Below, piece by piece: positions 1-64,000 of a stretch of DNA of 64,000 nt. This stretch comes from Streptomyces spinoverrucosus (GTDB lineage Bacteria > Actinomycetota > Actinomycetes > Streptomycetales > Streptomycetaceae). The stretch lies in the NCBI RefSeq assembly GCF_015712165.1, contig NZ_JADPZX010000001.1, forward strand, positions 1,302,001 to 1,366,000, written 5' to 3'. The position numbers were made by a program, and so were the translations under genes. The notes under the pieces are model-generated. The model did no database searches. It had not been told where the DNA came from and saw only the letters and a list, made by a program, of their open reading frames with translations. The number at the start of each line of letters is the position of its first letter. The stretch's first letter is position 1.

Positions 1-661
1 GGCTGTCGGCGACGTGGCCGGAGACCCGGGCGAGCGCCGCCTCACGGTCGTTGACGAGCCTCTGCCGACGACGGATCAGAGGTGTCGCGGCCACCACGGT
101 CAGCGCGATCATCACAAGAAGGCCGGCGACGAGCATCGGTTCGTAGCTCCACAGCACCACGGCACCGAACACCAGGGGGACGAGACTGCCCACGATCCGG
201 TACGTCACCGTGTCGACGAAGTCCTCGAAGCGCTTGCCGAAGCTCAGCACCCGTTTGGTCAGGGAGCCGGCGAAGTTGTCGTGGAAGAAGGCCGCGTCCT
301 TGGCGAGGAGTTCGTCCATGCCGCTCACGTACAGGTGTTCCATACCGAGGGCGTCCACGCGGTTCAGGCAGTGCTGCCCGATCCGCCACACGGCCTCGGC
401 GACCAGCAGCGTCACGCCGAAGCCCAGCACGTACGGCAGCGCCGAGCTGAGGGTGAGACCGCCGTCGTGGGCGGCCTGTCCTGCCAGTTTGGCGATCAGC
501 AGGGGGGCGACGTAGCGGATACCGATGTTGCCCACGGCCGGCAGCAGCAGCGCGGGCAGGGCCAGCCGTCGTAGTCGCAACAGCTCCCGGCCGTAGCGGC
601 GCAGCGCCAGAACGACCGCGCTCCTGCCCGGCGCCGGCCCTCGCGTATCTGTTGTCCCCAT
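1..661 (-). CDS. ABC transporter, N-terminal membrane domain (partial, runs off window start)
   Basis: About 220 codons read from ATG at 661 without a stop to base 1, so only the N-terminal half is visible. The protein starts MGTTDTRGPAPGRSAVVLAL and has hydrophobic segments such as LALPALLLPAVGNIGIRYVA and ALPYVLGFGVTLLVAEAVW, then a type-1 exporter-like stretch (KDAAFFHDNFAGSLTKRVLS, the usual 'F...G.l..R' coupling region). This is the membrane domain of a fused ABC exporter; the nucleotide-binding domain should lie before the window. Substrate unknown. The reading frame upstream of the ATG stays open because of the frameshifted gene just before it. Confidence 0.75.
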   Translation of the reverse strand, partial: MGTTDTRGPAPGRSAVVLALRRYGRELLRLRRLALPALLLPAVGNIGIRYVAPLLIAKLAGQAAHDGGLTLSSALPYVLGFGVTLLVAEAVWRIGQHCLNRVDALGMEHLYVSGMDELLAKDAAFFHDNFAGSLTKRVLSFGKRFEDFVDTVTYRIVGSLVPLVFGAVVLWSYEPMLVAGLLVMIALTVVAATPLIRRRQRLVNDREAALARVSGHVADS

Positions 662-759
662 CACACTCCCGGAGGTTCGGAAGTCGGAAGTGTCCCGTTG
701 AGAGAGGGTCTCAGTCCAGGCATTTACCGCGGACTGGCGAGAACCGGACACCGCCGCGT

Positions 760-976
760 TCAGCGTACGGAGCGGACGTATCTCGGCATCACGAAGAAGA
801 CGAGGAGCGCTATGGATGCCAGGGTGAAGGGGGAGCGGACGCACCCATGGGTTCCAGTTCGCGAACCGGTCGGCGATGGTCAGGGAGTACAGCCGGTCCG
901 AGGTGTAGATGGTGACCAGCAGGGTCAGGAAGTCGGCCCAGTGAGGAATGGTCGGCTTGCGGAAGATGTGCTTCAT
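760..976 (-). pseudogene. small two-segment membrane protein with an apparent +1 frameshift
   Basis: From ATG at 976 the frame reads MKHIFRKPTIPHWADFLTLL and on through NWNPWVRPL. It then loses sense at a run of five G (829-833, C on the coding strand). Removing one base from that run restores FTLASIALLVFFVMPRYVRS, a clear membrane segment, and a stop at 760-762, giving 71 residues. The gene lies 14 bases after the esterase stop, in the same orientation. A homopolymer change of this kind may be a sequencing error or a true mutation. As printed, the frame runs on in phase into the ABC transporter ATG. Function unknown. Confidence 0.6.
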
Positions 977-990
977 GACCCTGTCCTCTC

Positions 991-2445
991 TCAGCCGAAG
1001 TGGCGGATGCGGGCCGCGGTGGCGGGGGCGTACGGCAGGCAGTCGCCGGCCGTACCGGCGGTGACGAACTCCGCGACAACGGTCGCGAATTCGCGGCCAA
1101 GGGCACGCTCGGCGTCACCGGCCCCGGCGAGGACGGGGCTGCCGGGGTAGGCGTCGAAGGTGCCGAAGAGGAAGGGCAGTTCGGCGCAATGGGTGGCGCC
1201 CAGGGCGTACGGGTCCTCGGCGGGGGCGTGGTCGAACTCGTAGACGTAGGTGGTGTTGCCGCCGGCCGCGTGATGATCGGCGATCTGAAGCGAGCCGTCG
1301 CGGAAGAGGCCGTCCGTCTGTACCGCGGTGAAGATCTCTGCCGGTGACGCCTGCGGGAGGCGGGCCGCGTGCTGCTGGTAGACGTCCTGGGCGGCCTGCC
1401 GGCCGATCTGGGCGGTGAGCACGTCCAGGGCGTCTGTGGTGGTGAGGTTCTGGATACGGGGATCGAAGGCGAAGAAGGCCGTCGCCTCGTCGCGGGTGGT
1501 GCCGATCAGCAGCGCCTTGCCCTCCAGATCGCCGTCCGCGAGCGCCTGTTGCCGGGTGCGGGGCAGGCCGGGTGCACCGAGGACCGGGTACATCGGCGGG
1601 GCCGCGTTGCCCGGCGCCGCGAGCTGCACGGAAAGCCGGCCATAGGCGTCCAGCAACTGCTCGACCGGCAGGGCGCGCAGGGCCTTCGCGGTGTCCGTGC
1701 CGGCCGGGATGCCCAGCAGGCGCAGATAGGCGTCGGCGTGCTCCGCGGCCTGGTGCGCATCCTGCGGGTTCAGGCCGAAGGGGCCGCTCTGCAGCAGCAC
1801 TCGGGTGATGGAATCGTTCGTTGCGGGGTCGAGGGCGAGCATCAGGGCGGAGTAGGCACCGGCGGACTGCCCGCCGACGGTGACGGTCCGCGGATCGCCG
1901 CCGAAGGAGGCGATGTTGTCCTGGACCCAGCGCAGGACGGCGGCCTGGTCCTGGGGGCCGAGGTTGGCGGCGCCGATCTCCGGCAGGTAGAGGTAACCCA
2001 GCGGCCCCAAACGGTAGTTGGCGGTGACGACGACGATGTCGCCCAGAGCGGCCAGTCGGCCGCCGTCGTACCAGTCCCAGCCTCCGGAGCCGCTGGTGAA
2101 GCCGCCTCCGTGCCACCAGACCAGGACCGGGCGGGCCGCACCGTCCTCCAACGCCCGGCGCGGGGTGAAGACGTTGACGGTCAGGCTGCCGTCCTCGTTC
2201 CAGTCCGGCACGCGCTGCCCCTGCACCTTCTCCAGCCGGGAGGCGGCCTGCGGCACGGACGGTCCGGCCTGCACCGCCTCCCGCACGTCCGTCCAGCCCG
2301 GGTGCGGCTGCGGCGGCGCGAACCGCAGCTCGCCGACCGGCGACGCGGCGTAAGGGATGCCCCGGAAGGAGACCACCCCGCCCTCTGCGACGCCGCTGAC
2401 CTTGCCGCGGTCCGTGTTCACTGTCCGGCCCTCGATGCCCGTCAT
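991..2445 (-). CDS. type-B carboxylesterase / para-nitrobenzyl esterase family
   Basis: 484-residue alpha/beta hydrolase that cleaves carboxylic esters, probably in the cytoplasm since no signal peptide is seen. Family marks: N-terminal FRGIPYAASPVGELRF, oxyanion-hole VWWHGGGFTSGSG, nucleophile elbow GGQSAGA (Ser near residue 190), and a late ATHCAELPFLFGTF segment carrying the catalytic His. ATG 2445 begins MTGIEGRTVNTDRG just before the conserved N-terminus; an in-frame extension to 2523 has no family features. The Shine-Dalgarno (GAGAAG) is weak. Natural substrate unknown. Confidence 0.85.
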   Translation of the reverse strand: MTGIEGRTVNTDRGKVSGVAEGGVVSFRGIPYAASPVGELRFAPPQPHPGWTDVREAVQAGPSVPQAASRLEKVQGQRVPDWNEDGSLTVNVFTPRRALEDGAARPVLVWWHGGGFTSGSGGWDWYDGGRLAALGDIVVVTANYRLGPLGYLYLPEIGAANLGPQDQAAVLRWVQDNIASFGGDPRTVTVGGQSAGAYSALMLALDPATNDSITRVLLQSGPFGLNPQDAHQAAEHADAYLRLLGIPAGTDTAKALRALPVEQLLDAYGRLSVQLAAPGNAAPPMYPVLGAPGLPRTRQQALADGDLEGKALLIGTTRDEATAFFAFDPRIQNLTTTDALDVLTAQIGRQAAQDVYQQHAARLPQASPAEIFTAVQTDGLFRDGSLQIADHHAAGGNTTYVYEFDHAPAEDPYALGATHCAELPFLFGTFDAYPGSPVLAGAGDAERALGREFATVVAEFVTAGTAGDCLPYAPATAARIRHFG

Positions 2446-2601
2446 GGTGCTCACTTCTCTCGTCTCGGTTGCTCTGGGACCGTTTCTAGGCCGGGGAAAG
2501 CATCCCGAGCCAGCGGTACCCATCCGAAGCGAGAAAAAAGGACAGAAGGTCTCGCGATATGGAGAAAGTGCGCCACCGTCTCGATGAAACAGACAGCCGG
2601 A

Positions 2602-3003
2602 TCACCCCGACGGGGTGCGCAGCCAGTCCTTCTCTTCTCCGGGCTCGGGCAGGGACCGGCCGGCCGCGACGGCGGACCGCGCGGGACTGTCCTGGATCAC
2701 CACCAGGACGTCCTTCTCCTGCACTCCTGCGATGCGGGAGACCGCCGCGGACAGTTCGAGTGCCAGACGGGTCGTCTCCTCCTGCGGATGTCCACGCCGG
2801 GCCCAGCCGGTGAGCAGCAGCGGTACTCCCGGTTCCCCGCCCACGAAGACGGAGTCCTTGGGGAGTTCGGAGAAGAACACGTTGACGAAGGCGGGCGGTA
2901 CGTGGTTGATGTCCACGTGAATCCTGGTGATTTCGGCGGCCAGTTGGGCCTTGGTTTCGGCGGTCAGTGTTCCCTGAGCCGTGGTGCATGCGTAGATGGG
3001 CAC
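2602..3003 (-). CDS. tautomerase family protein (Tautomerase_3-like)
   Basis: 133 residues. The chosen GTG at 3003 has a good ribosome site (GCAGGAG, 5-base spacing) and places proline at position 2 (V-P-I-Y-A-C). Tautomerase-superfamily enzymes use the N-terminal proline, freed by Met removal, as the general base, so this start is strongly favoured over a longer frame. The rest (KAQLAAEITRIHVDINHVPP, VNVFFSELPKDSVFVGG) matches the long single-domain tautomerases found in actinobacteria. It lies 31 bases after the acetoacetate-decarboxylase-like gene and probably shares its transcript and TetR control. Substrate unknown. Confidence 0.8.
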   Translation of the reverse strand: MPIYACTTAQGTLTAETKAQLAAEITRIHVDINHVPPAFVNVFFSELPKDSVFVGGEPGVPLLLTGWARRGHPQEETTRLALELSAAVSRIAGVQEKDVLVVIQDSPARSAVAAGRSLPEPGEEKDWLRTPSG

Positions 3004-3034
3004 GTCTGCTCCTGCGGATTGAGTCGAAGGCGGT

Positions 3035-3832
3035 TCACTCGGTGGGGTCGGTGAGGGTCTTGAGGTCGTTGACCGTGTAGCCGAGGTCGAGGCGGAAGCC
3101 CTTGCCGGTGCGCCGGACCGGCAGGTCGGCCAGTTCCTCACCGCGGGCGGGGAGGAAGGACAGCTCGCCCGAGCCGACCCAGGCGTCGGCAAGTCGTACG
3201 TCGTCCAGGACCGACATCACCAGTTCGTGGACGGCCGGCTGGTCGTGCTTGCCCGCGGCGAGCTGGGGGAAGTGGCGGAGGTTGACCAGCGGGCGGCCGA
3301 CGAACGTGGCCGGGTCCTCGACGGGCTGTTCCAGGGTGACCTGGGCCTCGGCGATGCGCTGCCCGGCGGCGGAGGCGGTGGCGCCGAACCGTCCGCCGGG
3401 GGCGAGCAGCGGGGTGGCGGGGGTCTGCACGGCGTAGGCGCGGGTCTGGTGGACGCTGCCGAGCTTCTTGGGGAAGCCCTGGACCCAGCCGCGGGCCAGC
3501 GCGGCGTCGTTGTCGACGTAGATGTAGGGGCACCAGGCCACCGCGGTGTCGTTCCAGCGGGCGTTGAGGGTGACCAGGAATTCGCGGTACTGGCTGCGCA
3601 CCGGGTCGAGGTAGTCGTCGCCGGAGGCGGCGTACTGCCAGTCGATGAACATGGCCACGCCGCGTCCGGAGGTCTCCGGGTCGGGGGTGAGGCCGTCGGG
3701 GAGGGCGGCTTCGGCGGCGGCCGGGTCGGTGAAGAACTCCACGCCGACGACGGTGCCGGCGTAGTGCCAGGGCGGGGCGGGGGCCAGGTTGGCCTCGCCG
3801 CGGGGGGACAGGGGGACGGTGTAGCCCTTCAT
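3035..3832 (-). CDS. acetoacetate decarboxylase family protein
   Basis: 265 residues. Contains [20 protein letters not shown], the family motif in which a lysine of the KK pair forms the Schiff base with a beta-keto acid. Start ATG 3832 ([16 protein letters not shown]). Divergent from a TetR gene, with paired operator-like palindromes between them, and followed by a tautomerase, so a small regulated operon on keto-acid or enol substrates is likely. Many homologues of this family in actinobacteria are not true acetoacetate decarboxylases, so the reaction is inferred only. Confidence 0.75.
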
Positions 3833-3859
3833 GGCGGGCTCCCTTCCATCGGAGGCTAC

Positions 3860-3932
3860 GAAACGTAGCGTTTCACTCGGACGGGACGACCGTAGTACAC
3901 CTTGCCCCAAGAACGCAACGCTACGTATCGTT
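3860..3932. promoter_or_regulatory. paired TetR operator-like palindromes
   Basis: 3860-3874 is GAAACGTAGCGTTTC, a perfect inverted repeat GAAACG/CGTTTC with a 3-base centre. 3917-3932 is AACGCTACGTATCGTT, with AACG/CGTT arms. The shared core ACGTAGCGT occurs in opposite orientations at the two sites. They lie between the divergent decarboxylase-like gene and the TetR gene, right beside both start codons, as expected for an autoregulated TetR switch. Confidence 0.6.
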
Positions 3933-3938
3933 CTATTC

Positions 3939-4577
3939 ATGAATCTTGTATTCGCCTCCCACACAGGAGCCACCCCCCGCTCCGCCCCCAAAATCCTCAG
4001 CGCAGCGCGGGACATCCTCACCGCACGCGGCTACCCGGCCCTCACCATCGAGGCCGTCGCCGCAGAAGCCGGCGTCGGCAAAACGACCATCTACCGCTGG
4101 TGGCCCAGCAAAGAAGCACTGGTCGCCGACGCACTCGCACAAGCCTTCCGCGGCGACGACATCCCCGACCTCGGCGACACCCGCGCCGAACTACGCCGAG
4201 CCGTCGACATGACCATCGACAACTACGCCAACAAGGACGTGGCCGTCACCCTGCCCGCACTCGCCGCGGACCTCTTCCCCAACACCGAACTCATGGCCCG
4301 CTTCCGAGAAGCCTTCCTCCTGCGCAAACGCCACAAGATCGCCGTCGCCCTGCGCCGCGGCATCCAACGCGGCGACCTCCCCGCCGACCTCGACACCGAC
4401 CTCCTCCAGGACGTCTGGGCCGGCACCATCCTCTACCGCCGCCTCATGATCGACTCCCCCCTCGACGACAACCTCGCCGAAAGCCTCGTCCAACTCGCCC
4501 TCACCTCCTCCCCCGCCCTCACCAAGCCCGGCCACCCGGCAACCCCCGAGGTCGAAACGGCGGAGAAGCACACATGA
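3939..4577 (+). CDS. TetR/AcrR family transcriptional regulator
   Basis: 212 residues. N-terminal DNA-binding helix-turn-helix is clear: [20 protein letters not shown] then [20 protein letters not shown] (residues about 20-60). The C-terminal ligand domain has the TetR_C-like end [20 protein letters not shown]. Start taken at ATG 3939, seven bases after the second palindrome. Divergent from the decarboxylase/tautomerase pair and likely its repressor. Its stop overlaps the ATG of the truncated pdhA-like gene (ATGA), so the two were once cotranscribed. Confidence 0.85.
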
Positions 4578-4912
4578 CCCTGGACAGCAGGAAGAGCACC
4601 GACCCCGAACTCGTGCAGTTGCTGACGCCCGAGGGCAAGCGGGTCAAGAACGCCGAGTTCGACGGCTACGTCGCCGGGATCACCTCCGAAGAGCTCCGCG
4701 GCCTGTACCGCGACATGGTGCTCACCCGCCGCTTCGACGCCGAGGCCACCGCCCTGCAGCGCCAGGGCGAGTTGGGACTGTGGCCCTCGCTGCTCGGCCA
4801 GGAGGCCGCCCAGATCGGCTCCGGCCGGGCCACCCGCGAGGACGACTACGTCTTCCCGACCTACCGTGAGCACGGCGTCGCCTGGTGCCGCGGCGTCGAC
4901 CCGACCAACCTC
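4574..4912 (+). pseudogene. pyruvate/branched-chain 2-oxoacid dehydrogenase E1 alpha subunit, N-terminal fragment
   Basis: The frame starts [20 protein letters not shown] and reads as an E1 alpha subunit (YRDMVLTRRFDAEATALQRQ, GLWPSLLGQEAAQIGSGRAT, FPTYREHGVAWCRGVDPTNL), the thiamin-diphosphate-dependent component that decarboxylates 2-oxo acids. Similarity stops near base 4910 (about residue 112 of an expected 370 or so). After that the bases are the reverse strand of a transporter fragment. The ThDP-binding GDG motif and all later parts are missing, so it cannot be active. Confidence 0.8.
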
Positions 4913-5226
4913 GAGAACCACACGATGCCGGTCAGCATGATCCGGCGCCGCCCGATGTGGTCGCCGACGGCCCCGGCGATCAGGGCGCCGACCATGACGC
5001 CGATGAGGGCGTACGACCCGAGGGCGCCGGCCTGGGTCGCGGTGAGAGCGCCGAGCTGGCTCGGGTCGCGCAGCAGGACGGGGACGACGGCGCCGTAGAC
5101 GACGAGGTCGTAGCCGTCGAAGACGAGGGCGACCGTGGCGATGGCGACGATCCAGCGCAGCGTGGCACGGTGCCGTGGGTCGGTGGTTCTGTGGTCCTGC
5201 GTGGTTCTGTGCTCCTGCGTGTTCAT
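4910..5226 (-). pseudogene. benK: benK-like aromatic acid:H+ symporter (MFS), N-terminal fragment
   Basis: From ATG 5226 the product reads WIVAIATVALVFDGYDLVVY, then GALGSYALIGVMVGALIAGA and the MFS loop motif GDHIGRRRIMLTG, typical of the AAHS benzoate-transporter group. Similarity ends at WFS near 4910, about 105 of an expected 440 or so residues, where the reverse strand becomes the pdhA-like gene. Only the first two or three membrane helices remain. Its place after benA-B-C-D is the usual benK place. Confidence 0.75.
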
Positions 5227-5332
5227 TGAGGGGACCCCATGTTCGTGTGAGCGGATGGGTGTGCTCCACTGCCCGGCCGAAGGAAGGCGAGGCGGGCGGG
5301 CAGCGGCGTACTGGGGTGGGGGGATGCGGAGT

Positions 5333-6104
5333 TCAGCCGAGGTCGCCGCCGCCGACGGGGAGCACCGTGCCGGTGATGTAGGAGGCCTCGTCGGAGGCGA
5401 GGAAGCAGATCGCCGCGGCCTGCTCCTGCGGGGTGCCGTAGCGCTTGAGCAGCGAGGAGTCGATGGTCTGGTCGACGATCCGCTGGTACCAGGCCTTCTC
5501 CTGCTCGGTGCGGGGAGCGGGACCCCGGGCCACGCGGCGGGGCGGCGCGTCCGTGCCGCCGGCCGCGGTGGCGACGACCCGGATGCCGTACGGGGCGGCC
5601 TCCATGGCGAGGGAGGCGGTGAGGGCGTTGACGCCGCCCTTGGCCGCCGAGTAGGGGATGCGGTGGATGCCGCGGGTGGCGATGGAGGAGACGTTGACGA
5701 TCGTGCCTGAGCGCTGCTCGACGAGGTGGGGCAGGACGGCGCGGGTGGTCCACAGGGTCGGGAAGAGAGAGCGCTGGATCTCGGCCTGGATCTCGTCGGG
5801 TGCGTAGTGCTCGAAGGGCTTGGCCCAGATCGTGCCGCCGACGTTGTTGACCAGGACGTCGATCCGGCCGAGCAGTTCGAGGGACTCCGCGACGGCGCTC
5901 CGCGCGCCCTCGTGTCTCCAGGTCGGCCAGGACGGCGTGGGCCTTGAGGTCGTCAGCGGCTTCCCGGACGGTCCCCGAGCGGTCCACCAGGACGACCTCG
6001 GCGGACTCGGCCACAAGCCTGCGGGCGACTTCGAGGCCGATGCCCTGCGCGGCTCCGGTCACCACGGCCCTTTTGCCGGCGAACCTCTCCCTGTGCGCGA
6101 TCAC
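5333..6104 (-). pseudogene. benD: benD-like dihydroxycyclohexadiene carboxylate dehydrogenase, frameshifted
   Basis: SDR enzyme that oxidises the benzoate cis-diol to catechol. GTG 6104 overlaps the benC stop (GTGA). The first part reads AGKRAVVTGAAQGIGLEVAR through ADLET, then the frame shifts near 5911-5919. The rest continues in another frame: EGARSAVAESLELLGRIDVL, VNNVGG, YSAAKGG (YxxxK) and the end ITGTVLPVGGGDLG. One extra base or two missing bases explains this. No homopolymer is present at the site. With the shift as printed no complete enzyme can be made. Confidence 0.75.
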
Positions 6105-7144
6105 GCCGCCTCCGCCGTCTCGCGTACGACAGCCGGCGTGAACTTCTCGTAGTGGAAGCTCGCCGGGCTCACGCCGAGCGATGCGATGTGGGCGCGTACT
6201 GCCTCGACCATGGCGGGCGGTCCGCACAGATGGACGTCCGCGTCTCCGTCGTGGAGGGTGCCGGAGTCCATCAGCCCGGTGACGAAGCCCCTGTTGCGGG
6301 CGGTGCTGTTCGGGTCGGCCACACAGTGGTCGAAGGTGAAGCCCGGGATGACGTCGGCGTAGTCCCGCAGGGTGTCCAGGTGGACGAGGTCCTGGTCGGT
6401 GGTGACGCCGTAGAGCAGGTGGACCGGGTGGCCGGGCGGCTGCTGGGCCAGCTGCTCCAGCATCGAGAGCAGCGGTGCCAGGCCGGTGCCGCCCGCCAGC
6501 AGCAGGGCGGGGCGGGTGAGTGCACGCAGGTAGAAGCTGCCCATGGGGCCGGTGAACTCCAGGCGGTCGCCGACCTGGGCACGCTCGGTGAGGTAACGGG
6601 ACATCGTCCCGCCCTCGACGATGCGGACCAGGAAGGAAAGGTGCCGCTGGCCCGGTCCTGAGCTGAAGGAGTACGAGCGGGTCTGGCCGGTGCCGGGCAC
6701 GGCGACGTTGACGTACTGGCCGGGCAGGAAGCCGAGCGCCTCCCGGTCGTCGGCGGCGAGCGTGAACTCCACGGTGGTGTCGGAGTGGCGCTTGATGTCG
6801 ACGACGGTGGCGGTGTGGGTGGCGGCGCCCGTCTTGGCGGCCGCGGACGAGGACGGGATGCGCAGCACGAGGTCGCTGTGCGGGGTCATCTGGCAGGGCA
6901 GGCAGTGACCGAGCGCCGCCTCGTCCTCCGTCAGTGCCTCGTCGATGTAGTCGCCGCCGTCGTAACTCCCGGACTCGCACAGCGACTTGCAGGTGCCGCA
7001 GGCACCGTCGCGGCAGTCGAGGGGGATGTTGATGCGGGCCTTGTAGGAGGCCTCGGCAACCGTCTCGTCGGGGCGGCACTCGATGAAGCGGGTGATGCCG
7101 TCCTCGAAGTTCAGGGCGACCTGGAAAGACATGATCGTGCTCAT
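6101..7144 (-). CDS. benC: benzoate 1,2-dioxygenase electron transfer component
   Basis: 347 residues carrying electrons from NADH to the dioxygenase. Three domains in order: plant-type [2Fe-2S] ferredoxin with CRDGACGTC (Cys 44, 49, 52) plus Cys 84; FAD domain with TRSYSFSS near residue 165; NAD domain with LLLAGGTGLAPLLSML and the late LCGPPAMVEAVRAH. ATG 7144 follows the benB stop with one base between. It looks intact, but its partners benA, benD and benK are broken. Confidence 0.9.
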   Translation of the reverse strand: MSTIMSFQVALNFEDGITRFIECRPDETVAEASYKARINIPLDCRDGACGTCKSLCESGSYDGGDYIDEALTEDEAALGHCLPCQMTPHSDLVLRIPSSSAAAKTGAATHTATVVDIKRHSDTTVEFTLAADDREALGFLPGQYVNVAVPGTGQTRSYSFSSGPGQRHLSFLVRIVEGGTMSRYLTERAQVGDRLEFTGPMGSFYLRALTRPALLLAGGTGLAPLLSMLEQLAQQPPGHPVHLLYGVTTDQDLVHLDTLRDYADVIPGFTFDHCVADPNSTARNRGFVTGLMDSGTLHDGDADVHLCGPPAMVEAVRAHIASLGVSPASFHYEKFTPAVVRETAEAA

Positions 7145-7145
7145 C

Positions 7146-7652
7146 TCAGACGTGGTAGATGTCGACGACGTGGTGCACGTAGTCGTTCTTCAGGACGACC
7201 TTCTTGCTGGTGATCAGCGGCTCGGGACCGGAGACGTCGAGGCGGTAGAAGGACGAGCCGAAGTACGTGTCTGTCGTCTGGTAGCGGTAGTAGAGCGTGA
7301 ACCAGTTGAAGCGGACGTCCAGCACGTCGCCGTCGCGGCCGGTGATCTCGACGTTGGTGATGTTGTGGCCGGTGCGGGGCTCGGGCAGGCTCGTGGCGCT
7401 GGAGCGGTCGGTGCGGATGCGGAAGACACGGTCCTCCAGGCCGGCCCGGCTCGGGTAGTAGACGAGGGAGATCTCGCGCTGCGGGTCGCGGGTGAGCTCG
7501 TCGTCGTCGGCCCAGGCCGGCATCCAGAACTCGGCGTCCGGGTGGTAGCACTCCAGCCACTGCTCGAACTCGCGGTCGTCCAGGTAGCGCGCCTCGCGAT
7601 AGAGGAACTGGCGGATGCCTTCGAGAGTCGACTCATCGATTGCCGTGGTCAC
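7146..7652 (-). CDS. benB: benzoate 1,2-dioxygenase, small (beta) subunit
   Basis: 168 residues, the normal length for an aromatic-ring dioxygenase beta subunit. Family segments include [29 protein letters not shown] near the start and [20 protein letters not shown] later. GTG 7652 overlaps the benA stop (GTGA). It has no catalytic metal itself and packs with the alpha subunit, here truncated, so the complex cannot form from this locus. Confidence 0.88.
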
Positions 7653-7910
7653 TTGGTCGCCTCCAGAGCCGCACTCAGGGTCCGCGCCCAGTAGCCGTGC
7701 TGGATGGGGTAGAGCCCCTCGTCCTCGGTGCGTACACCGCTGGCGATCGGGTTGATCCCGATCTTCTTGGCGTCCTCGTCGGGGCCGTCGATCTGGTGCA
7801 CGGCGCCACGGCTGAGGTCGTTCCAGGGCATGGACTCGGCGAGGTAGGTCTTCTGGCAGGAGCGGAATTCCTCCAGGTCGTCCGGGGTGGCCATGCCGGT
7901 GGCGTTGAAG
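7649..7910 (-). pseudogene. benA: benzoate 1,2-dioxygenase large (alpha) subunit, C-terminal fragment
   Basis: Only about the last 86 residues remain: [40 protein letters not shown] and a normal C-terminus ending in [10 protein letters not shown], with the stop overlapping benB. The Rieske centre and mononuclear iron site, which lie earlier in alpha subunits, are gone. Upstream of about 7910 the sequence becomes the opposite-strand pcaI fragment. Confidence 0.8.
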
Positions 7911-7911
7911 A

Positions 7912-8101
7912 GCGGAACTTCAACCCCCTTGCCGCGATGGCCGGTCGGGTGACGATCGCCGAGGTCGAGGAACTCGTCGAGCCCGGAGAGATCGATCCGG
8001 ACGCGGTGCACCTGCCCGGCATCTTCGTCCAGCGGGTCCTCGCGCTCACCCCCGAGCAGGCGGCGGACAAGAAGATCGAGCGGCGGAGGGTGAGCGGCTG
8101 A
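7912..8101 (+). pseudogene. pcaI: 3-oxoadipate CoA-transferase subunit A, C-terminal fragment
   Basis: Begins abruptly at the junction and reads [20 protein letters not shown], then [20 protein letters not shown], the conserved C-terminal part of the alpha subunit that helps transfer CoA from succinyl-CoA to 3-oxoadipate. About 60 residues remain of some 250. Its stop overlaps the pcaJ start by one base. Confidence 0.8.
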
Positions 8102-8745
8102 TGCCCTGGACACGGGAACAGATGGCCGCCCGGGCCGCGCGCGAACTGAACGACGGGCAATACGTCAACCTCGGCATCGGCCTGCCGACCCTGATCCCCA
8201 ACCACCTCCCGCCCGGCGTCGAGGTGATCCTGGAGTCGGAGAACGGCATCCTGGGCACCGGCCCTTATCCGACCGAGGACGCCGTCGACCCGGACCTGAT
8301 CAACGCCGGCAAGGAGACCGTCACCGTCCTGCCCGGCGCCTCCTTCTTCGACTCCGCGCTGTCCTTCGGAATGATCCGCGGCGGGCACATCGACGTCGCC
8401 GTCCTGGGCGCCATGCAGGTGTCCGCGAACGGCGACCTGGCGAACTGGGCCGTCCCGGGCAAGCTGATCACGGGAATCGGCGGGGCGATGGACCTGGTCC
8501 ACGGCGCCCGCACGGTCATCGTCGTGATGACGCACACCGCCAAGGACGGCTCGCCGAAGATCCTGGAGGAGTGCACGCTGCCGCTCACCGGCAGGGCGTG
8601 TGTGAACCGGGTCATCACCGATCTCGCCGTGATCGACGTGACACCGGATGGACTCTTGTTGACCGAGGTCGCCCCTGGAGTGAGCGTCGACGACGTCATC
8701 GCCAGGACCGACGCCAAGCTCATCCTCTCGGAGGGCCTGCTGTGA
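8101..8745 (+). CDS. pcaJ: 3-oxoadipate CoA-transferase subunit B
   Basis: 214 residues, full length for the beta subunit. Carries the catalytic-glutamate motif in [15 protein letters not shown] and the [20 protein letters not shown] region. It normally pairs with PcaI to activate 3-oxoadipate; here PcaI is truncated. GTGA overlap with the next gene shows the old operon order pcaI-pcaJ-pcaF-pcaD. Confidence 0.88.
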
Positions 8746-9001
8746 ACACGGTTTACATCGTCGACGCCGTCCGCACCCCGATCGGCCGCTACAACGGCGC
8801 CCTCGCGAGCGTTCGCCCCGACGACCTCGGCGCACATGCCATCCGCGAACTCCTCGCCCTCGGTCACCCCTCGGCGCCTCCGATGCCCGTCTCGCCGGCA
8901 CCGTGGCTCACCAGCTCGCCCGCCGGGGCAGTGGCACCGGCATCGCCACCCTCTGCATCGGCGTCGGCCAGGGCCTTGCCCTCGTCCTCGAACGCCAGTA
9001 G
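8742..9001 (+). pseudogene. pcaF: 3-oxoadipyl-CoA thiolase with large internal deletion and a frameshift
   Basis: GTG 8742 starts [20 protein letters not shown] through HAIRELLA, the normal thiolase N-terminus. It then jumps in frame to LGHP of the far C-terminal domain near 8858. A run of four C (8867-8870) where GHPLGAS needs five shifts the frame; with it repaired the end reads [20 protein letters not shown] and [14 protein letters not shown], stop 8999-9001. About 300 residues are missing, including the nucleophilic Cys. Inactive. Confidence 0.8.
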
Positions 9002-9016
9002 TCCTCGGGAGCCGCT

Positions 9017-9847
9017 GTGCCCGCGCCACACCTGCTGCACCACCACCTGGCCGGTCCGGTCGACGCGCCGCCGTTGGTCCTCGGTCCGTCCCTGGGCACC
9101 TCCAAGGCGGTCTGGGAACCCCAACTGCCCTCCCTGATCCGCCGTTTCCGGGTCCTGCGCTTCGATCTGCCCGGACATGGCGGTTCCACCACCGGGCCGC
9201 TGCGCGATCCCGGGCCCGGACGCACGACGGTCGAGGACCTCGCGTCCTTGGTGCTCGAACTGGCCGACCACCACGGCTGGGACCGCTTCCACTACGCGGG
9301 CATCTCCCTGGGCGGAGCCATCGGCGCCCACCTCGCGGCACACCACCCCGAACGTGTCGCGTCCCTGGCACTGGTCTGCTCCTCCGCGCACTTCGGGGCG
9401 CCGCAACCCTGGTACGAGCGCGCGGAACTCGTACGGCTCAAGGGGACCTCTCCCCTGCTGGTGACCAGCCCGGACCGCTGGTTCGCCACCGAGGAAATCG
9501 CCAAGTCCCCCTTCGGCCGCAGGCTGATCGGCAATCTCGCCGAGGCCGACCCCGTCGGCTACGCGGCATGCTGCGACGCCCTCGCCACGTACGACCTGCG
9601 CCCCGACCTGGCCAGGATCGCCGCACCCACCCTCGTCGTCGGGGGCTCCCACGACGTGGCGACTCCGGTGGAGCACGCGAAGGAACTCGCGGCGGGCATC
9701 CCGCGTGCCGTCCTGAAGGTCATCGGCTGCGGGCACCTCGCCGCCGAGCAGCCCCAGGCCCTGCGGGCCGCGCTCACCTCCCATCTGCCCGCGTCCCTCG
9801 CCGGAGGCGGAACACGGCTGGTTCCACCGTCCGACCGCAGCTCCTGA
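9017..9847 (+). CDS. pcaD: 3-oxoadipate enol-lactonase
   Basis: 276-residue alpha/beta hydrolase that opens 3-oxoadipate enol-lactone. Features: VLRFDLPGHGGSTTGPL, nucleophile elbow YAGISLGGAIG, acid LVVGGSHDVATPVEHA and final GCGHLAAEQP histidine. GTG 9017 has GGGAG five bases upstream and lies 15 bases after the thiolase stop. It seems intact but stranded among broken pathway genes. The last 20 residues are an extra tail beyond the usual end. Confidence 0.82.
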   Translation: MPAPHLLHHHLAGPVDAPPLVLGPSLGTSKAVWEPQLPSLIRRFRVLRFDLPGHGGSTTGPLRDPGPGRTTVEDLASLVLELADHHGWDRFHYAGISLGGAIGAHLAAHHPERVASLALVCSSAHFGAPQPWYERAELVRLKGTSPLLVTSPDRWFATEEIAKSPFGRRLIGNLAEADPVGYAACCDALATYDLRPDLARIAAPTLVVGGSHDVATPVEHAKELAAGIPRAVLKVIGCGHLAAEQPQALRAALTSHLPASLAGGGTRLVPPSDRSS

Positions 9848-9865
9848 CCTGCATTATGTGCTGCC

Positions 9866-10642
9866 CTAGAACTGGAGGGGGATGCGATATCCCGCGTCCA
9901 GGCGTGGGTTGGAGGCGTTGAAGTAGCCGTTCTCCACCAGGTGTGCGGCGAAGGCGGCGAACTCCTCGGGCCTGCCAAGGCGGCGGGGGCCGGCGAAGTG
10001 CTGGACTTGCTGGGCGATGGCCGCGTCGTCGGTGAAGCCGTCGAAGATCGGCGTGTCGAAGCCACCGGCGACGATGGTGTTGACGCGGATGCCGCGGCCG
10101 GCGAACTCGCGGGCGGCGGGGAGCGTCATGCCCACCAGCGCGGCCTTGGTCGCGGAGTATCCGACCATGCCGACGGTGCCGTCGTGGGCGGCGGCGGAGG
10201 AGGTGTTGATGATGACGCCTCGCTCGCCGTCGTCGTCCGGCTCGTTGTCGAGCATGGCCGCGGCGGCGTGGCTCATGACATTGAAAGTGCCGACGAGGTT
10301 CGTGGTGACCATCCGGCTGAACTCCGCGAGATCGGTCGGCGTTCCGTCGGCGGTGGTCAGCCCGACCGCGGCGATGTAACCGGCGGTGTTGAGGTTGATG
10401 TCGATCGCGCCGAACCGGTCGGTGGCAGCCTGGACGGCGGCGGTCACCTGCTCGGGGTCGGTGATGTCCGCGCCGAGGCCGAGGGCGTTGTCGCCGAGTT
10501 CGGCGGCGAGTTTCTCGGCGAGCTCGCGGCGGCGCCCGACGAGGACGACGTTCGCACCGCGTTCGGCGAAGTAGCGGGCCGCGCCCAGGCCGAGCCCCGA
10601 GGTGGCGCCGGCGATGAAGGCGGTCTTTCCCTGGATTTTCAT
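9866..10642 (-). CDS. short-chain dehydrogenase/reductase (type-2 3-hydroxyacyl-CoA dehydrogenase-like)
   Basis: 258 residues, single Rossmann-fold domain. Cofactor motif AGATSGLGLG near residue 11, acidic patch VVLVGRRRELAEKLA, NTAG in place of the usual NNAG, Ser in INTSSAAAHDG, catalytic YSATK. Start ATG 10642. It lies 35 bases after the next SDR in the same orientation, so the two are likely cotranscribed and controlled by the divergent TetR. Overall look is closest to acyl-CoA dehydrogenase-type SDRs; substrate unknown. Confidence 0.8.
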   Translation of the reverse strand: MKIQGKTAFIAGATSGLGLGAARYFAERGANVVLVGRRRELAEKLAAELGDNALGLGADITDPEQVTAAVQAATDRFGAIDINLNTAGYIAAVGLTTADGTPTDLAEFSRMVTTNLVGTFNVMSHAAAAMLDNEPDDDGERGVIINTSSAAAHDGTVGMVGYSATKAALVGMTLPAAREFAGRGIRVNTIVAGGFDTPIFDGFTDDAAIAQQVQHFAGPRRLGRPEEFAAFAAHLVENGYFNASNPRLDAGYRIPLQF

Positions 10643-10677
10643 GGCGGTGGAGGTGTTCCCTTCAGGGGCGGCGTGCG

Positions 10678-11628
10678 TCAGGAGCGAAGCATGGCGGTAC
10701 CGAGGTCCCAGAGCCGCTCCGCGTTGTTCTCGTCGAGGGCGTAGGGGAGCACACCGCGCTCGGAGTTGGGGCTGGGGTTGGTGTTGAGTTCGGCCTCGTT
10801 GCAGTCCTCGAAGTAGCGGCCGGTGACGCCTTCGAGCAGGGGGGACGCGGCCACCAGGACCGAGGTGGCGGCGCCTTCCTCGACGGTCTTCCAGTTGAAG
10901 TTCGCGAAGGCCTCCTCGATCTCTGGCGTCATGTTGTGCTGCTGGTGGCGCTGGAGGCCGGTGCGGATACCGCCGGGCATGACCGCGTTGGCGGTGATCC
11001 CGTCGTCGGCCCACCGCTTGGCCGCTCCCACTGCCAGCAGCACGTTGCCGGTCTTGGACTGGCCGTAGGCGGCCCACTCCTCGTAGGGGCGGCGCTCGAA
11101 GTGAATGTCGTCGAAGACCACCGGCGAGAACAGGTGGCCGACGGAGCTGAGCGAGACGATGCGCGCGCCGCCGGCGGCTGCGAGCGCGTCGTGGAGGCCG
11201 AGGGTCAGGTTGAAGTGGCCGAGGTAGTTGGTGGCGAACTGCAGTTCCCAGCCCTCGGGCGTGCGGTGGAGCTCGGGCAGGGCCATGATCCCGGCGTTGT
11301 TGACCAGGATGTGCAGGGGGCCCTGCCAGGCGTCGGTGAAGGACGCGACGGAGGCGCGGTCGGTCAGCTCCAGCGGCGCGGCGGTCACCTTGGGGTTGCC
11401 GGTCTTGGCCGTGATCTCCTGGGCGACACGGTTGCCCGCCTCGACGTTGCGGACGGCGAGGGTGACATCCGCACCGGCACTGGCCAGGGCGCGTGCCGTT
11501 TCCACGCCGATGCCGGAGGCCGCGCCGGTGATGATCGCGCGCTTGCCGGTCAGGTCGACGCCCTCGATGACCTCGTCGGCGGTGGTGTGAAAGCCGAAGG
11601 GCGTGGTGAAACGCTCATGCGTGCTCAT
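10678..11628 (-). CDS. short-chain dehydrogenase (retinol dehydrogenase/WW-oxidoreductase-like SDR)
   Basis: 316 residues. Marks: TGAASGIGVETARALASAGA, NNAGIMALPELHRTPEGWEL, NYLGHFNLT, AYGQSKTGN (YxxxK) and VMPGGIRTGL, typical of the longer atypical SDRs common in Streptomyces that reduce diverse carbonyls with NADPH. ATG 11628. Two operator-like palindromes lie 77-119 bases upstream, next to a divergent TetR gene. Confidence 0.82.
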   Translation of the reverse strand: MSTHERFTTPFGFHTTADEVIEGVDLTGKRAIITGAASGIGVETARALASAGADVTLAVRNVEAGNRVAQEITAKTGNPKVTAAPLELTDRASVASFTDAWQGPLHILVNNAGIMALPELHRTPEGWELQFATNYLGHFNLTLGLHDALAAAGGARIVSLSSVGHLFSPVVFDDIHFERRPYEEWAAYGQSKTGNVLLAVGAAKRWADDGITANAVMPGGIRTGLQRHQQHNMTPEIEEAFANFNWKTVEEGAATSVLVAASPLLEGVTGRYFEDCNEAELNTNPSPNSERGVLPYALDENNAERLWDLGTAMLRS

Positions 11629-11704
11629 GTGTGTGGTCTCCGTTCATATGGGCGCTCCCCGTCACCTCTTGGCCGCTCTCGCGGCAGGGGCGCCGATCGT
11701 TATG

Positions 11705-11838
11705 CGGAATCGATTCCGGTAATTCAAGTTAAGCGGAATCGATTCCGATTGCAAGTCCGTGCGAGGTGCCTCCGGCTGCGCCTCGGCCCGGCGGTGGCGG
11801 CCCGGCCGGTATGTATGATGGGAAGTGGAATACATTCC
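11705..11838. promoter_or_regulatory. three operator-like palindromes in the SDR/TetR divergent region
   Basis: CGGAATCGATTCCG occurs twice, at 11705-11718 and 11734-11747, centres 29 bp apart. A related GGAATACATTCC lies at 11827-11838, 18 bases before the TetR GTG. The GGAAT/ATTCC arms are identical in all three. The geometry fits cooperative TetR binding that controls both directions. Confidence 0.65.
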
Positions 11839-11855
11839 GGTTTGTGGAGGTGGCC

Positions 11856-12428
11856 GTGACGGGGGCTGTGCAGCGCAGGCCGCGTGCAGATGGGCAGCGC
11901 AATCGTGCGCGCATCCTCGAGGTGGCGTTGCGGCTGTTCGTGGAGCGCGGTGCGGAAGTCCCGTTCACCGAGATCGCCAAGGAGGCCGGCGTCGGTGTGG
12001 GGACGGTCTACCGCCACTTTCCGGCGCGAGAGGACCTCATCGAAGCGGCGTACCGTTCGGAGCTGGACGCAGTGTGCGCCGCTGCCGGGGAGCTGATCGA
12101 GGCGATGCCGCCCGCTGATGCCCTGCGTACCTGGATGGACCGTTTCATCGACTACTGGGCCACCAAGATCGGTCTGACGGATGCGATCCGAGCCGTCGTG
12201 GCCGCGGGCGGGGACCCGTTCGCGCAGAGCCGTGAGCGGCTCGATGACGCGGTTGGCGCGCTGCTGTCGGCGACCGCCGCGGCAGGATTTACGCGTCCCG
12301 AGGTCAAAGCGGACGATCTGGTGGTGTCACTCAGCGGCATCGCCATGGTCGTCGGCGTACTCGAGGATCGCGAACAGGTGGGTCGGATGCTCGACCTTCT
12401 GTACGAAGGAATGCGAACCCGGCCGTAA
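11856..12428 (+). CDS. TetR family transcriptional regulator
   Basis: 190 residues. HTH region NRARILEVALRLFVERGAEV then FTEIAKEAGVGVGTVYRHFP, followed by a SBP65-type ligand domain (TWMDRFIDYWATKIGLTDAI). GTG 11856 has GGAGG five bases upstream, so it is preferred to in-frame ATG 11814 which has no good site. Probable repressor of the divergent SDR pair. Confidence 0.85.
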   Translation: MTGAVQRRPRADGQRNRARILEVALRLFVERGAEVPFTEIAKEAGVGVGTVYRHFPAREDLIEAAYRSELDAVCAAAGELIEAMPPADALRTWMDRFIDYWATKIGLTDAIRAVVAAGGDPFAQSRERLDDAVGALLSATAAAGFTRPEVKADDLVVSLSGIAMVVGVLEDREQVGRMLDLLYEGMRTRP

Positions 12429-12672
12429 GGGGTGAGGCTGCCCGCGCCTTCGACCGTCCTCGCGCTTTCATTGAACGCGCCGAACCCGGAGGGGCGTACC
12501 TGTGTCGACGCGCCATCGGACAGGTGCCCCCCGGCGAGGCGTCCAGTTGGTCCATGTTCGGATGCGGCTGGCCGACGAAAGCGAGAGCGTCGAGGCCGAG
12601 GATGGCGAGGAGCTACGCTGCCGGGAGGTCATCCACCTGGTCAGGCCGATACAGCCATGTGCCAGGGTCGCC
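12429..12672. other. intergenic stretch between convergent genes
   Basis: 244 bases between the TetR stop and the SWIM-protein stop. Frames are open in several phases but none has a start with a ribosome site. On the minus strand near 12530-12650 a coding-like run (LYRPDQVDDLPAA, stop, LLAILGLDALAFVGQPHPNM) is interrupted by TAG and may be a gene remnant. I cannot assign it. Confidence 0.3.
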
Positions 12673-15420
12673 TCATGGTTCGTCCATGGCGCCGAGGCCG
12701 GTCAGGGCGCCGACCGGGTCGGGGTCCGGGGTGCCTCGGGGCCACCAGTCGTCCCGGCCCGGTTCGGACTCGTAGGCGTACCAGAGGGCGTCGCGGCCCA
12801 GGCGGAGCTGGACGTGGCCGTTCGGGTGGGTGAGGCGGTTGCGCCAGGGGCGGAAGGCGGGGAGGTCGGCGGCGAGGAGGAGGGGGCGGGCGCGGTCGAA
12901 GCGGCCGGCCGGTGGATCCCAGGGTTCTTCGAGCGCGGCGAGGCCGTCGAGGCCGCCCTGCCGCCAGGCGGCGACCGCGCGCGCCAGCTCCGCCGGGCTA
13001 CGGCCGACGGCGGAGGCGAGCGAGGAGTACAGGGCGCGTGTGCCGGCGGTGAGGCCGGAGCCGGGGCGGGCCGCCGCGAGTCGTACCGCGTCCTGCCACA
13101 GCGTCAGCTCCGCGACCGGGTCGTGGCCGGTGACGAGCACGGCGTGGGCACGGGCGGCGGCGTCGGTGGCCAGCTGGTCCAGCGCGAACGGGTCCGGGCC
13201 GCCCGGGGCGGCGGGGTAGACCGGGGGTTGTTCGGGGTGCGGTGGGGCGGGCAACGGGGGCGGGAGGGGTGGACGTTCGCTTCGGGCCAGGGCGTCGGTG
13301 GCCCGGATGCCCGGCAGCGGGGCCGGTTCCCGCTCCTGGGCGGCGCGGGCCGCGCGGGTGGCGTTGCGGCGGGACAGGGCGTCGAGCAGCTCGCGTTCGC
13401 CCCGGCCGCGCAGCAGGAGCAGGACGAAGGGATCGGCGTCGAGCAGGCGCGCGGTCTGGTAGCAGAGGGCGGCGGCGTGCTTGCAGGGGTGGCCGCGGTC
13501 GGGGCAACTGCAGTGCGGGTCGAGGTCGCCGGGGCCCGGGAGCAGCGGGACGTCGCCGTCCGCGAGCGCCTGGGGCATCTCCTTGTCGAGCAGCGCCGCG
13601 ATATGGCCGGGCCGGTCGGCGGCGGCGTCCAGGAACCGCTCCCAGTCCGCGTCGTCCAGCGTGCGCAGCCGCACTTGCACGCGGTAGGGCCGGGGGCGGC
13701 TGCCGCGGACGTACGCCAGGACGAGGCCCGGGGTCACCGTGATGGCGTCCACATGGCCCTGCTGGGCGTAACCACGTCCGCGCGCCAGCCGCTTGACGTC
13801 CAACGCGCCCTGCTCCAGCGCGCTGATCCAGGCGTTGCCCCACCAGGTCTCCGCGAAGGGCGCGTCCTCGTCCGAGGGGCGGGGCGGGAACGCGGGGAAG
13901 GTGCGGCGCAGGTCTCCGTCCCGGTGGGGGGAGGCCATGGAGCGGGGGACGCGGGGAGTTGCGGCGGCGGGTTCGGGGTGGGGGGTGGTGGTGCCCTCCG
14001 GGGGTGCGGCAGCGGGCGGCACGGAGGGGGGCTTGCGGTTCGGGTCGGCGGTGGCGCGCTCCTGGGGTGCGGCGGCGGGTTCGGGGTGTGGGGTGGTGCC
14101 CTCCGCGGGTGCGGCAGCGGGCGGCACGGAGGGGCTATTGCGCTTTGGGTCGGCGGTGGCGCGCTCCTGGGGTGCGGCGGCGGGTTCGGGGTGTGGGGTG
14201 GTGCCCTCCCCGGGTGCGGCAGCGGGCGGCCCAGAGGGGGTCGCGCGGTTCGGGTCGGCGGTGATGTGCTCCGCGGGCGCGGCGGCGGATTCGGGGAGTG
14301 GGGTGGTGGTGCCCTCCGCGGGTGCGGCAGCGGGCGGCCCAGAGGGGATTGTGTGGTTCGGGTCGTGGGCGGGCGGACGCTCGTGCGTCGCGGTTGCCGG
14401 GGCCGGCGGCTTGACTGCGCTCGCGAGCAACTCGCCCAGTTCACGCGGGCGTCGGGACCCAGTAGCCGGTCGGGGCAGCGGGGTGGGGCGCGGCGGCGTC
14501 GGTGCGGATCGGTACGCCGAACGGGCCTCCGGCTCGACGTCCGTGGCCTCGATGTCCTCCCTTACCTGCCGTGCCTGCGCCTCCCGCTCGCTTCGGGCAG
14601 CGCGCAGGGCGTCGCGCGCGACGTCGGCGGGACGGGTGGAGGGCCGGGCCCTTGCCGGAGTGGTGGGGTCCGGGTCCTCGCCGGGGGCGTCGGGGACACC
14701 GGCGGCCGATGCCCCGCTGGGCGCCCGGTCCGATCCGTCCCCCGGTGCTTCGGCCGCCCCGGCGTCCGCGGCGACGGCCCGCCGAGTCGACACCGCGCGC
14801 CGCAGCGCGGCCCGAGCGGCGTCACCGGGCCGGGCCTCGTGGCTCGCGGAGTTGCCCGGTTCGGGGTCGGGTGCGGCTGCCTGACGTCGGTCACGAGGCA
14901 GGCTCCGGCCGTCCACGGCGTCACCCGAATCCTCCTCCCGGCTCCTCAGCCCCCGAGCAGCCCGCAGAGCCCGACGCGCCACGTCAGCGGGCCGCGCCTG
15001 CGCCACCGCTTCAGCTTCCTCCCCCAGGTGCTGCGAACCGCAACCCGCCTCGGCCCCCTCCCCCAAGCCCTGCGAAAGGCGACCCGCTCCGACCCCCTTT
15101 CCCAAGCCCTGCGCACCACGACCCGCCTCGCCCCCCTCCCCCAAACCCTGCGCACCACGACCCGCCTCGCCCCCCTCCCCCAAACCCTGCGCACCACGAC
15201 CCGCCTCGCCCCCCTCCCCCAAACCCTGCGCACCACGACCCGCCTCGCCCCCCTCCCCCAAACCCTGCGCACCACGACCCGCCTCGCCCCCCTCCCCCAA
15301 ACCCTGCGCACCACGACCCGCCTCGCCCCCCACCCCCGCGCCCTCCTCACCCGACGCCAGCGCCTCATCAGGCACCTCACCGTCACCCCACACCCAGGGC
15401 CGCCCCCGCTCCCCCGTCAC
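12673..15420 (-). CDS. SWIM zinc finger protein with tandem-repeat N-terminal half
   Basis: 915 residues. The C-terminal half has the SWIM motif [12 protein letters not shown] (CxCx6CxH, near residues 635-647) after [20 protein letters not shown], the usual start of this actinobacterial family. Bacterial SWIM proteins pair with SNF2 helicases; here GTG 15420 overlaps the helicase stop (GTGA). The N-terminal half is low-complexity: eight 13-residue units (consensus [13 protein letters not shown]), three spaced RPADVARxALRAAR segments and nearly four 35-residue [19 protein letters not shown] units. Most homologues lack so much repeat. Exact role unknown; DNA or protein binding beside the helicase is inferred. 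Confidence 0.8.
13955..14345 (-). repeat. 105-bp coding tandem repeat, about 3.7 copies
   Basis: Inside the SWIM gene. Each 35-residue unit contains [20 protein letters not shown] followed by [14 protein letters not shown]. The two middle copies are nearly identical at the DNA level; the outer ones have drifted and one has an extra codon. In-frame length keeps the gene open. Confidence 0.8.
15022..15333 (-). repeat. 39-bp coding tandem repeat, eight copies
   Basis: Inside the 5' part of the SWIM gene. The 13-residue unit is [13 protein letters not shown]. Six copies are almost perfect at the base level and two at the downstream end ([26 protein letters not shown]) are diverged. Recent expansion is likely, so copy number should vary among strains. 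Confidence 0.85.
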
Positions 15421-18230
15421 GACGCCCTCCGCAGCGACACGAGGTCGGACAGCTCACGGTCCGTCAGCTCTGTGAGGGCCGCCTCCCCGGAGCCGAGGAT
15501 CGCGTCGGCCAGGGCGCGCTTGGACTGGAGCATCTCGGCGATGCGGTCTTCCACCGTGCCCTCGGTGATCAGGCGGTGTACCTGGACGGGCTGGGTCTGG
15601 CCGATGCGGTAGGCGCGGTCGGTGGCCTGTTCCTCGACCGCCGGGTTCCACCAGCGGTCGAAGTGGACGACGTGGCCCGCGCGGGTGAGGTTCAGGCCGG
15701 TGCCGGCGGCCTTGAGGGACAGCACGAGGACCGGGGTGGCGCCGCCCTGGAAGCGGTCCACCATGCGTTCGCGTTCCGGTACCGGTGTGCCGCCGTGCAG
15801 CAGGTCCACCGGGACGGCCCTGGCGGACAGGTGGGACGTGATGAGGCGGGCCATGCCGACGTACTGCGTGAAGACCAGCGCCGAGCCGTCCTCCGCGAGG
15901 AGCGTGTCCAGCAGCTCGTCCAGCAGGGCGAGTTTGCCGGAGCGGGCGGCGAGCCGGTCGCCGCCGTACGGGGCGTGCTCCTCCTTCAGGTACAGCGCCG
16001 GGTGGTCGCAGATCTGCTTGAGCGAGGTCAACAGCTTCAGCACCAGGCCACGGCGCGCCATGCCCTCCGCGGTCTCGATGGCCAGCATGGACTCCCGCAC
16101 CACCGCCTCGTACAGCGCGGCCTGTTCGCGGGTGAGCGGCACCGGGTGGTCGGTCTCCGTCTTGGGCGGCAGTTCGGGGACGATCCCGGGGTCGGACTTC
16201 TTGCGGCGCAGCAGGAAGGGGCGGACGAGTCGGGCGAGGCGGGTCACCGCCTCCTCGTCCTCGCCGGTCTCCACCGCGCGGGCGTGCCGGGCGCGGAAGG
16301 ACTTCAGTGGGCCGAGCAGGCCGGGCGTCGTCCAGTCCAGCAGTGCCCACAGCTCGGAGAGGTTGTTCTCGACCGGGGTGCCGCTCAGGGCGACGCGCGC
16401 CGGCGTCGGGATGGTGCGCAGGGCTTTCGCCGTCGCCGAGTACGGGTTCTTGACGTGCTGTGCCTCGTCGGCGACGACCATGCCCCACTTCTGCTGGGCG
16501 AGCGTCGCCGCCGCCGACCGCATCGTGCCGTACGTGGTGAGGACGAAGCCGCCGTCGAGGTCGTCCAGGGTGCGTTCCGTGCCGTGGTGGCGGCGGACGG
16601 GGACGCCGGGCGCGAACCGCTCGATCTCCCGCTGCCAGTTGCCGAGCAGGGAGGCCGGGCAGACCACCAGGGTCGGTTCGGTGCGGGCGCGTTTGAGGTG
16701 GAGGGCGATGACGGTGACCGTCTTGCCGAGTCCCATGTCGTCGGCGAGGCAGCCGCCGAGGCCGAGGGAGGTCATCAGGTCGAGCCAGGCCAGGCCCCGG
16801 AGTTGGTAGTCACGGAGGGTGGCGCGCAGGCCGGCGGGCGGCTCGGCGGGCCGCAGCCCGGCGGTGAGGCGGTCGCGCAGCGCGGCCAGCGCGCCGACCG
16901 GCACCGCCTCGACCTGCTCGCCGTCGATCTCCGCGGTGCCGGTGAGCGCGACGGACAGGGCGTCCACCGGGTCGAGCAGGCCCAGCTCGCGCTTGCGGGC
17001 CTTGCGGACCAGCGCCGGGTCGACCAGGACCCACTGGTCGCGCAGCCGGACGACGGGGCGGTGGGCCTCGGCGAGCGCGTCCATCTCGGCCTCGCTCAGC
17101 GGCTCGCCGCCGAGCGCCAACTGCCAGCGGAACTGCAGCAGTTCCTCGCTCTCGAAGAAGCCGGTGCCGTCGGTCGCCGAGCCGGGCGCCGGCCGGACCA
17201 CCGCGGCGGCCGTCAGGTCCCGTGCCAGGTCGCGGGGCCAGTGCACGGCGACGCCGGCCGCCGCGAGCCGGGCGGCCGCCGCGCCCAGCAGGTCGCCCAG
17301 CTCCGGCTCGGACAGGGCGAGCACGTCGGGCACGTCCTGCTCGGCGAGCTGGTCCAGCGGCGCCCAGACGCGGGCCGCGCGCCGGACCGCGAGCGCGGCG
17401 TCCACCCGCGCGCGGGGACCGAAGTCGCCGTCCGCGTCCCCCGTCCACAGCGCCGCCGCGTCCACCACGAGCGTCGGGTCGGCGAGGCTGTGCACCTGCA
17501 CGATCGCCGCGCCCGCCCGGCGTACCCGCTCGCCGTCCTCGCCCGCGTCGAACAGGTCGTGCGCCGACAGATCCAGGCGCAGGGAGATCCGTACGCCCGC
17601 GTCCATCCCGGCGGCGACCTCCGCCGCCCAGTCGTGGGCGGCGGGCAGGCGCTGGGGCGCGCGGGCCGCGAAGGGCCTGCCGCAGGCGTGCTCGGCGGCG
17701 GGGGTGCGCGGGAGGGTGTCCGCGACCGCGTCCAGGAAGGCCCGCATCAGCGCCTCCGGCTCGGGCAGCCGCAGCGGGCCCGGACCGGGCAGCGGCACCG
17801 CATGCCCCTCGTACGGCAGCGCGGCGGCCACCGCGCGCAGGTGGGCGATGTCGTCGGGGTCGAGGGGGCCGGCCCGCCAGGCGTCGTGCCCGCTGGGTGT
17901 CAGCCCGGGCAGCAGGCGCCCCCGGGCGGCGAGTCGCAGCGCGTGCAGGGCGGCCGCGCCCCAGCAGGCCGTGGCGGGGTGGGCGGCCGGATCGTGCCGG
18001 GCCCGGACGAGCGACGGCAGGGCCTCGCCGATCGGCAGGGTCAGCGCCGGGATCTCCTTGCGGCGGACGCCCGCGCCATGGGGTCGTACGACGGTCAGTG
18101 GCGTGGAGGCGGGGCCGGGCGCCGTCGACGTACCGCCACCGTCCGGGTCCCAGAAAGCCACGCGTCCCTCGCGCGGCACCGGTGCGGGCAGGAAGACAGC
18201 CGCCAGCCCCTCGGGCACGGATCCGCCCAT
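15417..18230 (-). CDS. SNF2-family DEAD/DEAH-like helicase (Swi2/Snf2 ATPase)
   Basis: 937 residues. N-terminal SNF2-associated domain, then the ATPase core: motif [11 protein letters not shown] near residue 498, motif [12 protein letters not shown] near 585, motif [17 protein letters not shown]-terminal helicase motifs [20 protein letters not shown] and [17 protein letters not shown] near 850-880. Such proteins translocate on double-stranded DNA. ATG 18230 starts [20 protein letters not shown]. Cotranscribed with the overlapping SWIM protein. Targets in Streptomyces are unknown. Confidence 0.9.
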
Positions 18231-18350
18231 ACGTCCTGTCACCTCCCGCCCGCACATCGGATCAGTCGTCTTCGACTCTACGGGCGGGGTCTGACAATCG
18301 GCTCCGGCGGCCCGGACCGGACCGGACGGGAGCAGAGGCGGCAAGGCCCG

Positions 18351-18965
18351 TCAGGGAATCAGGCGCGAGACGACGTACACCATGGGGTACTTCGGATTGC
18401 CGGTGTTCACCACGATGTCCTGCGTCGGCTTGGGGTTCTTCTGCTGGTGGACCAGGCCCCAGTCGGCGCCGGGCCGGGCGCCCGCGCCCGAGAACCTCCA
18501 GCCCGTGACGTGCCGGTCGCGCGAGCCGATCGTGATGTCGCCCTTGGTCAGCTCGCTTCGGCTGACGCCGACCTCCTTGAGGAAGGCGTCCAGCCCGGCG
18601 TGCGTGGTCTGGAACTGCACGTAGAGGCGGCTGGTCTTCCAGTTGTTCGTCTCGTACCAGGCGACCTTGTTGGAGGGATGCGGTATCGGCACCTGGTACA
18701 GCCGCCGCTGCACCTTCGACGGCCAGCCCTTGGTCAGGCCCCGCGCCGAGTACTTCTTCTCCTTGTCCTTGCCGCTGTCGCGGCTCTGGTTGGCGGAGAT
18801 CACCAGGTATCCGGCGGGGATGCCGATGAGCAGCACGATGATGAGCAGGGTGAGCGCCCTGCGGCCCATCACATGGCGGCGGTTCTCGGCCGGCGCCTGC
18901 GGCTGGTCGGCAGGCGCCTGCGGCTGTTCGGCCGGAGCCGCCTGGGGCGGCAGCGAGCTCGTCAC
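18351..18965 (-). CDS. single-pass membrane protein of unknown function
   Basis: 204 residues. Cytoplasmic start rich in Pro/Gln/Ala with repeated QPQAPA, one membrane helix LTLLIIVLLIGIPAGYLVIS near residues 37-57, then an extracytoplasmic domain (PSKVQRRLYQVPIPHPSNKV, YVQFQTTHAGLDAFLKEVGV). GTG 18965 overlaps the stop of the ROK kinase (GTGA), indicating translational coupling. The outer domain is not one I recognise. Confidence 0.7.
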   Translation of the reverse strand: MTSSLPPQAAPAEQPQAPADQPQAPAENRRHVMGRRALTLLIIVLLIGIPAGYLVISANQSRDSGKDKEKKYSARGLTKGWPSKVQRRLYQVPIPHPSNKVAWYETNNWKTSRLYVQFQTTHAGLDAFLKEVGVSRSELTKGDITIGSRDRHVTGWRFSGAGARPGADWGLVHQQKNPKPTQDIVVNTGNPKYPMVYVVSRLIP

Positions 18966-20140
18966 AGCGACTCCTGGCCGCGGCGGGCCTCCGCGTACCG
19001 CTCGTAGCGTTCGTACCGCTCCACCCTGCGCCGTTTGGCGCGCCGGAAGCGGCGGGCGACCAGCCGGGCGAGGTCGGCGGCGCCGACCATGCCGGCCTCG
19101 GGGCCGAGCTGGGCGCGGACGAGACGGGCCTCGGGGCGGTAGCCACGGCCGGTGAGGTGTCGCTTGAAGGCGTCCCGGGCGGGCCCGATGAGCAGGTCGT
19201 CGGCGGCCGAGACACCGCCGCCGATCACGAAACAGGACGGGTCGAGGGCGGCGGCCAGGTTGGCGATGCCGACGCCGAGCCACTGGCCGATGTCCTGGAG
19301 CAGCTCGATGCACATGGCGTCGCCCTCGCGGGCCAGCTCGGTGATCAACGGGCCGGTGATGTCGCCGATGTTGCCCTTGACGTGCTCGATGATCCCGTAC
19401 GCCACCGGCGAGTCGGCCGCGGCCAGCTCGCGCGCCTCCCGGACCAGCGCGTTGCCGGAGCTGTACTGCTCCCAGCAGCCGCGGTTGCCGCACGGGCAGC
19501 GGTGGCCGCCGGGCACGACCTGCATGTGGCCGAACTCGCCGGCGACGCCGAACTTGCCGCGCTTGACCTGGCCGTCCTCCAGGATCGCGCCGCCGATGCC
19601 GGTGCCCAGCGTGATCATGACGAGGTGGTCCTCGCCGCGTCCGGCGCCGAAGCGCCACTCGGCCCAGGCGGCGGTGTTGGCGTCGTTGTCGACCAGGACC
19701 GGGACGGAGAGGCGGCTGGCGAGGCGGTCGCGCAGCGGCTCGTTGCGCCAGGACAGGTGCGGCGCGAACAGGACCCGGTTGCGGTCGGCGTCGACCCAGC
19801 CGGCCGCGCCGATGCCGACCGCGTGCACGTCGTGCCGGTCGGACAGGTCCAGGACCAGCTCGACGATGGTGTCCTCGACGACCTTGGGGCTCTTGGACTT
19901 GTCCGGGGTCTCCGTGCGGAGCTTCTCCAGGATGTTGCCGTCGGCGTCCACGACGCCCGCCATCACCTTGGTCCCGCCGATGTCGATGCCGACGGTGGGC
20001 ACGCGGGGTGCGGTCAGGTGGGAGCGGCGTTCCCGGGTGCCGACGGTGCGCAGCGCCGCGCGGCGGGAGCCGATGGGGGCGCCGGTCACGCGGGCGTTGC
20101 TCAGTGACCTCGGGAAGGCTAGGTCGCGGTAGGTGCTCAT
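18962..20140 (-). CDS. ROK family sugar kinase (glucokinase-like)
   Basis: 392 residues. ATP motif VGIDIGGTKVMAGVVDADGN near residue 50, VLVDNDANTAAWAEW with the catalytic Asp, TLGTGIGGAI, and ROK zinc site GGHRCPCGNRGCWEQYSSG. Phosphorylates a sugar, probably glucose or a relative, in the cytoplasm. The N-terminal 48 residues precede the kinase fold and lack an obvious winged helix, so this is an enzyme, not a ROK repressor. The tail (RRAKRRRVERYERYERYAE) is unusually basic with a short YER repeat. It lies 138 bases after the sugar ABC genes. Confidence 0.85.
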   Translation of the reverse strand: MSTYRDLAFPRSLSNARVTGAPIGSRRAALRTVGTRERRSHLTAPRVPTVGIDIGGTKVMAGVVDADGNILEKLRTETPDKSKSPKVVEDTIVELVLDLSDRHDVHAVGIGAAGWVDADRNRVLFAPHLSWRNEPLRDRLASRLSVPVLVDNDANTAAWAEWRFGAGRGEDHLVMITLGTGIGGAILEDGQVKRGKFGVAGEFGHMQVVPGGHRCPCGNRGCWEQYSSGNALVREARELAAADSPVAYGIIEHVKGNIGDITGPLITELAREGDAMCIELLQDIGQWLGVGIANLAAALDPSCFVIGGGVSAADDLLIGPARDAFKRHLTGRGYRPEARLVRAQLGPEAGMVGAADLARLVARRFRRAKRRRVERYERYERYAEARRGQESL

Positions 20141-20278
20141 CACCGGCGATTCTGCCTCACCGTGACTCAGGGTGCGGTAAGGGGATCGTCGGGGCTGCGG
20201 ATCGTATGCCGGGTGCGGGTCTCTTGTGGTTGATCGCGCCCCCGCGGCGGAGCCGCATATTGACACAGCCCCGCGCCC

Positions 20279-21070
20279 CTACGTCCGCTGCAGTTCGTGG
20301 CGTAGATCGTCCAGGTCGTTTCCGCCTGCCATCTGCCGTGTCAGCTCGTCCAGCGTGATCGAGTCCCTGGTGTGGCTGCCCGCCATCGCGCCGCGCTTCA
20401 GGAGCACGAAACGGTCGCCCACCATGTACGCGTGATGCGGGTTGTGGGTGATCAAGACAACACCGAGGCCCTGGTCACGTGCCGCCGCCACATACTTCAG
20501 GACGACCCCGGACTGCTTCACGCCGAGCGCCGCCGTCGGTTCGTCCAGGATCAGGACCTTGGCGCCGAAGTGGACGGCCCGTGCGATCGCCACGCACTGG
20601 CGCTCGCCGCCCGACAGCGTGCCGATGGGCTGGTCGACGTCGCGCAGGTCGATGCCCATGCGCAGCAGTTCGGAGTGGGTGGTGCGGCGCATGAAGTCGA
20701 CGTCCATGCGCTTGAAGGGGCCGACGCCCTTGCGGGGCTCGGAGCCGAGGAAGAAGTTGCGCCAGACCGGCATGAGCGGGACGACGGCCAGGTCCTGGTA
20801 GACGGTCGCGATGCCGCGGTCCAGGGCCTCGCGCGGGGAGTCGAGGCGAATCTCCTCGCCGTCGATGCGCAGGGTGCCGCCGTCGTGCCGGTGCAGTCCG
20901 GCGATGATCTTGATCAGGGTCGACTTACCGGCGCCGTTGTCGCCCAGCACGCAGGTGATCTCCCCCGCGTGCACCTCCAGGGAGACACCTTCGAGGGCGC
21001 GGACGTTGCCGTAGTGCTTGCTGACGTCGGACAGCTCCACGAGTGCCGTACGTCCCACCGCTTGACTCAC
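20279..21070 (-). CDS. sugar ABC transporter, ATP-binding protein
   Basis: 263 residues, one ATPase domain. Walker [10 protein letters not shown], signature LSGGERQ, Walker [14 protein letters not shown]-loop [11 protein letters not shown]. This single-domain form is typical of carbohydrate importers whose full-length relatives carry two domains. GTG 21070 overlaps the permease stop (GTGA). Probably acts as a homodimer with the permease below. Confidence 0.88.
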
Positions 21071-22095
21071 TTGGTCGCCTCCGCGCGCTTGCGGACCCAG
21101 GCGTTGAGCAGGGTCGCGAGGAGCAGCATCGCTCCGAGGAAGAACTTGAACCAGTCGGGGTTCCACTCGGCGAAGACGATGCCCTTGCTGGTCATGCCGA
21201 AGATGAGGGCGCCGACCGCCGAGCCCACCGCGCTGCCGTAGCCGCCGGTGATCAGGCAGCCGCCGATGACGGCGGCGATGATGTAGATCAGCTCGTTGCC
21301 GACGCCCTCGCCGGACTGGACGACGTCGTAGCTGAAGAGCAGGTGCTGACCGGAGATCCAGGCGCCGAACCCCACGCCCATGTAGAGGCCGATCTTGGTC
21401 CTGGTGACCGGGACGCCGACCGCGCGGGCCGTGTCCTGGTTGCCGCCGACCGCGAAGATCCAGTTGCCGGCGCGGGTGCGCAGCAGGATCCAGCTGGCGA
21501 GGGCGACCAGCGCGAACCACCACAGGATGGTGATCTTGAAGTTGACGCCGCCGAGGGTGAGCGTGGAGGCGAAGACGTCGTGCGCGGTGGGGAAGCCCTC
21601 CATGTCGGCGATGGTCTTGGTGGAGACCGTGCCGGAGATCAGCTTGGTGAAGCCGAGGTTCATGCCGGTCAGCATCAGGAAGGTGCCGAGCGTGATGATG
21701 AAGCTCGGCAGCTTGGTGCGGGTGAGCATGAAGCCGTTGAAGGCGCCGATGGCGAGGGTCGCGAGCAGCGAGACGCCGACGCCGACCCAGACGTTGGCCG
21801 TCATCTGGTAGCTGAACATCGACGAGACCAAGGCGGACGACGTCACCATGACACCCGCGGACAGGTCGAACTCGCCGCCGATCATCAGCAGCGCGACCGG
21901 GACGGCCATGATGCCGATCGTCGAGGCGGCGTAGAGGACCGTGCTCAGGCTCGATGCCTTCAGGAAGCTGTCGGCGGCCAGGGCGAAGAAGAGGAAGACG
22001 GCGGCGGCACCGACGACCGAGCCCAGTTCCGGACGGCCGAGCAGCTTCCGCAGCGGAGAGGTGTGCAGAATCCTTTCATCAGTGATCGCGGTCAT
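21067..22095 (-). CDS. sugar ABC transporter, permease (BPD_transp_2 family)
   Basis: 342 residues with many hydrophobic spans, for example [19 protein letters not shown] and [20 protein letters not shown]. The [13 protein letters not shown] segment marks RbsC/XylH-type permeases. Imports a sugar across the membrane. ATG 22095 overlaps the binding-protein stop (ATGA). Confidence 0.88.
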
Positions 22096-23108
22096 CGGGT
22101 GCCCCGCTCGGTGTACTCCGCCAGTGCGCCCGCCTGGTCCTTGGTGATGATCTGCGGGCCGGTCAGCACCGGCTTGCCGCCGCCGAGGACGTCGGCGTTG
22201 TACTTGTACAGCCACAGCAGGTCGACCGCCTCGTAGCCCTGTAGGTAGGGCTGCTGGTCGACGGCGAAGCCGAGGGTGCCGTCCCGCAGTCCGGCCGCCA
22301 CCTTGGCGTTCAGGTCGAAGGTGTCGATCTCTGCGTCACTGCCGGCGCCCTGCTTGGCCTTGACGGCGGTGTCGGCGTACGGGGCGCCGAGGGTGACGAC
22401 GGCGTCGACCGCGCTGTCGGACTGGAGCTTGGCCTCGATGCCGGACTGCACGTCGGGCATGTTGGTGCCGGTGACATAGAGGTTCTGCACGGTGCCGTCG
22501 AAGGTCTCCTTCAGACCGGCGCAGCGCTGCTCGTGCCCGACGTTGCCCTGCTCGTGCAGGATGCACAGCGCCTTCTTCTTGCCGCGCTTGTTCAGCTCCT
22601 CACCGACCGCCTGGCCGGCGATGGTCTCGTCCTGGCCGATGTGGGTGAGGGCGCCGAACTCCTTCGACTCCGCGGAGCCCGAGTTCACGGTGACCACGGG
22701 GATGCCCGCCTTGACCGCACGGGCCACGGCGGCCTTCATCGCGTCCGGCTTGGCGAGGGTGACGATGATGCCGTCGACCTTCTTGTCGACGGCCGCGTCC
22801 ACCAGCTGCGCCTGCTGCTGTGCCTCGTCGTCGTGGGAGTACAGGAAGTTGATGTTGTCCTTGACGGCGGCCTGCTCGGCGCCGCTCTGGACGATGTCCC
22901 AGAAGGTGTCGCCGTCACCCGAGTGGGTGATCATGGCGAAGGTCCAGCGGGGCGTGTTCACCGCCGCCCTGCCCTGCGCGGCCGCGGCCTTGCGGGCGTC
23001 CTCGGCGCGTTTGCCGCCGGTGCTGCTGCACCCCGCGAGGGACGCGCACAGCGCCCCTGCCACCGCGATGCCTACCCAGGTCCGAAACCCGGTCCGAAAC
23101 CGTGCCAC
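22092..23108 (-). CDS. sugar ABC transporter, substrate-binding lipoprotein
   Basis: 338 residues from GTG 23108. Basic start, hydrophobic stretch WVGIAVAGALCASLAGC with lipobox LAGC near residue 24, then a periplasmic-binding-protein-4 fold (DKKVDGIIVTLAKPDAMKAA, TVNSGSAESKEFGALTHIGQ, LGFAVDQQPYLQGYEAVDLL). Captures the sugar outside the cell. A GntR operator-like site lies 125 bases upstream. Sugar identity is not evident; a neighbouring Gfo/Idh dehydrogenase suggests a polyol or inositol-like substrate, but this is only inference. Confidence 0.85.
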   Translation of the reverse strand: MARFRTGFRTWVGIAVAGALCASLAGCSSTGGKRAEDARKAAAAQGRAAVNTPRWTFAMITHSGDGDTFWDIVQSGAEQAAVKDNINFLYSHDDEAQQQAQLVDAAVDKKVDGIIVTLAKPDAMKAAVARAVKAGIPVVTVNSGSAESKEFGALTHIGQDETIAGQAVGEELNKRGKKKALCILHEQGNVGHEQRCAGLKETFDGTVQNLYVTGTNMPDVQSGIEAKLQSDSAVDAVVTLGAPYADTAVKAKQGAGSDAEIDTFDLNAKVAAGLRDGTLGFAVDQQPYLQGYEAVDLLWLYKYNADVLGGGKPVLTGPQIITKDQAGALAEYTERGTR

Positions 23109-23232
23109 GAGGCCGTGCCCTTCTTGCTGTGTTCTCCGGTACGCGAGGGCCGGTCGTCTCACCGACCCCAAACGCCCCAGTATCGAACACAGGGATCATG
23201 CGGCTCGCGACCGGGGAGCGCGACTCGGTCGC

Positions 23233-23245
23233 ATTGTCCGGACAT
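23233..23245. promoter_or_regulatory. GntR operator-like site upstream of the ABC importer
   Basis: ATTGTCCGGACAT, with the perfect 10-bp palindrome TGTCCGGACA. The same 13 bases occur at 24102-24114 beside the GntR gene. Confidence 0.65.
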
Positions 23246-23287
23246 TGCGACGAATCGGCCCCCGAAAAGGGGCGGCTCTCATGGCGC

Positions 23288-24052
23288 TCAGGGCCGCACG
23301 AGCAGCTGGAACTCGAAGGAGTAGCGCGTCGGACGGTAGGTGTGCGTGCCGTACTCGACCGCGCGGCCGGTGTCGTCGAACGTCGTGCGCTGCATGGTCA
23401 GCAGCGGGGCGCCCTCGCTCTCGCCGAGCCGCTCGGCCTCGCCGGCGGTGGCGGCCCGGGCGCCGATGGACTGGCGGGCGCTGTGCAGGGTGATCCCGGC
23501 GGCCCGCATCAGCCGGTACAGGCCGGTGGCCTCCAGCTGCTCGGTGTCCAGTTCAATCAGGCCGGTGGGCAGGAAGTTGCACAGGTACGCCATCGGCTCC
23601 CCGTGCGCCAGCCGCAGCCGTTCGACGCGGTGTACGTCGCTGTCCTCGGCGACGCCGAGCGCCGCCGCCACTTCGGCGGACGCCGGGACGACGGTGTTGA
23701 CCAGCACCTTCGTGGCCGGACGCTGCCCGGCCGCCTCCAGGTCGTCGTAGAGGCTGCTGAGCTCCAGCGGGCGCTTGACCTGGCTGTGCACGACCTGGGT
23801 GCCCACGCCCCGGCGGCGGACCAGCAGGCCCTTGTCGACCAGCGACTGGATGGCCTGGCGGACCGTGGGGCGGGACAGGCCGAGCCGGGCGGCGAGCTCG
23901 ATCTCGTTGCCCAGCAGGCTGCCGGGCGTGAGCGTGCCGTGCTCGATGGCGGCCTCCAGCTGCTGGGACAGCTGGAAGTACAACGGCACGGGCGAGCTGC
24001 GGTCCACGCTGAGGTCGAGCCGCACGGTCGGGTCCACGTCTGGTTTCGGCAC
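23288..24052 (-). CDS. GntR family regulator (HutC/UTRA subfamily)
   Basis: 254 residues. Winged helix at the start (PLYFQLSQQLEAAIEHGTLT, LGLSRPTVRQAIQSLVDKGL, VRRRGVGTQVV), then a UTRA effector domain (EPMAYLCNFLPTGL, YRPTRYSFEFQLLV). GTG 24052 (VPKPDVDPTVRLD) is preferred since upstream codons include the operator region. Sits between importer genes and a dehydrogenase, with the same palindrome on both sides, so it very likely controls both plus itself. Confidence 0.86.
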   Translation of the reverse strand: MPKPDVDPTVRLDLSVDRSSPVPLYFQLSQQLEAAIEHGTLTPGSLLGNEIELAARLGLSRPTVRQAIQSLVDKGLLVRRRGVGTQVVHSQVKRPLELSSLYDDLEAAGQRPATKVLVNTVVPASAEVAAALGVAEDSDVHRVERLRLAHGEPMAYLCNFLPTGLIELDTEQLEATGLYRLMRAAGITLHSARQSIGARAATAGEAERLGESEGAPLLTMQRTTFDDTGRAVEYGTHTYRPTRYSFEFQLLVRP

Positions 24053-24101
24053 GGGCCTGAGCGTAGCTCTGTGACGGGTTGACGGGAAGTTGTGAAGTCC
24101 G

Positions 24102-24114
24102 ATTGTCCGGACAT
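24102..24114. promoter_or_regulatory. GntR operator-like site between gntR and the dehydrogenase
   Basis: Second copy of ATTGTCCGGACAT. A TTGACA hexamer follows at 24120-24125, and the dehydrogenase ATG is at 24156, so a repressor here would sit on or just upstream of the promoter. Confidence 0.65.
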
Positions 24115-24155
24115 AAGCATTGACAGTGCCGTGGGTGGGACCCCACTTTGTTCTC

Positions 24156-25178
24156 ATGCGCATCGGCGTCATCGGTACGGGCCGCATCGGCACCATTCAT
24201 GCGAACACGCTCAGCCGCCACCGTGACGTGGGCTCGCTGATCCTCACGGACGCGGATCCCGCGCGGGCGCTGGAGCTGGCGCACCGGCTCGGGGAGACGG
24301 CCGCGCCGGGCGTGGACGAGATCTTCCGGTGGGGCGTGGACGCGGTGGTGATCACGACGGCGACCGCGGCGCACGCCGACCTGATCGGCCGGGCGGCGCG
24401 CTCGGGGCTGCCGGTGTTCTGCGAGAAGCCGATCGCACTCGACCTGCCCGGCTCACTGCACGCGATCGCCGAGGTCGAGACGGCCGGAACCATCCTGCAG
24501 ATGGGGTTCCAGCGCCGCTTCGACGCGGGCTACACCGGTGCCCGCGAGGCGGTCCGCTCCGGGCGGCTCGGCCGGCTGCACACCGTGCGCGCGATGACCT
24601 CCGACCAGGCGCCGCCGCCGGTGACGTATCTGCCGCTGTCGGGCGGGCTGTACCGGGACACGCTCATCCATGACTTCGACATCCTGCGCTGGGTGACCGG
24701 GCACGAGGTGACGGAGGTGTACGCCGCCGGGTCCGACGCCGGTCCCGCGATGTTCCGCGAGGCCGGGGACGTCGACACCGCGGCCGTGGTTCTCACCCTC
24801 GACGACGGCACCCTGGCGACGGCCACCGCGACGCGGCTGAACGGCGCCGGCTACGACGTGCGCATGGAGCTGGCCGGGGAGCTGGACCAGGTCGTGGTCG
24901 GGCTCGACGACCGCACGCCCATCGCGTCCACCGAGCCGACCGGGCCGCCGGCCGCCAGCAAGCCGTGGACCACCTTCCTGGAGCGGTTCGGGCCTGCCTA
25001 CGAGGCCGAGCTGAACGCCTTCGTCGAGGTGGTGCGGGGGGAGCGGGCCAACCCGTGCGACGGGCGCGAGGCGTTGCAGGCGCTGCGGATCGCCGAGGCC
25101 TGCGAGCTGTCCCGCCGGGAGCACAGACCCGTCCGCCTCGCGGAGGTCCCGGGCGGGGCGGAGCCGGTGCTGCGGTGA
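24156..25178 (+). CDS. Gfo/Idh/MocA family oxidoreductase (inositol 2-dehydrogenase-like)
   Basis: 340 residues. NAD(P) motif MRIGVIGTGRIGTIHANTLS at the very start, EKPIALD (catalytic Lys of the EKP motif), then the C-terminal Gfo fold with GGLYRDTLIHDFDILRWVTG carrying the conserved D/H pair of inositol-dehydrogenase-type enzymes. ATG 24156 is the only start that keeps the motif at the N-terminus. Likely oxidises the sugar or polyol imported by the adjacent ABC system. Confidence 0.82.
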   Translation: MRIGVIGTGRIGTIHANTLSRHRDVGSLILTDADPARALELAHRLGETAAPGVDEIFRWGVDAVVITTATAAHADLIGRAARSGLPVFCEKPIALDLPGSLHAIAEVETAGTILQMGFQRRFDAGYTGAREAVRSGRLGRLHTVRAMTSDQAPPPVTYLPLSGGLYRDTLIHDFDILRWVTGHEVTEVYAAGSDAGPAMFREAGDVDTAAVVLTLDDGTLATATATRLNGAGYDVRMELAGELDQVVVGLDDRTPIASTEPTGPPAASKPWTTFLERFGPAYEAELNAFVEVVRGERANPCDGREALQALRIAEACELSRREHRPVRLAEVPGGAEPVLR

Positions 25179-25483
25179 CGCTGCGCTGGGGCGCCGTTAG
25201 GAGGCCTGTACCTCGGCTGCGGGCGCGTCGTGGCTGGTCGCGCAGTTCCCCGCGCCCCTTTGGGCGTTGGTGAGCTGGGGCACTACCAGCGCACCGGCAC
25301 ACCTAGCCGCGCCCTGGACGATGAGTCAGGGGGTGATCCGGCGGTATGCGTCCGGGATCGGTTTCGGCTGCGTTGTCATGGGTGTGCCTCCACTGGGTCG
25401 AACGCCTTCATGGCCTCTCACCAGTAAGACGTCCGGCGGACGCCCCGATACGACACCTCGCGGAGGAGATTCTCGTCGGAACG
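25179..25483. other. intergenic region between dehydrogenase and response regulator stops
   Basis: 305 bases between convergent genes. It holds the 46-bp repeat at 25215-25260 and otherwise no supported gene. Frames across it are fragments without ribosome sites. Confidence 0.5.
25215..25260 (+). repeat. 46-bp dispersed intergenic repeat, copy 1
   Basis: Starts GGCTGCGGGCGCG and contains GTGGCTGGTCGCGCAGTTCC then CCGCGCCCCTT. The reverse complement of 38386-38431 has the same length and shares the GTGGCTGGTCGCGC core and the end. Such elements are frequent downstream of Streptomyces genes and may help end transcription. Confidence 0.7.
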
Positions 25484-26155
25484 CTAGGGGGTGTCTCCTT
25501 CGAGGAGTCCCGCGTCGTACGCCAGCAGCGCGATCTGAACGCGGTTGTTGAGGTCGAGCTTGGCGAGGGCGCGAGAGACGTGTGTCTTGACGGTGGCCAC
25601 GCTCATGAACAGCTCCGTGGCGATCTCGGCGTTGGACAGGCCCCGGCCGACCGCGACGGCGACCTCCCGTTCGCGGTCGTTGAGGGCGGCGATCCGCTCC
25701 CGCGCGCGGGCTCGCCGGGTGTCGGCGGCGGTGCCCGCCGCGTGCTCCATCAGCTGGCGGGTGACGGTGGGCGACAGCACCGGGTCACCGGCGGCGACCC
25801 GGCGCACGGCGTCGAGGATCTCGGCCGGCGGGGTGTCCTTGAGGACGAATCCGGCGGCGCCCGCGCGCAGCGCCCGCAGCACCTGTTCGTCGGCGTGGAA
25901 GGTGGTCAGGACCACGACCTGCGGGGCCTCCGGGCGGGCGCGCAGCCGCTCGGTGGCGGTGAGGCCGTCGACCGTCGGCATCCGGATGTCCATCAGGACG
26001 ACGTCGGGGCGTGTGCGGTCGACGAGCGCCTCGACCTCGCCGCCGTCGGCGGCCTCGCCGACGATCCGGATGTCGTCGGCACCGCCCATCATGAAGGACA
26101 GCCCGGCCCGCACCAGGGGGTCGTCGTCGACGAGAAGCAGTCGGATGGCAGTCAT
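25484..26155 (-). CDS. two-component response regulator, NarL/LuxR family
   Basis: 223 residues. Receiver domain with VDDDPLVRAG, phospho-acceptor Asp in DVVLMDIRMPTVDGL and the LLTTF-type VVVLTTFHADE and VLKDTPP segments. C-terminal LuxR helix-turn-helix LNDREREVAVAVGRGLSNAE then IATELFMSVATVKTHVSRAL. ATG 26155 has GAGGG just upstream. Partner of the histidine kinase at 27588-28847, from which it is separated by one membrane-protein gene. Confidence 0.9.
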   Translation of the reverse strand: MTAIRLLLVDDDPLVRAGLSFMMGGADDIRIVGEAADGGEVEALVDRTRPDVVLMDIRMPTVDGLTATERLRARPEAPQVVVLTTFHADEQVLRALRAGAAGFVLKDTPPAEILDAVRRVAAGDPVLSPTVTRQLMEHAAGTAADTRRARARERIAALNDREREVAVAVGRGLSNAEIATELFMSVATVKTHVSRALAKLDLNNRVQIALLAYDAGLLEGDTP

Positions 26156-26207
26156 GGCCCTCACGTAATCACGGTTGTGTCGCGCCGCCGGCACGGTTGC
26201 GAGGGGA

Positions 26208-27473
26208 TCAGGCCCGAAGCCGTACCCCGTACCGGTCGCGCAGCCGGCCGATCTCCCACCAGGCCACCGCGGTGACCGAGGCCGGGCCGCCGAGCAGGGC
26301 GAGGACCTGGATCAGCGGCGGACCGGGCGGCGTCCCGCCCGCGGCCAGGCTGATGGCCGCGAACTCCCACACCAGGACGCCCGTGAGCAGGGCGGGCAGC
26401 GCGGCGTGCACATCGGCGGCGTTGAACCCGCTGCGGATCGCGGGGCCGGTGGCGAAGCCCAGGAAGAACAGCAGCCAGACCATCGGCAGGGCGAGCGCCC
26501 ACGTCACCACCGTGCTGTACCAGGGGTCCGGCGTGCCCGTCTCCTGGTCGGCCAGGGTGAGGCCCACCAGGCACAGCGGCACCGCCGTCACGGCACCGAC
26601 GTACCACAGGGCCGACCGTCCGGCCGCGCGCACCCGCGACCGCATCTCGGCCCTGGCCGCCGCCGACGCCACCCGGAACAGCACCGCGATCACCACGGGG
26701 GCGCTGACCAGCAGCAGCGGCGGGGTGACGGCGAGCCGCAGCATGTACTGCTGCTGCGCCTCGCCGAAGTCCTCCGGCTTGCCGTACACGAGCAGCAACA
26801 GCACGGACATCACCGCCGCCGTCCAGGCCCGCGCCTTCTGCACGCGCCACACCTGGGGGTCGTCGAAGCGCCGGTGACCGTTGACCGGAAAGAGCCGGTG
26901 CGCCCGCAGGCGGGCCGAACGGGCGAACGAGTAGCACAGCAGCAGGGGCGGAATCACGAACCAGGTGCACGGGAACAGCACCAGCGCCCACACACAGCCG
27001 TGGATGCGTGGCCGCCCGGCCCGCAACAGCTCGCGCAGCGGCGGCCATTCCGCACCGCGCAGACCCCTGATCTGCGACCAGAGAGAGCCGTTGCGCTGCG
27101 GCGGGTACGGCTGCGGGGAGTACGGCGGGTACGGGTGGTACGGGTGGTACGGGTTGTTCGGCGGCGGGTACGGCGGCTGCGGCGCGTACGGATTGCCCGT
27201 CGGCGGGTACGGTCCGGTGTTCGTGGGCGGTGGGACGTACGGTCCCGGGTTCGTAGGCGGTGGGACGTACGGTCCCGGGTTCGTAGGCGGTGGGACGTAC
27301 GGTCCGGTGTTCGTGGGCGGTGGGACGTACGGTCCGGTGTTCGTGGGCGGTGGGACGTACGGTCCGGTGTTCGTGGGCGGTGGGACGTACGGTCCGGTGT
27401 TCGGGGGCGGTGGCGGGGGGCCGCCGTTCGGTGGCCAGTGCGGCTGGTACGGATTGGGTCCCCCGAAACTCAC
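26208..27473 (-). CDS. multi-pass membrane protein with Pro-rich tandem-repeat N-terminus
   Basis: 421 residues. First about 110 residues are Pro/Tyr/Asn-rich with about seven 10-residue units (TNTGPYVPPP). Then six or so membrane spans (WALVLFPCTWFVIPPLLLCY, AAVMSVLLLLVYG, LALPMVWLLFFLGFATG). GTG 27473 has GGGAGG upstream with a 10-base spacer. It sits inside a kinase-regulator operon, so it may sense, scaffold or be the target of that system. I do not recognise the membrane domain. Confidence 0.72.
   Translation of the reverse strand: MSFGGPNPYQPHWPPNGGPPPPPPNTGPYVPPPTNTGPYVPPPTNTGPYVPPPTNTGPYVPPPTNPGPYVPPPTNPGPYVPPPTNTGPYPPTGNPYAPQPPYPPPNNPYHPYHPYPPYSPQPYPPQRNGSLWSQIRGLRGAEWPPLRELLRAGRPRIHGCVWALVLFPCTWFVIPPLLLCYSFARSARLRAHRLFPVNGHRRFDDPQVWRVQKARAWTAAVMSVLLLLVYGKPEDFGEAQQQYMLRLAVTPPLLLVSAPVVIAVLFRVASAAARAEMRSRVRAAGRSALWYVGAVTAVPLCLVGLTLADQETGTPDPWYSTVVTWALALPMVWLLFFLGFATGPAIRSGFNAADVHAALPALLTGVLVWEFAAISLAAGGTPPGPPLIQVLALLGGPASVTAVAWWEIGRLRDRYGVRLRA
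27211..27412 (-). repeat. 30-bp coding tandem repeat, 6-7 copies
   Basis: Encodes the TNTGPYVPPP units. Copies differ mainly at one codon (Thr or Pro after Asn). The repeat keeps frame. Confidence 0.85.
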
Positions 27474-27587
27474 TGTGCTGTTTCCTCCCGGCGCACGCGG
27501 TGCTGATGGCCGCACCAAGGGCGGCCTGTCCCCGCATCCAAGTCAACTGCCGTGGACCGGCAGCGACATGGGAGGATACGTGATCGT

Positions 27588-28847
27588 TCACGGTCCGTGC
27601 GCGCCCCACGGCAGCCAGGCCCGCACCTCGAAGCCCCCGTCCTGCCGCGCCCCGTGCTCCAGCCGTCCGCCGGCCAGCGTCGCGCGCTCGGTCAGTCCGA
27701 TCAGTCCCTGCCCGGAGCCGGGCACGTGCGGGACGTCGCCCTCGGGGGCGGGGTTGTGCACGCGGACGGCCAGGCCCTCGCCCGGCGCGCCGGTCACGGA
27801 CACCGTGACCTCGGTGCCAGGGGCGTGCTTGCGGGCGTTGGTCAGCCCCTCCTGGGCGATGCGGTAGGCGGTGCGGCCGACCGAGGCGGGGACGGCGGAC
27901 GGGTCGGTGACCCGCAGGTCGAGGGTGACCTTGGTGCCGACCTCGCGGGACTCGGCGACCAGCGCGTCCAGGGCGGCGAGCGTCGGCTGGGGGCGGCCGG
28001 CGTCATCGGGCTCGCCTGCCCGCAGCACGCCGATGATCTCCCGTAGGTCCTGCAAGGCCTCGTGCGCGCTCTCCCGGATGACACCGGCCGCCCGGGCGAC
28101 CTCCTCGCGGGGAGCGTCCGGCCGGAACTCCAACGCGCCGGCGTGCACGCTCAGCAGGGTCAGCCGGTGGGCCAGCACGTCGTGCATCTCCCGGGCGATC
28201 GCCTCACGCGCGAGCCGCTGCGCCTGCTCGGCGCGCAGATGGGCCTCCGTCTCGGCGCGCTGGGCGCGGTCGCGCAGGCTGAACATCAGCTGCCGTTTGG
28301 ACCGTACGAGCATGCCCCAGCCGATGACGCAGACGCTGAGCAGCACGGTGAACGCGACGGCCACCGGGTAGGGCATTTCCGGTTCCGGGCGCAGCCAGAA
28401 GAACAGCGGGATCACGGCGATGGAGATGCCGCCGATCCAGGCCACGTACCGGAAGGGCCGGTGCACCGCGAGGGTGAAGAAGGCGACCATACCGGCGCCG
28501 CCCGCGGTGTTGGAGATGAAGCCGATCGGCACCATCGCGATCGCGAGCCCGACCGGCCAGCGGCGGCGCAGCCAGACGGCGGCGCAGGACAGGGCGCCGA
28601 GGCACTGGTCGAGGACGAGGAGGGCGCCCGGGGTGTTCTCGGGCGTCATGGAGTCCGCCGCCAGCAGGCCGACGACGATGGCGAGGAAGAAGCAGGCGAA
28701 GTCGACGAGCCAGTCGCGCGCGGTGCGCCGGGGCCGTCGGCCGGAATGTCCGGCGTCCGGGTCGAGCGCGTGGATCAGAGCGGACGGGAACAGCCATCGG
28801 CGTCCCTCGAACGCCGACGCCGCCTGTGCCGTCCTGTCACCTTTCAC
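27588..28847 (-). CDS. two-component sensor histidine kinase (HisKA_3/NarX-type)
   Basis: 419 residues from GTG 28847. Several N-terminal membrane spans (LVDFACFFLAIVVGLLAADS, GGISIAVIPLFFWLR, VAFTVLLSVCVIGWGMLV), then dimerisation/phospho-acceptor AREMHDVLAHRLTLLSVHAG (His) and ATPase N/G boxes (AYRIAQEGLTNARKHAPGTE, GQGLIGLTERATLAGG). Phosphorylates the NarL-type regulator downstream. The start is uncertain: no strong ribosome site is seen and an in-frame extension exists. Confidence 0.86.
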   Translation of the reverse strand: MKGDRTAQAASAFEGRRWLFPSALIHALDPDAGHSGRRPRRTARDWLVDFACFFLAIVVGLLAADSMTPENTPGALLVLDQCLGALSCAAVWLRRRWPVGLAIAMVPIGFISNTAGGAGMVAFFTLAVHRPFRYVAWIGGISIAVIPLFFWLRPEPEMPYPVAVAFTVLLSVCVIGWGMLVRSKRQLMFSLRDRAQRAETEAHLRAEQAQRLAREAIAREMHDVLAHRLTLLSVHAGALEFRPDAPREEVARAAGVIRESAHEALQDLREIIGVLRAGEPDDAGRPQPTLAALDALVAESREVGTKVTLDLRVTDPSAVPASVGRTAYRIAQEGLTNARKHAPGTEVTVSVTGAPGEGLAVRVHNPAPEGDVPHVPGSGQGLIGLTERATLAGGRLEHGARQDGGFEVRAWLPWGAHGP

Positions 28848-28975
28848 GGTCGACAAATCTACGCAGGACCGCACCGTGCCACCTACCCGCGCGCGGGATC
28901 GCCGACCAAAGTCGCCGAACCCGCTACTTTCGGCGCGGCCGGGCGGCGAAGATCGCCGACTTCGGTAGGCCGGGT

Positions 28976-29017
28976 CTCGCCCCGCGGCCGATGCGTGCGG
29001 GGGTTGCGCGGGGCGAA
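28976..29017. repeat. hairpin element, copy 1
   Basis: CTCGCCCCGCGG ... CGCGGGGCGA, a 10-bp stem with a 20-base loop, directly before the small membrane protein. Nearly the same element recurs at 31344-31385 after the decarboxylase gene. Confidence 0.55.
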
Positions 29018-29027
29018 GGTCGTACCC

Positions 29028-29228
29028 ATGAAGCAGTTGCTGGAGTTCCTTGGATTCATCGCCCTGGTGCAGGGCGTCATGGGCCTGGTACACGAGTTCA
29101 CCGACTGGCACATCGGCCTCGTACAGCGAGTCGGTTTCCTCGACGGATACGAGATCTACGCGAGCATCGCCCTAGTCGTGCTGGCGTTCGCGCTCTTCGC
29201 CGCCGCCGAGAGCCGCAAGGCCGGCTGA
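29028..29228 (+). CDS. small membrane protein (66 residues)
   Basis: MKQLLEFLGFIALVQGVMGL, then DWHIGLVQRVGFLDGYEIYA and a membrane span ASIALVVLAFALFAAAESRK. ATG 29028 has GAAGG upstream. Two hydrophobic segments, so likely a two-span inner membrane protein. It is convergent with the MarR gene and follows a hairpin. Function unknown. Confidence 0.7.
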   Translation: MKQLLEFLGFIALVQGVMGLVHEFTDWHIGLVQRVGFLDGYEIYASIALVVLAFALFAAAESRKAG

Positions 29229-29248
29229 AGGACGCGTGCGCGGAACGC

Positions 29249-29764
29249 TTACGCCGGCCGCCCCGGATCGCCCAGCGCCCTGTTGATCTCGCTGAGCGCA
29301 CCGGTCAGCCGTGCGTAGTCGTCACGGGCCACCGGTGCGACGAAGTACCGCTCGACGACCTGGGAGTGCACGGCCGCGGCCTTGAGGAACGCGGCACGGC
29401 CCTGCTCGGTCGCCTCCACCAGGACGCTTCTGCGGTCGGCGGGAGACGCGACGCGGCGGACCAGACCGGCCTCCTCCATGCGGTCGATCAGCCGGGTGGT
29501 GCCGCTGCTGGTGAGGATGAGGTCGGCGGCGAGCTGACGCTGGGACACGTCCTCGCCGGGCCGGCGGCACAGCCTGATGAGGACCTCCAGCATCGTGTGG
29601 CTGATGCCGCACTCCCGGCGCAGGGCGCTGTCGATCCGCTGCTCCAGGCGCGTCGCGGCCTTGATCAGCAGCCCGAAGTCGTGCACGAGTGGGCTGTTGG
29701 CAGCACGGGCGGCCTGGTCATCCGCTCGCCGGGGCGCGGCATCCATCTGCCCGGGTCCTCCCAT
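29249..29764 (-). CDS. MarR family transcriptional regulator
   Basis: 171 residues. Winged HTH: RECGISHTMLEVLIRLCRRP, SQRQLAADLILTSSGTTRLI, DRMEEAGLVRRVASPADRRS, the last being the MarR wing with its DRR motif. Start at ATG 29764; ATG 29746, with GGGAGG 10 bases upstream, is an equal alternative. Divergent from the PLP decarboxylase, with repeated operator-like sequence between, so it probably controls that gene. Confidence 0.86.
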   Translation of the reverse strand: MGGPGQMDAAPRRADDQAARAANSPLVHDFGLLIKAATRLEQRIDSALRRECGISHTMLEVLIRLCRRPGEDVSQRQLAADLILTSSGTTRLIDRMEEAGLVRRVASPADRRSVLVEATEQGRAAFLKAAAVHSQVVERYFVAPVARDDYARLTGALSEINRALGDPGRPA

Positions 29765-29834
29765 TCCTACGACCTTGATCGAACTCCTGACGGCCTTGAC
29801 CGGACGAGTTTAGTGCGCCATCACCTACTGACGT

Positions 29835-29862
29835 CTCAATTGCTGAGCACTCAATTGCTGAC
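29835..29862. promoter_or_regulatory. direct repeats, probable MarR operators
   Basis: CTCAATTGCTGA occurs twice, 29835-29846 and 29850-29861, in 15-bp phase, followed by a partial third start (ACTCAGC). CAATTG at each centre is palindromic. Located in the AT-richer gap between marR and the decarboxylase gene. Confidence 0.55.
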
Positions 29863-29952
29863 TACTCAGCGAAATCCTATGGTGGATGCGCAGGGTGGAC
29901 GCACGCGCGGTCGACGCCCTCACATCAGACCGCACCGGGGAGAGGAAGATCA

Positions 29953-31317
29953 GTGGAACTGCAGCACTGGCTCGGCCGGGCCACCGCCGCGATACAGGAC
30001 TGGGCCGACACCTTCGGCGCATACGAGCCCCACCCGTCGCTCCAGGTCGACGACATCCGCTTCGCCGCGGCCTTCGAGGAGCTGACGGGAAGGCTGAAGG
30101 ACAACTACCCCTTCTTCCACCCGCACTACGCGGGCCAGATGCTCAAGCCCCCGCACCCCGCCGCGGTGGTCGGCTACGTGACCGCCATGCTGATCAACCC
30201 CAACAACCACGCCCTGGACGGCGGCCCCGCCACCGCCCGGATGGAACGCGAGGCCGTTGCCCAGCTGGCCGCCATGTTCGGCTACGACACCTTCCTGGGC
30301 CACCTCACCACCAGCGGCACGATCGCCAACCTGGAGGCCCTCTTCGTCGCCCGCGAACTCCACCCCGGCCGAGGCGTCGCCTACAGCGCGGACGCCCACT
30401 ACACCCACGGACGCATGTGCCGTGTGCTGGGGGTGGAGGGCCACGCGGTGCCGACGGACGACCGGGGCCGTATGGACCTCGACGCGCTGGAGGACCTCCT
30501 GCGCGGCGGCCGGGTGGGCACGGTCGTCCTGACCGCCGGGACCACCGGACTGGGGGCCGTCGACCCGATCCACGAGGCCCTGGCCCTCAAGCAGCGTTAT
30601 GGCATCCGTATCCACGTCGACGCCGCCTACGGCGGCTTCTTCACCCTGCTGGCCGGCGGCGAGGGACCCGAAGGGCTCGCGCCCGAGCCCTGGCGGGCGA
30701 TCGCCCGGTGCGACTCGGTCGTCATCGACCCGCACAAGCACGGACTCCAGCCCTACGGCTGCGGTGCCGTCCTCTTCCGCGACCCCGAGGTGGGCCGCTT
30801 CTACCTGCACGACTCGCCGTACACCTACTTCACCTCCGCCGACCTCCATCTCGGGGAGATCAGCCTGGAGTGCTCACGCGCCGGCGCCTCGGCCGCCGCC
30901 CTGTGGCTCACCTTCCAGCTCCTGCCGCCCACCGCCGACGGGCTGGGCCGGGTGCTGGCGGCGGGCCGCCGGGCCGCACTGCGGTGGGCCGAACTGATCA
31001 CCGCGTCCGACCATCTGGAGCTCTACCAGCAGCCGGAGCTGGACATCGTCGGCTACTTCCCTTCCGTCGAACCCGCCACCCTGAGCGGCATCGACAGGGC
31101 CTCCGCCCGCATCCTGGCGGACGGCATGGCGAGCTCCGACCCGGTGTTCCTGAGCACTCTCAAAGCCGACCGCGAGGCGTTCACCGCACGCCACCCCAAG
31201 ATCAGCGCGGACGCCGACAGCGCCCGAATCCTGCGCAGCGTGCTGATGAAGCCGGAGTCGGAGCACCACGTGGAGCACATCCACCGTCGAGTCGAACGGC
31301 TCACCCAGCCCGGATGA
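29953..31317 (+). CDS. PLP-dependent group II decarboxylase (aromatic/acidic amino-acid decarboxylase family)
   Basis: 454 residues. PLP lysine in VVIDPHKHGLQPYGCG near residue 267, the aspartate of HVDAAYGGFF that pairs with the pyridine nitrogen, and LTTSGTIANLEALFVARELH. GTG 29953 has GAGAGGAAG upstream. Removes CO2 from an amino acid to give an amine; which amino acid cannot be told from sequence alone. It is shorter at the N-terminus than eukaryotic-type AADC, closer to the tyrosine/glutamate decarboxylase branch. Followed by a strong hairpin. Confidence 0.82.
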   Translation: MELQHWLGRATAAIQDWADTFGAYEPHPSLQVDDIRFAAAFEELTGRLKDNYPFFHPHYAGQMLKPPHPAAVVGYVTAMLINPNNHALDGGPATARMEREAVAQLAAMFGYDTFLGHLTTSGTIANLEALFVARELHPGRGVAYSADAHYTHGRMCRVLGVEGHAVPTDDRGRMDLDALEDLLRGGRVGTVVLTAGTTGLGAVDPIHEALALKQRYGIRIHVDAAYGGFFTLLAGGEGPEGLAPEPWRAIARCDSVVIDPHKHGLQPYGCGAVLFRDPEVGRFYLHDSPYTYFTSADLHLGEISLECSRAGASAAALWLTFQLLPPTADGLGRVLAAGRRAALRWAELITASDHLELYQQPELDIVGYFPSVEPATLSGIDRASARILADGMASSDPVFLSTLKADREAFTARHPKISADADSARILRSVLMKPESEHHVEHIHRRVERLTQPG

Positions 31318-31343
31318 CGACGACCGACTTCCGGTGGACGTGC

Positions 31344-31385
31344 CTCGCCCCGCGGCCGATGGGTGTGGGGGGTCCGCGGGGCGAG
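31344..31385 (+). terminator. hairpin after the decarboxylase gene (element copy 2)
   Basis: CTCGCCCCGCGG at 31344-31355 pairs perfectly with CCGCGGGGCGAG at 31374-31385, a 12-bp stem with an 18-base loop, 27 bases after the stop. No U-tract, which is common for Streptomyces terminators. Confidence 0.6.
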
Positions 31386-31437
31386 GGTCCTTACCGTCAA
31401 GCGTTTGCCGGACGCCTCGGCAGTCGTGCTCCGAGGT

Positions 31438-31833
31438 TCAGCAGTCGTAGTCGATCAGATCGAACGACGCGTAGTGATCCGCCGTGTAGTAGTCCTCCTG
31501 GTAGTCCTCGCCGGTGACGATCCGACGGGCTCCGCGCGTGGAACTGCCGGGAGTCTTGACCGTGTACTCGTGGTAGTAGCCGGTCGACTGGCTGGGCAGG
31601 ATGCCTTCGCGGTTGTAGAAGGTCTGCCCGTCCTGCGGGTAGGGGAAGGGGCCGCCCTGCTCGATCAGGTTCAGGGTGGTGTACGCCTGCGAGGGCAGGT
31701 CGCTGTAGCAGATGCTGCCGACCGCCGTGGCGGCCGCGCCCGCGGGGGTAGCGGCGACGGTGCCACCGACGAGAAGGACGGACAGGAGAGCGGCTGCGGC
31801 GCCGATCCGGGTGGCGCGTGGGGGGATTCTCAT
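31438..31833 (-). CDS. secreted guanyl-preferring ribonuclease (RNase Sa/barnase superfamily)
   Basis: 131 residues with a signal peptide (basic start, AAAALLSVLLVGG core, cleavage near ATPAGA). The mature part aligns without gaps to RNase Sa: ICYSDLPSQAYTTLNLIEQG, QDGQTFYNREGILPSQSTGY, YHEYTV. Catalytic residues are kept: Glu89, Arg104, His120 (RNase Sa Glu54, Arg69, His85), and the disulfide pair Cys42-Cys131. Cleaves RNA outside the cell. No barstar-type inhibitor gene lies next to it. Confidence 0.92.
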   Translation of the reverse strand: MRIPPRATRIGAAAALLSVLLVGGTVAATPAGAAATAVGSICYSDLPSQAYTTLNLIEQGGPFPYPQDGQTFYNREGILPSQSTGYYHEYTVKTPGSSTRGARRIVTGEDYQEDYYTADHYASFDLIDYDC

Positions 31834-31956
31834 GGGCCTATGATGACGCGCGTAGACGCTGACATGTCAATGACAAGACTGTGGAGTTCGCCGTCAAGTC
31901 CCGTGATTTTTCGTGGAGTTAACAAAGTGAACCCACGGGGTGAGTGCGCCGGCCCG

Positions 31957-32583
31957 TCAGGCGTTCTCGGGAGGCTCGAACGAGCCGTAGTCGGGGCTTC
32001 CGGCCAGGTCGTACGTCTGTATGGACACGCCCTTCGAGGTGATCCGGCCGCCGGTGTGCCGGAAGGTGGTCGGGACGGTGCCCTCGGCGAACAGGCGGCG
32101 GCCGGCGCCGAGCACGACCGGGAAGGTCAGCAGGTGCACGGTGTCGACGAGGCCGAGGTTGAGCAGGGACCGGGCGAGGGCGCCGCTGCCGTGCACCTGG
32201 AGCTCGCCGTCGATGTTCTCCTTCAGGGCGGTGACCTCCTTGGCGAGGTCGCCGCTGATGACGGTGGTGCCGGACCACCCGGGGTCGGTGAGGGAGGCGG
32301 AGGCGACGTACTTCGGCATGGTGTTCAGCTGGGAGGCGATCAGGTCGTCGGCGTCGGTCACCTTCGGCCAGAACCCGGCGAAGATCTCGTACGTCCGGCG
32401 GCCGAGGAGGAACGCGCCGACGCGCTGGAAGACCTCTTCGACGAACCGTCGGAAGTCGTCGTCGGCGTACGGCCAGATCCAGCCGCCCTGCTCGAAGCCG
32501 TCGCGGGTGTCCTCCTGGGGGCCGCCCGGGGCCTGGTACACGCCGTCGAGGGTGACGAAGCTGGTGAGGACGAGCTTGCCCAT
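31957..32583 (-). CDS. dihydrofolate reductase-like protein (RibD C-terminal domain family)
   Basis: 208 residues. Starts MGKLVLTSFVTLDGVYQAPG, typical of the stand-alone RibD_C/DHFR-like proteins of actinobacteria, with LLGRRTYEIFAGFWP and LQVHGSGALARSLLNLGLVD (NADPH site) further on, and LTFPVVLGAGRRLFAEG. The true substrate is unknown; most members are neither DHFR nor RibD. Confidence 0.85.
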   Translation of the reverse strand: MGKLVLTSFVTLDGVYQAPGGPQEDTRDGFEQGGWIWPYADDDFRRFVEEVFQRVGAFLLGRRTYEIFAGFWPKVTDADDLIASQLNTMPKYVASASLTDPGWSGTTVISGDLAKEVTALKENIDGELQVHGSGALARSLLNLGLVDTVHLLTFPVVLGAGRRLFAEGTVPTTFRHTGGRITSKGVSIQTYDLAGSPDYGSFEPPENA

Positions 32584-32681
32584 GGCGGTGCCTTCTTCCT
32601 GAAGATCCGTGTGCGGTGGGGTCCCGCTTTCATCAGGTCAGACCCCACCGGCACCCGCGACTCATCGCCGGCCCACGGATT

Positions 32682-33506
32682 TCATCCGACGTTCGTCGAG
32701 AACAGGCCTCCCGTCGGGCCCTGCTTGTCGCCACCCTGGGCCTTCTTCAGCGCGTTCGCGAGGCCCTCGATGGTCATCGACTGCAGGATGACGCTGCCGT
32801 TGCCCTCCAGGGTGGCCAGGGACAGGCCCTCGCCGCCGAACACGGCGTTCATCAGGCCCTGGCGGTTGAGGCCGCCGACGCGCTGGACGCCGTACTCGAT
32901 GCCCTCCTCGAAGGCCACCACGCAGCCGGTGTCGACCTCGATGCGGCCGCCGAAGTCGGCCGGGTTGAGGTCGATGAAGTTGCCGGCGCCCGCGATGACC
33001 ACCGTGCCGTGACCGGTGAACTTCTCCAGGATGAAGCCCTCGCCGCCCTTCATGCCGGTCCGCCCGCCCTGGAAGGCGATGCCGAAGTCGACGGTGGACT
33101 CGGCGGCCACGAAGGCGTCCTTCTCCGCGAACCACGCGCGTGTGCCGTCGAGTTCGAGGGCGCGCATCTCGCCGGGCAGTACGCCCGCGAAGCCGACGGT
33201 GCCCTCGCCGCCCTGGGCGGTGAAGTACTGGAACGCCAGGGACTCACCGGCCAGCGCTCGCTGGCCGACCTGCATGGCCGTGCCCATGGCCTGGCGCAGC
33301 AGGCCGCCCATGCCCGCCGCCGCGGCGCCCGAGCCGCCGCCCTGTGCCGGGCCGCCGGCCGACGGGCCGGACAGCCGGGTCTCCATGGTCACGTTCGCGG
33401 TCTTGAACAGGAACTTCCCTGCCTCGCAGTACACGGTCTGGCCCGGGCGCAGGTTGACGACCGCCATCTGCATGGCGTTGCCGACGATCTCTTGCTGCAG
33501 TGTCAC
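32682..33506 (-). CDS. AIM24/TIGR00266 family protein
   Basis: 274 residues. Glycine-rich beta-structure (YCEAGKFLFKTANVTMETRL, GEGTVGFAGVLPGEMRALEL, KGGEGFILEKFTGHGTVVIA) as in the AIM24 beta-roll family. The end carries a Lys/Gly tail. GTG 33506; the ribosome site is weak. Such proteins occur in tandem sets in Streptomyces; this one is alone. No defined biochemical role is known to me. Confidence 0.8.
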   Translation of the reverse strand: MTLQQEIVGNAMQMAVVNLRPGQTVYCEAGKFLFKTANVTMETRLSGPSAGGPAQGGGSGAAAAGMGGLLRQAMGTAMQVGQRALAGESLAFQYFTAQGGEGTVGFAGVLPGEMRALELDGTRAWFAEKDAFVAAESTVDFGIAFQGGRTGMKGGEGFILEKFTGHGTVVIAGAGNFIDLNPADFGGRIEVDTGCVVAFEEGIEYGVQRVGGLNRQGLMNAVFGGEGLSLATLEGNGSVILQSMTIEGLANALKKAQGGDKQGPTGGLFSTNVG

Positions 33507-33630
33507 ATGGGGAGAACGCGGGAGGTGAAGCCAGGAGTTCCGGGCGCGCCACCTCGGTGTCCGTTCGCCGCCGGCACGCTCGTGGGGCCGCCGCTGGAAT
33601 GGGCGTATGACCTCTCAAGGAACCCGGAAC

Positions 33631-34374
33631 GTGACTTTTCGAACGGCCCTCGACGGCAAGGTGGCGCTGGTGACCGGCGGCAGCCGCGGGATCGGCGCGG
33701 CGACGGCGGTGCGGCTGGCGCGGGAGGGCGCCGACGTGGCTGTGACGTACGTGACCGGCAAGGAGGCGGCGGAGGGCGTCGTACGGGCCGTCGAGGCGCT
33801 GGGGCGCCGGGCGGTGGCGCTGCGGGCGGACGCGGCGGACGCGGTCGAGGCGGTGGCGGCCGTGGAGCGTACGACTGAGGCGCTCGGTGGGCTCGACGTG
33901 CTGGTGAACAACGCGGGCGTCGGGGTGCTGGGGCCGTTGGAGAGCCTGTCGCTCGCCGACGTGGACCGGGTCCTCGCGGTGAACGTCCGGGGCGTCTTCC
34001 TGGCCTCCCAGGCGGCGGCCGCGCGAATGAGGGAGGGCGGCCGGATCATCACCATCGGCACCTGCATGACCCAGCGGGTGCCGGGGCCCGGCGGGACGCT
34101 CTACGCGACCAGCAAGGCGGCGCTGATCGGGCTGACCAAGGCTCTGGCCAGGGAGGTGGGCGGCCGCGGGATCACGGCGAACATCGTCCACCCCGGTCCG
34201 ACCGACACCGACATGAACCCGGCCGACGGGCCGTACGCGGCCGGTCAGGCGGCGATGACCGCGCTGGGGCGTTTCGGGACGGCCGAGGAGGTGGCGTCCA
34301 TGGTCGCCTACCTCGCCGGCGCCTCATACGTCACCGGCGCCGAGTTCTCGATCGACGGCGGCCACGCGGCCTGA
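33631..34374 (+). CDS. short-chain dehydrogenase (3-oxoacyl-ACP reductase-like)
   Basis: 247 residues from GTG 33631, which has AAGGAA upstream; ATG 33607 gives eight more residues but a weaker site. Classical SDR: LVTGGSRGIGAATAVRLARE, VNNAGVGVLGPLE, Ser in ITIGTCMTQRV region, YATSKAALIGL (YxxxK), PGPTDTDMNPADG, C-terminus EFSIDGGHAA. NADPH-dependent; substrate unknown. Confidence 0.83.
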   Translation: MTFRTALDGKVALVTGGSRGIGAATAVRLAREGADVAVTYVTGKEAAEGVVRAVEALGRRAVALRADAADAVEAVAAVERTTEALGGLDVLVNNAGVGVLGPLESLSLADVDRVLAVNVRGVFLASQAAAARMREGGRIITIGTCMTQRVPGPGGTLYATSKAALIGLTKALAREVGGRGITANIVHPGPTDTDMNPADGPYAAGQAAMTALGRFGTAEEVASMVAYLAGASYVTGAEFSIDGGHAA

Positions 34375-34763
34375 GCCACGCGGGACGCACCGGTGCCATC
34401 CGGGCCGACGAGCCCGCCGGCCGAACGACCACCGAGCGCCCCGGCCGGGCGGGCGACCGTCGCCCACCCCCCACCACCAGAGCCCGTCCCCCGGTGGACG
34501 GCGGGTATGCGGCGTGAGCCACGCGGAACGCACCGGTGCTGTCCAGGCCGGTGCGTCCCGCGAGTCCGAGAGCGGCGTCAGCCGCCCGGTTCCGGATGGG
34601 CGTCGGCCCGCCCGGTCCAGGGCGCGGAGTCGGCCCGCCCGGTCCAGGGCGCGGAGTCGGCCCGCCCGGTCGAGAGGGCAGTGTCGGCCCGCCCGGTTCC
34701 GGATGACTGTCAGCCCGCCCGGCCCAGGGCGCGGTGACGGCCCGCCCGGCCCAAGGGGCGGCG
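34375..34763. other. gene-free stretch with repeat and SDR remnant
   Basis: 389 bases between the SDR stop and the allantoicase stop. It contains an SDR-like C-terminal remnant (PPVDGGYAA then TGA, about 34493-34518) and a 27-bp tandem repeat. TGAGCCACGCGG(G/A)ACGCACCGG occurs both at 34372 and at 34515, right after the true and the remnant stop codons, suggesting a second SDR copy once lay here. Confidence 0.5.
34577..34763 (+). repeat. 27-bp intergenic tandem repeat, about seven copies
   Basis: Unit GTCGGCCCGCCCGGTCCAGG plus GCGCGGA. Two central copies are identical, the others diverged. The final copy runs into the allantoicase stop codon (GTCAGCCGCCC), so the array may have grown from the 3' end of that gene. 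Confidence 0.7.
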
Positions 34764-35879
34764 TCAGCCGCCCAGCTCCTGGTGGCGGGACTCCAGGCGG
34801 GTGGCGCCCTCCTGGGTCAGGGAGCCGAACAGGCGCAGGCGGGAGATGCCGCCGTCCGGGAAGATGTCCACGCGCGCGTGCGTGCCGACGGCGGGGGTCG
34901 GGAGTACGAAACGGTGGTTGGTGTCGGGCTGGAGGCGGGTGCGGGGGAGGATCTCCGTCCAGTCGCCGTCCTCGCCGTCCCGTACCGACACCGACGCCCA
35001 GCCCGCGCTGTTGCCCTTCAGGTACGCGGTGTCGATCTCGATCGCGCGGATCTGCGACTGGGCCACCAGGCGGTAGCGGATCCAGTCATGGCCCTGGTCG
35101 CGGCGGCGGCGCGTCTCCCAGCCGTCGTCCATCTTGCGGGAGCGGCCCGGCTGGATGGTGTTGGTGGCCGGCGAGTAGAAGCGGTCGGAGGCGTCCTCGA
35201 CCTGGCCGCCGTTCTCCAGGGCGACCACGTCGAAGGCGCCCAGCACCGCCAGCCACTCGGGATCCGGCACCACCTCGCCGTACACGCGCAGGCGCGCGAT
35301 GCCGCCGTCGGGATGCTGGTTGACCCGCAGGTGCGTGAAGCGCTGCTCGGCCGCGACGGCGAAACCGTTCGCCGCGTGGCCGCCGACCGGCGTGCGCGGG
35401 ACCAGGGTCGTCCACTTCACGTCGTCGGCCAGCAGTTCCTCGGGAGACGGAGAGCCGGCGACCGACGCGCCCTCGATGGAGACGGACTGCGGGTAGTTGC
35501 CGCGGAAGTGGGCGGTGTCGACCACGATCCCGCGGATCACGCCGGGCCCGCCGAGGCGGATCAGCGCCCAGTCGTGGTCCTCGGCGGTCGGCCAGGGGTG
35601 CTCGGCGGACGCGCCCCGGCGGCGCCGCGTCTCCCAGCCGTCCATGATCTTGCCCTTGTGCCCGAAGTGCTCGGGGTCGAACTCGGCGCGCTCGGGCACC
35701 AGCAGGTTCTCGCGCTGGGCGAAGAACTCGTCGTTGGCGGCGATGACTCCGGCGCCGAGCCGGCGGTCGGCGAGGTTGGCGTACTGGGTGAAGGGGAAGT
35801 CGGCGGTGCGGTAGTCCGCGTACGGGTCGCCGCCTCCGTAGGGGCTCGCGTCGCCGGTGAAACTCGGTATCGCCGTCAC
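34764..35879 (-). CDS. alc: allantoicase
   Basis: 371 residues with the two allantoicase repeats: first GKIMDGWETRRRRGASAEHP, second RKMDDGWETRRRRDQGHDWI, each followed by a beta-sandwich with AHFRGNYPQSVSIEGA and AYLKGNSAGWASVSV. Hydrolyses allantoate to ureidoglycolate and urea. GTG 35879. It lies 32 bases after allantoinase in the same operon, downstream of the AllR-type operators. Confidence 0.93.
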   Translation of the reverse strand: MTAIPSFTGDASPYGGGDPYADYRTADFPFTQYANLADRRLGAGVIAANDEFFAQRENLLVPERAEFDPEHFGHKGKIMDGWETRRRRGASAEHPWPTAEDHDWALIRLGGPGVIRGIVVDTAHFRGNYPQSVSIEGASVAGSPSPEELLADDVKWTTLVPRTPVGGHAANGFAVAAEQRFTHLRVNQHPDGGIARLRVYGEVVPDPEWLAVLGAFDVVALENGGQVEDASDRFYSPATNTIQPGRSRKMDDGWETRRRRDQGHDWIRYRLVAQSQIRAIEIDTAYLKGNSAGWASVSVRDGEDGDWTEILPRTRLQPDTNHRFVLPTPAVGTHARVDIFPDGGISRLRLFGSLTQEGATRLESRHQELGG

Positions 35880-35911
35880 GGTGATCAGGTCTGCCTTTCA
35901 GACGTCGGGAT

Positions 35912-37246
35912 TCAGGGGGTGCGGGTGAGCAGTCGCCCCCTCGGGTCGGTGAACTCGCCGTCCGCCACGATGCGCTGCCCGCGCAGCCAGGTGGACTTCA
36001 CCACGCCGCTGAGGGTGCGCCCGGCGTACGCCGTGACGCGGTTGCGGTGCTGGAGGGCGACGGGGTCCACGGTGAAGGTCTCGTCGGGCGCGAGGACGGC
36101 GAAGTCGGCGTCCCGGCCGGCCTCGATGGCGCCCTTCTGGCCGAGCCCCACAAGCTCGGCCGTCCGCGTGGACATCCAGCGGACGACGTCCTGAAGGGTG
36201 TGGCCGCGCTTGCGGGCCTCGGTCCAGACCGCCGGCAGGCTCAGCTGGAGGCCGGAGATGCCGCCCCAGGCGGTGGCGAAGTCGTTCGTCTTGAGGTCGG
36301 CGGTCGACGGGGAGTGGTCGGTGACCACGCAGTCGATGGTGCCGTCGGCCAGCGCCGCCCACAGCAGGTCCTGGTTGGCGGCCTCGCGGATGGGCGGACA
36401 GCACTTGAACTCGCTGGCACCGTCCGGGACTTCCTCGGCGGTCAGCGTGAGGTAGTGCGGGCACGTCTCGACGGTGACGCGCACGCCCTCCGCGCGGGCG
36501 GCGGCGATCAGCGGCAGCGCATCGCTGGAGGACAGGTGCAGCACGTGCACGCGCGCGTGGAGGCGTTTCGCCTGTGCGATCAGGTTGGCGATCGCGGTGT
36601 CCTCGGCGTCGCGCGGGCGGCTGGCGAGGAAGTGGGAGTACTTGGGGCCGCCCTGCTGCGGGGCGGCGGCGAGGTGGTGCGGGTCCTCGGCGTGCACGAT
36701 CAGCAGGCCGCCGAACCCCGCGATCTCGGCCATGGACTGGGCGAGCTGCTCCTGGTCGAGGTGCGGGAACTCGTCCACGCCGGACGGCGACAGGAACGCC
36801 TTGAAGCCGAAGACTCCGGCGTCGTGCAGCGGGCGCAGGTCCTTGACGTTGTCGGGGAGCGCGCCGCCCCAGAAGCCGACGTCGATGTGCGCCTTCTCCC
36901 TGGCCACCTCCTGCTTGGTGCGGAGGTGGTCGACCGTCGTGGTCGGCGGGAGGGAGTTGAGCGGCATGTCGACGAGGGTGGTGATGCCACCGGCCGCCGC
37001 GGCGCGCGTGGCGGTCCAGAAGCCCTCCCACTCGGCGCGGCCGGGGTCGTTGACGTGCACGTGGGTGTCGACCAGGCCGGGCAGCAGGACGTCGTCGCCG
37101 AAGTCCTCCACCCGGGCGGCCTCGACCGGGGCGTCGTACGGCAGTACGGCGGTGATCTTCCCGTCGGCGACCGCGACGGACGCGGGGCGCGTCCCCTCGG
37201 GCGTGATGACACGCGTCGAGCGCAGCACCAGTTCAGTGTCGGACAC
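35912..37246 (-). CDS. allB: allantoinase
   Basis: 444-residue amidohydrolase. Metal ligands: [14 protein letters not shown], lysine in [29 protein letters not shown] and VVTDHSPST (catalytic Asp). Opens allantoin to allantoate using zinc. GTG 37246. Divergent from the IclR gene with palindromes between. Confidence 0.93.
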
Positions 37247-37305
37247 CCGGACCCCTCTCCTCGCCGTCGTCCCGGCTCCCGTGCCATCCGGGAAACGGGG
37301 TTTAC

Positions 37306-37439
37306 TTCCGCGTAACGGAATTCAACGTTCTGTTGAAGGAGTCTTCACTCCCGCCCGCACACCGTCAAGGGGCACACTTCTCCACAGTGCACCTACGGCA
37401 CCCACTCTGGACGTTTCCACAAAGCGGAATTACAATTCC
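37306..37439. promoter_or_regulatory. AllR-type operator palindromes between allB and allR
   Basis: TTCCGCGTAACGGAA (37306-37320) and TTCCACAAAGCGGAA (37415-37429) share TTCCxCxxAxCGGAA, centres 109 bp apart. The first abuts a perfect inverted repeat TTCAACGTTCTGTTGAA (37321-37337); the second overlaps GGAATTACAATTCC (37426-37439). The pattern fits IclR-family binding that controls both genes. Confidence 0.6.
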
Positions 37440-37529
37440 AGCAAGCAGAACGTAGTTACGCACAAGCGGGGAGTCAACCGGCTGCCGGGTAGGCTTCTGC
37501 CCTCCTGTCAGCCTCGAAAGGAACGCGCC

Positions 37530-38324
37530 GTGCCGACGTCCAGCGCCAGCACCACCGACGCCGCCAAGTCCGCCAACGGCGGCGGCGTCCAGTCCCTCGA
37601 GCGCGCCTTCGACCTGCTGGAGCGGATGGCGGACGCGGGCGGCGAGGTGGGCCTGAGCGAGCTGTCCGCGAGCAGCGGGCTGCCGCTGCCGACCATCCAC
37701 CGGCTGATGCGCACCCTGGTCGCCTGCGGGTACGTCCGCCAGCAGCCGAACCGCCGTTACGCGCTCGGCCCGCGCCTGATCCGGCTCGGCGAGTCCGCCT
37801 CCCGCCTGCTCGGCACCTGGGCCCGCCCGTATCTCGCCCGCCTGGTCGAGGAGACCGGCGAGACGGCGAACATGGCGCTGCTCGACGGGGACGAAATCGT
37901 TTACGTCGCCCAGGTGCCGTCCAAGCACTCGATGCGCATGTTCACCGAGGTGGGCCGACGCGTCCTGCCGCACTCCACGGGCGTGGGCAAGGCGCTGCTC
38001 GCGGGCTTCCCGGACGAGGAGGTGCGCTCGCTGCTGGCCCGCACCGGCATGCCCGCCGCGACGGAGAAGACGATCACCACGCCGGAGGGCTTCCTCGCGG
38101 CGCTCGACGACGTCCGCCGGATCGGCTACGCCGTCGACGACAACGAGCAGGAGATCGGCGTCCGCTGCCTCGCCGTGACGGTGCCCGACTCCCCCACCGC
38201 CGCCGCGATCTCCATCTCGGGCCCGGCGGGCCGGGTCACGGAGGCGGCGACGGACCGGATCGTGCCCGTGCTCCAGCAGGTGGCGACGGAACTGTCGGAG
38301 GCCCTGGCGAGCTCGGGCGCGTAA
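37530..38324 (+). CDS. allR: IclR family regulator of allantoin catabolism
   Basis: 264 residues. N-terminal winged HTH GVQSLERAFDLLERMADAGG, LSELSASSGLPLPTIHRLMR, TLVACGYVRQQPNRRYALGP; C-terminal effector domain with LPHSTGVGKALLAG, QEIGVRCLAVTVPDS and AAISISGPAGRVT. GTG 37530 has GAAAGGA upstream. In S. coelicolor the AllR homologue represses allantoin and malate synthase genes and responds to pathway intermediates; the same gene neighbourhood is seen here. Confidence 0.9.
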   Translation: MPTSSASTTDAAKSANGGGVQSLERAFDLLERMADAGGEVGLSELSASSGLPLPTIHRLMRTLVACGYVRQQPNRRYALGPRLIRLGESASRLLGTWARPYLARLVEETGETANMALLDGDEIVYVAQVPSKHSMRMFTEVGRRVLPHSTGVGKALLAGFPDEEVRSLLARTGMPAATEKTITTPEGFLAALDDVRRIGYAVDDNEQEIGVRCLAVTVPDSPTAAAISISGPAGRVTEAATDRIVPVLQQVATELSEALASSGA

Positions 38325-38385
38325 CCCTCCGGGGGTGTGCGCGGGAACCTGAGCCGGGCTGCGGCGCCCCGAGGGCAACGTTCTG

Positions 38386-38431
38386 AAGGGGCGCGGGGAA
38401 CCGCGCGACCAGCCACAAACAACCCGCAGCC
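38386..38431 (-). repeat. 46-bp dispersed intergenic repeat, copy 2
   Basis: Reverse-strand copy of the element at 25215-25260, same length, differing mostly in the segment after GGCTGCGGG. Located between allR and the small hypothetical gene, which are convergent. Confidence 0.7.
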
Positions 38432-38439
38432 GCCGCGCG

Positions 38440-38754
38440 TCAGCGCCGCGGCGGCTCCCCGAACAACTCCACCGCGTCCCGCACCTCCGACAGCCCCCGC
38501 GACAGCGCGCTCACCGAGCCGATCGCGCCGGCGATCAGCAGGAGGGACCGGCGCAGTCGTGGCACCTCGGGCGGGCCGTCGGCGGTCATCGCGGCGAGCG
38601 CCGCGAGTTCGTCCTCGGCGACGGCACGGTCGTGGAAGTCCGCGGGATGCGCGGCGAGTTCGCGGCGCAGCCGGGACACGGCGGTCCGCAGTTCCGCCAC
38701 CCTCGGGTCCTCGTCGCTGCCGGTCACTGGCCTCTGCCCCAAGCTCCGCAACAC
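38440..38754 (-). CDS. small hypothetical protein (DUF5955-like)
   Basis: 104 residues from GTG 38754; GTG 38727 is an alternative. Helical: VAELRTAVSRLRRELAAHPA, AVAEDELAALAAMTADGPPE, LRRSLLLIAGAIGSVSALSR, ending DAVELFGEPPRR. Resembles a conserved Streptomyces family of unknown function that I recall as DUF5955. No catalytic motif. Confidence 0.65.
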   Translation of the reverse strand: MLRSLGQRPVTGSDEDPRVAELRTAVSRLRRELAAHPADFHDRAVAEDELAALAAMTADGPPEVPRLRRSLLLIAGAIGSVSALSRGLSEVRDAVELFGEPPRR

Positions 38755-38941
38755 AGCTCTCCCCCCTGGCACACCGTTGTGCACAGTCCCGCCCTCATCC
38801 CCCCGTGCGCCCCATGGCACCGGTCGCGCGCCGGGGGACGCGGGTCAGTAAACGCCACCGGGTGCGGATCCGCCACCGCAAGGACCGAAATTCAGTCCAG
38901 GGGCACCGTCCGGCCCGCGCGGGGTCAGGTATGCAGGACCC

Positions 38942-39544
38942 ATGACGGATCAGAACGAACGCCCGGTCGCCGCGCTGCTGCTCGCCGCGGGCGGTGGACG
39001 CCGGCTCGGCGGCCGCCCCAAGGCACTGCTCGAACACCGGGGCCGCCCACTGGTCGAACACGCCGTCGCGGTGCTGCGCGCGGCCGGCTGCACGCGCGTG
39101 CACGTGGTCCTGGGGGCGCGCGCCGACGTCGTACGGGCTCGGGCGGAGCTGTCCGGCTGTGTGCTGGTGGACAACCCCGAGTGGGAGCAGGGCATGGGCT
39201 CGTCGCTGCGCGCCGGGCTGGACTCGCTCGCCGGGACGCAGGCGCGGGCAGCGCTGGTGTCGCTCGTCGACCAGCCCGGGATCGGGCCGGAGGCGGTCGC
39301 TCGCGTCCTGGCCGCCTACACGGGCGAGTCCTCCCTGGCCTCGGCCGCCTACGACGGCGTACGCGGCCATCCTGTGCTCTTCGGCGCCGCGCACTGGGCG
39401 GGCATCGCGGCGACTGCGACCGGCGACCAGGGGGCACGCGCGTATCTGAGGGAACACGCGGCCGGGATCCGCTTCGTGGAGTGCGGCGACGTGGCTCAGC
39501 CGTACGACATCGACACGGCGGCGGACCTGGAGCACCTTGAGTGA
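38942..39544 (+). CDS. MobA/MocA-like nucleotidyltransferase
   Basis: 200 residues. Signature AALLLAAGGGRRLGGRPKAL with the conserved Lys, VLVDNPEWEQGMGSSLRAGL, LVDQPGIGPEAVARVLAAY, GHPVLFGAAHW. These match molybdenum-cofactor cytidylyl/guanylyltransferases that finish the cofactor of xanthine dehydrogenase-type enzymes. Its place between allantoin genes and malate synthase fits purine catabolism, since xanthine dehydrogenase makes urate. Confidence 0.82.
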   Translation: MTDQNERPVAALLLAAGGGRRLGGRPKALLEHRGRPLVEHAVAVLRAAGCTRVHVVLGARADVVRARAELSGCVLVDNPEWEQGMGSSLRAGLDSLAGTQARAALVSLVDQPGIGPEAVARVLAAYTGESSLASAAYDGVRGHPVLFGAAHWAGIAATATGDQGARAYLREHAAGIRFVECGDVAQPYDIDTAADLEHLE

Positions 39545-39548
39545 ACGG

Positions 39549-39567
39549 GGTGGCACCCAGCGCCACC
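39549..39567. promoter_or_regulatory. palindrome 1 in the aceB leader region
   Basis: GGTGGCACCCAGCGCCACC, 6-bp arms, 5 bases after the nucleotidyltransferase stop. Could be a terminator for that gene or an operator; it shares TGGCACCC and CCACC with the palindrome at 39692. Confidence 0.45.
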
Positions 39568-39691
39568 TTGCCTCGACTCAGAGAATCTCGACGTCAACAA
39601 ACCATTGAAGTTCCACGATGAGAAAACTAATATCCACTGACCAGAAGCACCCGACCGCACAGCGGGTGCGAAATTCCCCATTCGTACCTCC

Positions 39692-39706
39692 TGGCACCCG
39701 GTGCCA
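39692..39706. promoter_or_regulatory. palindrome 2 in the aceB leader region
   Basis: TGGCACCCGGTGCCA, a perfect inverted repeat with 6-bp arms, 22 bases before the aceB ATG. Probable regulatory site; it does not match the TTCC/GGAA operators near allR. Confidence 0.45.
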
Positions 39707-39728
39707 CCGCTGAAGGAAGTGACAGCTC

Positions 39729-41354
39729 ATGTCCGCACCAGCGCCGTCTCCGCTGGCCATCGTCGACGCCGAGCCCCTGCCCCGGCAGGAGGAGGTCCTC
39801 ACCGACGCGGCGCTCGCCTTCGTGGCCGAGCTGCACCGCCGGTTCACGCCCCGGCGTGACGAACTCCTCGCCCGCCGCGCGGAACGCCGCGCCGAGATCG
39901 CCCGCACCTCCACCCTCGACTTCCTCCCGGAGACCGCACAGATCCGCGAGGACCCCACCTGGCGCGTGGCACCCGCCCCGGCCGCGCTGAACGACCGGCG
40001 GGTCGAGATCACCGGCCCCACCGACCGCAAGATGACCATCAACGCCCTGAACTCGGGCGCCAAGGTCTGGCTCGCGGACTTCGAGGACGCCTCCGCGCCC
40101 ACCTGGGAGAACGTGGTCCTCGGCCAGCTCAACCTGGCCGACGCCTACACCCGGAACATCGACTTCACGGACCCCGGGTCGGGCAAGTCGTACGCGCTCA
40201 AGGCCGCCGAGGAACTGGCGACCGTCGTCATGCGCCCGCGCGGCTGGCACCTGAACGAGCGGCACCTCGTCGACGCCGACGGCACGCAGGTCCCGGGCGC
40301 CCTCGTCGACTTCGGCCTGTACTTCTTCCACAACGCCCAGCGCCTGCTCGACCTCGGCAAGGGCCCGTACTTCTACCTGCCGAAGACGGAGTCCCACCTG
40401 GAGGCCCGCCTCTGGAACGAGGTGTTCGTCTTCGCCCAGGACTACGCCGGCATCCCGCAGGGCACCGTCCGCGCCACCGTCCTGATCGAGACGATCACGG
40501 CGGCGTACGAGATGGAGGAGATCCTCTACGAACTCCGCGACCACGCCTCCGGGTTGAACGCCGGCCGCTGGGACTACCTCTTCTCCATCGTCAAGAACTT
40601 CCGCGACGGCGGGCCGAAGTTCGTGCTGCCGGACCGCAACGCGGTGACGATGACCGCCCCGTTCATGCGCGCGTACACCGAACTCCTCGTGCGCACCTGC
40701 CACAAGCGCGGCGCGCACGCGATCGGTGGCATGGCGGCGTTCATCCCGTCCCGCAAGGACGCCGAGGTCAACAAGGTCGCCTTCGAGAAGGTCCGCGCCG
40801 ACAAGGACCGGGAGGCGAACGACGGCTTCGACGGCTCCTGGGTCGCCCACCCCGACCTCGTCCCGATCGCCATGGAGTCCTTCGACAAGGTCCTCGGCGA
40901 CAAGCCCAACCAGAAGGACCGGCTGCGCGAGGACGTCGAGGTCAAGGCGGAGGACCTGATCGCCGTCGACTCCCTCGACGCCAAGCCGACGTATGCCGGT
41001 CTGGTGAACGCCGTGCAGGTCGGCATCCGCTACATCGAGGCCTGGCTGCGCGGCCTGGGCGCGGTGGCGATCTTCAACCTGATGGAGGACGCGGCCACCG
41101 CCGAGATCTCCCGCTCGCAGATCTGGCAGTGGATCAACGCGGGCGTGGTCCTCGACAACGGCGAACAGGTCACCGCCGAGCTGGCCCGCAAGGTCGCCGC
41201 CGAGGAGCTGGCGAACATCCGCGCCGAGATCGGCGAGGACGGCTTCGCGGCCGGCGGCTGGCAGCAGGCGCACGACCTGCTGCTGAAGGTCTCCCTCGAC
41301 GAGGACTACGCGGACTTCCTGACGCTGCCGGCGTACGAGCAGCTCAAGGGCTGA
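39729..41354 (+). CDS. aceB: malate synthase A
   Basis: 541 residues. Condenses glyoxylate with acetyl-CoA to malate. Motifs: [40 protein letters not shown] (catalytic Arg), [17 protein letters not shown] (Glu ligand of magnesium), [20 protein letters not shown], and late [19 protein letters not shown] with the catalytic Asp. ATG 39729 has GAAGGAAG upstream. Uses the glyoxylate released from allantoin. Confidence 0.95.
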
Positions 41355-41357
41355 GTC

Positions 41358-41642
41358 TCACGCGGGCTTGTCCGAGTGGCCCAGGGACTTCCCCGGGGCC
41401 ACTCGGTCGCGTACGAGCCGCTTGACCGCCGTGGGCTCGGGGAAGCCCTGCTCGCGGCGGTCCCACACCACCTCGTCGTTCACGCGGACGACGAACACCC
41501 CGCCCGTGCCCGGCTTCAACGCCAGCTCGGTCAGCTCGGCCTCGAACGTCGTCAGCAGCTCCTGGGCCAGCCAGGCGGCGCGGGGCAGCCACCTGCACTG
41601 GGTGCAGTACTCGATCTGGACGCGCTGGATCCCGGACGTCAT
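41358..41642 (-). CDS. Rdx/SelT-SelW-SelH family thioredoxin-like protein
   Basis: 94 residues. N-terminal CxxC (VQIEYCTQCRWLPRAAWLAQ) on a thioredoxin-like fold, then TELALKPGTGGVFVVRVNDE and a C-terminal AVKRLVRDRVAPGKSLGHS. Selenoprotein-W-like with Cys for Sec. ATG 41642 overlaps the HipA-like stop (ATGA). Redox role inferred. Confidence 0.85.
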   Translation of the reverse strand: MTSGIQRVQIEYCTQCRWLPRAAWLAQELLTTFEAELTELALKPGTGGVFVVRVNDEVVWDRREQGFPEPTAVKRLVRDRVAPGKSLGHSDKPA

Positions 41643-42553
41643 CGCAGGTGCACCGACCAATCCTGTTCCGCGGCCGGTTCGCCGTGCAGGTCGGGGACCT
41701 GCTTGAGCCATTTCGGCCTGCCTTGCTGTGTCTTCGCCGCGCGCAGGGCCTGCTCGGCGGCGATCTCCTCCCGGGTGGGGAAATCGGTCGGCAGCCATGC
41801 GTGGGACGCCTGCACGCGCGCGTGCAGGTAGCCGACGTACGCCTCCCGGACCTCCTCGGGCGTGGCGAAATCCAGCTCGCCGATCAGCCAGGCGTCCGGC
41901 ACCTCCGACACGACCTCGCGCAGCAGTTCCTCGGTCACCTTGGGTGCCAGCTCGGCGTCGGCGGCCCGTACGTCGGGCGCGTAGTGGCCGAGGGCGTGGT
42001 GGCGGAAGTCGTAGGCCTTCTCGGGCGCGGACAGATCCCAGCGGTGGTGGAAGACCAGGGCCGCCCCGTGGTCGATCAGCCACAGCCGGGGCGGCGCGAT
42101 GCCGAGCGTCGGCCAGATCACCAGGTTCGAGCTGTGCACCGTGCGGTCGACGTTCACGGTCAGCGCGTCGAGCCAGACGATCCGCCCCGCTTCCAGCGGA
42201 TCGACCCGGAAGGTCTTCGCGACCTCCGGCGTGAAGTCCCGCGCGCCCGACAGATAGTCCATGCCCAGATTGACCCCGGCGCTGGACGTGTGCAGGTCAC
42301 GTACCTCCTGGTGCTCCTCGTGCCCGGCGATCGCCGGGTCGAAGTGCACCAGCACCAGCTCCGGGAAGCGCAGCCCCAGCGCCCGCGCCAGTTCGCCGAC
42401 GATCACCTCGGCGACCAGCGCCTTGCGGCCCTGCGCGGAGCCGGTGAACTTGACGACGTACGTGCCCAGGTCGTCGGCCTCGACGACTCCGGGGACGGAG
42501 CCGCCGGAGCGCAGGGGTGCGACGTAACGGGTTGCGAAGACCTCTCTTAGCAT
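41639..42553 (-). CDS. HipA-like kinase-fold protein
   Basis: 304 residues. GSVPGVVEADDLGTYVVKFT, GRKALVAEVIVGELARALGL, LDALTVNVDRTVHSSNLVIW and LWLIDHGAALVFHH look like the nucleotide and catalytic loops of HipA-type serine kinases (the D/N pair of DRTVHSSN, then the metal-binding D of IDHG). No HipB antitoxin is next to it, so it is likely not a classical toxin-antitoxin module. Coupled by overlap to the SelW-like gene. Confidence 0.72.
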   Translation of the reverse strand: MLREVFATRYVAPLRSGGSVPGVVEADDLGTYVVKFTGSAQGRKALVAEVIVGELARALGLRFPELVLVHFDPAIAGHEEHQEVRDLHTSSAGVNLGMDYLSGARDFTPEVAKTFRVDPLEAGRIVWLDALTVNVDRTVHSSNLVIWPTLGIAPPRLWLIDHGAALVFHHRWDLSAPEKAYDFRHHALGHYAPDVRAADAELAPKVTEELLREVVSEVPDAWLIGELDFATPEEVREAYVGYLHARVQASHAWLPTDFPTREEIAAEQALRAAKTQQGRPKWLKQVPDLHGEPAAEQDWSVHLR

Positions 42554-42629
42554 TTTCCCAGGCCACCCGCCTCTTCAGCCTTGAAATCCACGCTCGGCCT
42601 CGGAGGCGCGCAACAGCGGGAATCGCCCA

Positions 42630-42860
42630 TCAGCCCTGGGGAGAATCTGGGGAGTTTCGGCTGGCATGCAAATCTCCCTGTCTCGCCAGTAGTCCATCGA
42701 TGGCCGTCCGCCCCTTGCTTCCGGCCTCCGGCATGAAGTGAGCATAGTAACCGAGGGTGACCGCCGGCATCCACGTGTTGCGCTCGGGGCCGGCCATCCG
42801 CCACCGGTCGGGGCGGCCCTGCTTCTCGGCCGCCCAGTCCTCACTGGCCATCCGCCGCAT
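42630..42860 (-). pseudogene. tyrosine recombinase (phage-type integrase), C-terminal remnant
   Basis: Reads TWMPAVTLGYYAHFMPEAGS then KGRTAIDGLLARQGDLH, the terminal segment of a tyrosine integrase with the nucleophilic Tyr in the LxxYxH motif. Only about 60 recognisable residues; the upstream part of the enzyme is replaced by the 3' end of the beta-helix gene. A scar of a mobile element at the edge of the octose cluster. Confidence 0.65.
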
Positions 42861-45216
42861 ACACCTCGAAGGCGGAGAGGGCCGCCCCAGCCCAGGCGGT
42901 GTTGTCGGTGACCTGTAAACGGACGAACCGAGCCGTGCGGGTGAGCGGGAGGACGACGGTGTTGCGCTGCTCCGGAGCGAATCGGCAGGTTACAGCGGGG
43001 GTGGCGGGTATGAGATCGGCCTCTGCGAGACCGATGTGGACTGCCAACGTCTCGGTACGCTCATCCCAGCTCTGCGGAGTTCGCAGGACGATGCGTGCGA
43101 GAGGCACGGGCTCGCCGAGGTCCACCTGGAGCCATTGCGGAAACCCCATGCCGTCGCTCTGCCACCACGTCCTTTCGGTGCCGTCGACGGCGGCTTCGGG
43201 CGGGAAGCCTCCCATGGCCGTACTTGCTTTGACGCGTCGCCCGAGAGCCCTGTCACCAGTGGGGTCGAAGCCGACGCCGGTCAGGTCGACGTGGAGCGGA
43301 CTGCGGGGTGCGTTCGAGTGCACGGTGAGTACGCCGGTACGCCGGCCGGCACGTGAGGGAGTAAATCCCACGGTGAAGGCCGCACTTGCTCCGGGCGCGA
43401 CAGTAACCGGGATGGGCGAGGTGGCGGTGAAGTCTCCGGTGAGTTCGACCTGTTGGACGAAGACTTGTCGGGGACCGGGATTGTGGAGTTCCAGGCGTTG
43501 AGGAGCGCCGACGGTGAGCGGCGTGGTTGCTCCGAAGTCGAGGCGGGTGACTGACGCGTAAAGGGCACCGTCCGGCGGCAGATCGGCCAACTCTTCGTCC
43601 CAGCCTTCATTGCCCGCTCCGCTGAGGAGATCGAATTCCGGAGCGGCGCGGTGTACCCCGGTCACGCCGAGCCGGACGGCGCTGACGCGGGCGAAACGGG
43701 CGGATCCGGTCGCCTCCAGTTGGACCGCGCAGGTGCCCGCGCCCTCGATGGTCATCCCGTCCACATCCACGCCGTCGATACGGCCACCGCTCAACTGCAC
43801 GGCCGCGTAAGCACTATTGGTCAGGATGTTCCCGCTGACGGTCACGTCACCCGTCATGGGCGCGTCCTCTGCCAGCAGCCATAGGGCGCCCACTCCCGCG
43901 CGATATTGAGGATGGTAGGAACCGGTCCGGATCAGCGAGTTCCCCTCGACGAGGGTTTTCCCCGCGATGGGAACAGCGCCATAGCGGTTGGCGATGTGGA
44001 TCCCGCCACCCTCCGCGACCGAGTCGGCCAGCAGGTTTCCCGTGATCCGGTTGTCGTGACCTCCGTAGACGGCGATGTGATTGGCCAGCATCGGCAGCAT
44101 GATGGTGTTCGCGTGCACGGTGTTGTGGTGGGTCGCCAGCCCGTCGGACCACAGGGCGATGGCGTCGTCGCCGGTGTTGCGTATGTGGCAGCCGGTGATG
44201 GTGACGTCCGAGACTCCGCGGTGCAGATTGATGCCGTCCGCGGTCGTGTTCATGATCCGGACGTTCCGGATGGTCAGGTCCTCGAAGGGTCCGTCCAGCC
44301 ACATTCCGCACTTGGTGTGGGCGATCCACACATCCTCGATGGTGGAACCGCCGCCCAACGCGCCTCCGATTCCGTTGTGTTGCGCCGCGTCGTCGCGCTC
44401 GGTGACATCACCGAAGATCGCGACCCCGGACAGGTGCACGCCGGTGCTGGGGCGGGGCGCCGGGTGGCCGTACAGACCGACGCCGGCGCCGCGCAGTTCG
44501 GTGTACCAGGGGCCGGCGCCGCGGATCGTGACACGGTCCAGGAGGATGTGGTCGGTCACCGCATAGATGCCGCGGGGCAGCCAGACGGTGCGCTCGGTAC
44601 CGGTGGCTGCCTCGACAGCGGTTCGGATGGCCGAGGTCGAGTCGGCCGTACCCGTCGGGTCCGCACCGAAGTCGAGCACGGACAGGGCGTCCTGCGGCGG
44701 GGATGCCGGTCCACCGGTCTCCTCGAAGCAGGCGATGTCGACGGTGACCGGCACTTCCGCCTCGGCCGCGGGGCGCAGAGTGACGCGTGTGCCCGGCGGG
44801 CATGTCCGGCCGAGGAGTACGTGCACGTCGTCGTAGAGATGGTGTGCCCGGCCTGCTGCCGGGTCGTTGGTGAACGGATATCCGCCGTAGTACCAGGAGT
44901 AGCGGGAGCTCAGGGTCAACCGATGGCATTCCTCCCCGTCGATGTGCAGGACCAGCCGTTCGGTGCGGCCGCCGCCCGTGGGGGCGTCGGGCAGCGAGTA
45001 GCGCAGGGTCAGCGCGTCGGCGGGAGCCACCAGGTGGAATTCGACGTACTCGTTCGGACCGGAGAGCCGTACGACGGCTCGGGCCACCGATTCGTCGACC
45101 AAGCGGGCATGCGGTCCGGAGGCGTCGACGCGTGTGCCGTTGGTCCGGGCGTCCGCGGCCCGGTACAGGTCCGGGCCCCTCTCCGCTCCCGCGGTACGGG
45201 CGGGGTTCGTGGTCAT
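42841..45216 (-). CDS. GH87 (mycodextranase)-like beta-helix protein with F5/8-type C domain
   Basis: 791 residues. Order: N-terminal carbohydrate-binding beta-sandwich (LRYSLPDAPTGGGRTERLVL, SWYYGGYPFTNDPAAGRAHH), right-handed beta-helix from LDFGADPTGTADSTSAIRTA (TIRGAGPWYTELRGAGVGLY, HTKCGMWLDGPFEDLTIRNV, NTTADGINLHRGVSDVTITG, RNTGDDAIALW), an Ig/SPD-2-like domain (HNPGPRQVFVQQVELTGDF) and a discoidin domain (TWWQSDGMGFPQWLQVDLGE). GH87 enzymes cut alpha-1,3-glucan outside the cell, but no signal peptide is seen. ATG 45216 overlaps the permease stop. Role in the cluster unknown. Confidence 0.75.
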   Translation of the reverse strand: MTTNPARTAGAERGPDLYRAADARTNGTRVDASGPHARLVDESVARAVVRLSGPNEYVEFHLVAPADALTLRYSLPDAPTGGGRTERLVLHIDGEECHRLTLSSRYSWYYGGYPFTNDPAAGRAHHLYDDVHVLLGRTCPPGTRVTLRPAAEAEVPVTVDIACFEETGGPASPPQDALSVLDFGADPTGTADSTSAIRTAVEAATGTERTVWLPRGIYAVTDHILLDRVTIRGAGPWYTELRGAGVGLYGHPAPRPSTGVHLSGVAIFGDVTERDDAAQHNGIGGALGGGSTIEDVWIAHTKCGMWLDGPFEDLTIRNVRIMNTTADGINLHRGVSDVTITGCHIRNTGDDAIALWSDGLATHHNTVHANTIMLPMLANHIAVYGGHDNRITGNLLADSVAEGGGIHIANRYGAVPIAGKTLVEGNSLIRTGSYHPQYRAGVGALWLLAEDAPMTGDVTVSGNILTNSAYAAVQLSGGRIDGVDVDGMTIEGAGTCAVQLEATGSARFARVSAVRLGVTGVHRAAPEFDLLSGAGNEGWDEELADLPPDGALYASVTRLDFGATTPLTVGAPQRLELHNPGPRQVFVQQVELTGDFTATSPIPVTVAPGASAAFTVGFTPSRAGRRTGVLTVHSNAPRSPLHVDLTGVGFDPTGDRALGRRVKASTAMGGFPPEAAVDGTERTWWQSDGMGFPQWLQVDLGEPVPLARIVLRTPQSWDERTETLAVHIGLAEADLIPATPAVTCRFAPEQRNTVVLPLTRTARFVRLQVTDNTAWAGAALSAFEVYAADGQ

Positions 45217-46025
45217 GCGCGCAGGATCCTCTCCACTCTGTGGCCGGCGAGGAGCAGCCCTGCCGCCATCAGGACGAGCAGGTAGACGCCGGGGAGTGCC
45301 GTGGCCCCGCCGACCGTGTCGAGCGACAGGCTCCGGACCAGGTCGACGGCCTGGGCCAGGGGCGTGCACTGAGCCAGGAGACCGAGTGCCACGGGATAGC
45401 CGTCAGTCGGCGTGAAGGTGCCGGAGAAGACGAACATGCTGAAGGTCACCAGGTTGACGCGGTCGAAGTCGTGCGTGCCTCGCAGGAACGTGGAAAGAGC
45501 CAGCCCCACCGCCGAGAACGCGGCGCTCACCAGCAGGGCCGCGATGAACAGCGCGGGCAGGCGGGCAAGTTGGACCAGGTCGAGAGCGCACATGAAGGCC
45601 AGGAACGACACGGCGTGCACGGCACTCGTGGCGACGGTCCACAGCATCTCGCCGCAGACGATCGCGAGTGAGGAGACAGGAGTGCACGCCGTGGCATCGT
45701 GGAGCTTCGTCATCCTGAGCCTGGTGAAGAAGGTGAACGTCGACTCCGATACGGCACCGTTCATGAGGGAGGACGCGAGCATCGCCGGAGCCACGAACGT
45801 GGCGTAGCCGACCGTGTGGCCGTAGACGCTCAGGTCGCCGACCAGGGTGCCGACGCCAAGGCCGATCGCGCCGAGAAAGAAGACGGGCTCGAAGAGTCCG
45901 GACAGCAGGACCCACAGGTAGGACGCATGGCGGGCCGCCTCGACGTTGCGCAGGAACACCGCCCAGACATGGGCTGGTCGGACGGTTTCCATCCGGCCCG
46001 GCGCCGCGGCAGTGGATACAGGCAC
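45213..46025 (-). CDS. ABC-2 type transporter permease (second)
   Basis: 270 residues, about six membrane spans (LWVLLSGLFEPVFFLGAIGL, PAMLASSLMNGAVSESTFTF, LVTFSMFVFSGTFTP). GTG 46025 has AGGAGG four bases upstream. DrrB/NodJ-like; with the ATPase and the other permease it should export the cluster product or a precursor. Confidence 0.84.
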   Translation of the reverse strand: MPVSTAAAPGRMETVRPAHVWAVFLRNVEAARHASYLWVLLSGLFEPVFFLGAIGLGVGTLVGDLSVYGHTVGYATFVAPAMLASSLMNGAVSESTFTFFTRLRMTKLHDATACTPVSSLAIVCGEMLWTVATSAVHAVSFLAFMCALDLVQLARLPALFIAALLVSAAFSAVGLALSTFLRGTHDFDRVNLVTFSMFVFSGTFTPTDGYPVALGLLAQCTPLAQAVDLVRSLSLDTVGGATALPGVYLLVLMAAGLLLAGHRVERILRA

Positions 46026-46033
46026 AAACCCTC

Positions 46034-46807
46034 CTAGTCCGAGAGGCGTCGAGAGAAGGCGCGGCAGGCGAGAGCGAGCCCGGCGACGGCCCAGGCAGCC
46101 AGACAGAGCAGGTCGACGACCGCTTCCAGGGCGGTGCCGGAACCGAGCAGCAGCATGCGGGACAGGTCGGCGGCGTGCGCCAGGGGCAGGGCCAGGACAA
46201 CGGCATGGAGGAGGGCCGGCAGGACGTCGAGCGGGAAGTAGACGCCGCTGAACATGGCCATGGGAACGATGCCGATACGGAAGAGGACGTCGAACATCCC
46301 GGCGCTCCGCACGGTGGCACTGAACGCCATGACCGGAGCGGCGATCGAGACGGCGAACAGTGGCAGAAGCGGGACGACTGCCAGTGCGGTCCACCGGTGT
46401 CCGACGCCGAAGAACTCGATGACGATCAGGAAGCTGAGTCCGCCGAGGGTCGCGCGCCCGACGACCGCGGCCAGATGCCCCATCAGGATGTCCGCGGGCC
46501 TGACCGGTGTCAGTCGCATGGCGTGGTAGATACGGCTCCACTCGAAGCCACCGAAGACTGCCCAGGCGGACTCCGCGGCGCCGATCTGGACAACAGATGT
46601 GGCCAGAAGTCCGGCACCGACGAAGGAGAAGTAGGAGACGCCGAGTTCGGGCTGGTCACCGACGTACCGGCCCACCGACCAGCCTATGCCGGTGAGCAGG
46701 CACAGTGGCAGCAGGAACGAGTTGAACACCGAGTCGAGCCAGGTACGGCGGTAGCTGGTGAACAGGTGCGCGGTGACGGCGACAGCTCGGGAATCGAACA
46801 AGGCCAC
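46034..46807 (-). CDS. ABC-2 type transporter permease (first)
   Basis: 257 residues with six spans (SFLLPLCLLTGIGWSVG, FVGAGLLATSVVQIGAAES, LFRIGIVPMAMFSGVYFPLD). Paralogue of the next permease; both have the late FSG(x)Y/F(x)P ABC-2 motif. GTG 46807 follows the ATPase stop by two bases. The two likely form a heterodimer. Confidence 0.83.
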   Translation of the reverse strand: MALFDSRAVAVTAHLFTSYRRTWLDSVFNSFLLPLCLLTGIGWSVGRYVGDQPELGVSYFSFVGAGLLATSVVQIGAAESAWAVFGGFEWSRIYHAMRLTPVRPADILMGHLAAVVGRATLGGLSFLIVIEFFGVGHRWTALAVVPLLPLFAVSIAAPVMAFSATVRSAGMFDVLFRIGIVPMAMFSGVYFPLDVLPALLHAVVLALPLAHAADLSRMLLLGSGTALEAVVDLLCLAAWAVAGLALACRAFSRRLSD

Positions 46808-46809
46808 GG

Positions 46810-47736
46810 TCAGTCCACCAGCGTTCGGCCGGTCAGGTGCAGGAAGACGTCTTCGAGTCCTCCCCGGCGGACCAGAACGCTCCGGACTTCGATGCCGTTC
46901 CGATGGATGGCTGACGCCGCAGCCTCACCGTCGTCGGCGTAGATCAGCGCTCGGTCGGGCAGCATCTCGACGCGCAGTCCCAGTCGGTTCAGCTCGTCCA
47001 TGGGTGCGTCGGCCTGTCGAAGGCGCAGTTCGACTACCTCTTTGGTGCAGTGCTGAGCGATCAGCCCGCTGGGTGTACCGGTCGCGACGACCCGGCCCCT
47101 GTCGACGACGACAAGCCAGTCGCACAGCTGCTCCGCCTCATCCATGTAGTGCGTGGTGAGTATCTGCGTGATGCCACGTCGGCGAAGCTGGTCCAGTCGC
47201 TCCCAGAGGAGATGACGGGCCTGGGGGTCGAGCCCGGTGGTGGGCTCGTCCAGGAGGATCAGCTCCGGATCGTTGATCATGGCGCGGGCGATGCTCAAAC
47301 GCCGCTTCATGCCGCCGGACAGCGCATCGACGCGATGTCCGGCCCGGTCCTCGAGACGGACGAACGCCAGCAGTTCGGCGGCACGTGTGGCCGCTGTCGC
47401 ACGCGGGATCCTGAAGTAGCGCGCGAAGACGGTCAGGTTCTGCAGCAGACTCAGTTCGGGGTCGAGTGTGTCCTGTTGGGGACAGACCCCGATCCTCGCG
47501 CGTATCGCAGGTCCGTTGGCGATCGCGTCCATGTCGAATATGCGTAGCGTGCCCTCCGTCGGCTTGGAGATACAGCTGATCATGCGCATCGTCGAGGACT
47601 TTCCGGCCCCGTTCGGTCCGAGCAGGCCGAAGACCTGGCCCGGCCGGACCTCGAACTCGACGCCATCCAGGGCGGTGAAGTCCCCATAGCGCTTCACCAG
47701 GGCGTTGGCGTGGACGAGCGGTTCCTGGGCCGGCAT
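46810..47736 (-). CDS. ABC transporter ATP-binding protein (DrrA/NodI-type)
   Basis: 308 residues. Walker A GLLGPNGAGKSS, signature LSGGMKRRLS, Walker B ELILLDEPTTGLD, switch TTHYMDEAEQLCD, and a C-terminal extension as in drug-export ATPases. Start ATG 47736 with AAGGA upstream. First gene after the only sizeable gap in the operon, so a second promoter is possible. Confidence 0.88.
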   Translation of the reverse strand: MPAQEPLVHANALVKRYGDFTALDGVEFEVRPGQVFGLLGPNGAGKSSTMRMISCISKPTEGTLRIFDMDAIANGPAIRARIGVCPQQDTLDPELSLLQNLTVFARYFRIPRATAATRAAELLAFVRLEDRAGHRVDALSGGMKRRLSIARAMINDPELILLDEPTTGLDPQARHLLWERLDQLRRRGITQILTTHYMDEAEQLCDWLVVVDRGRVVATGTPSGLIAQHCTKEVVELRLRQADAPMDELNRLGLRVEMLPDRALIYADDGEAAASAIHRNGIEVRSVLVRRGGLEDVFLHLTGRTLVD

Positions 47737-47931
47737 GTGTCGTAGTTCCTTCCACTGTCTTCGTGGGTGTGGGCTGCGGCCTGTGCTGATGCCGTCCCGT
47801 GCGGGTTCGACACGGAACAGAGGTGCTTGCGGCCGGTGGGCCGGAGGGGGTGCCGGCCAGGCAGACGGACCCCCGCGGCCCAGGTGCCATCGATCTCGGA
47901 CCGGCGACGAGACACGTCCGCACTTCGGTTC
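47737..47931. other. 195-bp gap inside the octose operon
   Basis: The only gap over 40 bases in the 15-gene run. A minus-strand frame starts at ATG 47935, overlapping the glycosyltransferase stop as ATGA (MRTEVRTCLVAGPRSMAPGP...), but it has no stop before the ATPase gene and overlaps it out of frame. Another frame from GTG 47915 gives 73 residues ending at 47694. Neither resembles a known family. Confidence 0.35.
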
Positions 47932-49242
47932 TCATGCCGGCGCTCCGCTGCGCGGAGGAGCGCCGACCACCGACAGATGCCGGTCGAGCATGGCCTGGAA
48001 GGAGCGCCGCCAGTTCGTGCGGAAGTCGTGTTCCCGGCGGGCTCGCGCCAGGGCCGCCTGGCTGAGGTCCACCCTCTCCTTCGGGGTCAGCTCGGTTACG
48101 GCTGTGAGCATGGCGGTCGCGTCAGCGGTTTCCCGGCCGGCTGCCACCAGGCCGCTGACACCGGGTTCGACGAGCTCCGGGTAGACGCCAGTGGGCAGTA
48201 CGGCGACGACGAGGCCCTTCCCGTTGTTCATCAGCGCGGCCTCCACGGGGGTGACGGAGGCGGCTTCCCGCTCGGACAGGAAGGCCGCGGACAGGGTTCT
48301 CGGCCATTGGCAGAGTGCGGTGAGGACTCGGTCGTCCTGACCGTGGAGGAGCACGGCCGGTGATCCGGTGTGCCGGACGTGCTCCTCCAGATCAGCGTAG
48401 GGACGTGGGTTGAGGATCACCGGGACCAGCCGGTTCCCGGCCAGGCGAGCGGCGTCGACCAGCCTGTGGAAGCCCTTCTCCGCCACCCCCCGGCCCCAAC
48501 TGACGACCAGGTCCCGGTCCGTGGGGATTCCGAGCCCGCGCAGGAGTGCGGGGTCCGGCGGGCCCGGCCGGAACTTGGCGGCGTCGGTGGGCACGCCGGC
48601 ACGGGCGTAGAGGGTTTTGCCGTCCGGGATGCCGTAGACCTGCTGATACTGGTGGCGCATCCAGTGCGACTCCCAGCCGATGCACACGCGGGGGTCCGAT
48701 CGGGCCAGGTGTCCCATCACCGAGTCGGCGTAGGTCTCGGGCAGCTCGGCGTCGCCGTCGGGGCGTAGGACGGGGTTGTGGGTCATGTGCACATAGCTCG
48801 CCGCGAGGCCGAACTGGTCGGCGGCCCGGACGACGAAGCGTGCGGCCATGGCGAACATGCTCATCCCGGAGATGACGAGGAGGGAGTCCGCCTCGCGTCC
48901 CACCGTGAGAGCGACTTGACCGGCCGCCGAGCCGAGGGCCATGCAGTGCTCGAAGTGGTCCACCTCCCAGCTGTGGGCTCGCGGGTCGGCCAACGGGTGA
49001 TAGCGCACGGCTCCGCGGTGGACATAACGGTCCAGGGCCTGGGCGAAACGCTTCTCGTCCAGCCCCGCGCAGTTGGCACGTTCGGCGACGTGCCACTCGA
49101 CCTGAACCCCTCGTTCGTCGGCGATCGCGGCGACGTCGTCACGGGAATCGAGGATGTTGTGGATGTACCGGGCCACGCCGCCGTCGACCTGTCGGAAGCC
49201 TTCGTTGGTCAGGAGCAGAACCGCCAGCCGGTGGTCAGGCAT
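47932..49242 (-). CDS. glycosyltransferase (GT4-like)
   Basis: 436 residues. N-terminal acceptor half (LLLTNEGFRQVDGGVARYIH), then the donor half with VVSWGRGVAEKGFHRLVDAA, NPRPYADLEEHVRHTGSPAV and the late E-x7-E segment REAASVTPVEAALMNNGKGL typical of GT-B retaining enzymes. ATG 49242 has AAGGAG upstream (TTG 49245 is rejected). Probably transfers the nucleotide-activated octose made by neighbouring genes. Whether it is a counterpart of LmbT, which attaches ergothioneine in lincomycin biosynthesis, cannot be settled here. Confidence 0.78.
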   Translation of the reverse strand: MPDHRLAVLLLTNEGFRQVDGGVARYIHNILDSRDDVAAIADERGVQVEWHVAERANCAGLDEKRFAQALDRYVHRGAVRYHPLADPRAHSWEVDHFEHCMALGSAAGQVALTVGREADSLLVISGMSMFAMAARFVVRAADQFGLAASYVHMTHNPVLRPDGDAELPETYADSVMGHLARSDPRVCIGWESHWMRHQYQQVYGIPDGKTLYARAGVPTDAAKFRPGPPDPALLRGLGIPTDRDLVVSWGRGVAEKGFHRLVDAARLAGNRLVPVILNPRPYADLEEHVRHTGSPAVLLHGQDDRVLTALCQWPRTLSAAFLSEREAASVTPVEAALMNNGKGLVVAVLPTGVYPELVEPGVSGLVAAGRETADATAMLTAVTELTPKERVDLSQAALARARREHDFRTNWRRSFQAMLDRHLSVVGAPPRSGAPA

Positions 49243-50152
49243 CAAGCTCCTTGAGGACGGCGTCGAACCCGTGCTGGTAGAGATAGGCCACGACGAGCCG
49301 GTTCAGGCCGATGCCGCAGCACCCGCTCCACAAGTCCTGGCCTTCCGCGGTGATGTGGAAGCTCTCGGTCTGGTGGGTGCCCTCGGCAGAGCAGCCGGAG
49401 ATCTCCCGGAGGTCGAACCGCTCGTCGAAGTGGTCGGCCCAGCCCGGGCGGGCCCGCTCGGGGCGGTTGCTACTGAGGGGGACCTCGATGTCCTGCACAG
49501 GCACCTCGTCGGCGGTCTCCGCGTCGTCCTGCGCCTCGACGAGGGAGGGTATTTCCATGCAGCCCTCGGCAGCCACGACCTGCCAGCTCAGTCCCCAGCC
49601 GGAGAGGAGCTCGGTCAGGGTCTGGCGCACCTGGCCGCGGGTCGCGCGGACCTGCTCTCGGGTGCCGAAGAAGACATGCTCGACGCGAAGGAACTCGCGC
49701 GCCTTGATGGGGCCGTCCAGGTCCGCGGCGTACTCGTTGCGCCAGGTCCAGCCACCGAGGGTCTCCACTATGCGCAGCGGCAGCTCGTCCAGCGACAGCT
49801 GCCGGCCGCGCATGAGGTGGTAGAGGCTGATGCACTGGACCGGGTCGAGGACCTGGTCGCCGTCCGGGCCGGCCGGCACGAGGAGTTCGGGCGCGTACTG
49901 GCTCAGCCGGAAGTCGTCCAGTGCCTGACGCGGGATCAGGCGCGGGAACAGCCACTCCTCGAAGTCATTGGCGTAGGCACGTTCGAGTATCTCGCTCTGC
50001 AGGCGTCGCAGCAGGCGGACCCAGGGGGCGCGGTAGACGTACTGGCCCTCCGCGAAGTTCTCGATCCACTTTCGGTCCAGCGCTTCGACCACGACGTCGC
50101 CGCCGTGCAGGTCGCCGAACTCGGATATGTCGAGAATGGTGCCGAGCTTCAT
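49235..50152 (-). CDS. class II aminoacyl-tRNA synthetase-like protein (possible amino acid ligase)
   Basis: 305 residues, catalytic core only, no tRNA-binding N-terminal arm. Class II motif 2 WTWRNEYAADLDGPIKAREF (Arg138-Glu140), motif 3-like GCCGIGLNRLVVAYL (Arg285). Cys107, Glu153 and Cys254 are spaced like the Cys-Glu-Cys zinc ligands of methanogen-type SerRS and of the SerRS-derived amino acid:carrier protein ligases. ATG 50152 overlaps the HAD stop (ATGA) and has AAGGAG upstream. It should activate an amino acid as adenylate. The acceptor (carrier protein, tRNA or sugar amine) is unknown; no carrier protein gene is seen nearby. Confidence 0.7.
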   Translation of the reverse strand: MKLGTILDISEFGDLHGGDVVVEALDRKWIENFAEGQYVYRAPWVRLLRRLQSEILERAYANDFEEWLFPRLIPRQALDDFRLSQYAPELLVPAGPDGDQVLDPVQCISLYHLMRGRQLSLDELPLRIVETLGGWTWRNEYAADLDGPIKAREFLRVEHVFFGTREQVRATRGQVRQTLTELLSGWGLSWQVVAAEGCMEIPSLVEAQDDAETADEVPVQDIEVPLSSNRPERARPGWADHFDERFDLREISGCSAEGTHQTESFHITAEGQDLWSGCCGIGLNRLVVAYLYQHGFDAVLKELDA

Positions 50153-50775
50153 CGGGCTGACTCCTTGGGTGAAGGGGTTCCGTTTGCGTGCCGGGCGGTT
50201 TGGGAGCGGCGGTGGCGCAGCACGGTGTGGGCGGCTTCCAGGAGATTCGAGGCGTAGTGGACTCCGGTCACCGTGCTGGCCCACGGCGGGGTGCGTGGAC
50301 TGAGCAGGACCGCGGTGCACCCGGCGTTCAGACCGGCTTGCGCGTCGGTGGGACGGTCCCCGACGAGGTAACTGCCGGCGAGGTCCACCGACAGGTCGAC
50401 GGCAGCCTGGCGCAGCAGAACGCTGGAGGGCTTGCGGCACCGACAGCGGTGCCGCGCGCTGTGCGAGCACACGTAGACGCCGTCGAGTCGGCCCAGTCGG
50501 CGGTGCATCCGGTCGAGCGCGGAGCGGTCGAGCAGTCCCCGGGAAAGGTCGGGCTGGTTCGTGAAGAGGGCGATCAGGGCGCCGGCCGCGCGCAGCTGAG
50601 TGAAGCACTCCTGGACGCCGGGCAGAGCGGTCCATTCCTGTGGGTGGCGCGGGGAGGTGCGCCGCCCCCTCCGTAGGACGTGGGTGTTGAGCGTGCCGTC
50701 CCGGTCGAAGAACACACACCATCCCCGGCCCCGTACGGCAGCGGTCAGCTGTTCCACAGGTCCACCGACCTCCAC
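50149..50775 (-). CDS. lmbK-like: LmbK/GmhB-like HAD phosphatase (octose 1,8-bisphosphate phosphatase homologue)
   Basis: 208 residues. HAD motif I VFFDRDGTLN (Asp24, Asp26), motif II FTNQPDLSRG, zinc loop CSHSARHRCRCRKP as in GmhB, motif III VGDRPTDAQAG. In lincomycin biosynthesis LmbK removes the terminal phosphate from octose 1,8-bisphosphate, giving octose 1-phosphate. GTG 50775 overlaps the LmbL-like stop by 31 bases; GTG 50757 is an alternative. Confidence 0.85.
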   Translation of the reverse strand: MEVGGPVEQLTAAVRGRGWCVFFDRDGTLNTHVLRRGRRTSPRHPQEWTALPGVQECFTQLRAAGALIALFTNQPDLSRGLLDRSALDRMHRRLGRLDGVYVCSHSARHRCRCRKPSSVLLRQAAVDLSVDLAGSYLVGDRPTDAQAGLNAGCTAVLLSPRTPPWASTVTGVHYASNLLEAAHTVLRHRRSQTARHANGTPSPKESAR

Positions 50776-52049
50776 CCGTGCGGGGTCGGTACGCGGCTGC
50801 GGCGCTCCGCACCCGTCAGCCGCAGCAGCAGGGTGTGCCGCGGGGTGGCGCTCTCGAAGAACGCCGGGTCGGTGAAGGCCGGATGCTCCACGGTCAGCAC
50901 CACGCAGTCGGCGTCGGCCACCGCCTCGGTGAACGTGGTGCAGCGGTGCACGTCCTGGAGGTCGGCGGTTTCGGCGATCGGATCGTAGGCGGTGACCCTG
51001 GCGCCCTGTGCGAGCAGTTCGTCCGCCAACCGCAGGGCCGCGGAGTCGCGGAGCGTGGACACCCCGGGTTTGTAGGTCAGACCGAGCAGGCAGACCGTCC
51101 GTTCGGCGACGCCTTCGAGGTGCTTGTCCAGGGCCGCCAGCGGTGCCAGCGCGTGGACGGCGTTGGCATGGGCCACGGCGCGGAAGAGGCCGTCACGGCC
51201 GATGGGTTCACCGTGTTCCACGAGGGCCCGCACGTCACGGTGCAAGGTGGCACCCGCGTACGGTTCTCCGGGTCGCAGCGGGGCGCCGGCGGCGACACGC
51301 TCGTCGGCGCGGACGCCATCGAGGACCGTCACCGGATCGGCGCCGAGATGACCGGCGACGGTCCCCAGGTCGTTGGCGAGGGTGATGCACAGGGCGAGAT
51401 AGGCGTTGGTGCCGTGTTTCACCAGCTCCGCCTCGACGAGCCGCATGCGCAGTTCGTCGCGGGAACCGAGGCGGTCCAGCAAGTCGCGTACGGCTTCGGG
51501 CAGATGGGGAGAGTTGCACCCTACGACGGTCCGTACGGGGTGGAGGAAGTCGGTGACCGCTCGGCCCAGGCGCAGGTTCTCGGGAATGTGGATGAGGTCG
51601 GGGCTGTCGGCCGACAGGCCGGCGGTGGCGAGGGCGGCGTCACAGGTGCCCGCGCGGAGCTGACTCGCGACGACCACGGGCCCGCAGCGCCGGTGGCTCC
51701 CCAGCAGTTGGCGCAATGCGGCGACGGGCCGCCGGTCAGTGACGGTGCCGTCGGCGGCGGTTCCGGTGTCGTGGACGACGAGGCTCATGTCGGCGTGCCG
51801 CAGGACCTGAGCGACCTGCGCCTCGTCGAGCACCGGCCGCAGGGTTCCCTTCTCATGCGCGGTGGCAAGGATTCCCGCGACTTCGGGTTCGTCGCCGCAA
51901 CGGCGCCCGCGGACGAGGGCGTCGAAGGCTGCCCGGTCCGGCGTTTGCAGAGCGTCGGGCCGTATGTGGACCGTGTAGCCGAGCTGTGCCAGCCCGGCGG
52001 CGGTCACCGACGCGAGGTGCCAGTCGCCGACCAGGAGGACGTCAGGCAT
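50745..52049 (-). CDS. lmbL-like: LmbL-like UDP-glucose/GDP-mannose dehydrogenase family protein, catalytic Cys missing
   Basis: 434 residues. Family fold retained: central AELVKHGTNAYLALCITLAN keeps Lys211 and Asn215, and the C-terminal domain has VCLLGLTYKPGVSTLRDSAA. But where family members have GGSCFPKD the protein reads AGATLHRD (265-272), so the nucleophilic Cys is Thr268. The N-terminal nucleotide loop is VGDWHLAS in place of GxGxxG. A four-electron oxidation to a uronic acid is thus unlikely; a two-electron alcohol-to-ketone step or a non-catalytic role fits better. Sits in the LmbL position between K and M homologues. Confidence 0.83.
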   Translation of the reverse strand: MPDVLLVGDWHLASVTAAGLAQLGYTVHIRPDALQTPDRAAFDALVRGRRCGDEPEVAGILATAHEKGTLRPVLDEAQVAQVLRHADMSLVVHDTGTAADGTVTDRRPVAALRQLLGSHRRCGPVVVASQLRAGTCDAALATAGLSADSPDLIHIPENLRLGRAVTDFLHPVRTVVGCNSPHLPEAVRDLLDRLGSRDELRMRLVEAELVKHGTNAYLALCITLANDLGTVAGHLGADPVTVLDGVRADERVAAGAPLRPGEPYAGATLHRDVRALVEHGEPIGRDGLFRAVAHANAVHALAPLAALDKHLEGVAERTVCLLGLTYKPGVSTLRDSAALRLADELLAQGARVTAYDPIAETADLQDVHRCTTFTEAVADADCVVLTVEHPAFTDPAFFESATPRHTLLLRLTGAERRSRVPTPHGWRSVDLWNS

Positions 52050-53001
52050 GCTCGGCTTCGCCTATCTGGCGGCGTACCGCCTCGCGGACGGCTTCCTCGG
52101 ACTCCCGCGAGCTGTGCCAGCCCATGGAGTGGGCCGTGGACAGGTCGAACTCCACCACCGGGACGTCGCCGGGCCAGCCTCGCTTGCCGCCGCCGTATTC
52201 GATCTCCGCGTCAAGACCGAGTTCTTCCAACACGATCGCGGCGATCCTGGCGACGGTGACGGTCTCGGTGGAGCCCAGGTTGGCGACGAGGATGTCGGTC
52301 TTCGCCGCGGCGGCCAGGTCGACGATGCCGCGGGCGCAGTCCTCGGCGAGGAAGTAGTTCTTGCGCTGGTGTCCGTCGCCCAGGATGTGGAGTCGGCTCG
52401 GGTCGTCGCGCAGCTTGTTGAGGAAGTCGTGGATGACTCCGTGGTTCATGCGTCCGCCGACCACGTTGCCGAAGCGGAAGATGCTCGCCCGGAAGCCGTA
52501 GAGGTGGCAGTAGGAGGAGATCAGCGCTTCGGCGCCGAGCTTGGCCGCGCCGTAGACGGAGATGGGCAGCATGGGGCCGTGGTGCTCGGCGGTAGGGCGC
52601 TGCGCGAGTTCGCCGTAGACGGTCGAGGAGGAGGAAAAGACGATCTGTCCCACGTCGGCCCGCCGCATGGCCTCAAGGACTGAGCGGGTTCCCAGGACCG
52701 ACTGTTGGATGTCGACCCAGTTGTCCTCGAGGCCGACGCGCATATCGACGCTGGCGGCGAGATGGATGACCTGGTCCACGCCGTCCGACATCAGCTCGGT
52801 CAGCCGGTCGGTTTCCAGGACGTCCAGTTCGTGGAGGACGACGGTGCCGTCACGCTCGTGAGGTTCGATCCAGCTGCGGGTGGTGTTGGAGAAGTTGTCG
52901 ACCACCACCACGGGTGTGCTGTCCGCGGCGACCAGGTGGTCGACGACATGGCTTCCGATGAAACCGGCGCCGCCGGTCACCAGGGTGCGAGGTCGGGTCA
53001 T
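52042..53001 (-). CDS. lmbM-like: LmbM-like NAD-dependent sugar-nucleotide epimerase
   Basis: 319 residues, extended SDR. TLVTGGAGFIGSHVVDHLVA at the start, FSSSSTVYGE with catalytic Ser, YGAAK (Tyr150, Lys154), FRFGNVVGGRMNHGVIHDF. Acts on the nucleotide-linked sugar, as LmbM is thought to do for GDP-octose. ATG 53001 overlaps the SIS-protein stop (ATGA), and the 3' end overlaps the LmbL-like gene by 8 bases. Confidence 0.86.
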   Translation of the reverse strand: MTRPRTLVTGGAGFIGSHVVDHLVAADSTPVVVVDNFSNTTRSWIEPHERDGTVVLHELDVLETDRLTELMSDGVDQVIHLAASVDMRVGLEDNWVDIQQSVLGTRSVLEAMRRADVGQIVFSSSSTVYGELAQRPTAEHHGPMLPISVYGAAKLGAEALISSYCHLYGFRASIFRFGNVVGGRMNHGVIHDFLNKLRDDPSRLHILGDGHQRKNYFLAEDCARGIVDLAAAAKTDILVANLGSTETVTVARIAAIVLEELGLDAEIEYGGGKRGWPGDVPVVEFDLSTAHSMGWHSSRESEEAVREAVRRQIGEAEHA

Positions 53002-53606
53002 CGCTTTTCTCCATCGGTGAGGGCGAGGCAGAGGGCGTGCGCGACGAGAAGGTGCACGGACTCGATACCGGGCGTAGCGAGCGGCTCGCGGTCCAGCGGG
53101 ACGTTGATGTGCACATCGGCCAGATCGGAGGTGGCTCCCCCGTCGAAGCCGGTCACGGCGATCACCGCGGCGCCTTGTTCGCGGGCGAAGGCGGCCAGCT
53201 CCACCAGGCCGCGTGAGACGGAGCCGTCGCGGGCGCCGCCGTGCACGGAGAAGAGCACGACGGCGTCGCGGGCGCCGGCGTGGCTGGGCAGCCATGGTTC
53301 AGCCAGGTGAGCCAGGGCCAGGCCGGGGTCGTCGTCATTGGTCCACGCCGTGTGGCAGGCGATGTTGTCCAGCAGGGCGACGGCGCGTAGATGCGGCTCG
53401 TGGGGGGTGCGGGTGAACTTGGTCAGGTCGGCGGCGAAGTGGGAGGCGGTGGAGCTGGAGCCGCCGAGCCCGGCGGTCAGGACGACACCGCGAGTGGCAC
53501 GGCAGTCGGCGAGCACCCCTGCGGCCGCGGTGAGCGCCTCCGTGTCCAGGCCGGCCGTGACGGTGGCGGCTGCGTCGCGGAGGGCTGTGATGCTGGACAG
53601 ACTCAT
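52998..53606 (-). CDS. lmbN-like: LmbN-like (GmhA-type) SIS-domain sugar-phosphate isomerase
   Basis: 202 residues. TAGLGGSSSTASHFAADLTK (46-63) matches the GmhA phosphate loop, and VHLLVAHALC near the end holds the active-site His. In lincomycin, LmbN converts octulose 8-phosphate to octose 8-phosphate; it also carries an N-terminal carrier-protein domain, which is absent here. Overlaps both neighbours by four bases. Confidence 0.85.
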   Translation of the reverse strand: MSLSSITALRDAAATVTAGLDTEALTAAAGVLADCRATRGVVLTAGLGGSSSTASHFAADLTKFTRTPHEPHLRAVALLDNIACHTAWTNDDDPGLALAHLAEPWLPSHAGARDAVVLFSVHGGARDGSVSRGLVELAAFAREQGAAVIAVTGFDGGATSDLADVHINVPLDREPLATPGIESVHLLVAHALCLALTDGEKR

Positions 53607-54607
53607 GGTGTCTCCTTCGTGACGGGGGTCCAGCGGCCGGCGTGGGTGGAGCGGTAGGCGGCCTCGACGACGGCGAGGGCACGTCGGCCGGCCGGATCAG
53701 GGGGCGGCGTGGGGTCCTGTGCGGCCGTCTCCCGGAAGTGGGCCCATTCCGCGGCCCAGGACCGGTCGGCGCCACGGAACCGTGTGACGTGCGCGCCGAA
53801 CGGCCCGTCGTCGCGGCGTTCGACCGTCAGGGTCTGCTCGCCGTAGGAACCGGTCAGTCCGTCGATCCGCACGGTGGCACGTTCGAAGGTGACTTCGAAC
53901 AGGAAGCGGTTGTGCCACTGGCTCAGGCTGCTGCGGATCATGGCCACCTGGCCGGCGGCCGATCGCAACATGACGTGGGCGTCGTCCTCGATCCCGGTCG
54001 GCAGACCGAACGAGTGCTGGGTGTGAGCGATCACGTCGTCGATCGGCCACAGCAGGGCGTCGATGAGATCGATCAGGTGAATGCCCTGTTCCATCAGCTG
54101 CCCACCCGACACGATGCCCGGGTCAGCGCGCCATTCGTCGGAGTAGCCCTCGCGGATGCCATAGCCGTACACGCCCAGGGCTGAGAGGGTTGCGCCGTAT
54201 TCGTCATCGGCCACGATCTGGGCCAGAGCACGGACAGCGGGGTGGAATCGGTGGTTGAACCCGCAGTGCAGGAGCCTTCCGTGGTCGAGTGCCGCGGCCT
54301 CCATCCGGGCCGCCTCCTCGCTGCCGCGGGCGAGTGGCTTCTCGCACAGGACGTGCTTGCCGGCGGTGAGAGCCGCGACGGTCGCCGCGAGGTGGGTGTC
54401 GGGTGGCGTCGCGACGATGACCGCGTCCAGTCCGGGCTGCGCGAGGAGTTGGTCCCAGTGGTCGAAGACGCGGGTCCTGACCGAGTGGGCACGGGTCCGT
54501 GTTTCGTTCAGTTCGGGTGCGGCGATGCCGACCAACTCGTCGTCCGCGGCCAGTGCCGAAATACGCCGCCTGCACTGTAGTCCCGCACCGATCACGCCGA
54601 CGCGCAT
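53603..54607 (-). CDS. lmbZ-like: LmbZ-like Gfo/Idh/MocA oxidoreductase
   Basis: 334 residues. MRVGVIGAGLQCRRRISALA gives the NAD(P) site, HVLCEKPLARGSEEAARMEA the EKP motif, GGQLMEQGIHLIDLIDALLW the metal/substrate helix. ATG 54607 has GAGGGG upstream, preferred to ATG 54622. The celesticetin homologue CcbZ is, as I recall, fused to a carrier protein; this protein starts right at the Rossmann fold, so none is present. Likely redox partner in forming the 6-amino group. Confidence 0.84.
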   Translation of the reverse strand: MRVGVIGAGLQCRRRISALAADDELVGIAAPELNETRTRAHSVRTRVFDHWDQLLAQPGLDAVIVATPPDTHLAATVAALTAGKHVLCEKPLARGSEEAARMEAAALDHGRLLHCGFNHRFHPAVRALAQIVADDEYGATLSALGVYGYGIREGYSDEWRADPGIVSGGQLMEQGIHLIDLIDALLWPIDDVIAHTQHSFGLPTGIEDDAHVMLRSAAGQVAMIRSSLSQWHNRFLFEVTFERATVRIDGLTGSYGEQTLTVERRDDGPFGAHVTRFRGADRSWAAEWAHFRETAAQDPTPPPDPAGRRALAVVEAAYRSTHAGRWTPVTKETP

Positions 54608-55620
54608 GTGTCCCCCTCGCATCGGCTGGGCTCTGCCGTCGACTGGGTGCTGTCAAGGCCCTGTTGGGAGATGCGTAAGGGGACATGTGTGAGCCCGAGG
54701 CCGTCCAGGAAGGCCCGGGCGCGATCAAGGCGAGTGGGGTCGGCCGCGATGAGCACGTGCCCCCCGCCTCCGGCGCCGATCAGTTTGAAACCGGTTATTC
54801 CGTCAGTGTCACGGGCCTGTCCGATCCGTCGGCACACGGGATGGTCGGTGGCCGGGTTGGCGGCTGTCTTTCGGGCCCAGTGCGCCCGCAGGGCCGAACC
54901 GACCACGGCGATGTCACCGCTCAGGAAGGCTTCCTCGGTGAGCGCCGCGGCGGCTGTCGCCTGACGGTGGTGCTCGGCAGTGACTTCCGGGGCCCGGGAC
55001 AGGACGCGGGAGGCGTCGCGGGTGCCGGGAACCCGGTAGAGCAACAGGCCGTTGTCGATGAGCCGGGCCAGCGCGGAGCACAGGGCGGGGCTGGGGGTAG
55101 CGGTGACGGACCCGTCGGGTTCGAAGCCAAGGCGCTGCGCGCCGCCCAGTGCGGCTACCCAGGCGTCTTGCTGTCCGATCGTGCGGCCGAGGACTTCGCG
55201 TTCGAGCCGGAACGCGAGAGTAGCGGTTCTGTACGGTGGCAGAGACTGACCGCTCCAGCGAGCGAGCGCGTCGACGAGGGCGACGGAGTAGGCGCCGGAA
55301 CCGCCGAGGCCCGAACCGGGCGGTACGAGGGAGCCCACGGCGATGCTCGGCAGGCTCCTCAGTCCGAGGACGACTCCCGCGGCCGCGGGATACGGATGCC
55401 GCGCGGTGTCAGCGGGCGGCAAGAGGTACTGCCAAGTGGTGTCTGACGCGTTCAGTTCGGCCAGCGCGCAGGCCGGCCGGTCGGCGACGCTGACGTGAAC
55501 ACGCAGCGGTAGGGCGGCCGCTACGACAGTGGTGGGGCCGTGCCGGTAGTACTCGGGTAGGTCGGTGCCTCCGCCGGCGATGCTGATGCGCATGGGAGCG
55601 GAGCTGCGAACCGTCGTCAT
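54592..55620 (-). CDS. lmbP-like: LmbP-like GHMP sugar-phosphate kinase
   Basis: 342 residues. SSAPMRISIAGGGTDLPEYY is the start typical of the heptose-kinase (HddA) branch, LVPPGSGLGGSGAYSVALVD the ATP loop, FKLIGAGGGGHVLIAAD the C-terminal GHMP motif. LmbP phosphorylates C-1 of octose 8-phosphate. ATG 55620 overlaps the nucleotidyltransferase stop by one base; a GTG at 55656 is possible. Confidence 0.86.
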   Translation of the reverse strand: MTTVRSSAPMRISIAGGGTDLPEYYRHGPTTVVAAALPLRVHVSVADRPACALAELNASDTTWQYLLPPADTARHPYPAAAGVVLGLRSLPSIAVGSLVPPGSGLGGSGAYSVALVDALARWSGQSLPPYRTATLAFRLEREVLGRTIGQQDAWVAALGGAQRLGFEPDGSVTATPSPALCSALARLIDNGLLLYRVPGTRDASRVLSRAPEVTAEHHRQATAAAALTEEAFLSGDIAVVGSALRAHWARKTAANPATDHPVCRRIGQARDTDGITGFKLIGAGGGGHVLIAADPTRLDRARAFLDGLGLTHVPLRISQQGLDSTQSTAEPSRCEGDTCASA

Positions 55621-56402
55621 CAGCGCTGTCTCTCGGCTCGGGAGGGCGTGGAGCACGGCCCGCTGGGAAGGTCGGCCAAGGTGGCGCAGGCGTGCCGCCA
55701 GCGATCCGGGGTGCCGATCTCGATGATCGGCTCGTCACAGATCCAGTGGGCGAGCCGACGCTGGGCGGCGAGGGCCCCGAAGAACGGACTGTCGCTGTCG
55801 CCGGGATGGGACTCCAGCGCGTCCCGGCGAAGGAACCGGACCCCGCGGTCGATGTACGGTGCGGCGGATCTCTTGTCGTAGCGGGCGACCCACGGACCGT
55901 CGACGCTGATGTTGCCCGGGTCGTGCGAGCGGCTCTCGGGGGCAACGGACATGACGGCTTGCGCCTGTTGTTGATGCAGGATGCCGCTGAGGGCTTGCCA
56001 TAAGTCCCTTCTGTCGGGCGGAAGGACGTCGCCGAGGACGAGGAGGAATTGCTCGTCGAGGTGTAAGACCGCTTCGCGCAGCGCACCGACGGGACCGGCG
56101 GGAGTGGCCTCGACGAGGACCTCCACGCGAAGAAGTGCTTCGGTTCCGTCGGCTTCAGGAAGCGGATTGGATGGCGACTCTCCCTGGTGAGGCGGCCGCC
56201 ACGCGCGGGCCAGCTCCTGTACGGAGTGGGCGTCGTGTCCCGCAAGGAGCAGGACCCGGTCGACAGGCGGCCGGACGGACCGATCCAGTACGTGGCTCAG
56301 GAAGGGACGACCGGCGACGGGAACCATGCACTTCTGCACGCCCCCGCTGACCGCGGCCATCCGGGTGCCGAGCCCGCCACAGAGAATGACCAGCTGGGTC
56401 AT
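55620..56402 (-). CDS. lmbO-like: LmbO-like sugar-1-phosphate nucleotidyltransferase
   Basis: 260 residues. LVILCGGLGTRMAAVSGGVQ then KCMVPVAGRPFLSHVLD (Lys24) is the pyrophosphorylase signature, with LLVLGDVLPPDRRDLWQAL as the metal-binding Asp region. LmbO makes GDP-octose from octose 1-phosphate and GTP; the base used here is inferred by homology. The protein ends in an unrelated Ser/Arg tail. Confidence 0.85.
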   Translation of the reverse strand: MTQLVILCGGLGTRMAAVSGGVQKCMVPVAGRPFLSHVLDRSVRPPVDRVLLLAGHDAHSVQELARAWRPPHQGESPSNPLPEADGTEALLRVEVLVEATPAGPVGALREAVLHLDEQFLLVLGDVLPPDRRDLWQALSGILHQQQAQAVMSVAPESRSHDPGNISVDGPWVARYDKRSAAPYIDRGVRFLRRDALESHPGDSDSPFFGALAAQRRLAHWICDEPIIEIGTPDRWRHACATLADLPSGPCSTPSRAERQR

Positions 56403-57565
56403 CGCACACCGGCAGCGCGCCGAAGTTCATCTGTCAGGGCCGCCATGACGGAGTCCGCATCCTCGTTCGTCATCGCCGGAAAGATCGGGAGCGACAGAAG
56501 TCTTCGGTAGGCGGCGTCGGCAACGGGAAAGGCCTGTGCTGCGGAGGGCAGTTCGGCACGGTAGTAGCTGAACTGGTGCAGCGGTCTGAAGTGGACGCTG
56601 GTTCCGATGCCGCGTTGGCGGAGCCGGTCCGCCACGCCGTCACGGTCGACGCCCTCGGGCAACTGGACGGCGTAGAGGTACCACGATGAGCTGTCCTGTG
56701 CGGTGTCGGCGAGCGGCAGCAGCAGGCCGGTCAGGGAAGCGAGACCTTTCGCGTAGCGCTCCGCGATCGCACGCCGCCGTTCGTGCAGCACGTCGCAGCG
56801 ATCCAACTGGCAGCGCAGGAGCGCTGCGGCCACGTCCGGCATGTTGTATTTCATGCCGGCCGCGACGACGTCGTAGTGGGGTGACCGTCCCTCGTGATGC
56901 CGTGCGAACGCGTCGCGATCGATGCCGTGGGCGCTCAGTGTCCGGGCTCGTGCCGCCAAGTCCGCGCGATTGCAGACCAGAAGGCCGCCTTCAGCGCTGG
57001 TGAGTGGCTTCGTGACGAAGAACGAGAACGCCGTGGCGTCGGCAAGTCGGCCGGGCGTCACCCCGTCACGTTCGGCGGGCAGAGCGTGGGCCGAGTCCTC
57101 GATCAGGGCGAGGCCGTGTTCGTCGCAGAGGTGGCGTAGTGCCCGCATGTCAGCCATGCGGCCGGCAAAGTGAACGGCCATCACCGCGCGTGTGCGTCCG
57201 GTGAGGTGCCGTCGCACCTGTTCCAGGTCGATGGTGAGCCGGTGCGGCTCGACATCGACCAGCACAGGGGTGGCGCCAGTGTGCACAACCGTGGCAGCGG
57301 ATGCCGTGAAGGTCGTCGTAGGCACGATGACCTCGTCGCCCGGACCCACCCCGAGCGCCAGTAATGCGAGATGCAGTGCCGCGGTACCGGAGTTGACCAG
57401 CAGGGAGTGCTCGACGCCGAGGTATCGGGTGATGCGGTTTTCGGTGTCCCGCGCGACGGAGCCCGTGCCGATCCATCCGCTGCGCAGTACCTCGGTGACG
57501 GCGGATATCTCCTCTTCGCCGATGAGGGGGGCCGCGAACGGCACCTGCGCCGGGCCCTCGGTCAT
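56399..57565 (-). CDS. lmbS-like: LmbS-like DegT/DnrJ/EryC1 sugar aminotransferase
   Basis: 388 residues, PLP-dependent. LRSGWIGTGSVARDTENRIT, NSGTAALHLALLALGVGPGD, IEDSAHALPAE (Asp157) and SFFVTKPLTSAEGG with PLP Lys186. Adds the amino group to a keto sugar nucleotide, as LmbS does for the 6-amino group of lincosamide. ATG 57565 overlaps the transaldolase stop (ATGA). Confidence 0.88.
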   Translation of the reverse strand: MTEGPAQVPFAAPLIGEEEISAVTEVLRSGWIGTGSVARDTENRITRYLGVEHSLLVNSGTAALHLALLALGVGPGDEVIVPTTTFTASAATVVHTGATPVLVDVEPHRLTIDLEQVRRHLTGRTRAVMAVHFAGRMADMRALRHLCDEHGLALIEDSAHALPAERDGVTPGRLADATAFSFFVTKPLTSAEGGLLVCNRADLAARARTLSAHGIDRDAFARHHEGRSPHYDVVAAGMKYNMPDVAAALLRCQLDRCDVLHERRRAIAERYAKGLASLTGLLLPLADTAQDSSSWYLYAVQLPEGVDRDGVADRLRQRGIGTSVHFRPLHQFSYYRAELPSAAQAFPVADAAYRRLLSLPIFPAMTNEDADSVMAALTDELRRAAGVR

Positions 57566-58227
57566 GTGACGAGTCCCTTGGCATCCGTGGCGAACTGACG
57601 GGCCATTTCCACGCTGCGTGGGTGGTCGATCCACTTCTCCAGGACGGCCGGGGGCACCGTCACGATGTCGCAGGGCGTGTCGAGCGCCGCGGTGACGTCG
57701 GCGGGCTCGCGGATGCTCCCGATGACCAGGCGCGTGCCGGTGCTGGTCAAAGCGCGGCGGGCGGTCACCGCACGAACCACCTGGGCAGGGTCCTCCCCCG
57801 CGTCGCGCGTGCGGCACCAGAGAAGGCTCAGATACTCGGGCTGCAACAACAGCGCCGCGTACAGCTCGGCGCGCGAGGTACAGACGGTGACATTCACCTT
57901 GACCCCGGCGTCACGCGCCCGACGGATGAGTCCCGCCCGGCACTGTCCTGCCGAGGTCACGAACGGGATCTTCACCCGAACTCGTGGATCGAGGCCGGCT
58001 AACGCGATCGCCTGCTGATAGGCATCCGCATCCGCTTCGGACAGGACCTGGGCATGCACTTCGGCGGTTCCACTGGCAAGGATGCGCTTCACGGCCGACG
58101 ACACCGACGTGGCGTCGGCCTTCGCCAAGAGGGTCGAATTGGTGGTTACGCCCTGGATGAGCCCGGTCTGTAACCAGTCGATGCAGTGCTCAGCCGTGGC
58201 TGAGTCCAAGTACAGCAAGTTATCCAC
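57562..58227 (-). CDS. lmbR-like: LmbR-like transaldolase
   Basis: 221 residues, the short TalC/FSA type. LYLDSATAEHCIDWLQTGLI, GVTTNSTLLAK, Schiff-base Lys86 in VRVKIPFV, KVNVTVCTSRAEL. In lincomycin LmbR joins a three-carbon unit to ribose 5-phosphate to give octulose 8-phosphate; if the acceptor here is erythrose 4-phosphate the sugar would be a heptose instead. First gene of the operon; GTG 58227, weak ribosome site, inverted repeats just upstream. Confidence 0.87.
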   Translation of the reverse strand: MDNLLYLDSATAEHCIDWLQTGLIQGVTTNSTLLAKADATSVSSAVKRILASGTAEVHAQVLSEADADAYQQAIALAGLDPRVRVKIPFVTSAGQCRAGLIRRARDAGVKVNVTVCTSRAELYAALLLQPEYLSLLWCRTRDAGEDPAQVVRAVTARRALTSTGTRLVIGSIREPADVTAALDTPCDIVTVPPAVLEKWIDHPRSVEMARQFATDAKGLVT

Positions 58228-58235
58228 CTTGTTAG

Positions 58236-58279
58236 GTCGGATGAGCCGACTGGATGTGCAAACTAATGACGGAAATTAG
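58236..58279. promoter_or_regulatory. inverted repeats upstream of the octose operon
   Basis: GTCGGATGAGCCGAC (58236-58250), perfect 5-bp arms, eight bases before the transaldolase GTG, and CTAATGACGGAAATTAG (58263-58279), perfect 5-bp arms, in an unusually AT-rich patch. The 189-base gap to the divergent Lnu-like gene must hold promoters for both; these repeats are candidate operators. No regulator gene is found in the cluster. Confidence 0.45.
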
Positions 58280-58416
58280 AAAATTCAAGACCGCTCTACG
58301 CATCTGCCGAACCGATCACCGCTGGGACCACGCCGCCACGTCGCGCACATGTTCTCCTTTTGTGTAGATTCGTAGGCATCTTGCAGACGGTTCGACTTGC
58401 TGGTTGGGTTGGCTCG

Positions 58417-58905
58417 ATGAACATCGCCGATCTTTTCGACCTGCTCGACATCCTGGAGTCCGCCGACGCTCCGCACTGGGTGGCCGGCGGATGGGGAGTG
58501 GACGTCCTCGTGGGGCGTCAGACGCGGGCGCACCGAGACGTGGACCTCGCTCTGGACGCTGCGAGCGAGGCTGCGACAGTCGACGCGTTGGAAGCGTTCG
58601 GATACCGAGTGGAAACGGAACAGCGACCTACACGGGTGGAACTCGCGGCTCCCGGACAACGCTGGGTGGATCTACATCCGGTCGTCTTCGACGCTGAAGG
58701 AGTAGGGCGACAGGCCGACCTCGACGGCGACTTCTTCCTGTATCCCCACGGGGCGTTCGCCGTCGGTACGCTCCAGGGCCGGGTCATTCCGTGCCTGTCG
58801 GTATCGAAACAACTCGCCTTCCGCAGCGGATACACCCTCAGGGACGTCGACCGTCACGACATCGCGCTTCTCGAGAACCTGAGTGTCCACCAAAGTGGCC
58901 GGTGA
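58417..58905 (+). CDS. lincosamide nucleotidyltransferase (Lnu)-like protein
   Basis: 162 residues. WVAGGWGVDVLVGRQTRAHR then DVDLAL matches the Lnu(A)/(C) and ANT(2'')-type nucleotidyltransferase core (GGW...R.HRDxD), followed by RWVDLHPVVFDAEG and a C-terminal IPCLSVSKQLAFRSGYTLRD, DRHDI as in Lnu enzymes, which inactivate lincomycin by adenylylation. ATG 58417. Divergent from the octose operon, so self-resistance is a fair hypothesis, though such proteins also occur elsewhere in Streptomyces. Confidence 0.75.
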   Translation: MNIADLFDLLDILESADAPHWVAGGWGVDVLVGRQTRAHRDVDLALDAASEAATVDALEAFGYRVETEQRPTRVELAAPGQRWVDLHPVVFDAEGVGRQADLDGDFFLYPHGAFAVGTLQGRVIPCLSVSKQLAFRSGYTLRDVDRHDIALLENLSVHQSGR

Positions 58906-59072
58906 CTGCGGCGGTCGCGGACACTGCACGGCGACAACACAGGTGCTTCCAGAGGAGCCCTGGACGGTCGATGAAGATCTTGGTGAGGGCTGCCCGGCCG
59001 TCAGGCCGGGCAGCCCGTGCGGTCAGGCACCGGCGCCACGTGGCCGAGGCCAAGCATGCAAGGATGTCGCCC

Positions 59073-60608
59073 GTGACCGGATCGTCTTCGTCGCCTGTCG
59101 CCGAGGGCACGCCACGCGATCACGGCCTGGGCCCCCGTGCGGCCGCCGTGCTTGTGTTCGGGTCCTCGGCCGCGGTCCTGGTGGTCGAGATCGTCGCTTT
59201 GCGGCTGCTGGCCCCCTACCTCGGCCTCACTCTCGAGACCAGTACCGTCGTGATCGGCATCGCCCTCACCGCGATCGCCCTCGGCTCCTGGCTGGGCGGG
59301 CGCCTCGCCGACCAGGTCAACCCACGCCGGCTCATCGGCCCCTCGCTCGGGGTGTCGGGAGCGGTCGTGGCGCTCACCCCCGCCGTGCTGCGCAGCACCG
59401 CGGAGTGGGCGCCGGCGACGCTCTTGTTGATCGCGTCGCTGACCATCCTCGTGCCGGGCGCGCTGCTCTCCGCGGTGACGCCGATCGTGACCAAGCTGCG
59501 TCTCACCAGTCTCGCCGAGACCGGAACGGTCGTGGGCCGACTGTCCGGCGTCGGCACCGTCGGCGCCATCTTCGGCACCGTCCTCACCGGCTTCGTCCTC
59601 GTGTCGAGGTTGCCGGTCAGCGGCATCCTGATCGGCCTCGGAACGCTGCTGGTGGTCGGCTCGGCGCTGGTCGAGTGGCGAAGCCGCGGGTGGAGCGGCA
59701 CCCCCGCCCTGACACTCGTGGTCGTTGCCGGCGGCCTCGCCACCACGGTCGCACCGGGTGGCTGCGACACGGAGACCAAGTACCACTGCGCACGGGTCGT
59801 CGAAGACCCCGACCGGGGCAGCGGCCGCACACTCGTGCTGGACGGCTTGCGGCACTCCTACGTCGACATCGATGACCCGACGTTCCTGAAGTTCGAGTAT
59901 GTGCGCGCCATCGCGTCGGTGGTCGACGCCGCCTTTCCCGATGGTGAACCTCTTGCCGCCTACCACCTGGGCGGCGGTGGGCTCACCCTACCCCGATACC
60001 TGGCGGCCACGCGGCCCGGGACGCGCAGTCTCGTTTCCGAGATCGATGACGGGGTCGTGCGCATCAACCGAGACCGACTCGGTCTGAGACCGGCAGCCGG
60101 TGTCGACGTACGCGCCGAGGACGGCAGGCTCGGCCTGCGGCGACTGGACGCCGGCAGTCGTGACCTCGTCGTCGGCGACGCCTTCGGGGGCGTCAGCGTG
60201 CCGTGGCACCTCACCACGGTGGAAGCGATCACCGACATACGGCGGGTGCTCAACGGGGACGGCCTTTACGTCGCCAACCTCATCGATCACGGTGACATGG
60301 CCTTCGCACGTGCCGAAGTAGCCACCCTCCACGAGACTTTCGAGCACGTCGCCCTCCTCGGCGAAGGCGCCGACATCGGCCTCGACCCGACCGCCACCCC
60401 CAAGGGCGGCAATGTGGTGGTGCTGGCCTCCGACCGAACGGTCGACCTGGACGCGACCCAGGAAGCGCTGGACGCCCGGCAAACCGGCTGGAAGATCGCC
60501 ACCGGCGACGACCTCACCTCCTGGACCGGCGATGCCCACGTGCTCACCGACGACTACGCACCCGTCGACCAGCTCCTCCAGCCCTACAGCCCACAGAGCG
60601 GCCGGTGA
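59073..60608 (+). CDS. fused membrane / spermidine-synthase-like protein
   Basis: 511 residues. N-terminal half has about seven membrane spans (AAVLVFGSSAAVLVVEIVAL, SLTILVPGALLSAVTPIVTK, ILIGLGTLLVVGSALVEW). C-terminal half is a methyltransferase-fold spermidine synthase domain (YHLGGGGLTLPRYLAATRPG, VVGDAFGGVSVPWHLTTVEA, VLTDDYAPVDQLL). GTG 59073 has AAGGA eight bases upstream; ATG 59064 overlaps that site. These fusions are common in actinobacteria and their substrate is not known. Not obviously part of the octose operon. Confidence 0.82.
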   Translation: MTGSSSSPVAEGTPRDHGLGPRAAAVLVFGSSAAVLVVEIVALRLLAPYLGLTLETSTVVIGIALTAIALGSWLGGRLADQVNPRRLIGPSLGVSGAVVALTPAVLRSTAEWAPATLLLIASLTILVPGALLSAVTPIVTKLRLTSLAETGTVVGRLSGVGTVGAIFGTVLTGFVLVSRLPVSGILIGLGTLLVVGSALVEWRSRGWSGTPALTLVVVAGGLATTVAPGGCDTETKYHCARVVEDPDRGSGRTLVLDGLRHSYVDIDDPTFLKFEYVRAIASVVDAAFPDGEPLAAYHLGGGGLTLPRYLAATRPGTRSLVSEIDDGVVRINRDRLGLRPAAGVDVRAEDGRLGLRRLDAGSRDLVVGDAFGGVSVPWHLTTVEAITDIRRVLNGDGLYVANLIDHGDMAFARAEVATLHETFEHVALLGEGADIGLDPTATPKGGNVVVLASDRTVDLDATQEALDARQTGWKIATGDDLTSWTGDAHVLTDDYAPVDQLLQPYSPQSGR

Positions 60609-60623
60609 CGCTCACGACGGCGG

Positions 60624-61694
60624 TCACAGGAGGGGCGAGGGACCGTTGGGGACCAGCAGTGCCAGATGGGCGAGGTCTCCGGGCGGCGGGGTCGTCACCG
60701 ACCACAGGGGCGCGGGGGATCCGTCGGCGACCGCGGCCGGGGCGTCGGTCAGGTTCATCCGCTCCCGCAGCCGGCCGTAGAAGTCCATCGGCCCCAGCCG
60801 TACGGCCCGCAACCGCTGCGGAGCGGCATACACGCCGATCCAGTCCCCCGGGTCCAGCACGCCCCGCAATTGTCCGTCGATACTGACCGCGGCCGGTCCC
60901 GACCGTTCGAGGATCCGCAGGCCGACCGGTTCGTCGGGGGCCGTGACGACCGAGCGGTTGAACGCCATGTGCGGGGCGACCGGCGTGAAGACGAGGGCTT
61001 CGGCCCGCGGCGAGACGACGGGTCCGCCCGCGGCGAAGCTGTAGGCGGTCGAGCCGGTCGGGGTGGCCACGAGGAGCGCGTCGGCGGAGTAGGAGGCCAG
61101 AAGCCTCCCGGACACGTAGACGCCGACCGACACCTGCCGGTCCCGGGCCAGTTTCTCCAGGACGACGTCGTTGAGCGCCGTGACGTCCAGCGGGACGCCC
61201 CACTCGGCGTCGACCGCGCAGTCGGTGCGCACCTGGGGAGGCGGCAGAAGTGGCCCGCGGCCGTACCGCACCCACGCCTCCGCGCCCGCCGGCACCTCCA
61301 AGCGGCAGGAGGCCCGCAGGGCGAGCAGCATACGGCTGTCGATGCGGAGCCGGTCGTCACGCACCGCGTCCAGCGCCGTACGCACGTCGGCGGCCGGCAC
61401 CTCCGTCAGAAAGCCCACTCTCCCCAGGTTCACCCCCAGGAGCAGGGCATCGTTCACCGCGGCCAGCCGGGCACCGCGCAGGAAGGTGCCGTCGCCGCCC
61501 AGGGTGACGATGAGTTCGGGGTCGCCCGCGGCCTCGACCTCCTCACGGGCGCTGCGCCGCTCGCCGTCCTGCCACACGTCGATGTCCGTGGCCCGCACGG
61601 TGTGCTCCGCGCACCATGAACGGACCACGCGGGCCGCCTCCAGAGCCTCCGCGCGTCCACCGTGCACGACCAGACCGAGTCGGCTCACTTTCAT
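60624..61694 (-). CDS. nadK: NAD kinase
   Basis: 356 residues. VTLGGDGTFLRGARLAAVND holds the GGDG motif, GVNLGRVGFLTEV and ATPTGSTAYSFAAGGPVVSP the conserved NAD and ATP residues, VSIDGQLRGVLDPGDW the C-terminal part. Makes NADP from NAD. ATG 61694 has GGAGG upstream. Longer than typical NAD kinases by an insert (PAGAEAWVRYGRGPLLPPPQ) and a C-terminal tail; likely a second, accessory copy in the genome. Confidence 0.88.
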   Translation of the reverse strand: MKVSRLGLVVHGGRAEALEAARVVRSWCAEHTVRATDIDVWQDGERRSAREEVEAAGDPELIVTLGGDGTFLRGARLAAVNDALLLGVNLGRVGFLTEVPAADVRTALDAVRDDRLRIDSRMLLALRASCRLEVPAGAEAWVRYGRGPLLPPPQVRTDCAVDAEWGVPLDVTALNDVVLEKLARDRQVSVGVYVSGRLLASYSADALLVATPTGSTAYSFAAGGPVVSPRAEALVFTPVAPHMAFNRSVVTAPDEPVGLRILERSGPAAVSIDGQLRGVLDPGDWIGVYAAPQRLRAVRLGPMDFYGRLRERMNLTDAPAAVADGSPAPLWSVTTPPPGDLAHLALLVPNGPSPLL

Positions 61695-61919
61695 CTCTGC
61701 CTCCAGCGGGGCGGACGCGGCCGCCGGTCGCCCCACCCCCAGGATCGCCCCATCGGCTCCGTGCGTCACTGTCGGGAGGGGAACGTGAAATATCATCCAT
61801 TCCGCTTAAATCGCACATCTGACACCTGGGCCATAAAATCGACTCCACGAGTCGGCTCAGGGGGCTGCCGCTCTCTGCGTCGGCGAGCCGGCCTCACGCC
61901 CCGGAATCGAGTTGCTGCC
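61695..61919. other. divergent promoter region between nadK and the oxidoreductase operon
   Basis: 225 bases. The patch at 61785-61850 is AT-richer (GAAATATCATCCATTCCGC, CATAAAATCGAC) and probably holds promoters. No clear palindrome or gene seen. Confidence 0.4.
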
Positions 61920-62441
61920 ATGGACCACGCAGACACCGCGGCAATGCCGTCATCCACCCATGCTCCGCCCGAAGTGCCACACGTGGACGTCACCCTCGAC
62001 GTGAACGACACCGAACACCACCTCCGACTCGACAGCCGCGTCACTCTGCTCGACGCGCTACGCGACCACCTCGGACTGACCGGCTCGAAGAAGGGCTGCG
62101 ACCAGGGAGCCTGCGGAGCCTGCACGGTGCTGGTCGACGGAAAGCGCGTGGTGGCGTGCCTGGCGCCGGCCGCCCAGTACGAAGGGCGAAAGATCACCAC
62201 CGTCGAAGCTCTGTCGACGAACGGTGAACTGCACCGCATGCAGGCGGCGTTCGCACGGCATGACGCGTTCCAGTGCGGTTACTGCACCCCGGGGCAGATC
62301 ATGTCGGCGGTCTCCCTCATCGCCGAGGGGCGCGCGGGCTCCGACGAGGACATACGCGAGTTCATGAGCGGCAACATCTGCCGCTGCGGCGCCTACCCCA
62401 ACATCCGCGCCGCGATTCGCGACGTGGTGGCGGAGGCGTGA
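61920..62441 (+). CDS. molybdenum oxidoreductase, [2Fe-2S] subunit (PaoA/YagT-like)
   Basis: 173 residues. First cluster Cys60, 65, 68 (GCDQGACGACTV) and Cys80; second cluster Cys119, 122 (FQCGYCTPGQ), 154, 156 (NICRCGAYPN). Small subunit of the xanthine dehydrogenase family, passing electrons from Mo-cofactor to FAD. ATG 61920; no twin-arginine signal seen, unlike E. coli PaoA. Stop is three bases before the FAD subunit. Confidence 0.9.
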   Translation: MDHADTAAMPSSTHAPPEVPHVDVTLDVNDTEHHLRLDSRVTLLDALRDHLGLTGSKKGCDQGACGACTVLVDGKRVVACLAPAAQYEGRKITTVEALSTNGELHRMQAAFARHDAFQCGYCTPGQIMSAVSLIAEGRAGSDEDIREFMSGNICRCGAYPNIRAAIRDVVAEA

Positions 62442-62443
62442 CG

Positions 62444-63433
62444 ATGGATCCCTTCGAATATCTGCGGGCCACCGATTCCGACCGGGCCGTGGCCCTGGTC
62501 AGCGAGGATCCCGGCACGTCCTATCTCGCGGGCGGCACCACTCAGTTGGACCTGATGAAGGACGGCGTGCTGCATCCGCGTCGGCTCGTCGACATCACCC
62601 GGCTTCCGCTCGGCGGCATCACGCACACCGAATCGGCGGTGCGCGTCGGGGCACTGACGACGATGGAGGAACTCGCCGCCGACCCCGTGGTGACGGAGCG
62701 GCTGCCGTTCGTACGGGAAGCGCTTCTCCTGGGAGCCTCGACGCAGCTGCGCAACATGGCCACCATCGGCGGCAATCTGCTGCAACGCGCCCGGTGCCGC
62801 TACTTCCGGGACCCGACCGTGGCAGCCTGCAACAAGCGCCGCCCCGGATCCGGATGCGCCGCGATCACCGGCGTCCACCGGATGCACGCCGTCCTCGGCA
62901 CCAGCGACCACTGCATCGCGCTGCACGCCTCGGACGTCGCCGTGCCGCTGGCCGCCCTCGACGCCGTCGTCCACATCCAGGGCGTGGACGGTCCTCGTGC
63001 CGTACCGCTGACGCGGTTCTATCTGCCGCCCGGCGACACCCCGCACATCGAGAACGTACTCCAGCACGGCGAGTTGATCACCGCGGTCGAGATCCCGCTG
63101 CTGCCACGCGAGGCGCGTTCGCACTACATCAAGGTCCGCGACCGGGCGTCGTACGAGTTCGCGCTGGTCTCGGCCGGTGTGGCGCTGACGCAGGAGGACG
63201 GTGTCATCCGGGAGGCGCGGGTGGGGCTCGGCGGAGTGGGCACTGTTCCCTGGCGGGCCTGGGACGCCGAGGACGTACTGCGTGACGCGCCCGCGAACGC
63301 GGAGACTTTTCTGGCCGCCGCCCGGGCCGCCCTCGCGGGAGCCCGTCCGCTGCCCGGCACCGCCTTCAAGATCGAACTGGCCCAGCGCACGCTGATCCGC
63401 ACCCTCGAAACCGTGTCAGGAGCCGAGCCATGA
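62444..63433 (+). CDS. molybdenum oxidoreductase, FAD subunit (PaoB/YagS-like)
   Basis: 329 residues. FAD site YLAGGTTQLDLMKDGVLHPR and GASTQLRNMATIGGNLLQRA, then a Cys-bearing insert (ARCRYFRD, ACNKRRPGSGCAAITG) that matches the extra [4Fe-4S] insert of PaoB-type subunits. C-terminal CO_deh_flav_C domain DRASYEFALVSAGVAL. ATGA overlap with the next gene. Confidence 0.9.
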   Translation: MDPFEYLRATDSDRAVALVSEDPGTSYLAGGTTQLDLMKDGVLHPRRLVDITRLPLGGITHTESAVRVGALTTMEELAADPVVTERLPFVREALLLGASTQLRNMATIGGNLLQRARCRYFRDPTVAACNKRRPGSGCAAITGVHRMHAVLGTSDHCIALHASDVAVPLAALDAVVHIQGVDGPRAVPLTRFYLPPGDTPHIENVLQHGELITAVEIPLLPREARSHYIKVRDRASYEFALVSAGVALTQEDGVIREARVGLGGVGTVPWRAWDAEDVLRDAPANAETFLAAARAALAGARPLPGTAFKIELAQRTLIRTLETVSGAEP

Positions 63434-64000
63434 CCACGCTCGAAGCCGCCAGGGCCGTCGGTCGCGGCCTGGAGCGCGTGGACGCGCCCATGAAGACCAC
63501 CGGCAGGGCTCCCTACCCCAACGACTTCAGCCTCCCCGGCATGGTGCACGCCTGCCTGGTGCACAGCACCATCGCCGCAGGGCGCGTCCGGGGCATCGAC
63601 ACCACCGCGGCGGCAACCGCGCCCGGCGTACTGGCCGTCATCACCCACCTGACCGCGCCTCGGCTGGAGCGCGGGCCGATGACGCTGCTGGGTCCGTCCC
63701 CGCCGGCCCCGCTCCAGGGCGACCGGATCCTCCACTACGGGCAGCACCTCGCCGTCGTGGTGGCCACCACCCCGGAGCAGGCACGCCACGCCGCCGCGCT
63801 GGTGCGCGTCGACTACGAGCCCGCCGAGCCGCTGCTGGACCTCCACGACCCGCGGGCGGCGGTGGCCACCGACCCCTGGGGGCTGGACTCCGACCGGGGC
63901 GACATCGACGCCGGGTTCGCCGCGGCGGACGTGGTCGTCGGCGGCACCTACACCACCGCGGACAACACCAACAACCCGCTCGGCCTGATGTCCACGGTCG
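63430..64000 (+). CDS. molybdenum oxidoreductase, large molybdopterin subunit (PaoC/YagR-like, partial)
   Basis: First 190 residues visible, running off the window. GRGLERVDAPMKTTGRAPYP, MVHACLVHSTIAAGRVRGID and GQHLAVVVATTPEQARHAAA are the N-terminal Ald_Xan_dh domain. The Mo-cofactor motifs lie beyond the end. Together the three genes should encode an aldehyde or xanthine-type dehydrogenase. Confidence 0.88.
   Translation, partial: MTTLEAARAVGRGLERVDAPMKTTGRAPYPNDFSLPGMVHACLVHSTIAAGRVRGIDTTAAATAPGVLAVITHLTAPRLERGPMTLLGPSPPAPLQGDRILHYGQHLAVVVATTPEQARHAAALVRVDYEPAEPLLDLHDPRAAVATDPWGLDSDRGDIDAGFAAADVVVGGTYTTADNTNNPLGLMSTV

What the first reader, a model, noticed from the sequence alone, without database searches (positions are those of the whole stretch)
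42841..58227. Lincosamide-like amino-octose operon with a new set of tailoring genes
Nine adjacent genes are, in window order, homologues of lmbK, L, M, N, Z, P, O, S and R, the same families in the order I recall for the lincomycin cluster. In lincomycin LmbR-N-P-K-O make GDP-octose and L, M, Z and S convert it to the amino sugar. Here they are joined in one start-stop-overlapped operon to an aaRS-like enzyme, a glycosyltransferase, an ABC exporter and a GH87-like protein. No propylproline, NRPS-like, carrier-protein, mycothiol or ergothioneine-processing genes are seen. The product should hold an amino-octose (or amino-heptose) but not be a classic lincosamide.
Basis: partly seen in the sequence, partly recalled or inferred. 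Interest (0 to 1): 0.96.

Follow-up and report, generated by a model that had tools for sequence, protein, structure and literature searches.

The report
Lincosamide-like cluster with synthetase-derived ligase
This Streptomyces genome carries relatives, in the same order, of the genes that build lincomycin's eight-carbon amino sugar, next to a tRNA-synthetase-like enzyme that likely replaces lincomycin's usual way of attaching an amino acid, so the cluster would make an undescribed lincosamide-like compound.

Summary
On the minus strand, 58227-42841 encodes homologues of LmbR-S-O-P-Z-N-M-L in the lincomycin order, then LmbK, a class II aaRS-like protein, a glycosyltransferase, a three-gene ABC exporter and a GH87-like protein. 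R, M, N, P, O and S are nearest to lincosamide clusters, well above generic sugar enzymes; K is not decisive, Z and L were not ranked. The glycosyltransferase is a homologue of LmbT, the ergothioneine S-glycosyltransferase (fold match 2.7e-33; next protein 4.8e-17), with Trp101 and Arg260 kept. A lincosamide-nucleotidyltransferase-like gene lies divergent to lmbR in 4 of 4 such clusters. No match to lincomycin's proline-activating, condensing or mycothiol-handling genes was found in the window, nor a carrier-protein motif around the operon. The aaRS-like protein (type-2 SerRS catalytic core, zinc ligands kept, no N-terminal domain) occurs in exactly the 4 of 392 Streptomyces genomes with this cluster type. 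Best reading: a third lincosamide branch in which a carrier-free class II ligase, working like MshC, likely makes the amide bond. Chemistry and product are predicted, not shown.

The parts
58417..58905 (+). lincosamide-nucleotidyltransferase-like gene (Lnu), divergent to R; predicted self-protection
   Evidence: NCBIfam Lnu(AN2) 150 bits, below its cut-off of 340; PF10706 160.8 bits; beside R in G206, G111, G077
57562..58227 (-). LmbR homologue, transaldolase
   Evidence: PF00923; 6 of 392 Streptomyces genomes; clade with lincosamide R 99/100
56399..57565 (-). LmbS homologue, aminotransferase
   Evidence: PF01041; G124/G314 410/390 bits, next 219
55620..56402 (-). LmbO homologue, nucleotidyltransferase
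   Evidence: PF12804/PF00483; G124/G314 77.5/63.1 bits, next 34.7
54592..55593 (-). LmbP homologue, GHMP kinase
   Evidence: PF00288; 177/173 bits, next 83
53603..54607 (-). LmbZ homologue, oxidoreductase; no carrier domain
   Evidence: PF01408; 45-47% identity to G124/G314; 334 aa against 427 in G124
52998..53606 (-). LmbN homologue, isomerase; no carrier domain
   Evidence: PF13580; 170/156 bits, next 59
52042..53001 (-). LmbM homologue, epimerase
   Evidence: PF01370; 361/344 bits, next 119; clade 100/100
50745..52049 (-). LmbL homologue, nucleotide-sugar dehydrogenase
   Evidence: PF03720/PF00984/PF03721; 39-48% identity to G124/G314 in the best stretch
50149..50757 (-). LmbK homologue, HAD phosphatase
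   Evidence: PF13242/PF00702; not decisive: 78 bits to G124/G314, 76 to G003
49235..50152 (-). class II aaRS-like protein (type-2 SerRS catalytic core); predicted amide ligase
   Evidence: 4 of 392 Streptomyces genomes, the four with this cluster type
47932..49242 (-). LmbT homologue; predicted S-glycosyltransferase using ergothioneine
   Evidence: 8ixp/8il0 at about 5e-49; fold match 2.7e-33; residues
46810..47736 (-). ABC exporter ATPase
   Evidence: PF00005; in 4 of 4 clusters
46034..46807 (-). ABC-2 permease
   Evidence: PF01061; in 4 of 4 clusters
45213..45992 (-). ABC-2 permease
   Evidence: PF12698; in 4 of 4 clusters
42841..45216 (-). GH87-like beta-helix protein, role unknown
   Evidence: PF22815/PF22816; in 4 of 4 clusters

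Best explanation
The block is a third branch of the lincosamide clusters: homologues of LmbR-S-O-P-Z-N-M-L and LmbK, predicted to make a GDP-amino-octose, stand beside an LmbT homologue predicted to move that sugar onto the sulfur of ergothioneine, and beside a seryl-tRNA-synthetase-like catalytic core that likely activates a small amino acid as its adenylate and joins it directly to the sugar's C6 amine. Shown: gene families and order; clade membership of R and M; nearest relatives of N, P, O and S; LmbT homology of the GT and conservation of its Trp101, Trp258 and Arg260; conservation of the three residues aligned with the zinc ligands of type-2 SerRS; no carrier-protein motif around the operon and no match to the other lincosamide genes in the window; co-inheritance in four Streptomyces genomes. 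Inferred: that the nine enzymes keep lincomycin's reactions; that ergothioneine is the acceptor (the genome has egtD); that the aaRS-like enzyme is a carrier-free amide ligase, a class II counterpart of MshC, in place of LmbC + carrier protein + LmbD; that the Lnu-like enzyme protects the producer; that the ABC genes export the product. No gene here is of the LmbV/E/Q/F kinds that exchange and trim the thiol in lincomycin, so the product might keep ergothioneine or be trimmed by enzymes coded elsewhere. Residues of LmbT's sugar side-chain pocket are altered, so the side chain may differ from lincomycin's.
For: Order and families. Lincosamide kinship. GT is LmbT-like with Trp101/Trp258/Arg260 kept. 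egtD in the genome. aaRS-like protein is a type-2 SerRS core with the three zinc-ligand positions kept; its distribution (4 of 392) equals that of this cluster type. No carrier domain on N or Z (against LmbN/CcbZ described in PMC4351081) and no match to one typed carrier motif in six frames of 41.0-60.7 kb. Precedent of a CysRS homologue joining amino acid and amino sugar in mycothiol: passage of PMC4351081. Lnu-like gene beside R in 4 of 4.
Against: No activity is shown for any of these proteins. K does not discriminate; Z and L were not ranked against generic enzymes. Trp101 is lost in 3 of 24 aligned window-type GTs, and Arg290, which binds guanine in LmbT, is Pro in 23 of 24. The residue aligned with Asn435 of M. 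barkeri SerRS (serine contact, recalled) is Gly, so the amino acid is unknown. Lnu-like genes are common (87 of 392 genomes), so adjacency is weaker than it looks. A carrier protein or LmbD/V/E relatives elsewhere in the genome were not searched for. The trees have some very long branches.
Confidence: 0.55

Rival explanations
1. Same amino-octose pathway, but the aaRS-like enzyme is an amino acid:[carrier protein] ligase that loads a carrier protein encoded elsewhere in the genome, and another enzyme makes the amide bond, as in lincomycin.
For: The carrier-protein ligase Bll0957 is a relative by sequence (1.8e-10) and fold (4h2s 2.5e-16).
Against: Type-2 SerRS is far closer (5.6e-54; 6.2e-25). 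No carrier motif around the operon and no LmbD-type match in the window. The rest of the genome was not tested.
Confidence: 0.17
2. Same pathway, but the aaRS-like enzyme aminoacylates something other than the octose amine, such as a hydroxyl or a tRNA whose amino acid is then used, and the product is a different amino-octose glycoside.
For: The sugar side-chain pocket residues of the LmbT homologue are changed, and two of the four clusters hold two further genes, so the acceptor may differ.
Against: An S aminotransferase homologue that would make the amine is kept and lincosamide-like; the protein aligns only from residue 177 of type-2 SerRS, so the N-terminal part (tRNA-binding, recalled) is missing.
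Confidence: 0.17
3. The product sugar is an amino-heptose or another amino sugar, made by enzymes that share ancestry but not reactions with LmbR-S.
For: R is only 34-36% identical to the lincosamide LmbR-type proteins; changes in the LmbT side-chain pocket.
Against: All nine families and the order of eight genes are kept; R and M form clades with the lincosamide proteins.
Confidence: 0.08
4. A capsule or cell-surface heptose operon of the GmhA/HddA kind, not a lincosamide relative.
For: NCBIfam matches N, P, K and O to heptose models, all below cut-off; K ties with a gene of a heptose-like cluster.
Against: Score, tree and order tests and the LmbT-type GT.
Confidence: 0.03

Closest known systems
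   Same: RSOPZNML in the same order, a K homologue, an LmbT homologue
   Different: No match in the window to the other proteins called in the G314 region, among them A-domain, methyltransferase, PmbA/TldD and LmbV-like types; K and the GT downstream of L; an aaRS-like gene, a Lnu-like gene, three ABC-2 exporter genes and a GH87-like gene instead
   Different: No carrier domain and no proline or salicylate genes seen here; identities 32-57%
MshC of mycothiol biosynthesis (CysRS homologue; precedent from a passage of PMC4351081)
   Same: Proposed work: an aaRS relative joins an amino acid to the amine of an amino sugar
   Different: MshC is class I (recalled), this protein is class II; function here is untested
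Type-2 (methanogen) seryl-tRNA synthetase, 3w3s and 2cim
   Same: Catalytic core fold and the three zinc-ligand positions
   Different: The first 176 residues of 3w3s have no counterpart; residue aligned with Asn435 is Gly
Lnu lincosamide nucleotidyltransferases
   Same: Family match over residues 2-153 of 162, 150 bits
   Different: Below the cut-off of 340 bits; beside a producer-type cluster; activity untested

Membership tests
Lincosamide-type amino-octose pathway | LmbR, N, P, K, O, M, L, Z and S homologues together | tested here: met
Lincosamide-type amino-octose pathway | nearest relatives are the lincosamide enzymes | tested here: met
   R, P, N, M, O, S met; K not decisive; Z and L not ranked
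Lincosamide-type amino-octose pathway | C8 product | not testable with these tools
   needs an enzyme assay
Classic lincosamide cluster | proline-type A-domain, carrier protein and LmbD condensation enzyme | tested here: not met
   no match in the window to proteins called in the G314 and G124 regions beyond the shared set, and no carrier motif around the operon; rest of the genome not tested
Classic lincosamide cluster | mycothiol exchange and trimming genes LmbV, E, F | tested here: not met
   no match in the window (rough gene calls, so LmbE and LmbF were not identified one by one); rest of the genome not tested
LmbT/CcbT S-glycosyltransferase | LmbT fold and sequence kinship | tested here: met
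LmbT/CcbT S-glycosyltransferase | ergothioneine contacts Trp101 and Arg260 | tested here: met
   both kept in the window; in 21 and 24 of 24 aligned proteins
LmbT/CcbT S-glycosyltransferase | sugar-pocket residues Phe161, Ser222, Gly339 | tested here: not met
   Thr (Pro in the HMMER alignment), Ala, Ala
Type-2 SerRS | three zinc ligands | tested here: met
   Cys107, Glu158, Cys278 align with Cys306, Glu355, Cys461 (roles recalled)
Type-2 SerRS | N-terminal tRNA-binding domain | tested here: not met
   305 aa; alignment starts at residue 177 of 3w3s
Amino acid:[carrier protein] ligase | partner carrier protein | tested here: not met
   no carrier motif in 41.0-60.7 kb; rest of the genome not tested
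Lnu lincosamide nucleotidyltransferase | score above the curated cut-off | tested here: not met
   150 against 340 bits; the model is of kind 'exception'
Lnu lincosamide nucleotidyltransferase | nucleotidylates lincosamides | not testable with these tools
   needs an enzyme assay

The most novel reading that the evidence does not exclude
A third class of lincosamides: an amino-octose thioglycoside of ergothioneine whose C6 amine is acylated by a carrier-free ligase derived from a class II aminoacyl-tRNA synthetase (a class II answer to MshC), with self-protection of the producer by lincosamide nucleotidylation, and with tailoring that varies between strains.
Probability: 0.4. Interest if true: 0.87.

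Novelty: new variant of a known kind. Interest (0 to 1): 0.74.

Why it matters
The parts of the lincosamide review that I read treat two pathways, lincomycin and celesticetin, and both form the amide bond with an A-domain, a carrier protein and LmbD/CcbD (PMC12945683, PMC4351081). A branch that does it with one aaRS-like enzyme would be a much simpler lincosamide synthetase and could widen the amino acids that can be attached. It would bring class II synthetases into natural-product amide formation on sugars. It also sets a lincosamide-nucleotidyltransferase-like gene beside a producer cluster, which makes the origin of that gene family testable.

Tried and rejected
Heptose or capsule operon: rejected by score, tree and order tests; K alone would not reject it.

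Lnu adjacency as proof of a lincosamide product: weakened, since Lnu-like genes lie in 87 of 392 genomes; at 70% identity or more they are those of the four clusters and one in G386, whose 3.4-kb locus matched no other cluster gene.

The MFS/spermidine-synthase-like gene 59154-60608, the NAD kinase gene and the HipA-like gene as cluster parts: queried and without a match in the fetched 30-kb stretches of the three relatives, so left out.

Surroundings of the aaRS-like relatives outside this cluster (97 proteins): not reached. LmbR and LmbT of S. lincolnensis by protein search: no hit bearing such a name (word-based candidates; one search scored only 7998); the genome-contig scan did not list a named lincomycin producer either; whole-genome search gave G314 and G124. 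Solved structures for S, Z and M gave no lincosamide enzyme.

Literature: the listings show no paper that describes this cluster type. The library holds open-licence papers only.

Full report
What is there. In the direction of transcription (minus strand, 58227 to 42841) the genes are: R transaldolase, S aminotransferase, O nucleotidyltransferase, P GHMP kinase, Z oxidoreductase, N SIS isomerase, M epimerase, L dehydrogenase, K HAD phosphatase, an aaRS-like protein, a glycosyltransferase, an ABC ATPase, two ABC-2 permeases and a GH87-like beta-helix protein. Of the 14 joints 10 overlap by 4-16 bp; the gaps are 26, 195, 2 and 41 bp, the 195-bp one before the ABC genes. The review PMC12945683 (first of five parts and section 9 read, passages seen) gives the lincomycin operon as lmbVTQRSOPZNML with lmbK apart. 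The eight genes RSOPZNML have the same order here.

Is it lincosamide-type? The protein search with R gave 69 hits, 18 of them at 51-100% identity and the next full-length one at 38%. G314 and G124 hold lincosamide-type clusters with the same gene order. In G314, gamma-glutamyltransferase, A-domain, methyltransferase, PmbA/TldD and mycothiol-isomerase-like genes lie around it; 10 of the called proteins were scanned, and 2 had no family. The 10.3-Mb size of G314, and its GT, which has the expected residue at all twelve LmbT positions that I mapped, point to a lincomycin producer. Best-stretch identities of the window's proteins to G314/G124 are 34-36% (R), 54-55% (S), 34% (O), 39% (P), 45-47% (Z), 52-54% (N), 56-57% (M), 39-48% (L), 38% (K) and 33-34% (GT).

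Rank test. I chose 30 genomes: the own one, G314, G124 and 27 others of the 392, without the three window-type relatives. The two lincosamide genomes gave the best non-self hits for P (177/173 bits, next 83), N (170/156, next 59), M (361/344, next 119), O (77.5/63.1, next 34.7) and S (410/390, next 219). For K the margin is nil (78.1/77.9, next 76.2 in G003). Z and L were not ranked. Trees put window-type and lincosamide R together (99/100; 4 + 3 rows) against 46 other aldolases, and M together (100/100; 4 + 2 rows) against 27 other epimerases; some branches are very long and the roots are midpoints. L shares with the G314 and G124 proteins a stretch that lacks the catalytic cysteine which I recall for UDP-glucose dehydrogenases (alignment).

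The glycosyltransferase. Its solved relatives are 8ixp/8ixq and 8il0/8ila at about 5e-49; a third match at 0.034 is chance. The model (mean pLDDT 89.8) matches six LmbT chains at E 2.7e-33 to 3.7e-31 (TM 0.81-0.89); the next protein is at 4.8e-17. LmbT moves the amino-octose from GDP to ergothioneine, and 8ILA is its complex. Of the residues named there, the window protein keeps Trp101 and Arg260 (ergothioneine), Trp258 and Gln313 (guanosine), Gly27, Tyr31 and Val341. It changes Phe161 (to Thr by MAFFT, Pro by HMMER), Ser222 (Ala) and Gly339 (Ala) of the side-chain pocket, and Thr289 (Asn, as in G124) and Arg290 (Pro). In 24 aligned window-type GTs (window, 3 fetched, 20; some strains twice) Trp101 is kept in 21 and Arg260 in 24. 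The genome has EgtD above the family cut-off. I infer that sulfur still comes from ergothioneine and that the sugar side chain may differ.

The aaRS-like protein. Profile search puts type-2 SerRS first (3w3s 5.6e-54, 2cim 1.8e-32) and the amino acid:[carrier protein] ligase at 1.8e-10; the fold search agrees (model pLDDT 92.5; 3w3s 6.2e-25, 4h2s 2.5e-16). The alignment starts at residue 177 of 3w3s. The residues aligned with M. barkeri Cys306, Glu355 and Cys461 (zinc ligands, recalled) are all kept; the one aligned with Asn435 (serine contact, recalled) is Gly. At E<=1e-10 the protein lies in 4 of 392 Streptomyces genomes, exactly the four with this cluster type, and at E<=1e-15 in 1 of 396 genomes of the phylum, the window's own. 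The protein search gave 97 relatives, the weakest at 30-31% identity; their surroundings are unknown. One typed carrier-protein pattern has no match in six frames of 41.0-60.7 kb, and N (202 aa) and Z (334 aa) are single-domain, whereas lmbN of lincomycin and ccbZ of celesticetin carry the carrier domain (PMC4351081, passages). The same paper names a CysRS homologue of mycothiol biosynthesis among single enzymes that join amino acid and amino sugar. I therefore propose a carrier-free amide ligase. Since the zinc positions are kept, the amino acid likely has a free amine.

Resistance and export. The divergent gene 58417-58905 matches lincosamide nucleotidyltransferases (Lnu(AN2) 150 bits, cut-off 340) and stands next to R in all four clusters (and window). 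Lnu-like genes as such are common (87 of 392 genomes); those at 70% or more are the four clusters' and one in G386, whose 3.4-kb locus shows no other cluster gene. The three ABC genes and the GH87-like gene are also in all four. The GH87-like protein has no hydrophobic N-terminus in 4 of 4; its role is unknown. G111 and G077 have about 2.1 kb more between GT and ABC1, with two genes that I read by eye as a GFO/IDH-like oxidoreductase and an aldo-keto reductase (no family scan).

What is missing. Proteins called roughly in the G314 and G124 stretches were searched against the window (E<=1e-6): apart from the shared set and two antisense ORFs within it, only ABC ATPases and a two-component system matched. 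Propylproline, A-domain, condensation, mycothiol-type and methyltransferase genes of lincomycin were thus not found in the window. I did not identify each Lmb protein one by one, and the rest of the genome was not tested for them.

Judgement. The pathway type is well supported (about 0.93). Sulfur from ergothioneine: about 0.6. Carrier-free amide ligation by the aaRS-like enzyme: about 0.6. The whole account gets 0.55, as the best single one. It is a new variant of a known kind, not a classic lincosamide cluster. The listings show no paper on it; the passages that I saw of PMC12945683, PMC4351081 and PMC11794154 do not mention it.

Noticed in passing
L012 4747-20648 (Rhodococcus sp. 06-235-1A): A distant lincosamide-like cluster outside Streptomyces: LmbT-, R-, S-, O-, P-, Z-, N- and M-like genes (29-57% to the window) with MDMPI (LmbV-like), PmbA/TldD, AMP-binding, methyltransferase and aminotransferase genes.
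   Followed up: partly
L072 about 11892-14037 and L074 about 7244-9365: In two of the four clusters (Ru62, NRRL S-340) two further genes lie between GT and ABC1, by eye a GFO/IDH-like oxidoreductase and an aldo-keto reductase.
   Followed up: partly
L127 (G386): A Lnu-like gene 70% identical to the cluster's, with no other cluster gene in its 3.4-kb locus.
   Followed up: partly
42841-45216: The GH87-like protein has no hydrophobic N-terminus in 4 of 4 clusters, odd for a glucanase-like protein.
   Followed up: partly
54592-58227: TTA codons in R (2), S (1), O (2) and P (1), and one in the GH87-like gene, which may make expression depend on the late leucyl-tRNA of Streptomyces.
   Followed up: no
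59154-60608: Gene matching the fused MFS/spermidine-synthase model (300.9 bits) beside the cluster; no match in the fetched stretches of the three relatives.
   Followed up: no
L079 and G003:C1:546671-551381: K-, P- and M-like genes close together in another Streptomyces genome, perhaps a heptose-type cluster; the nearest non-lincosamide hits for P and K.
   Followed up: no
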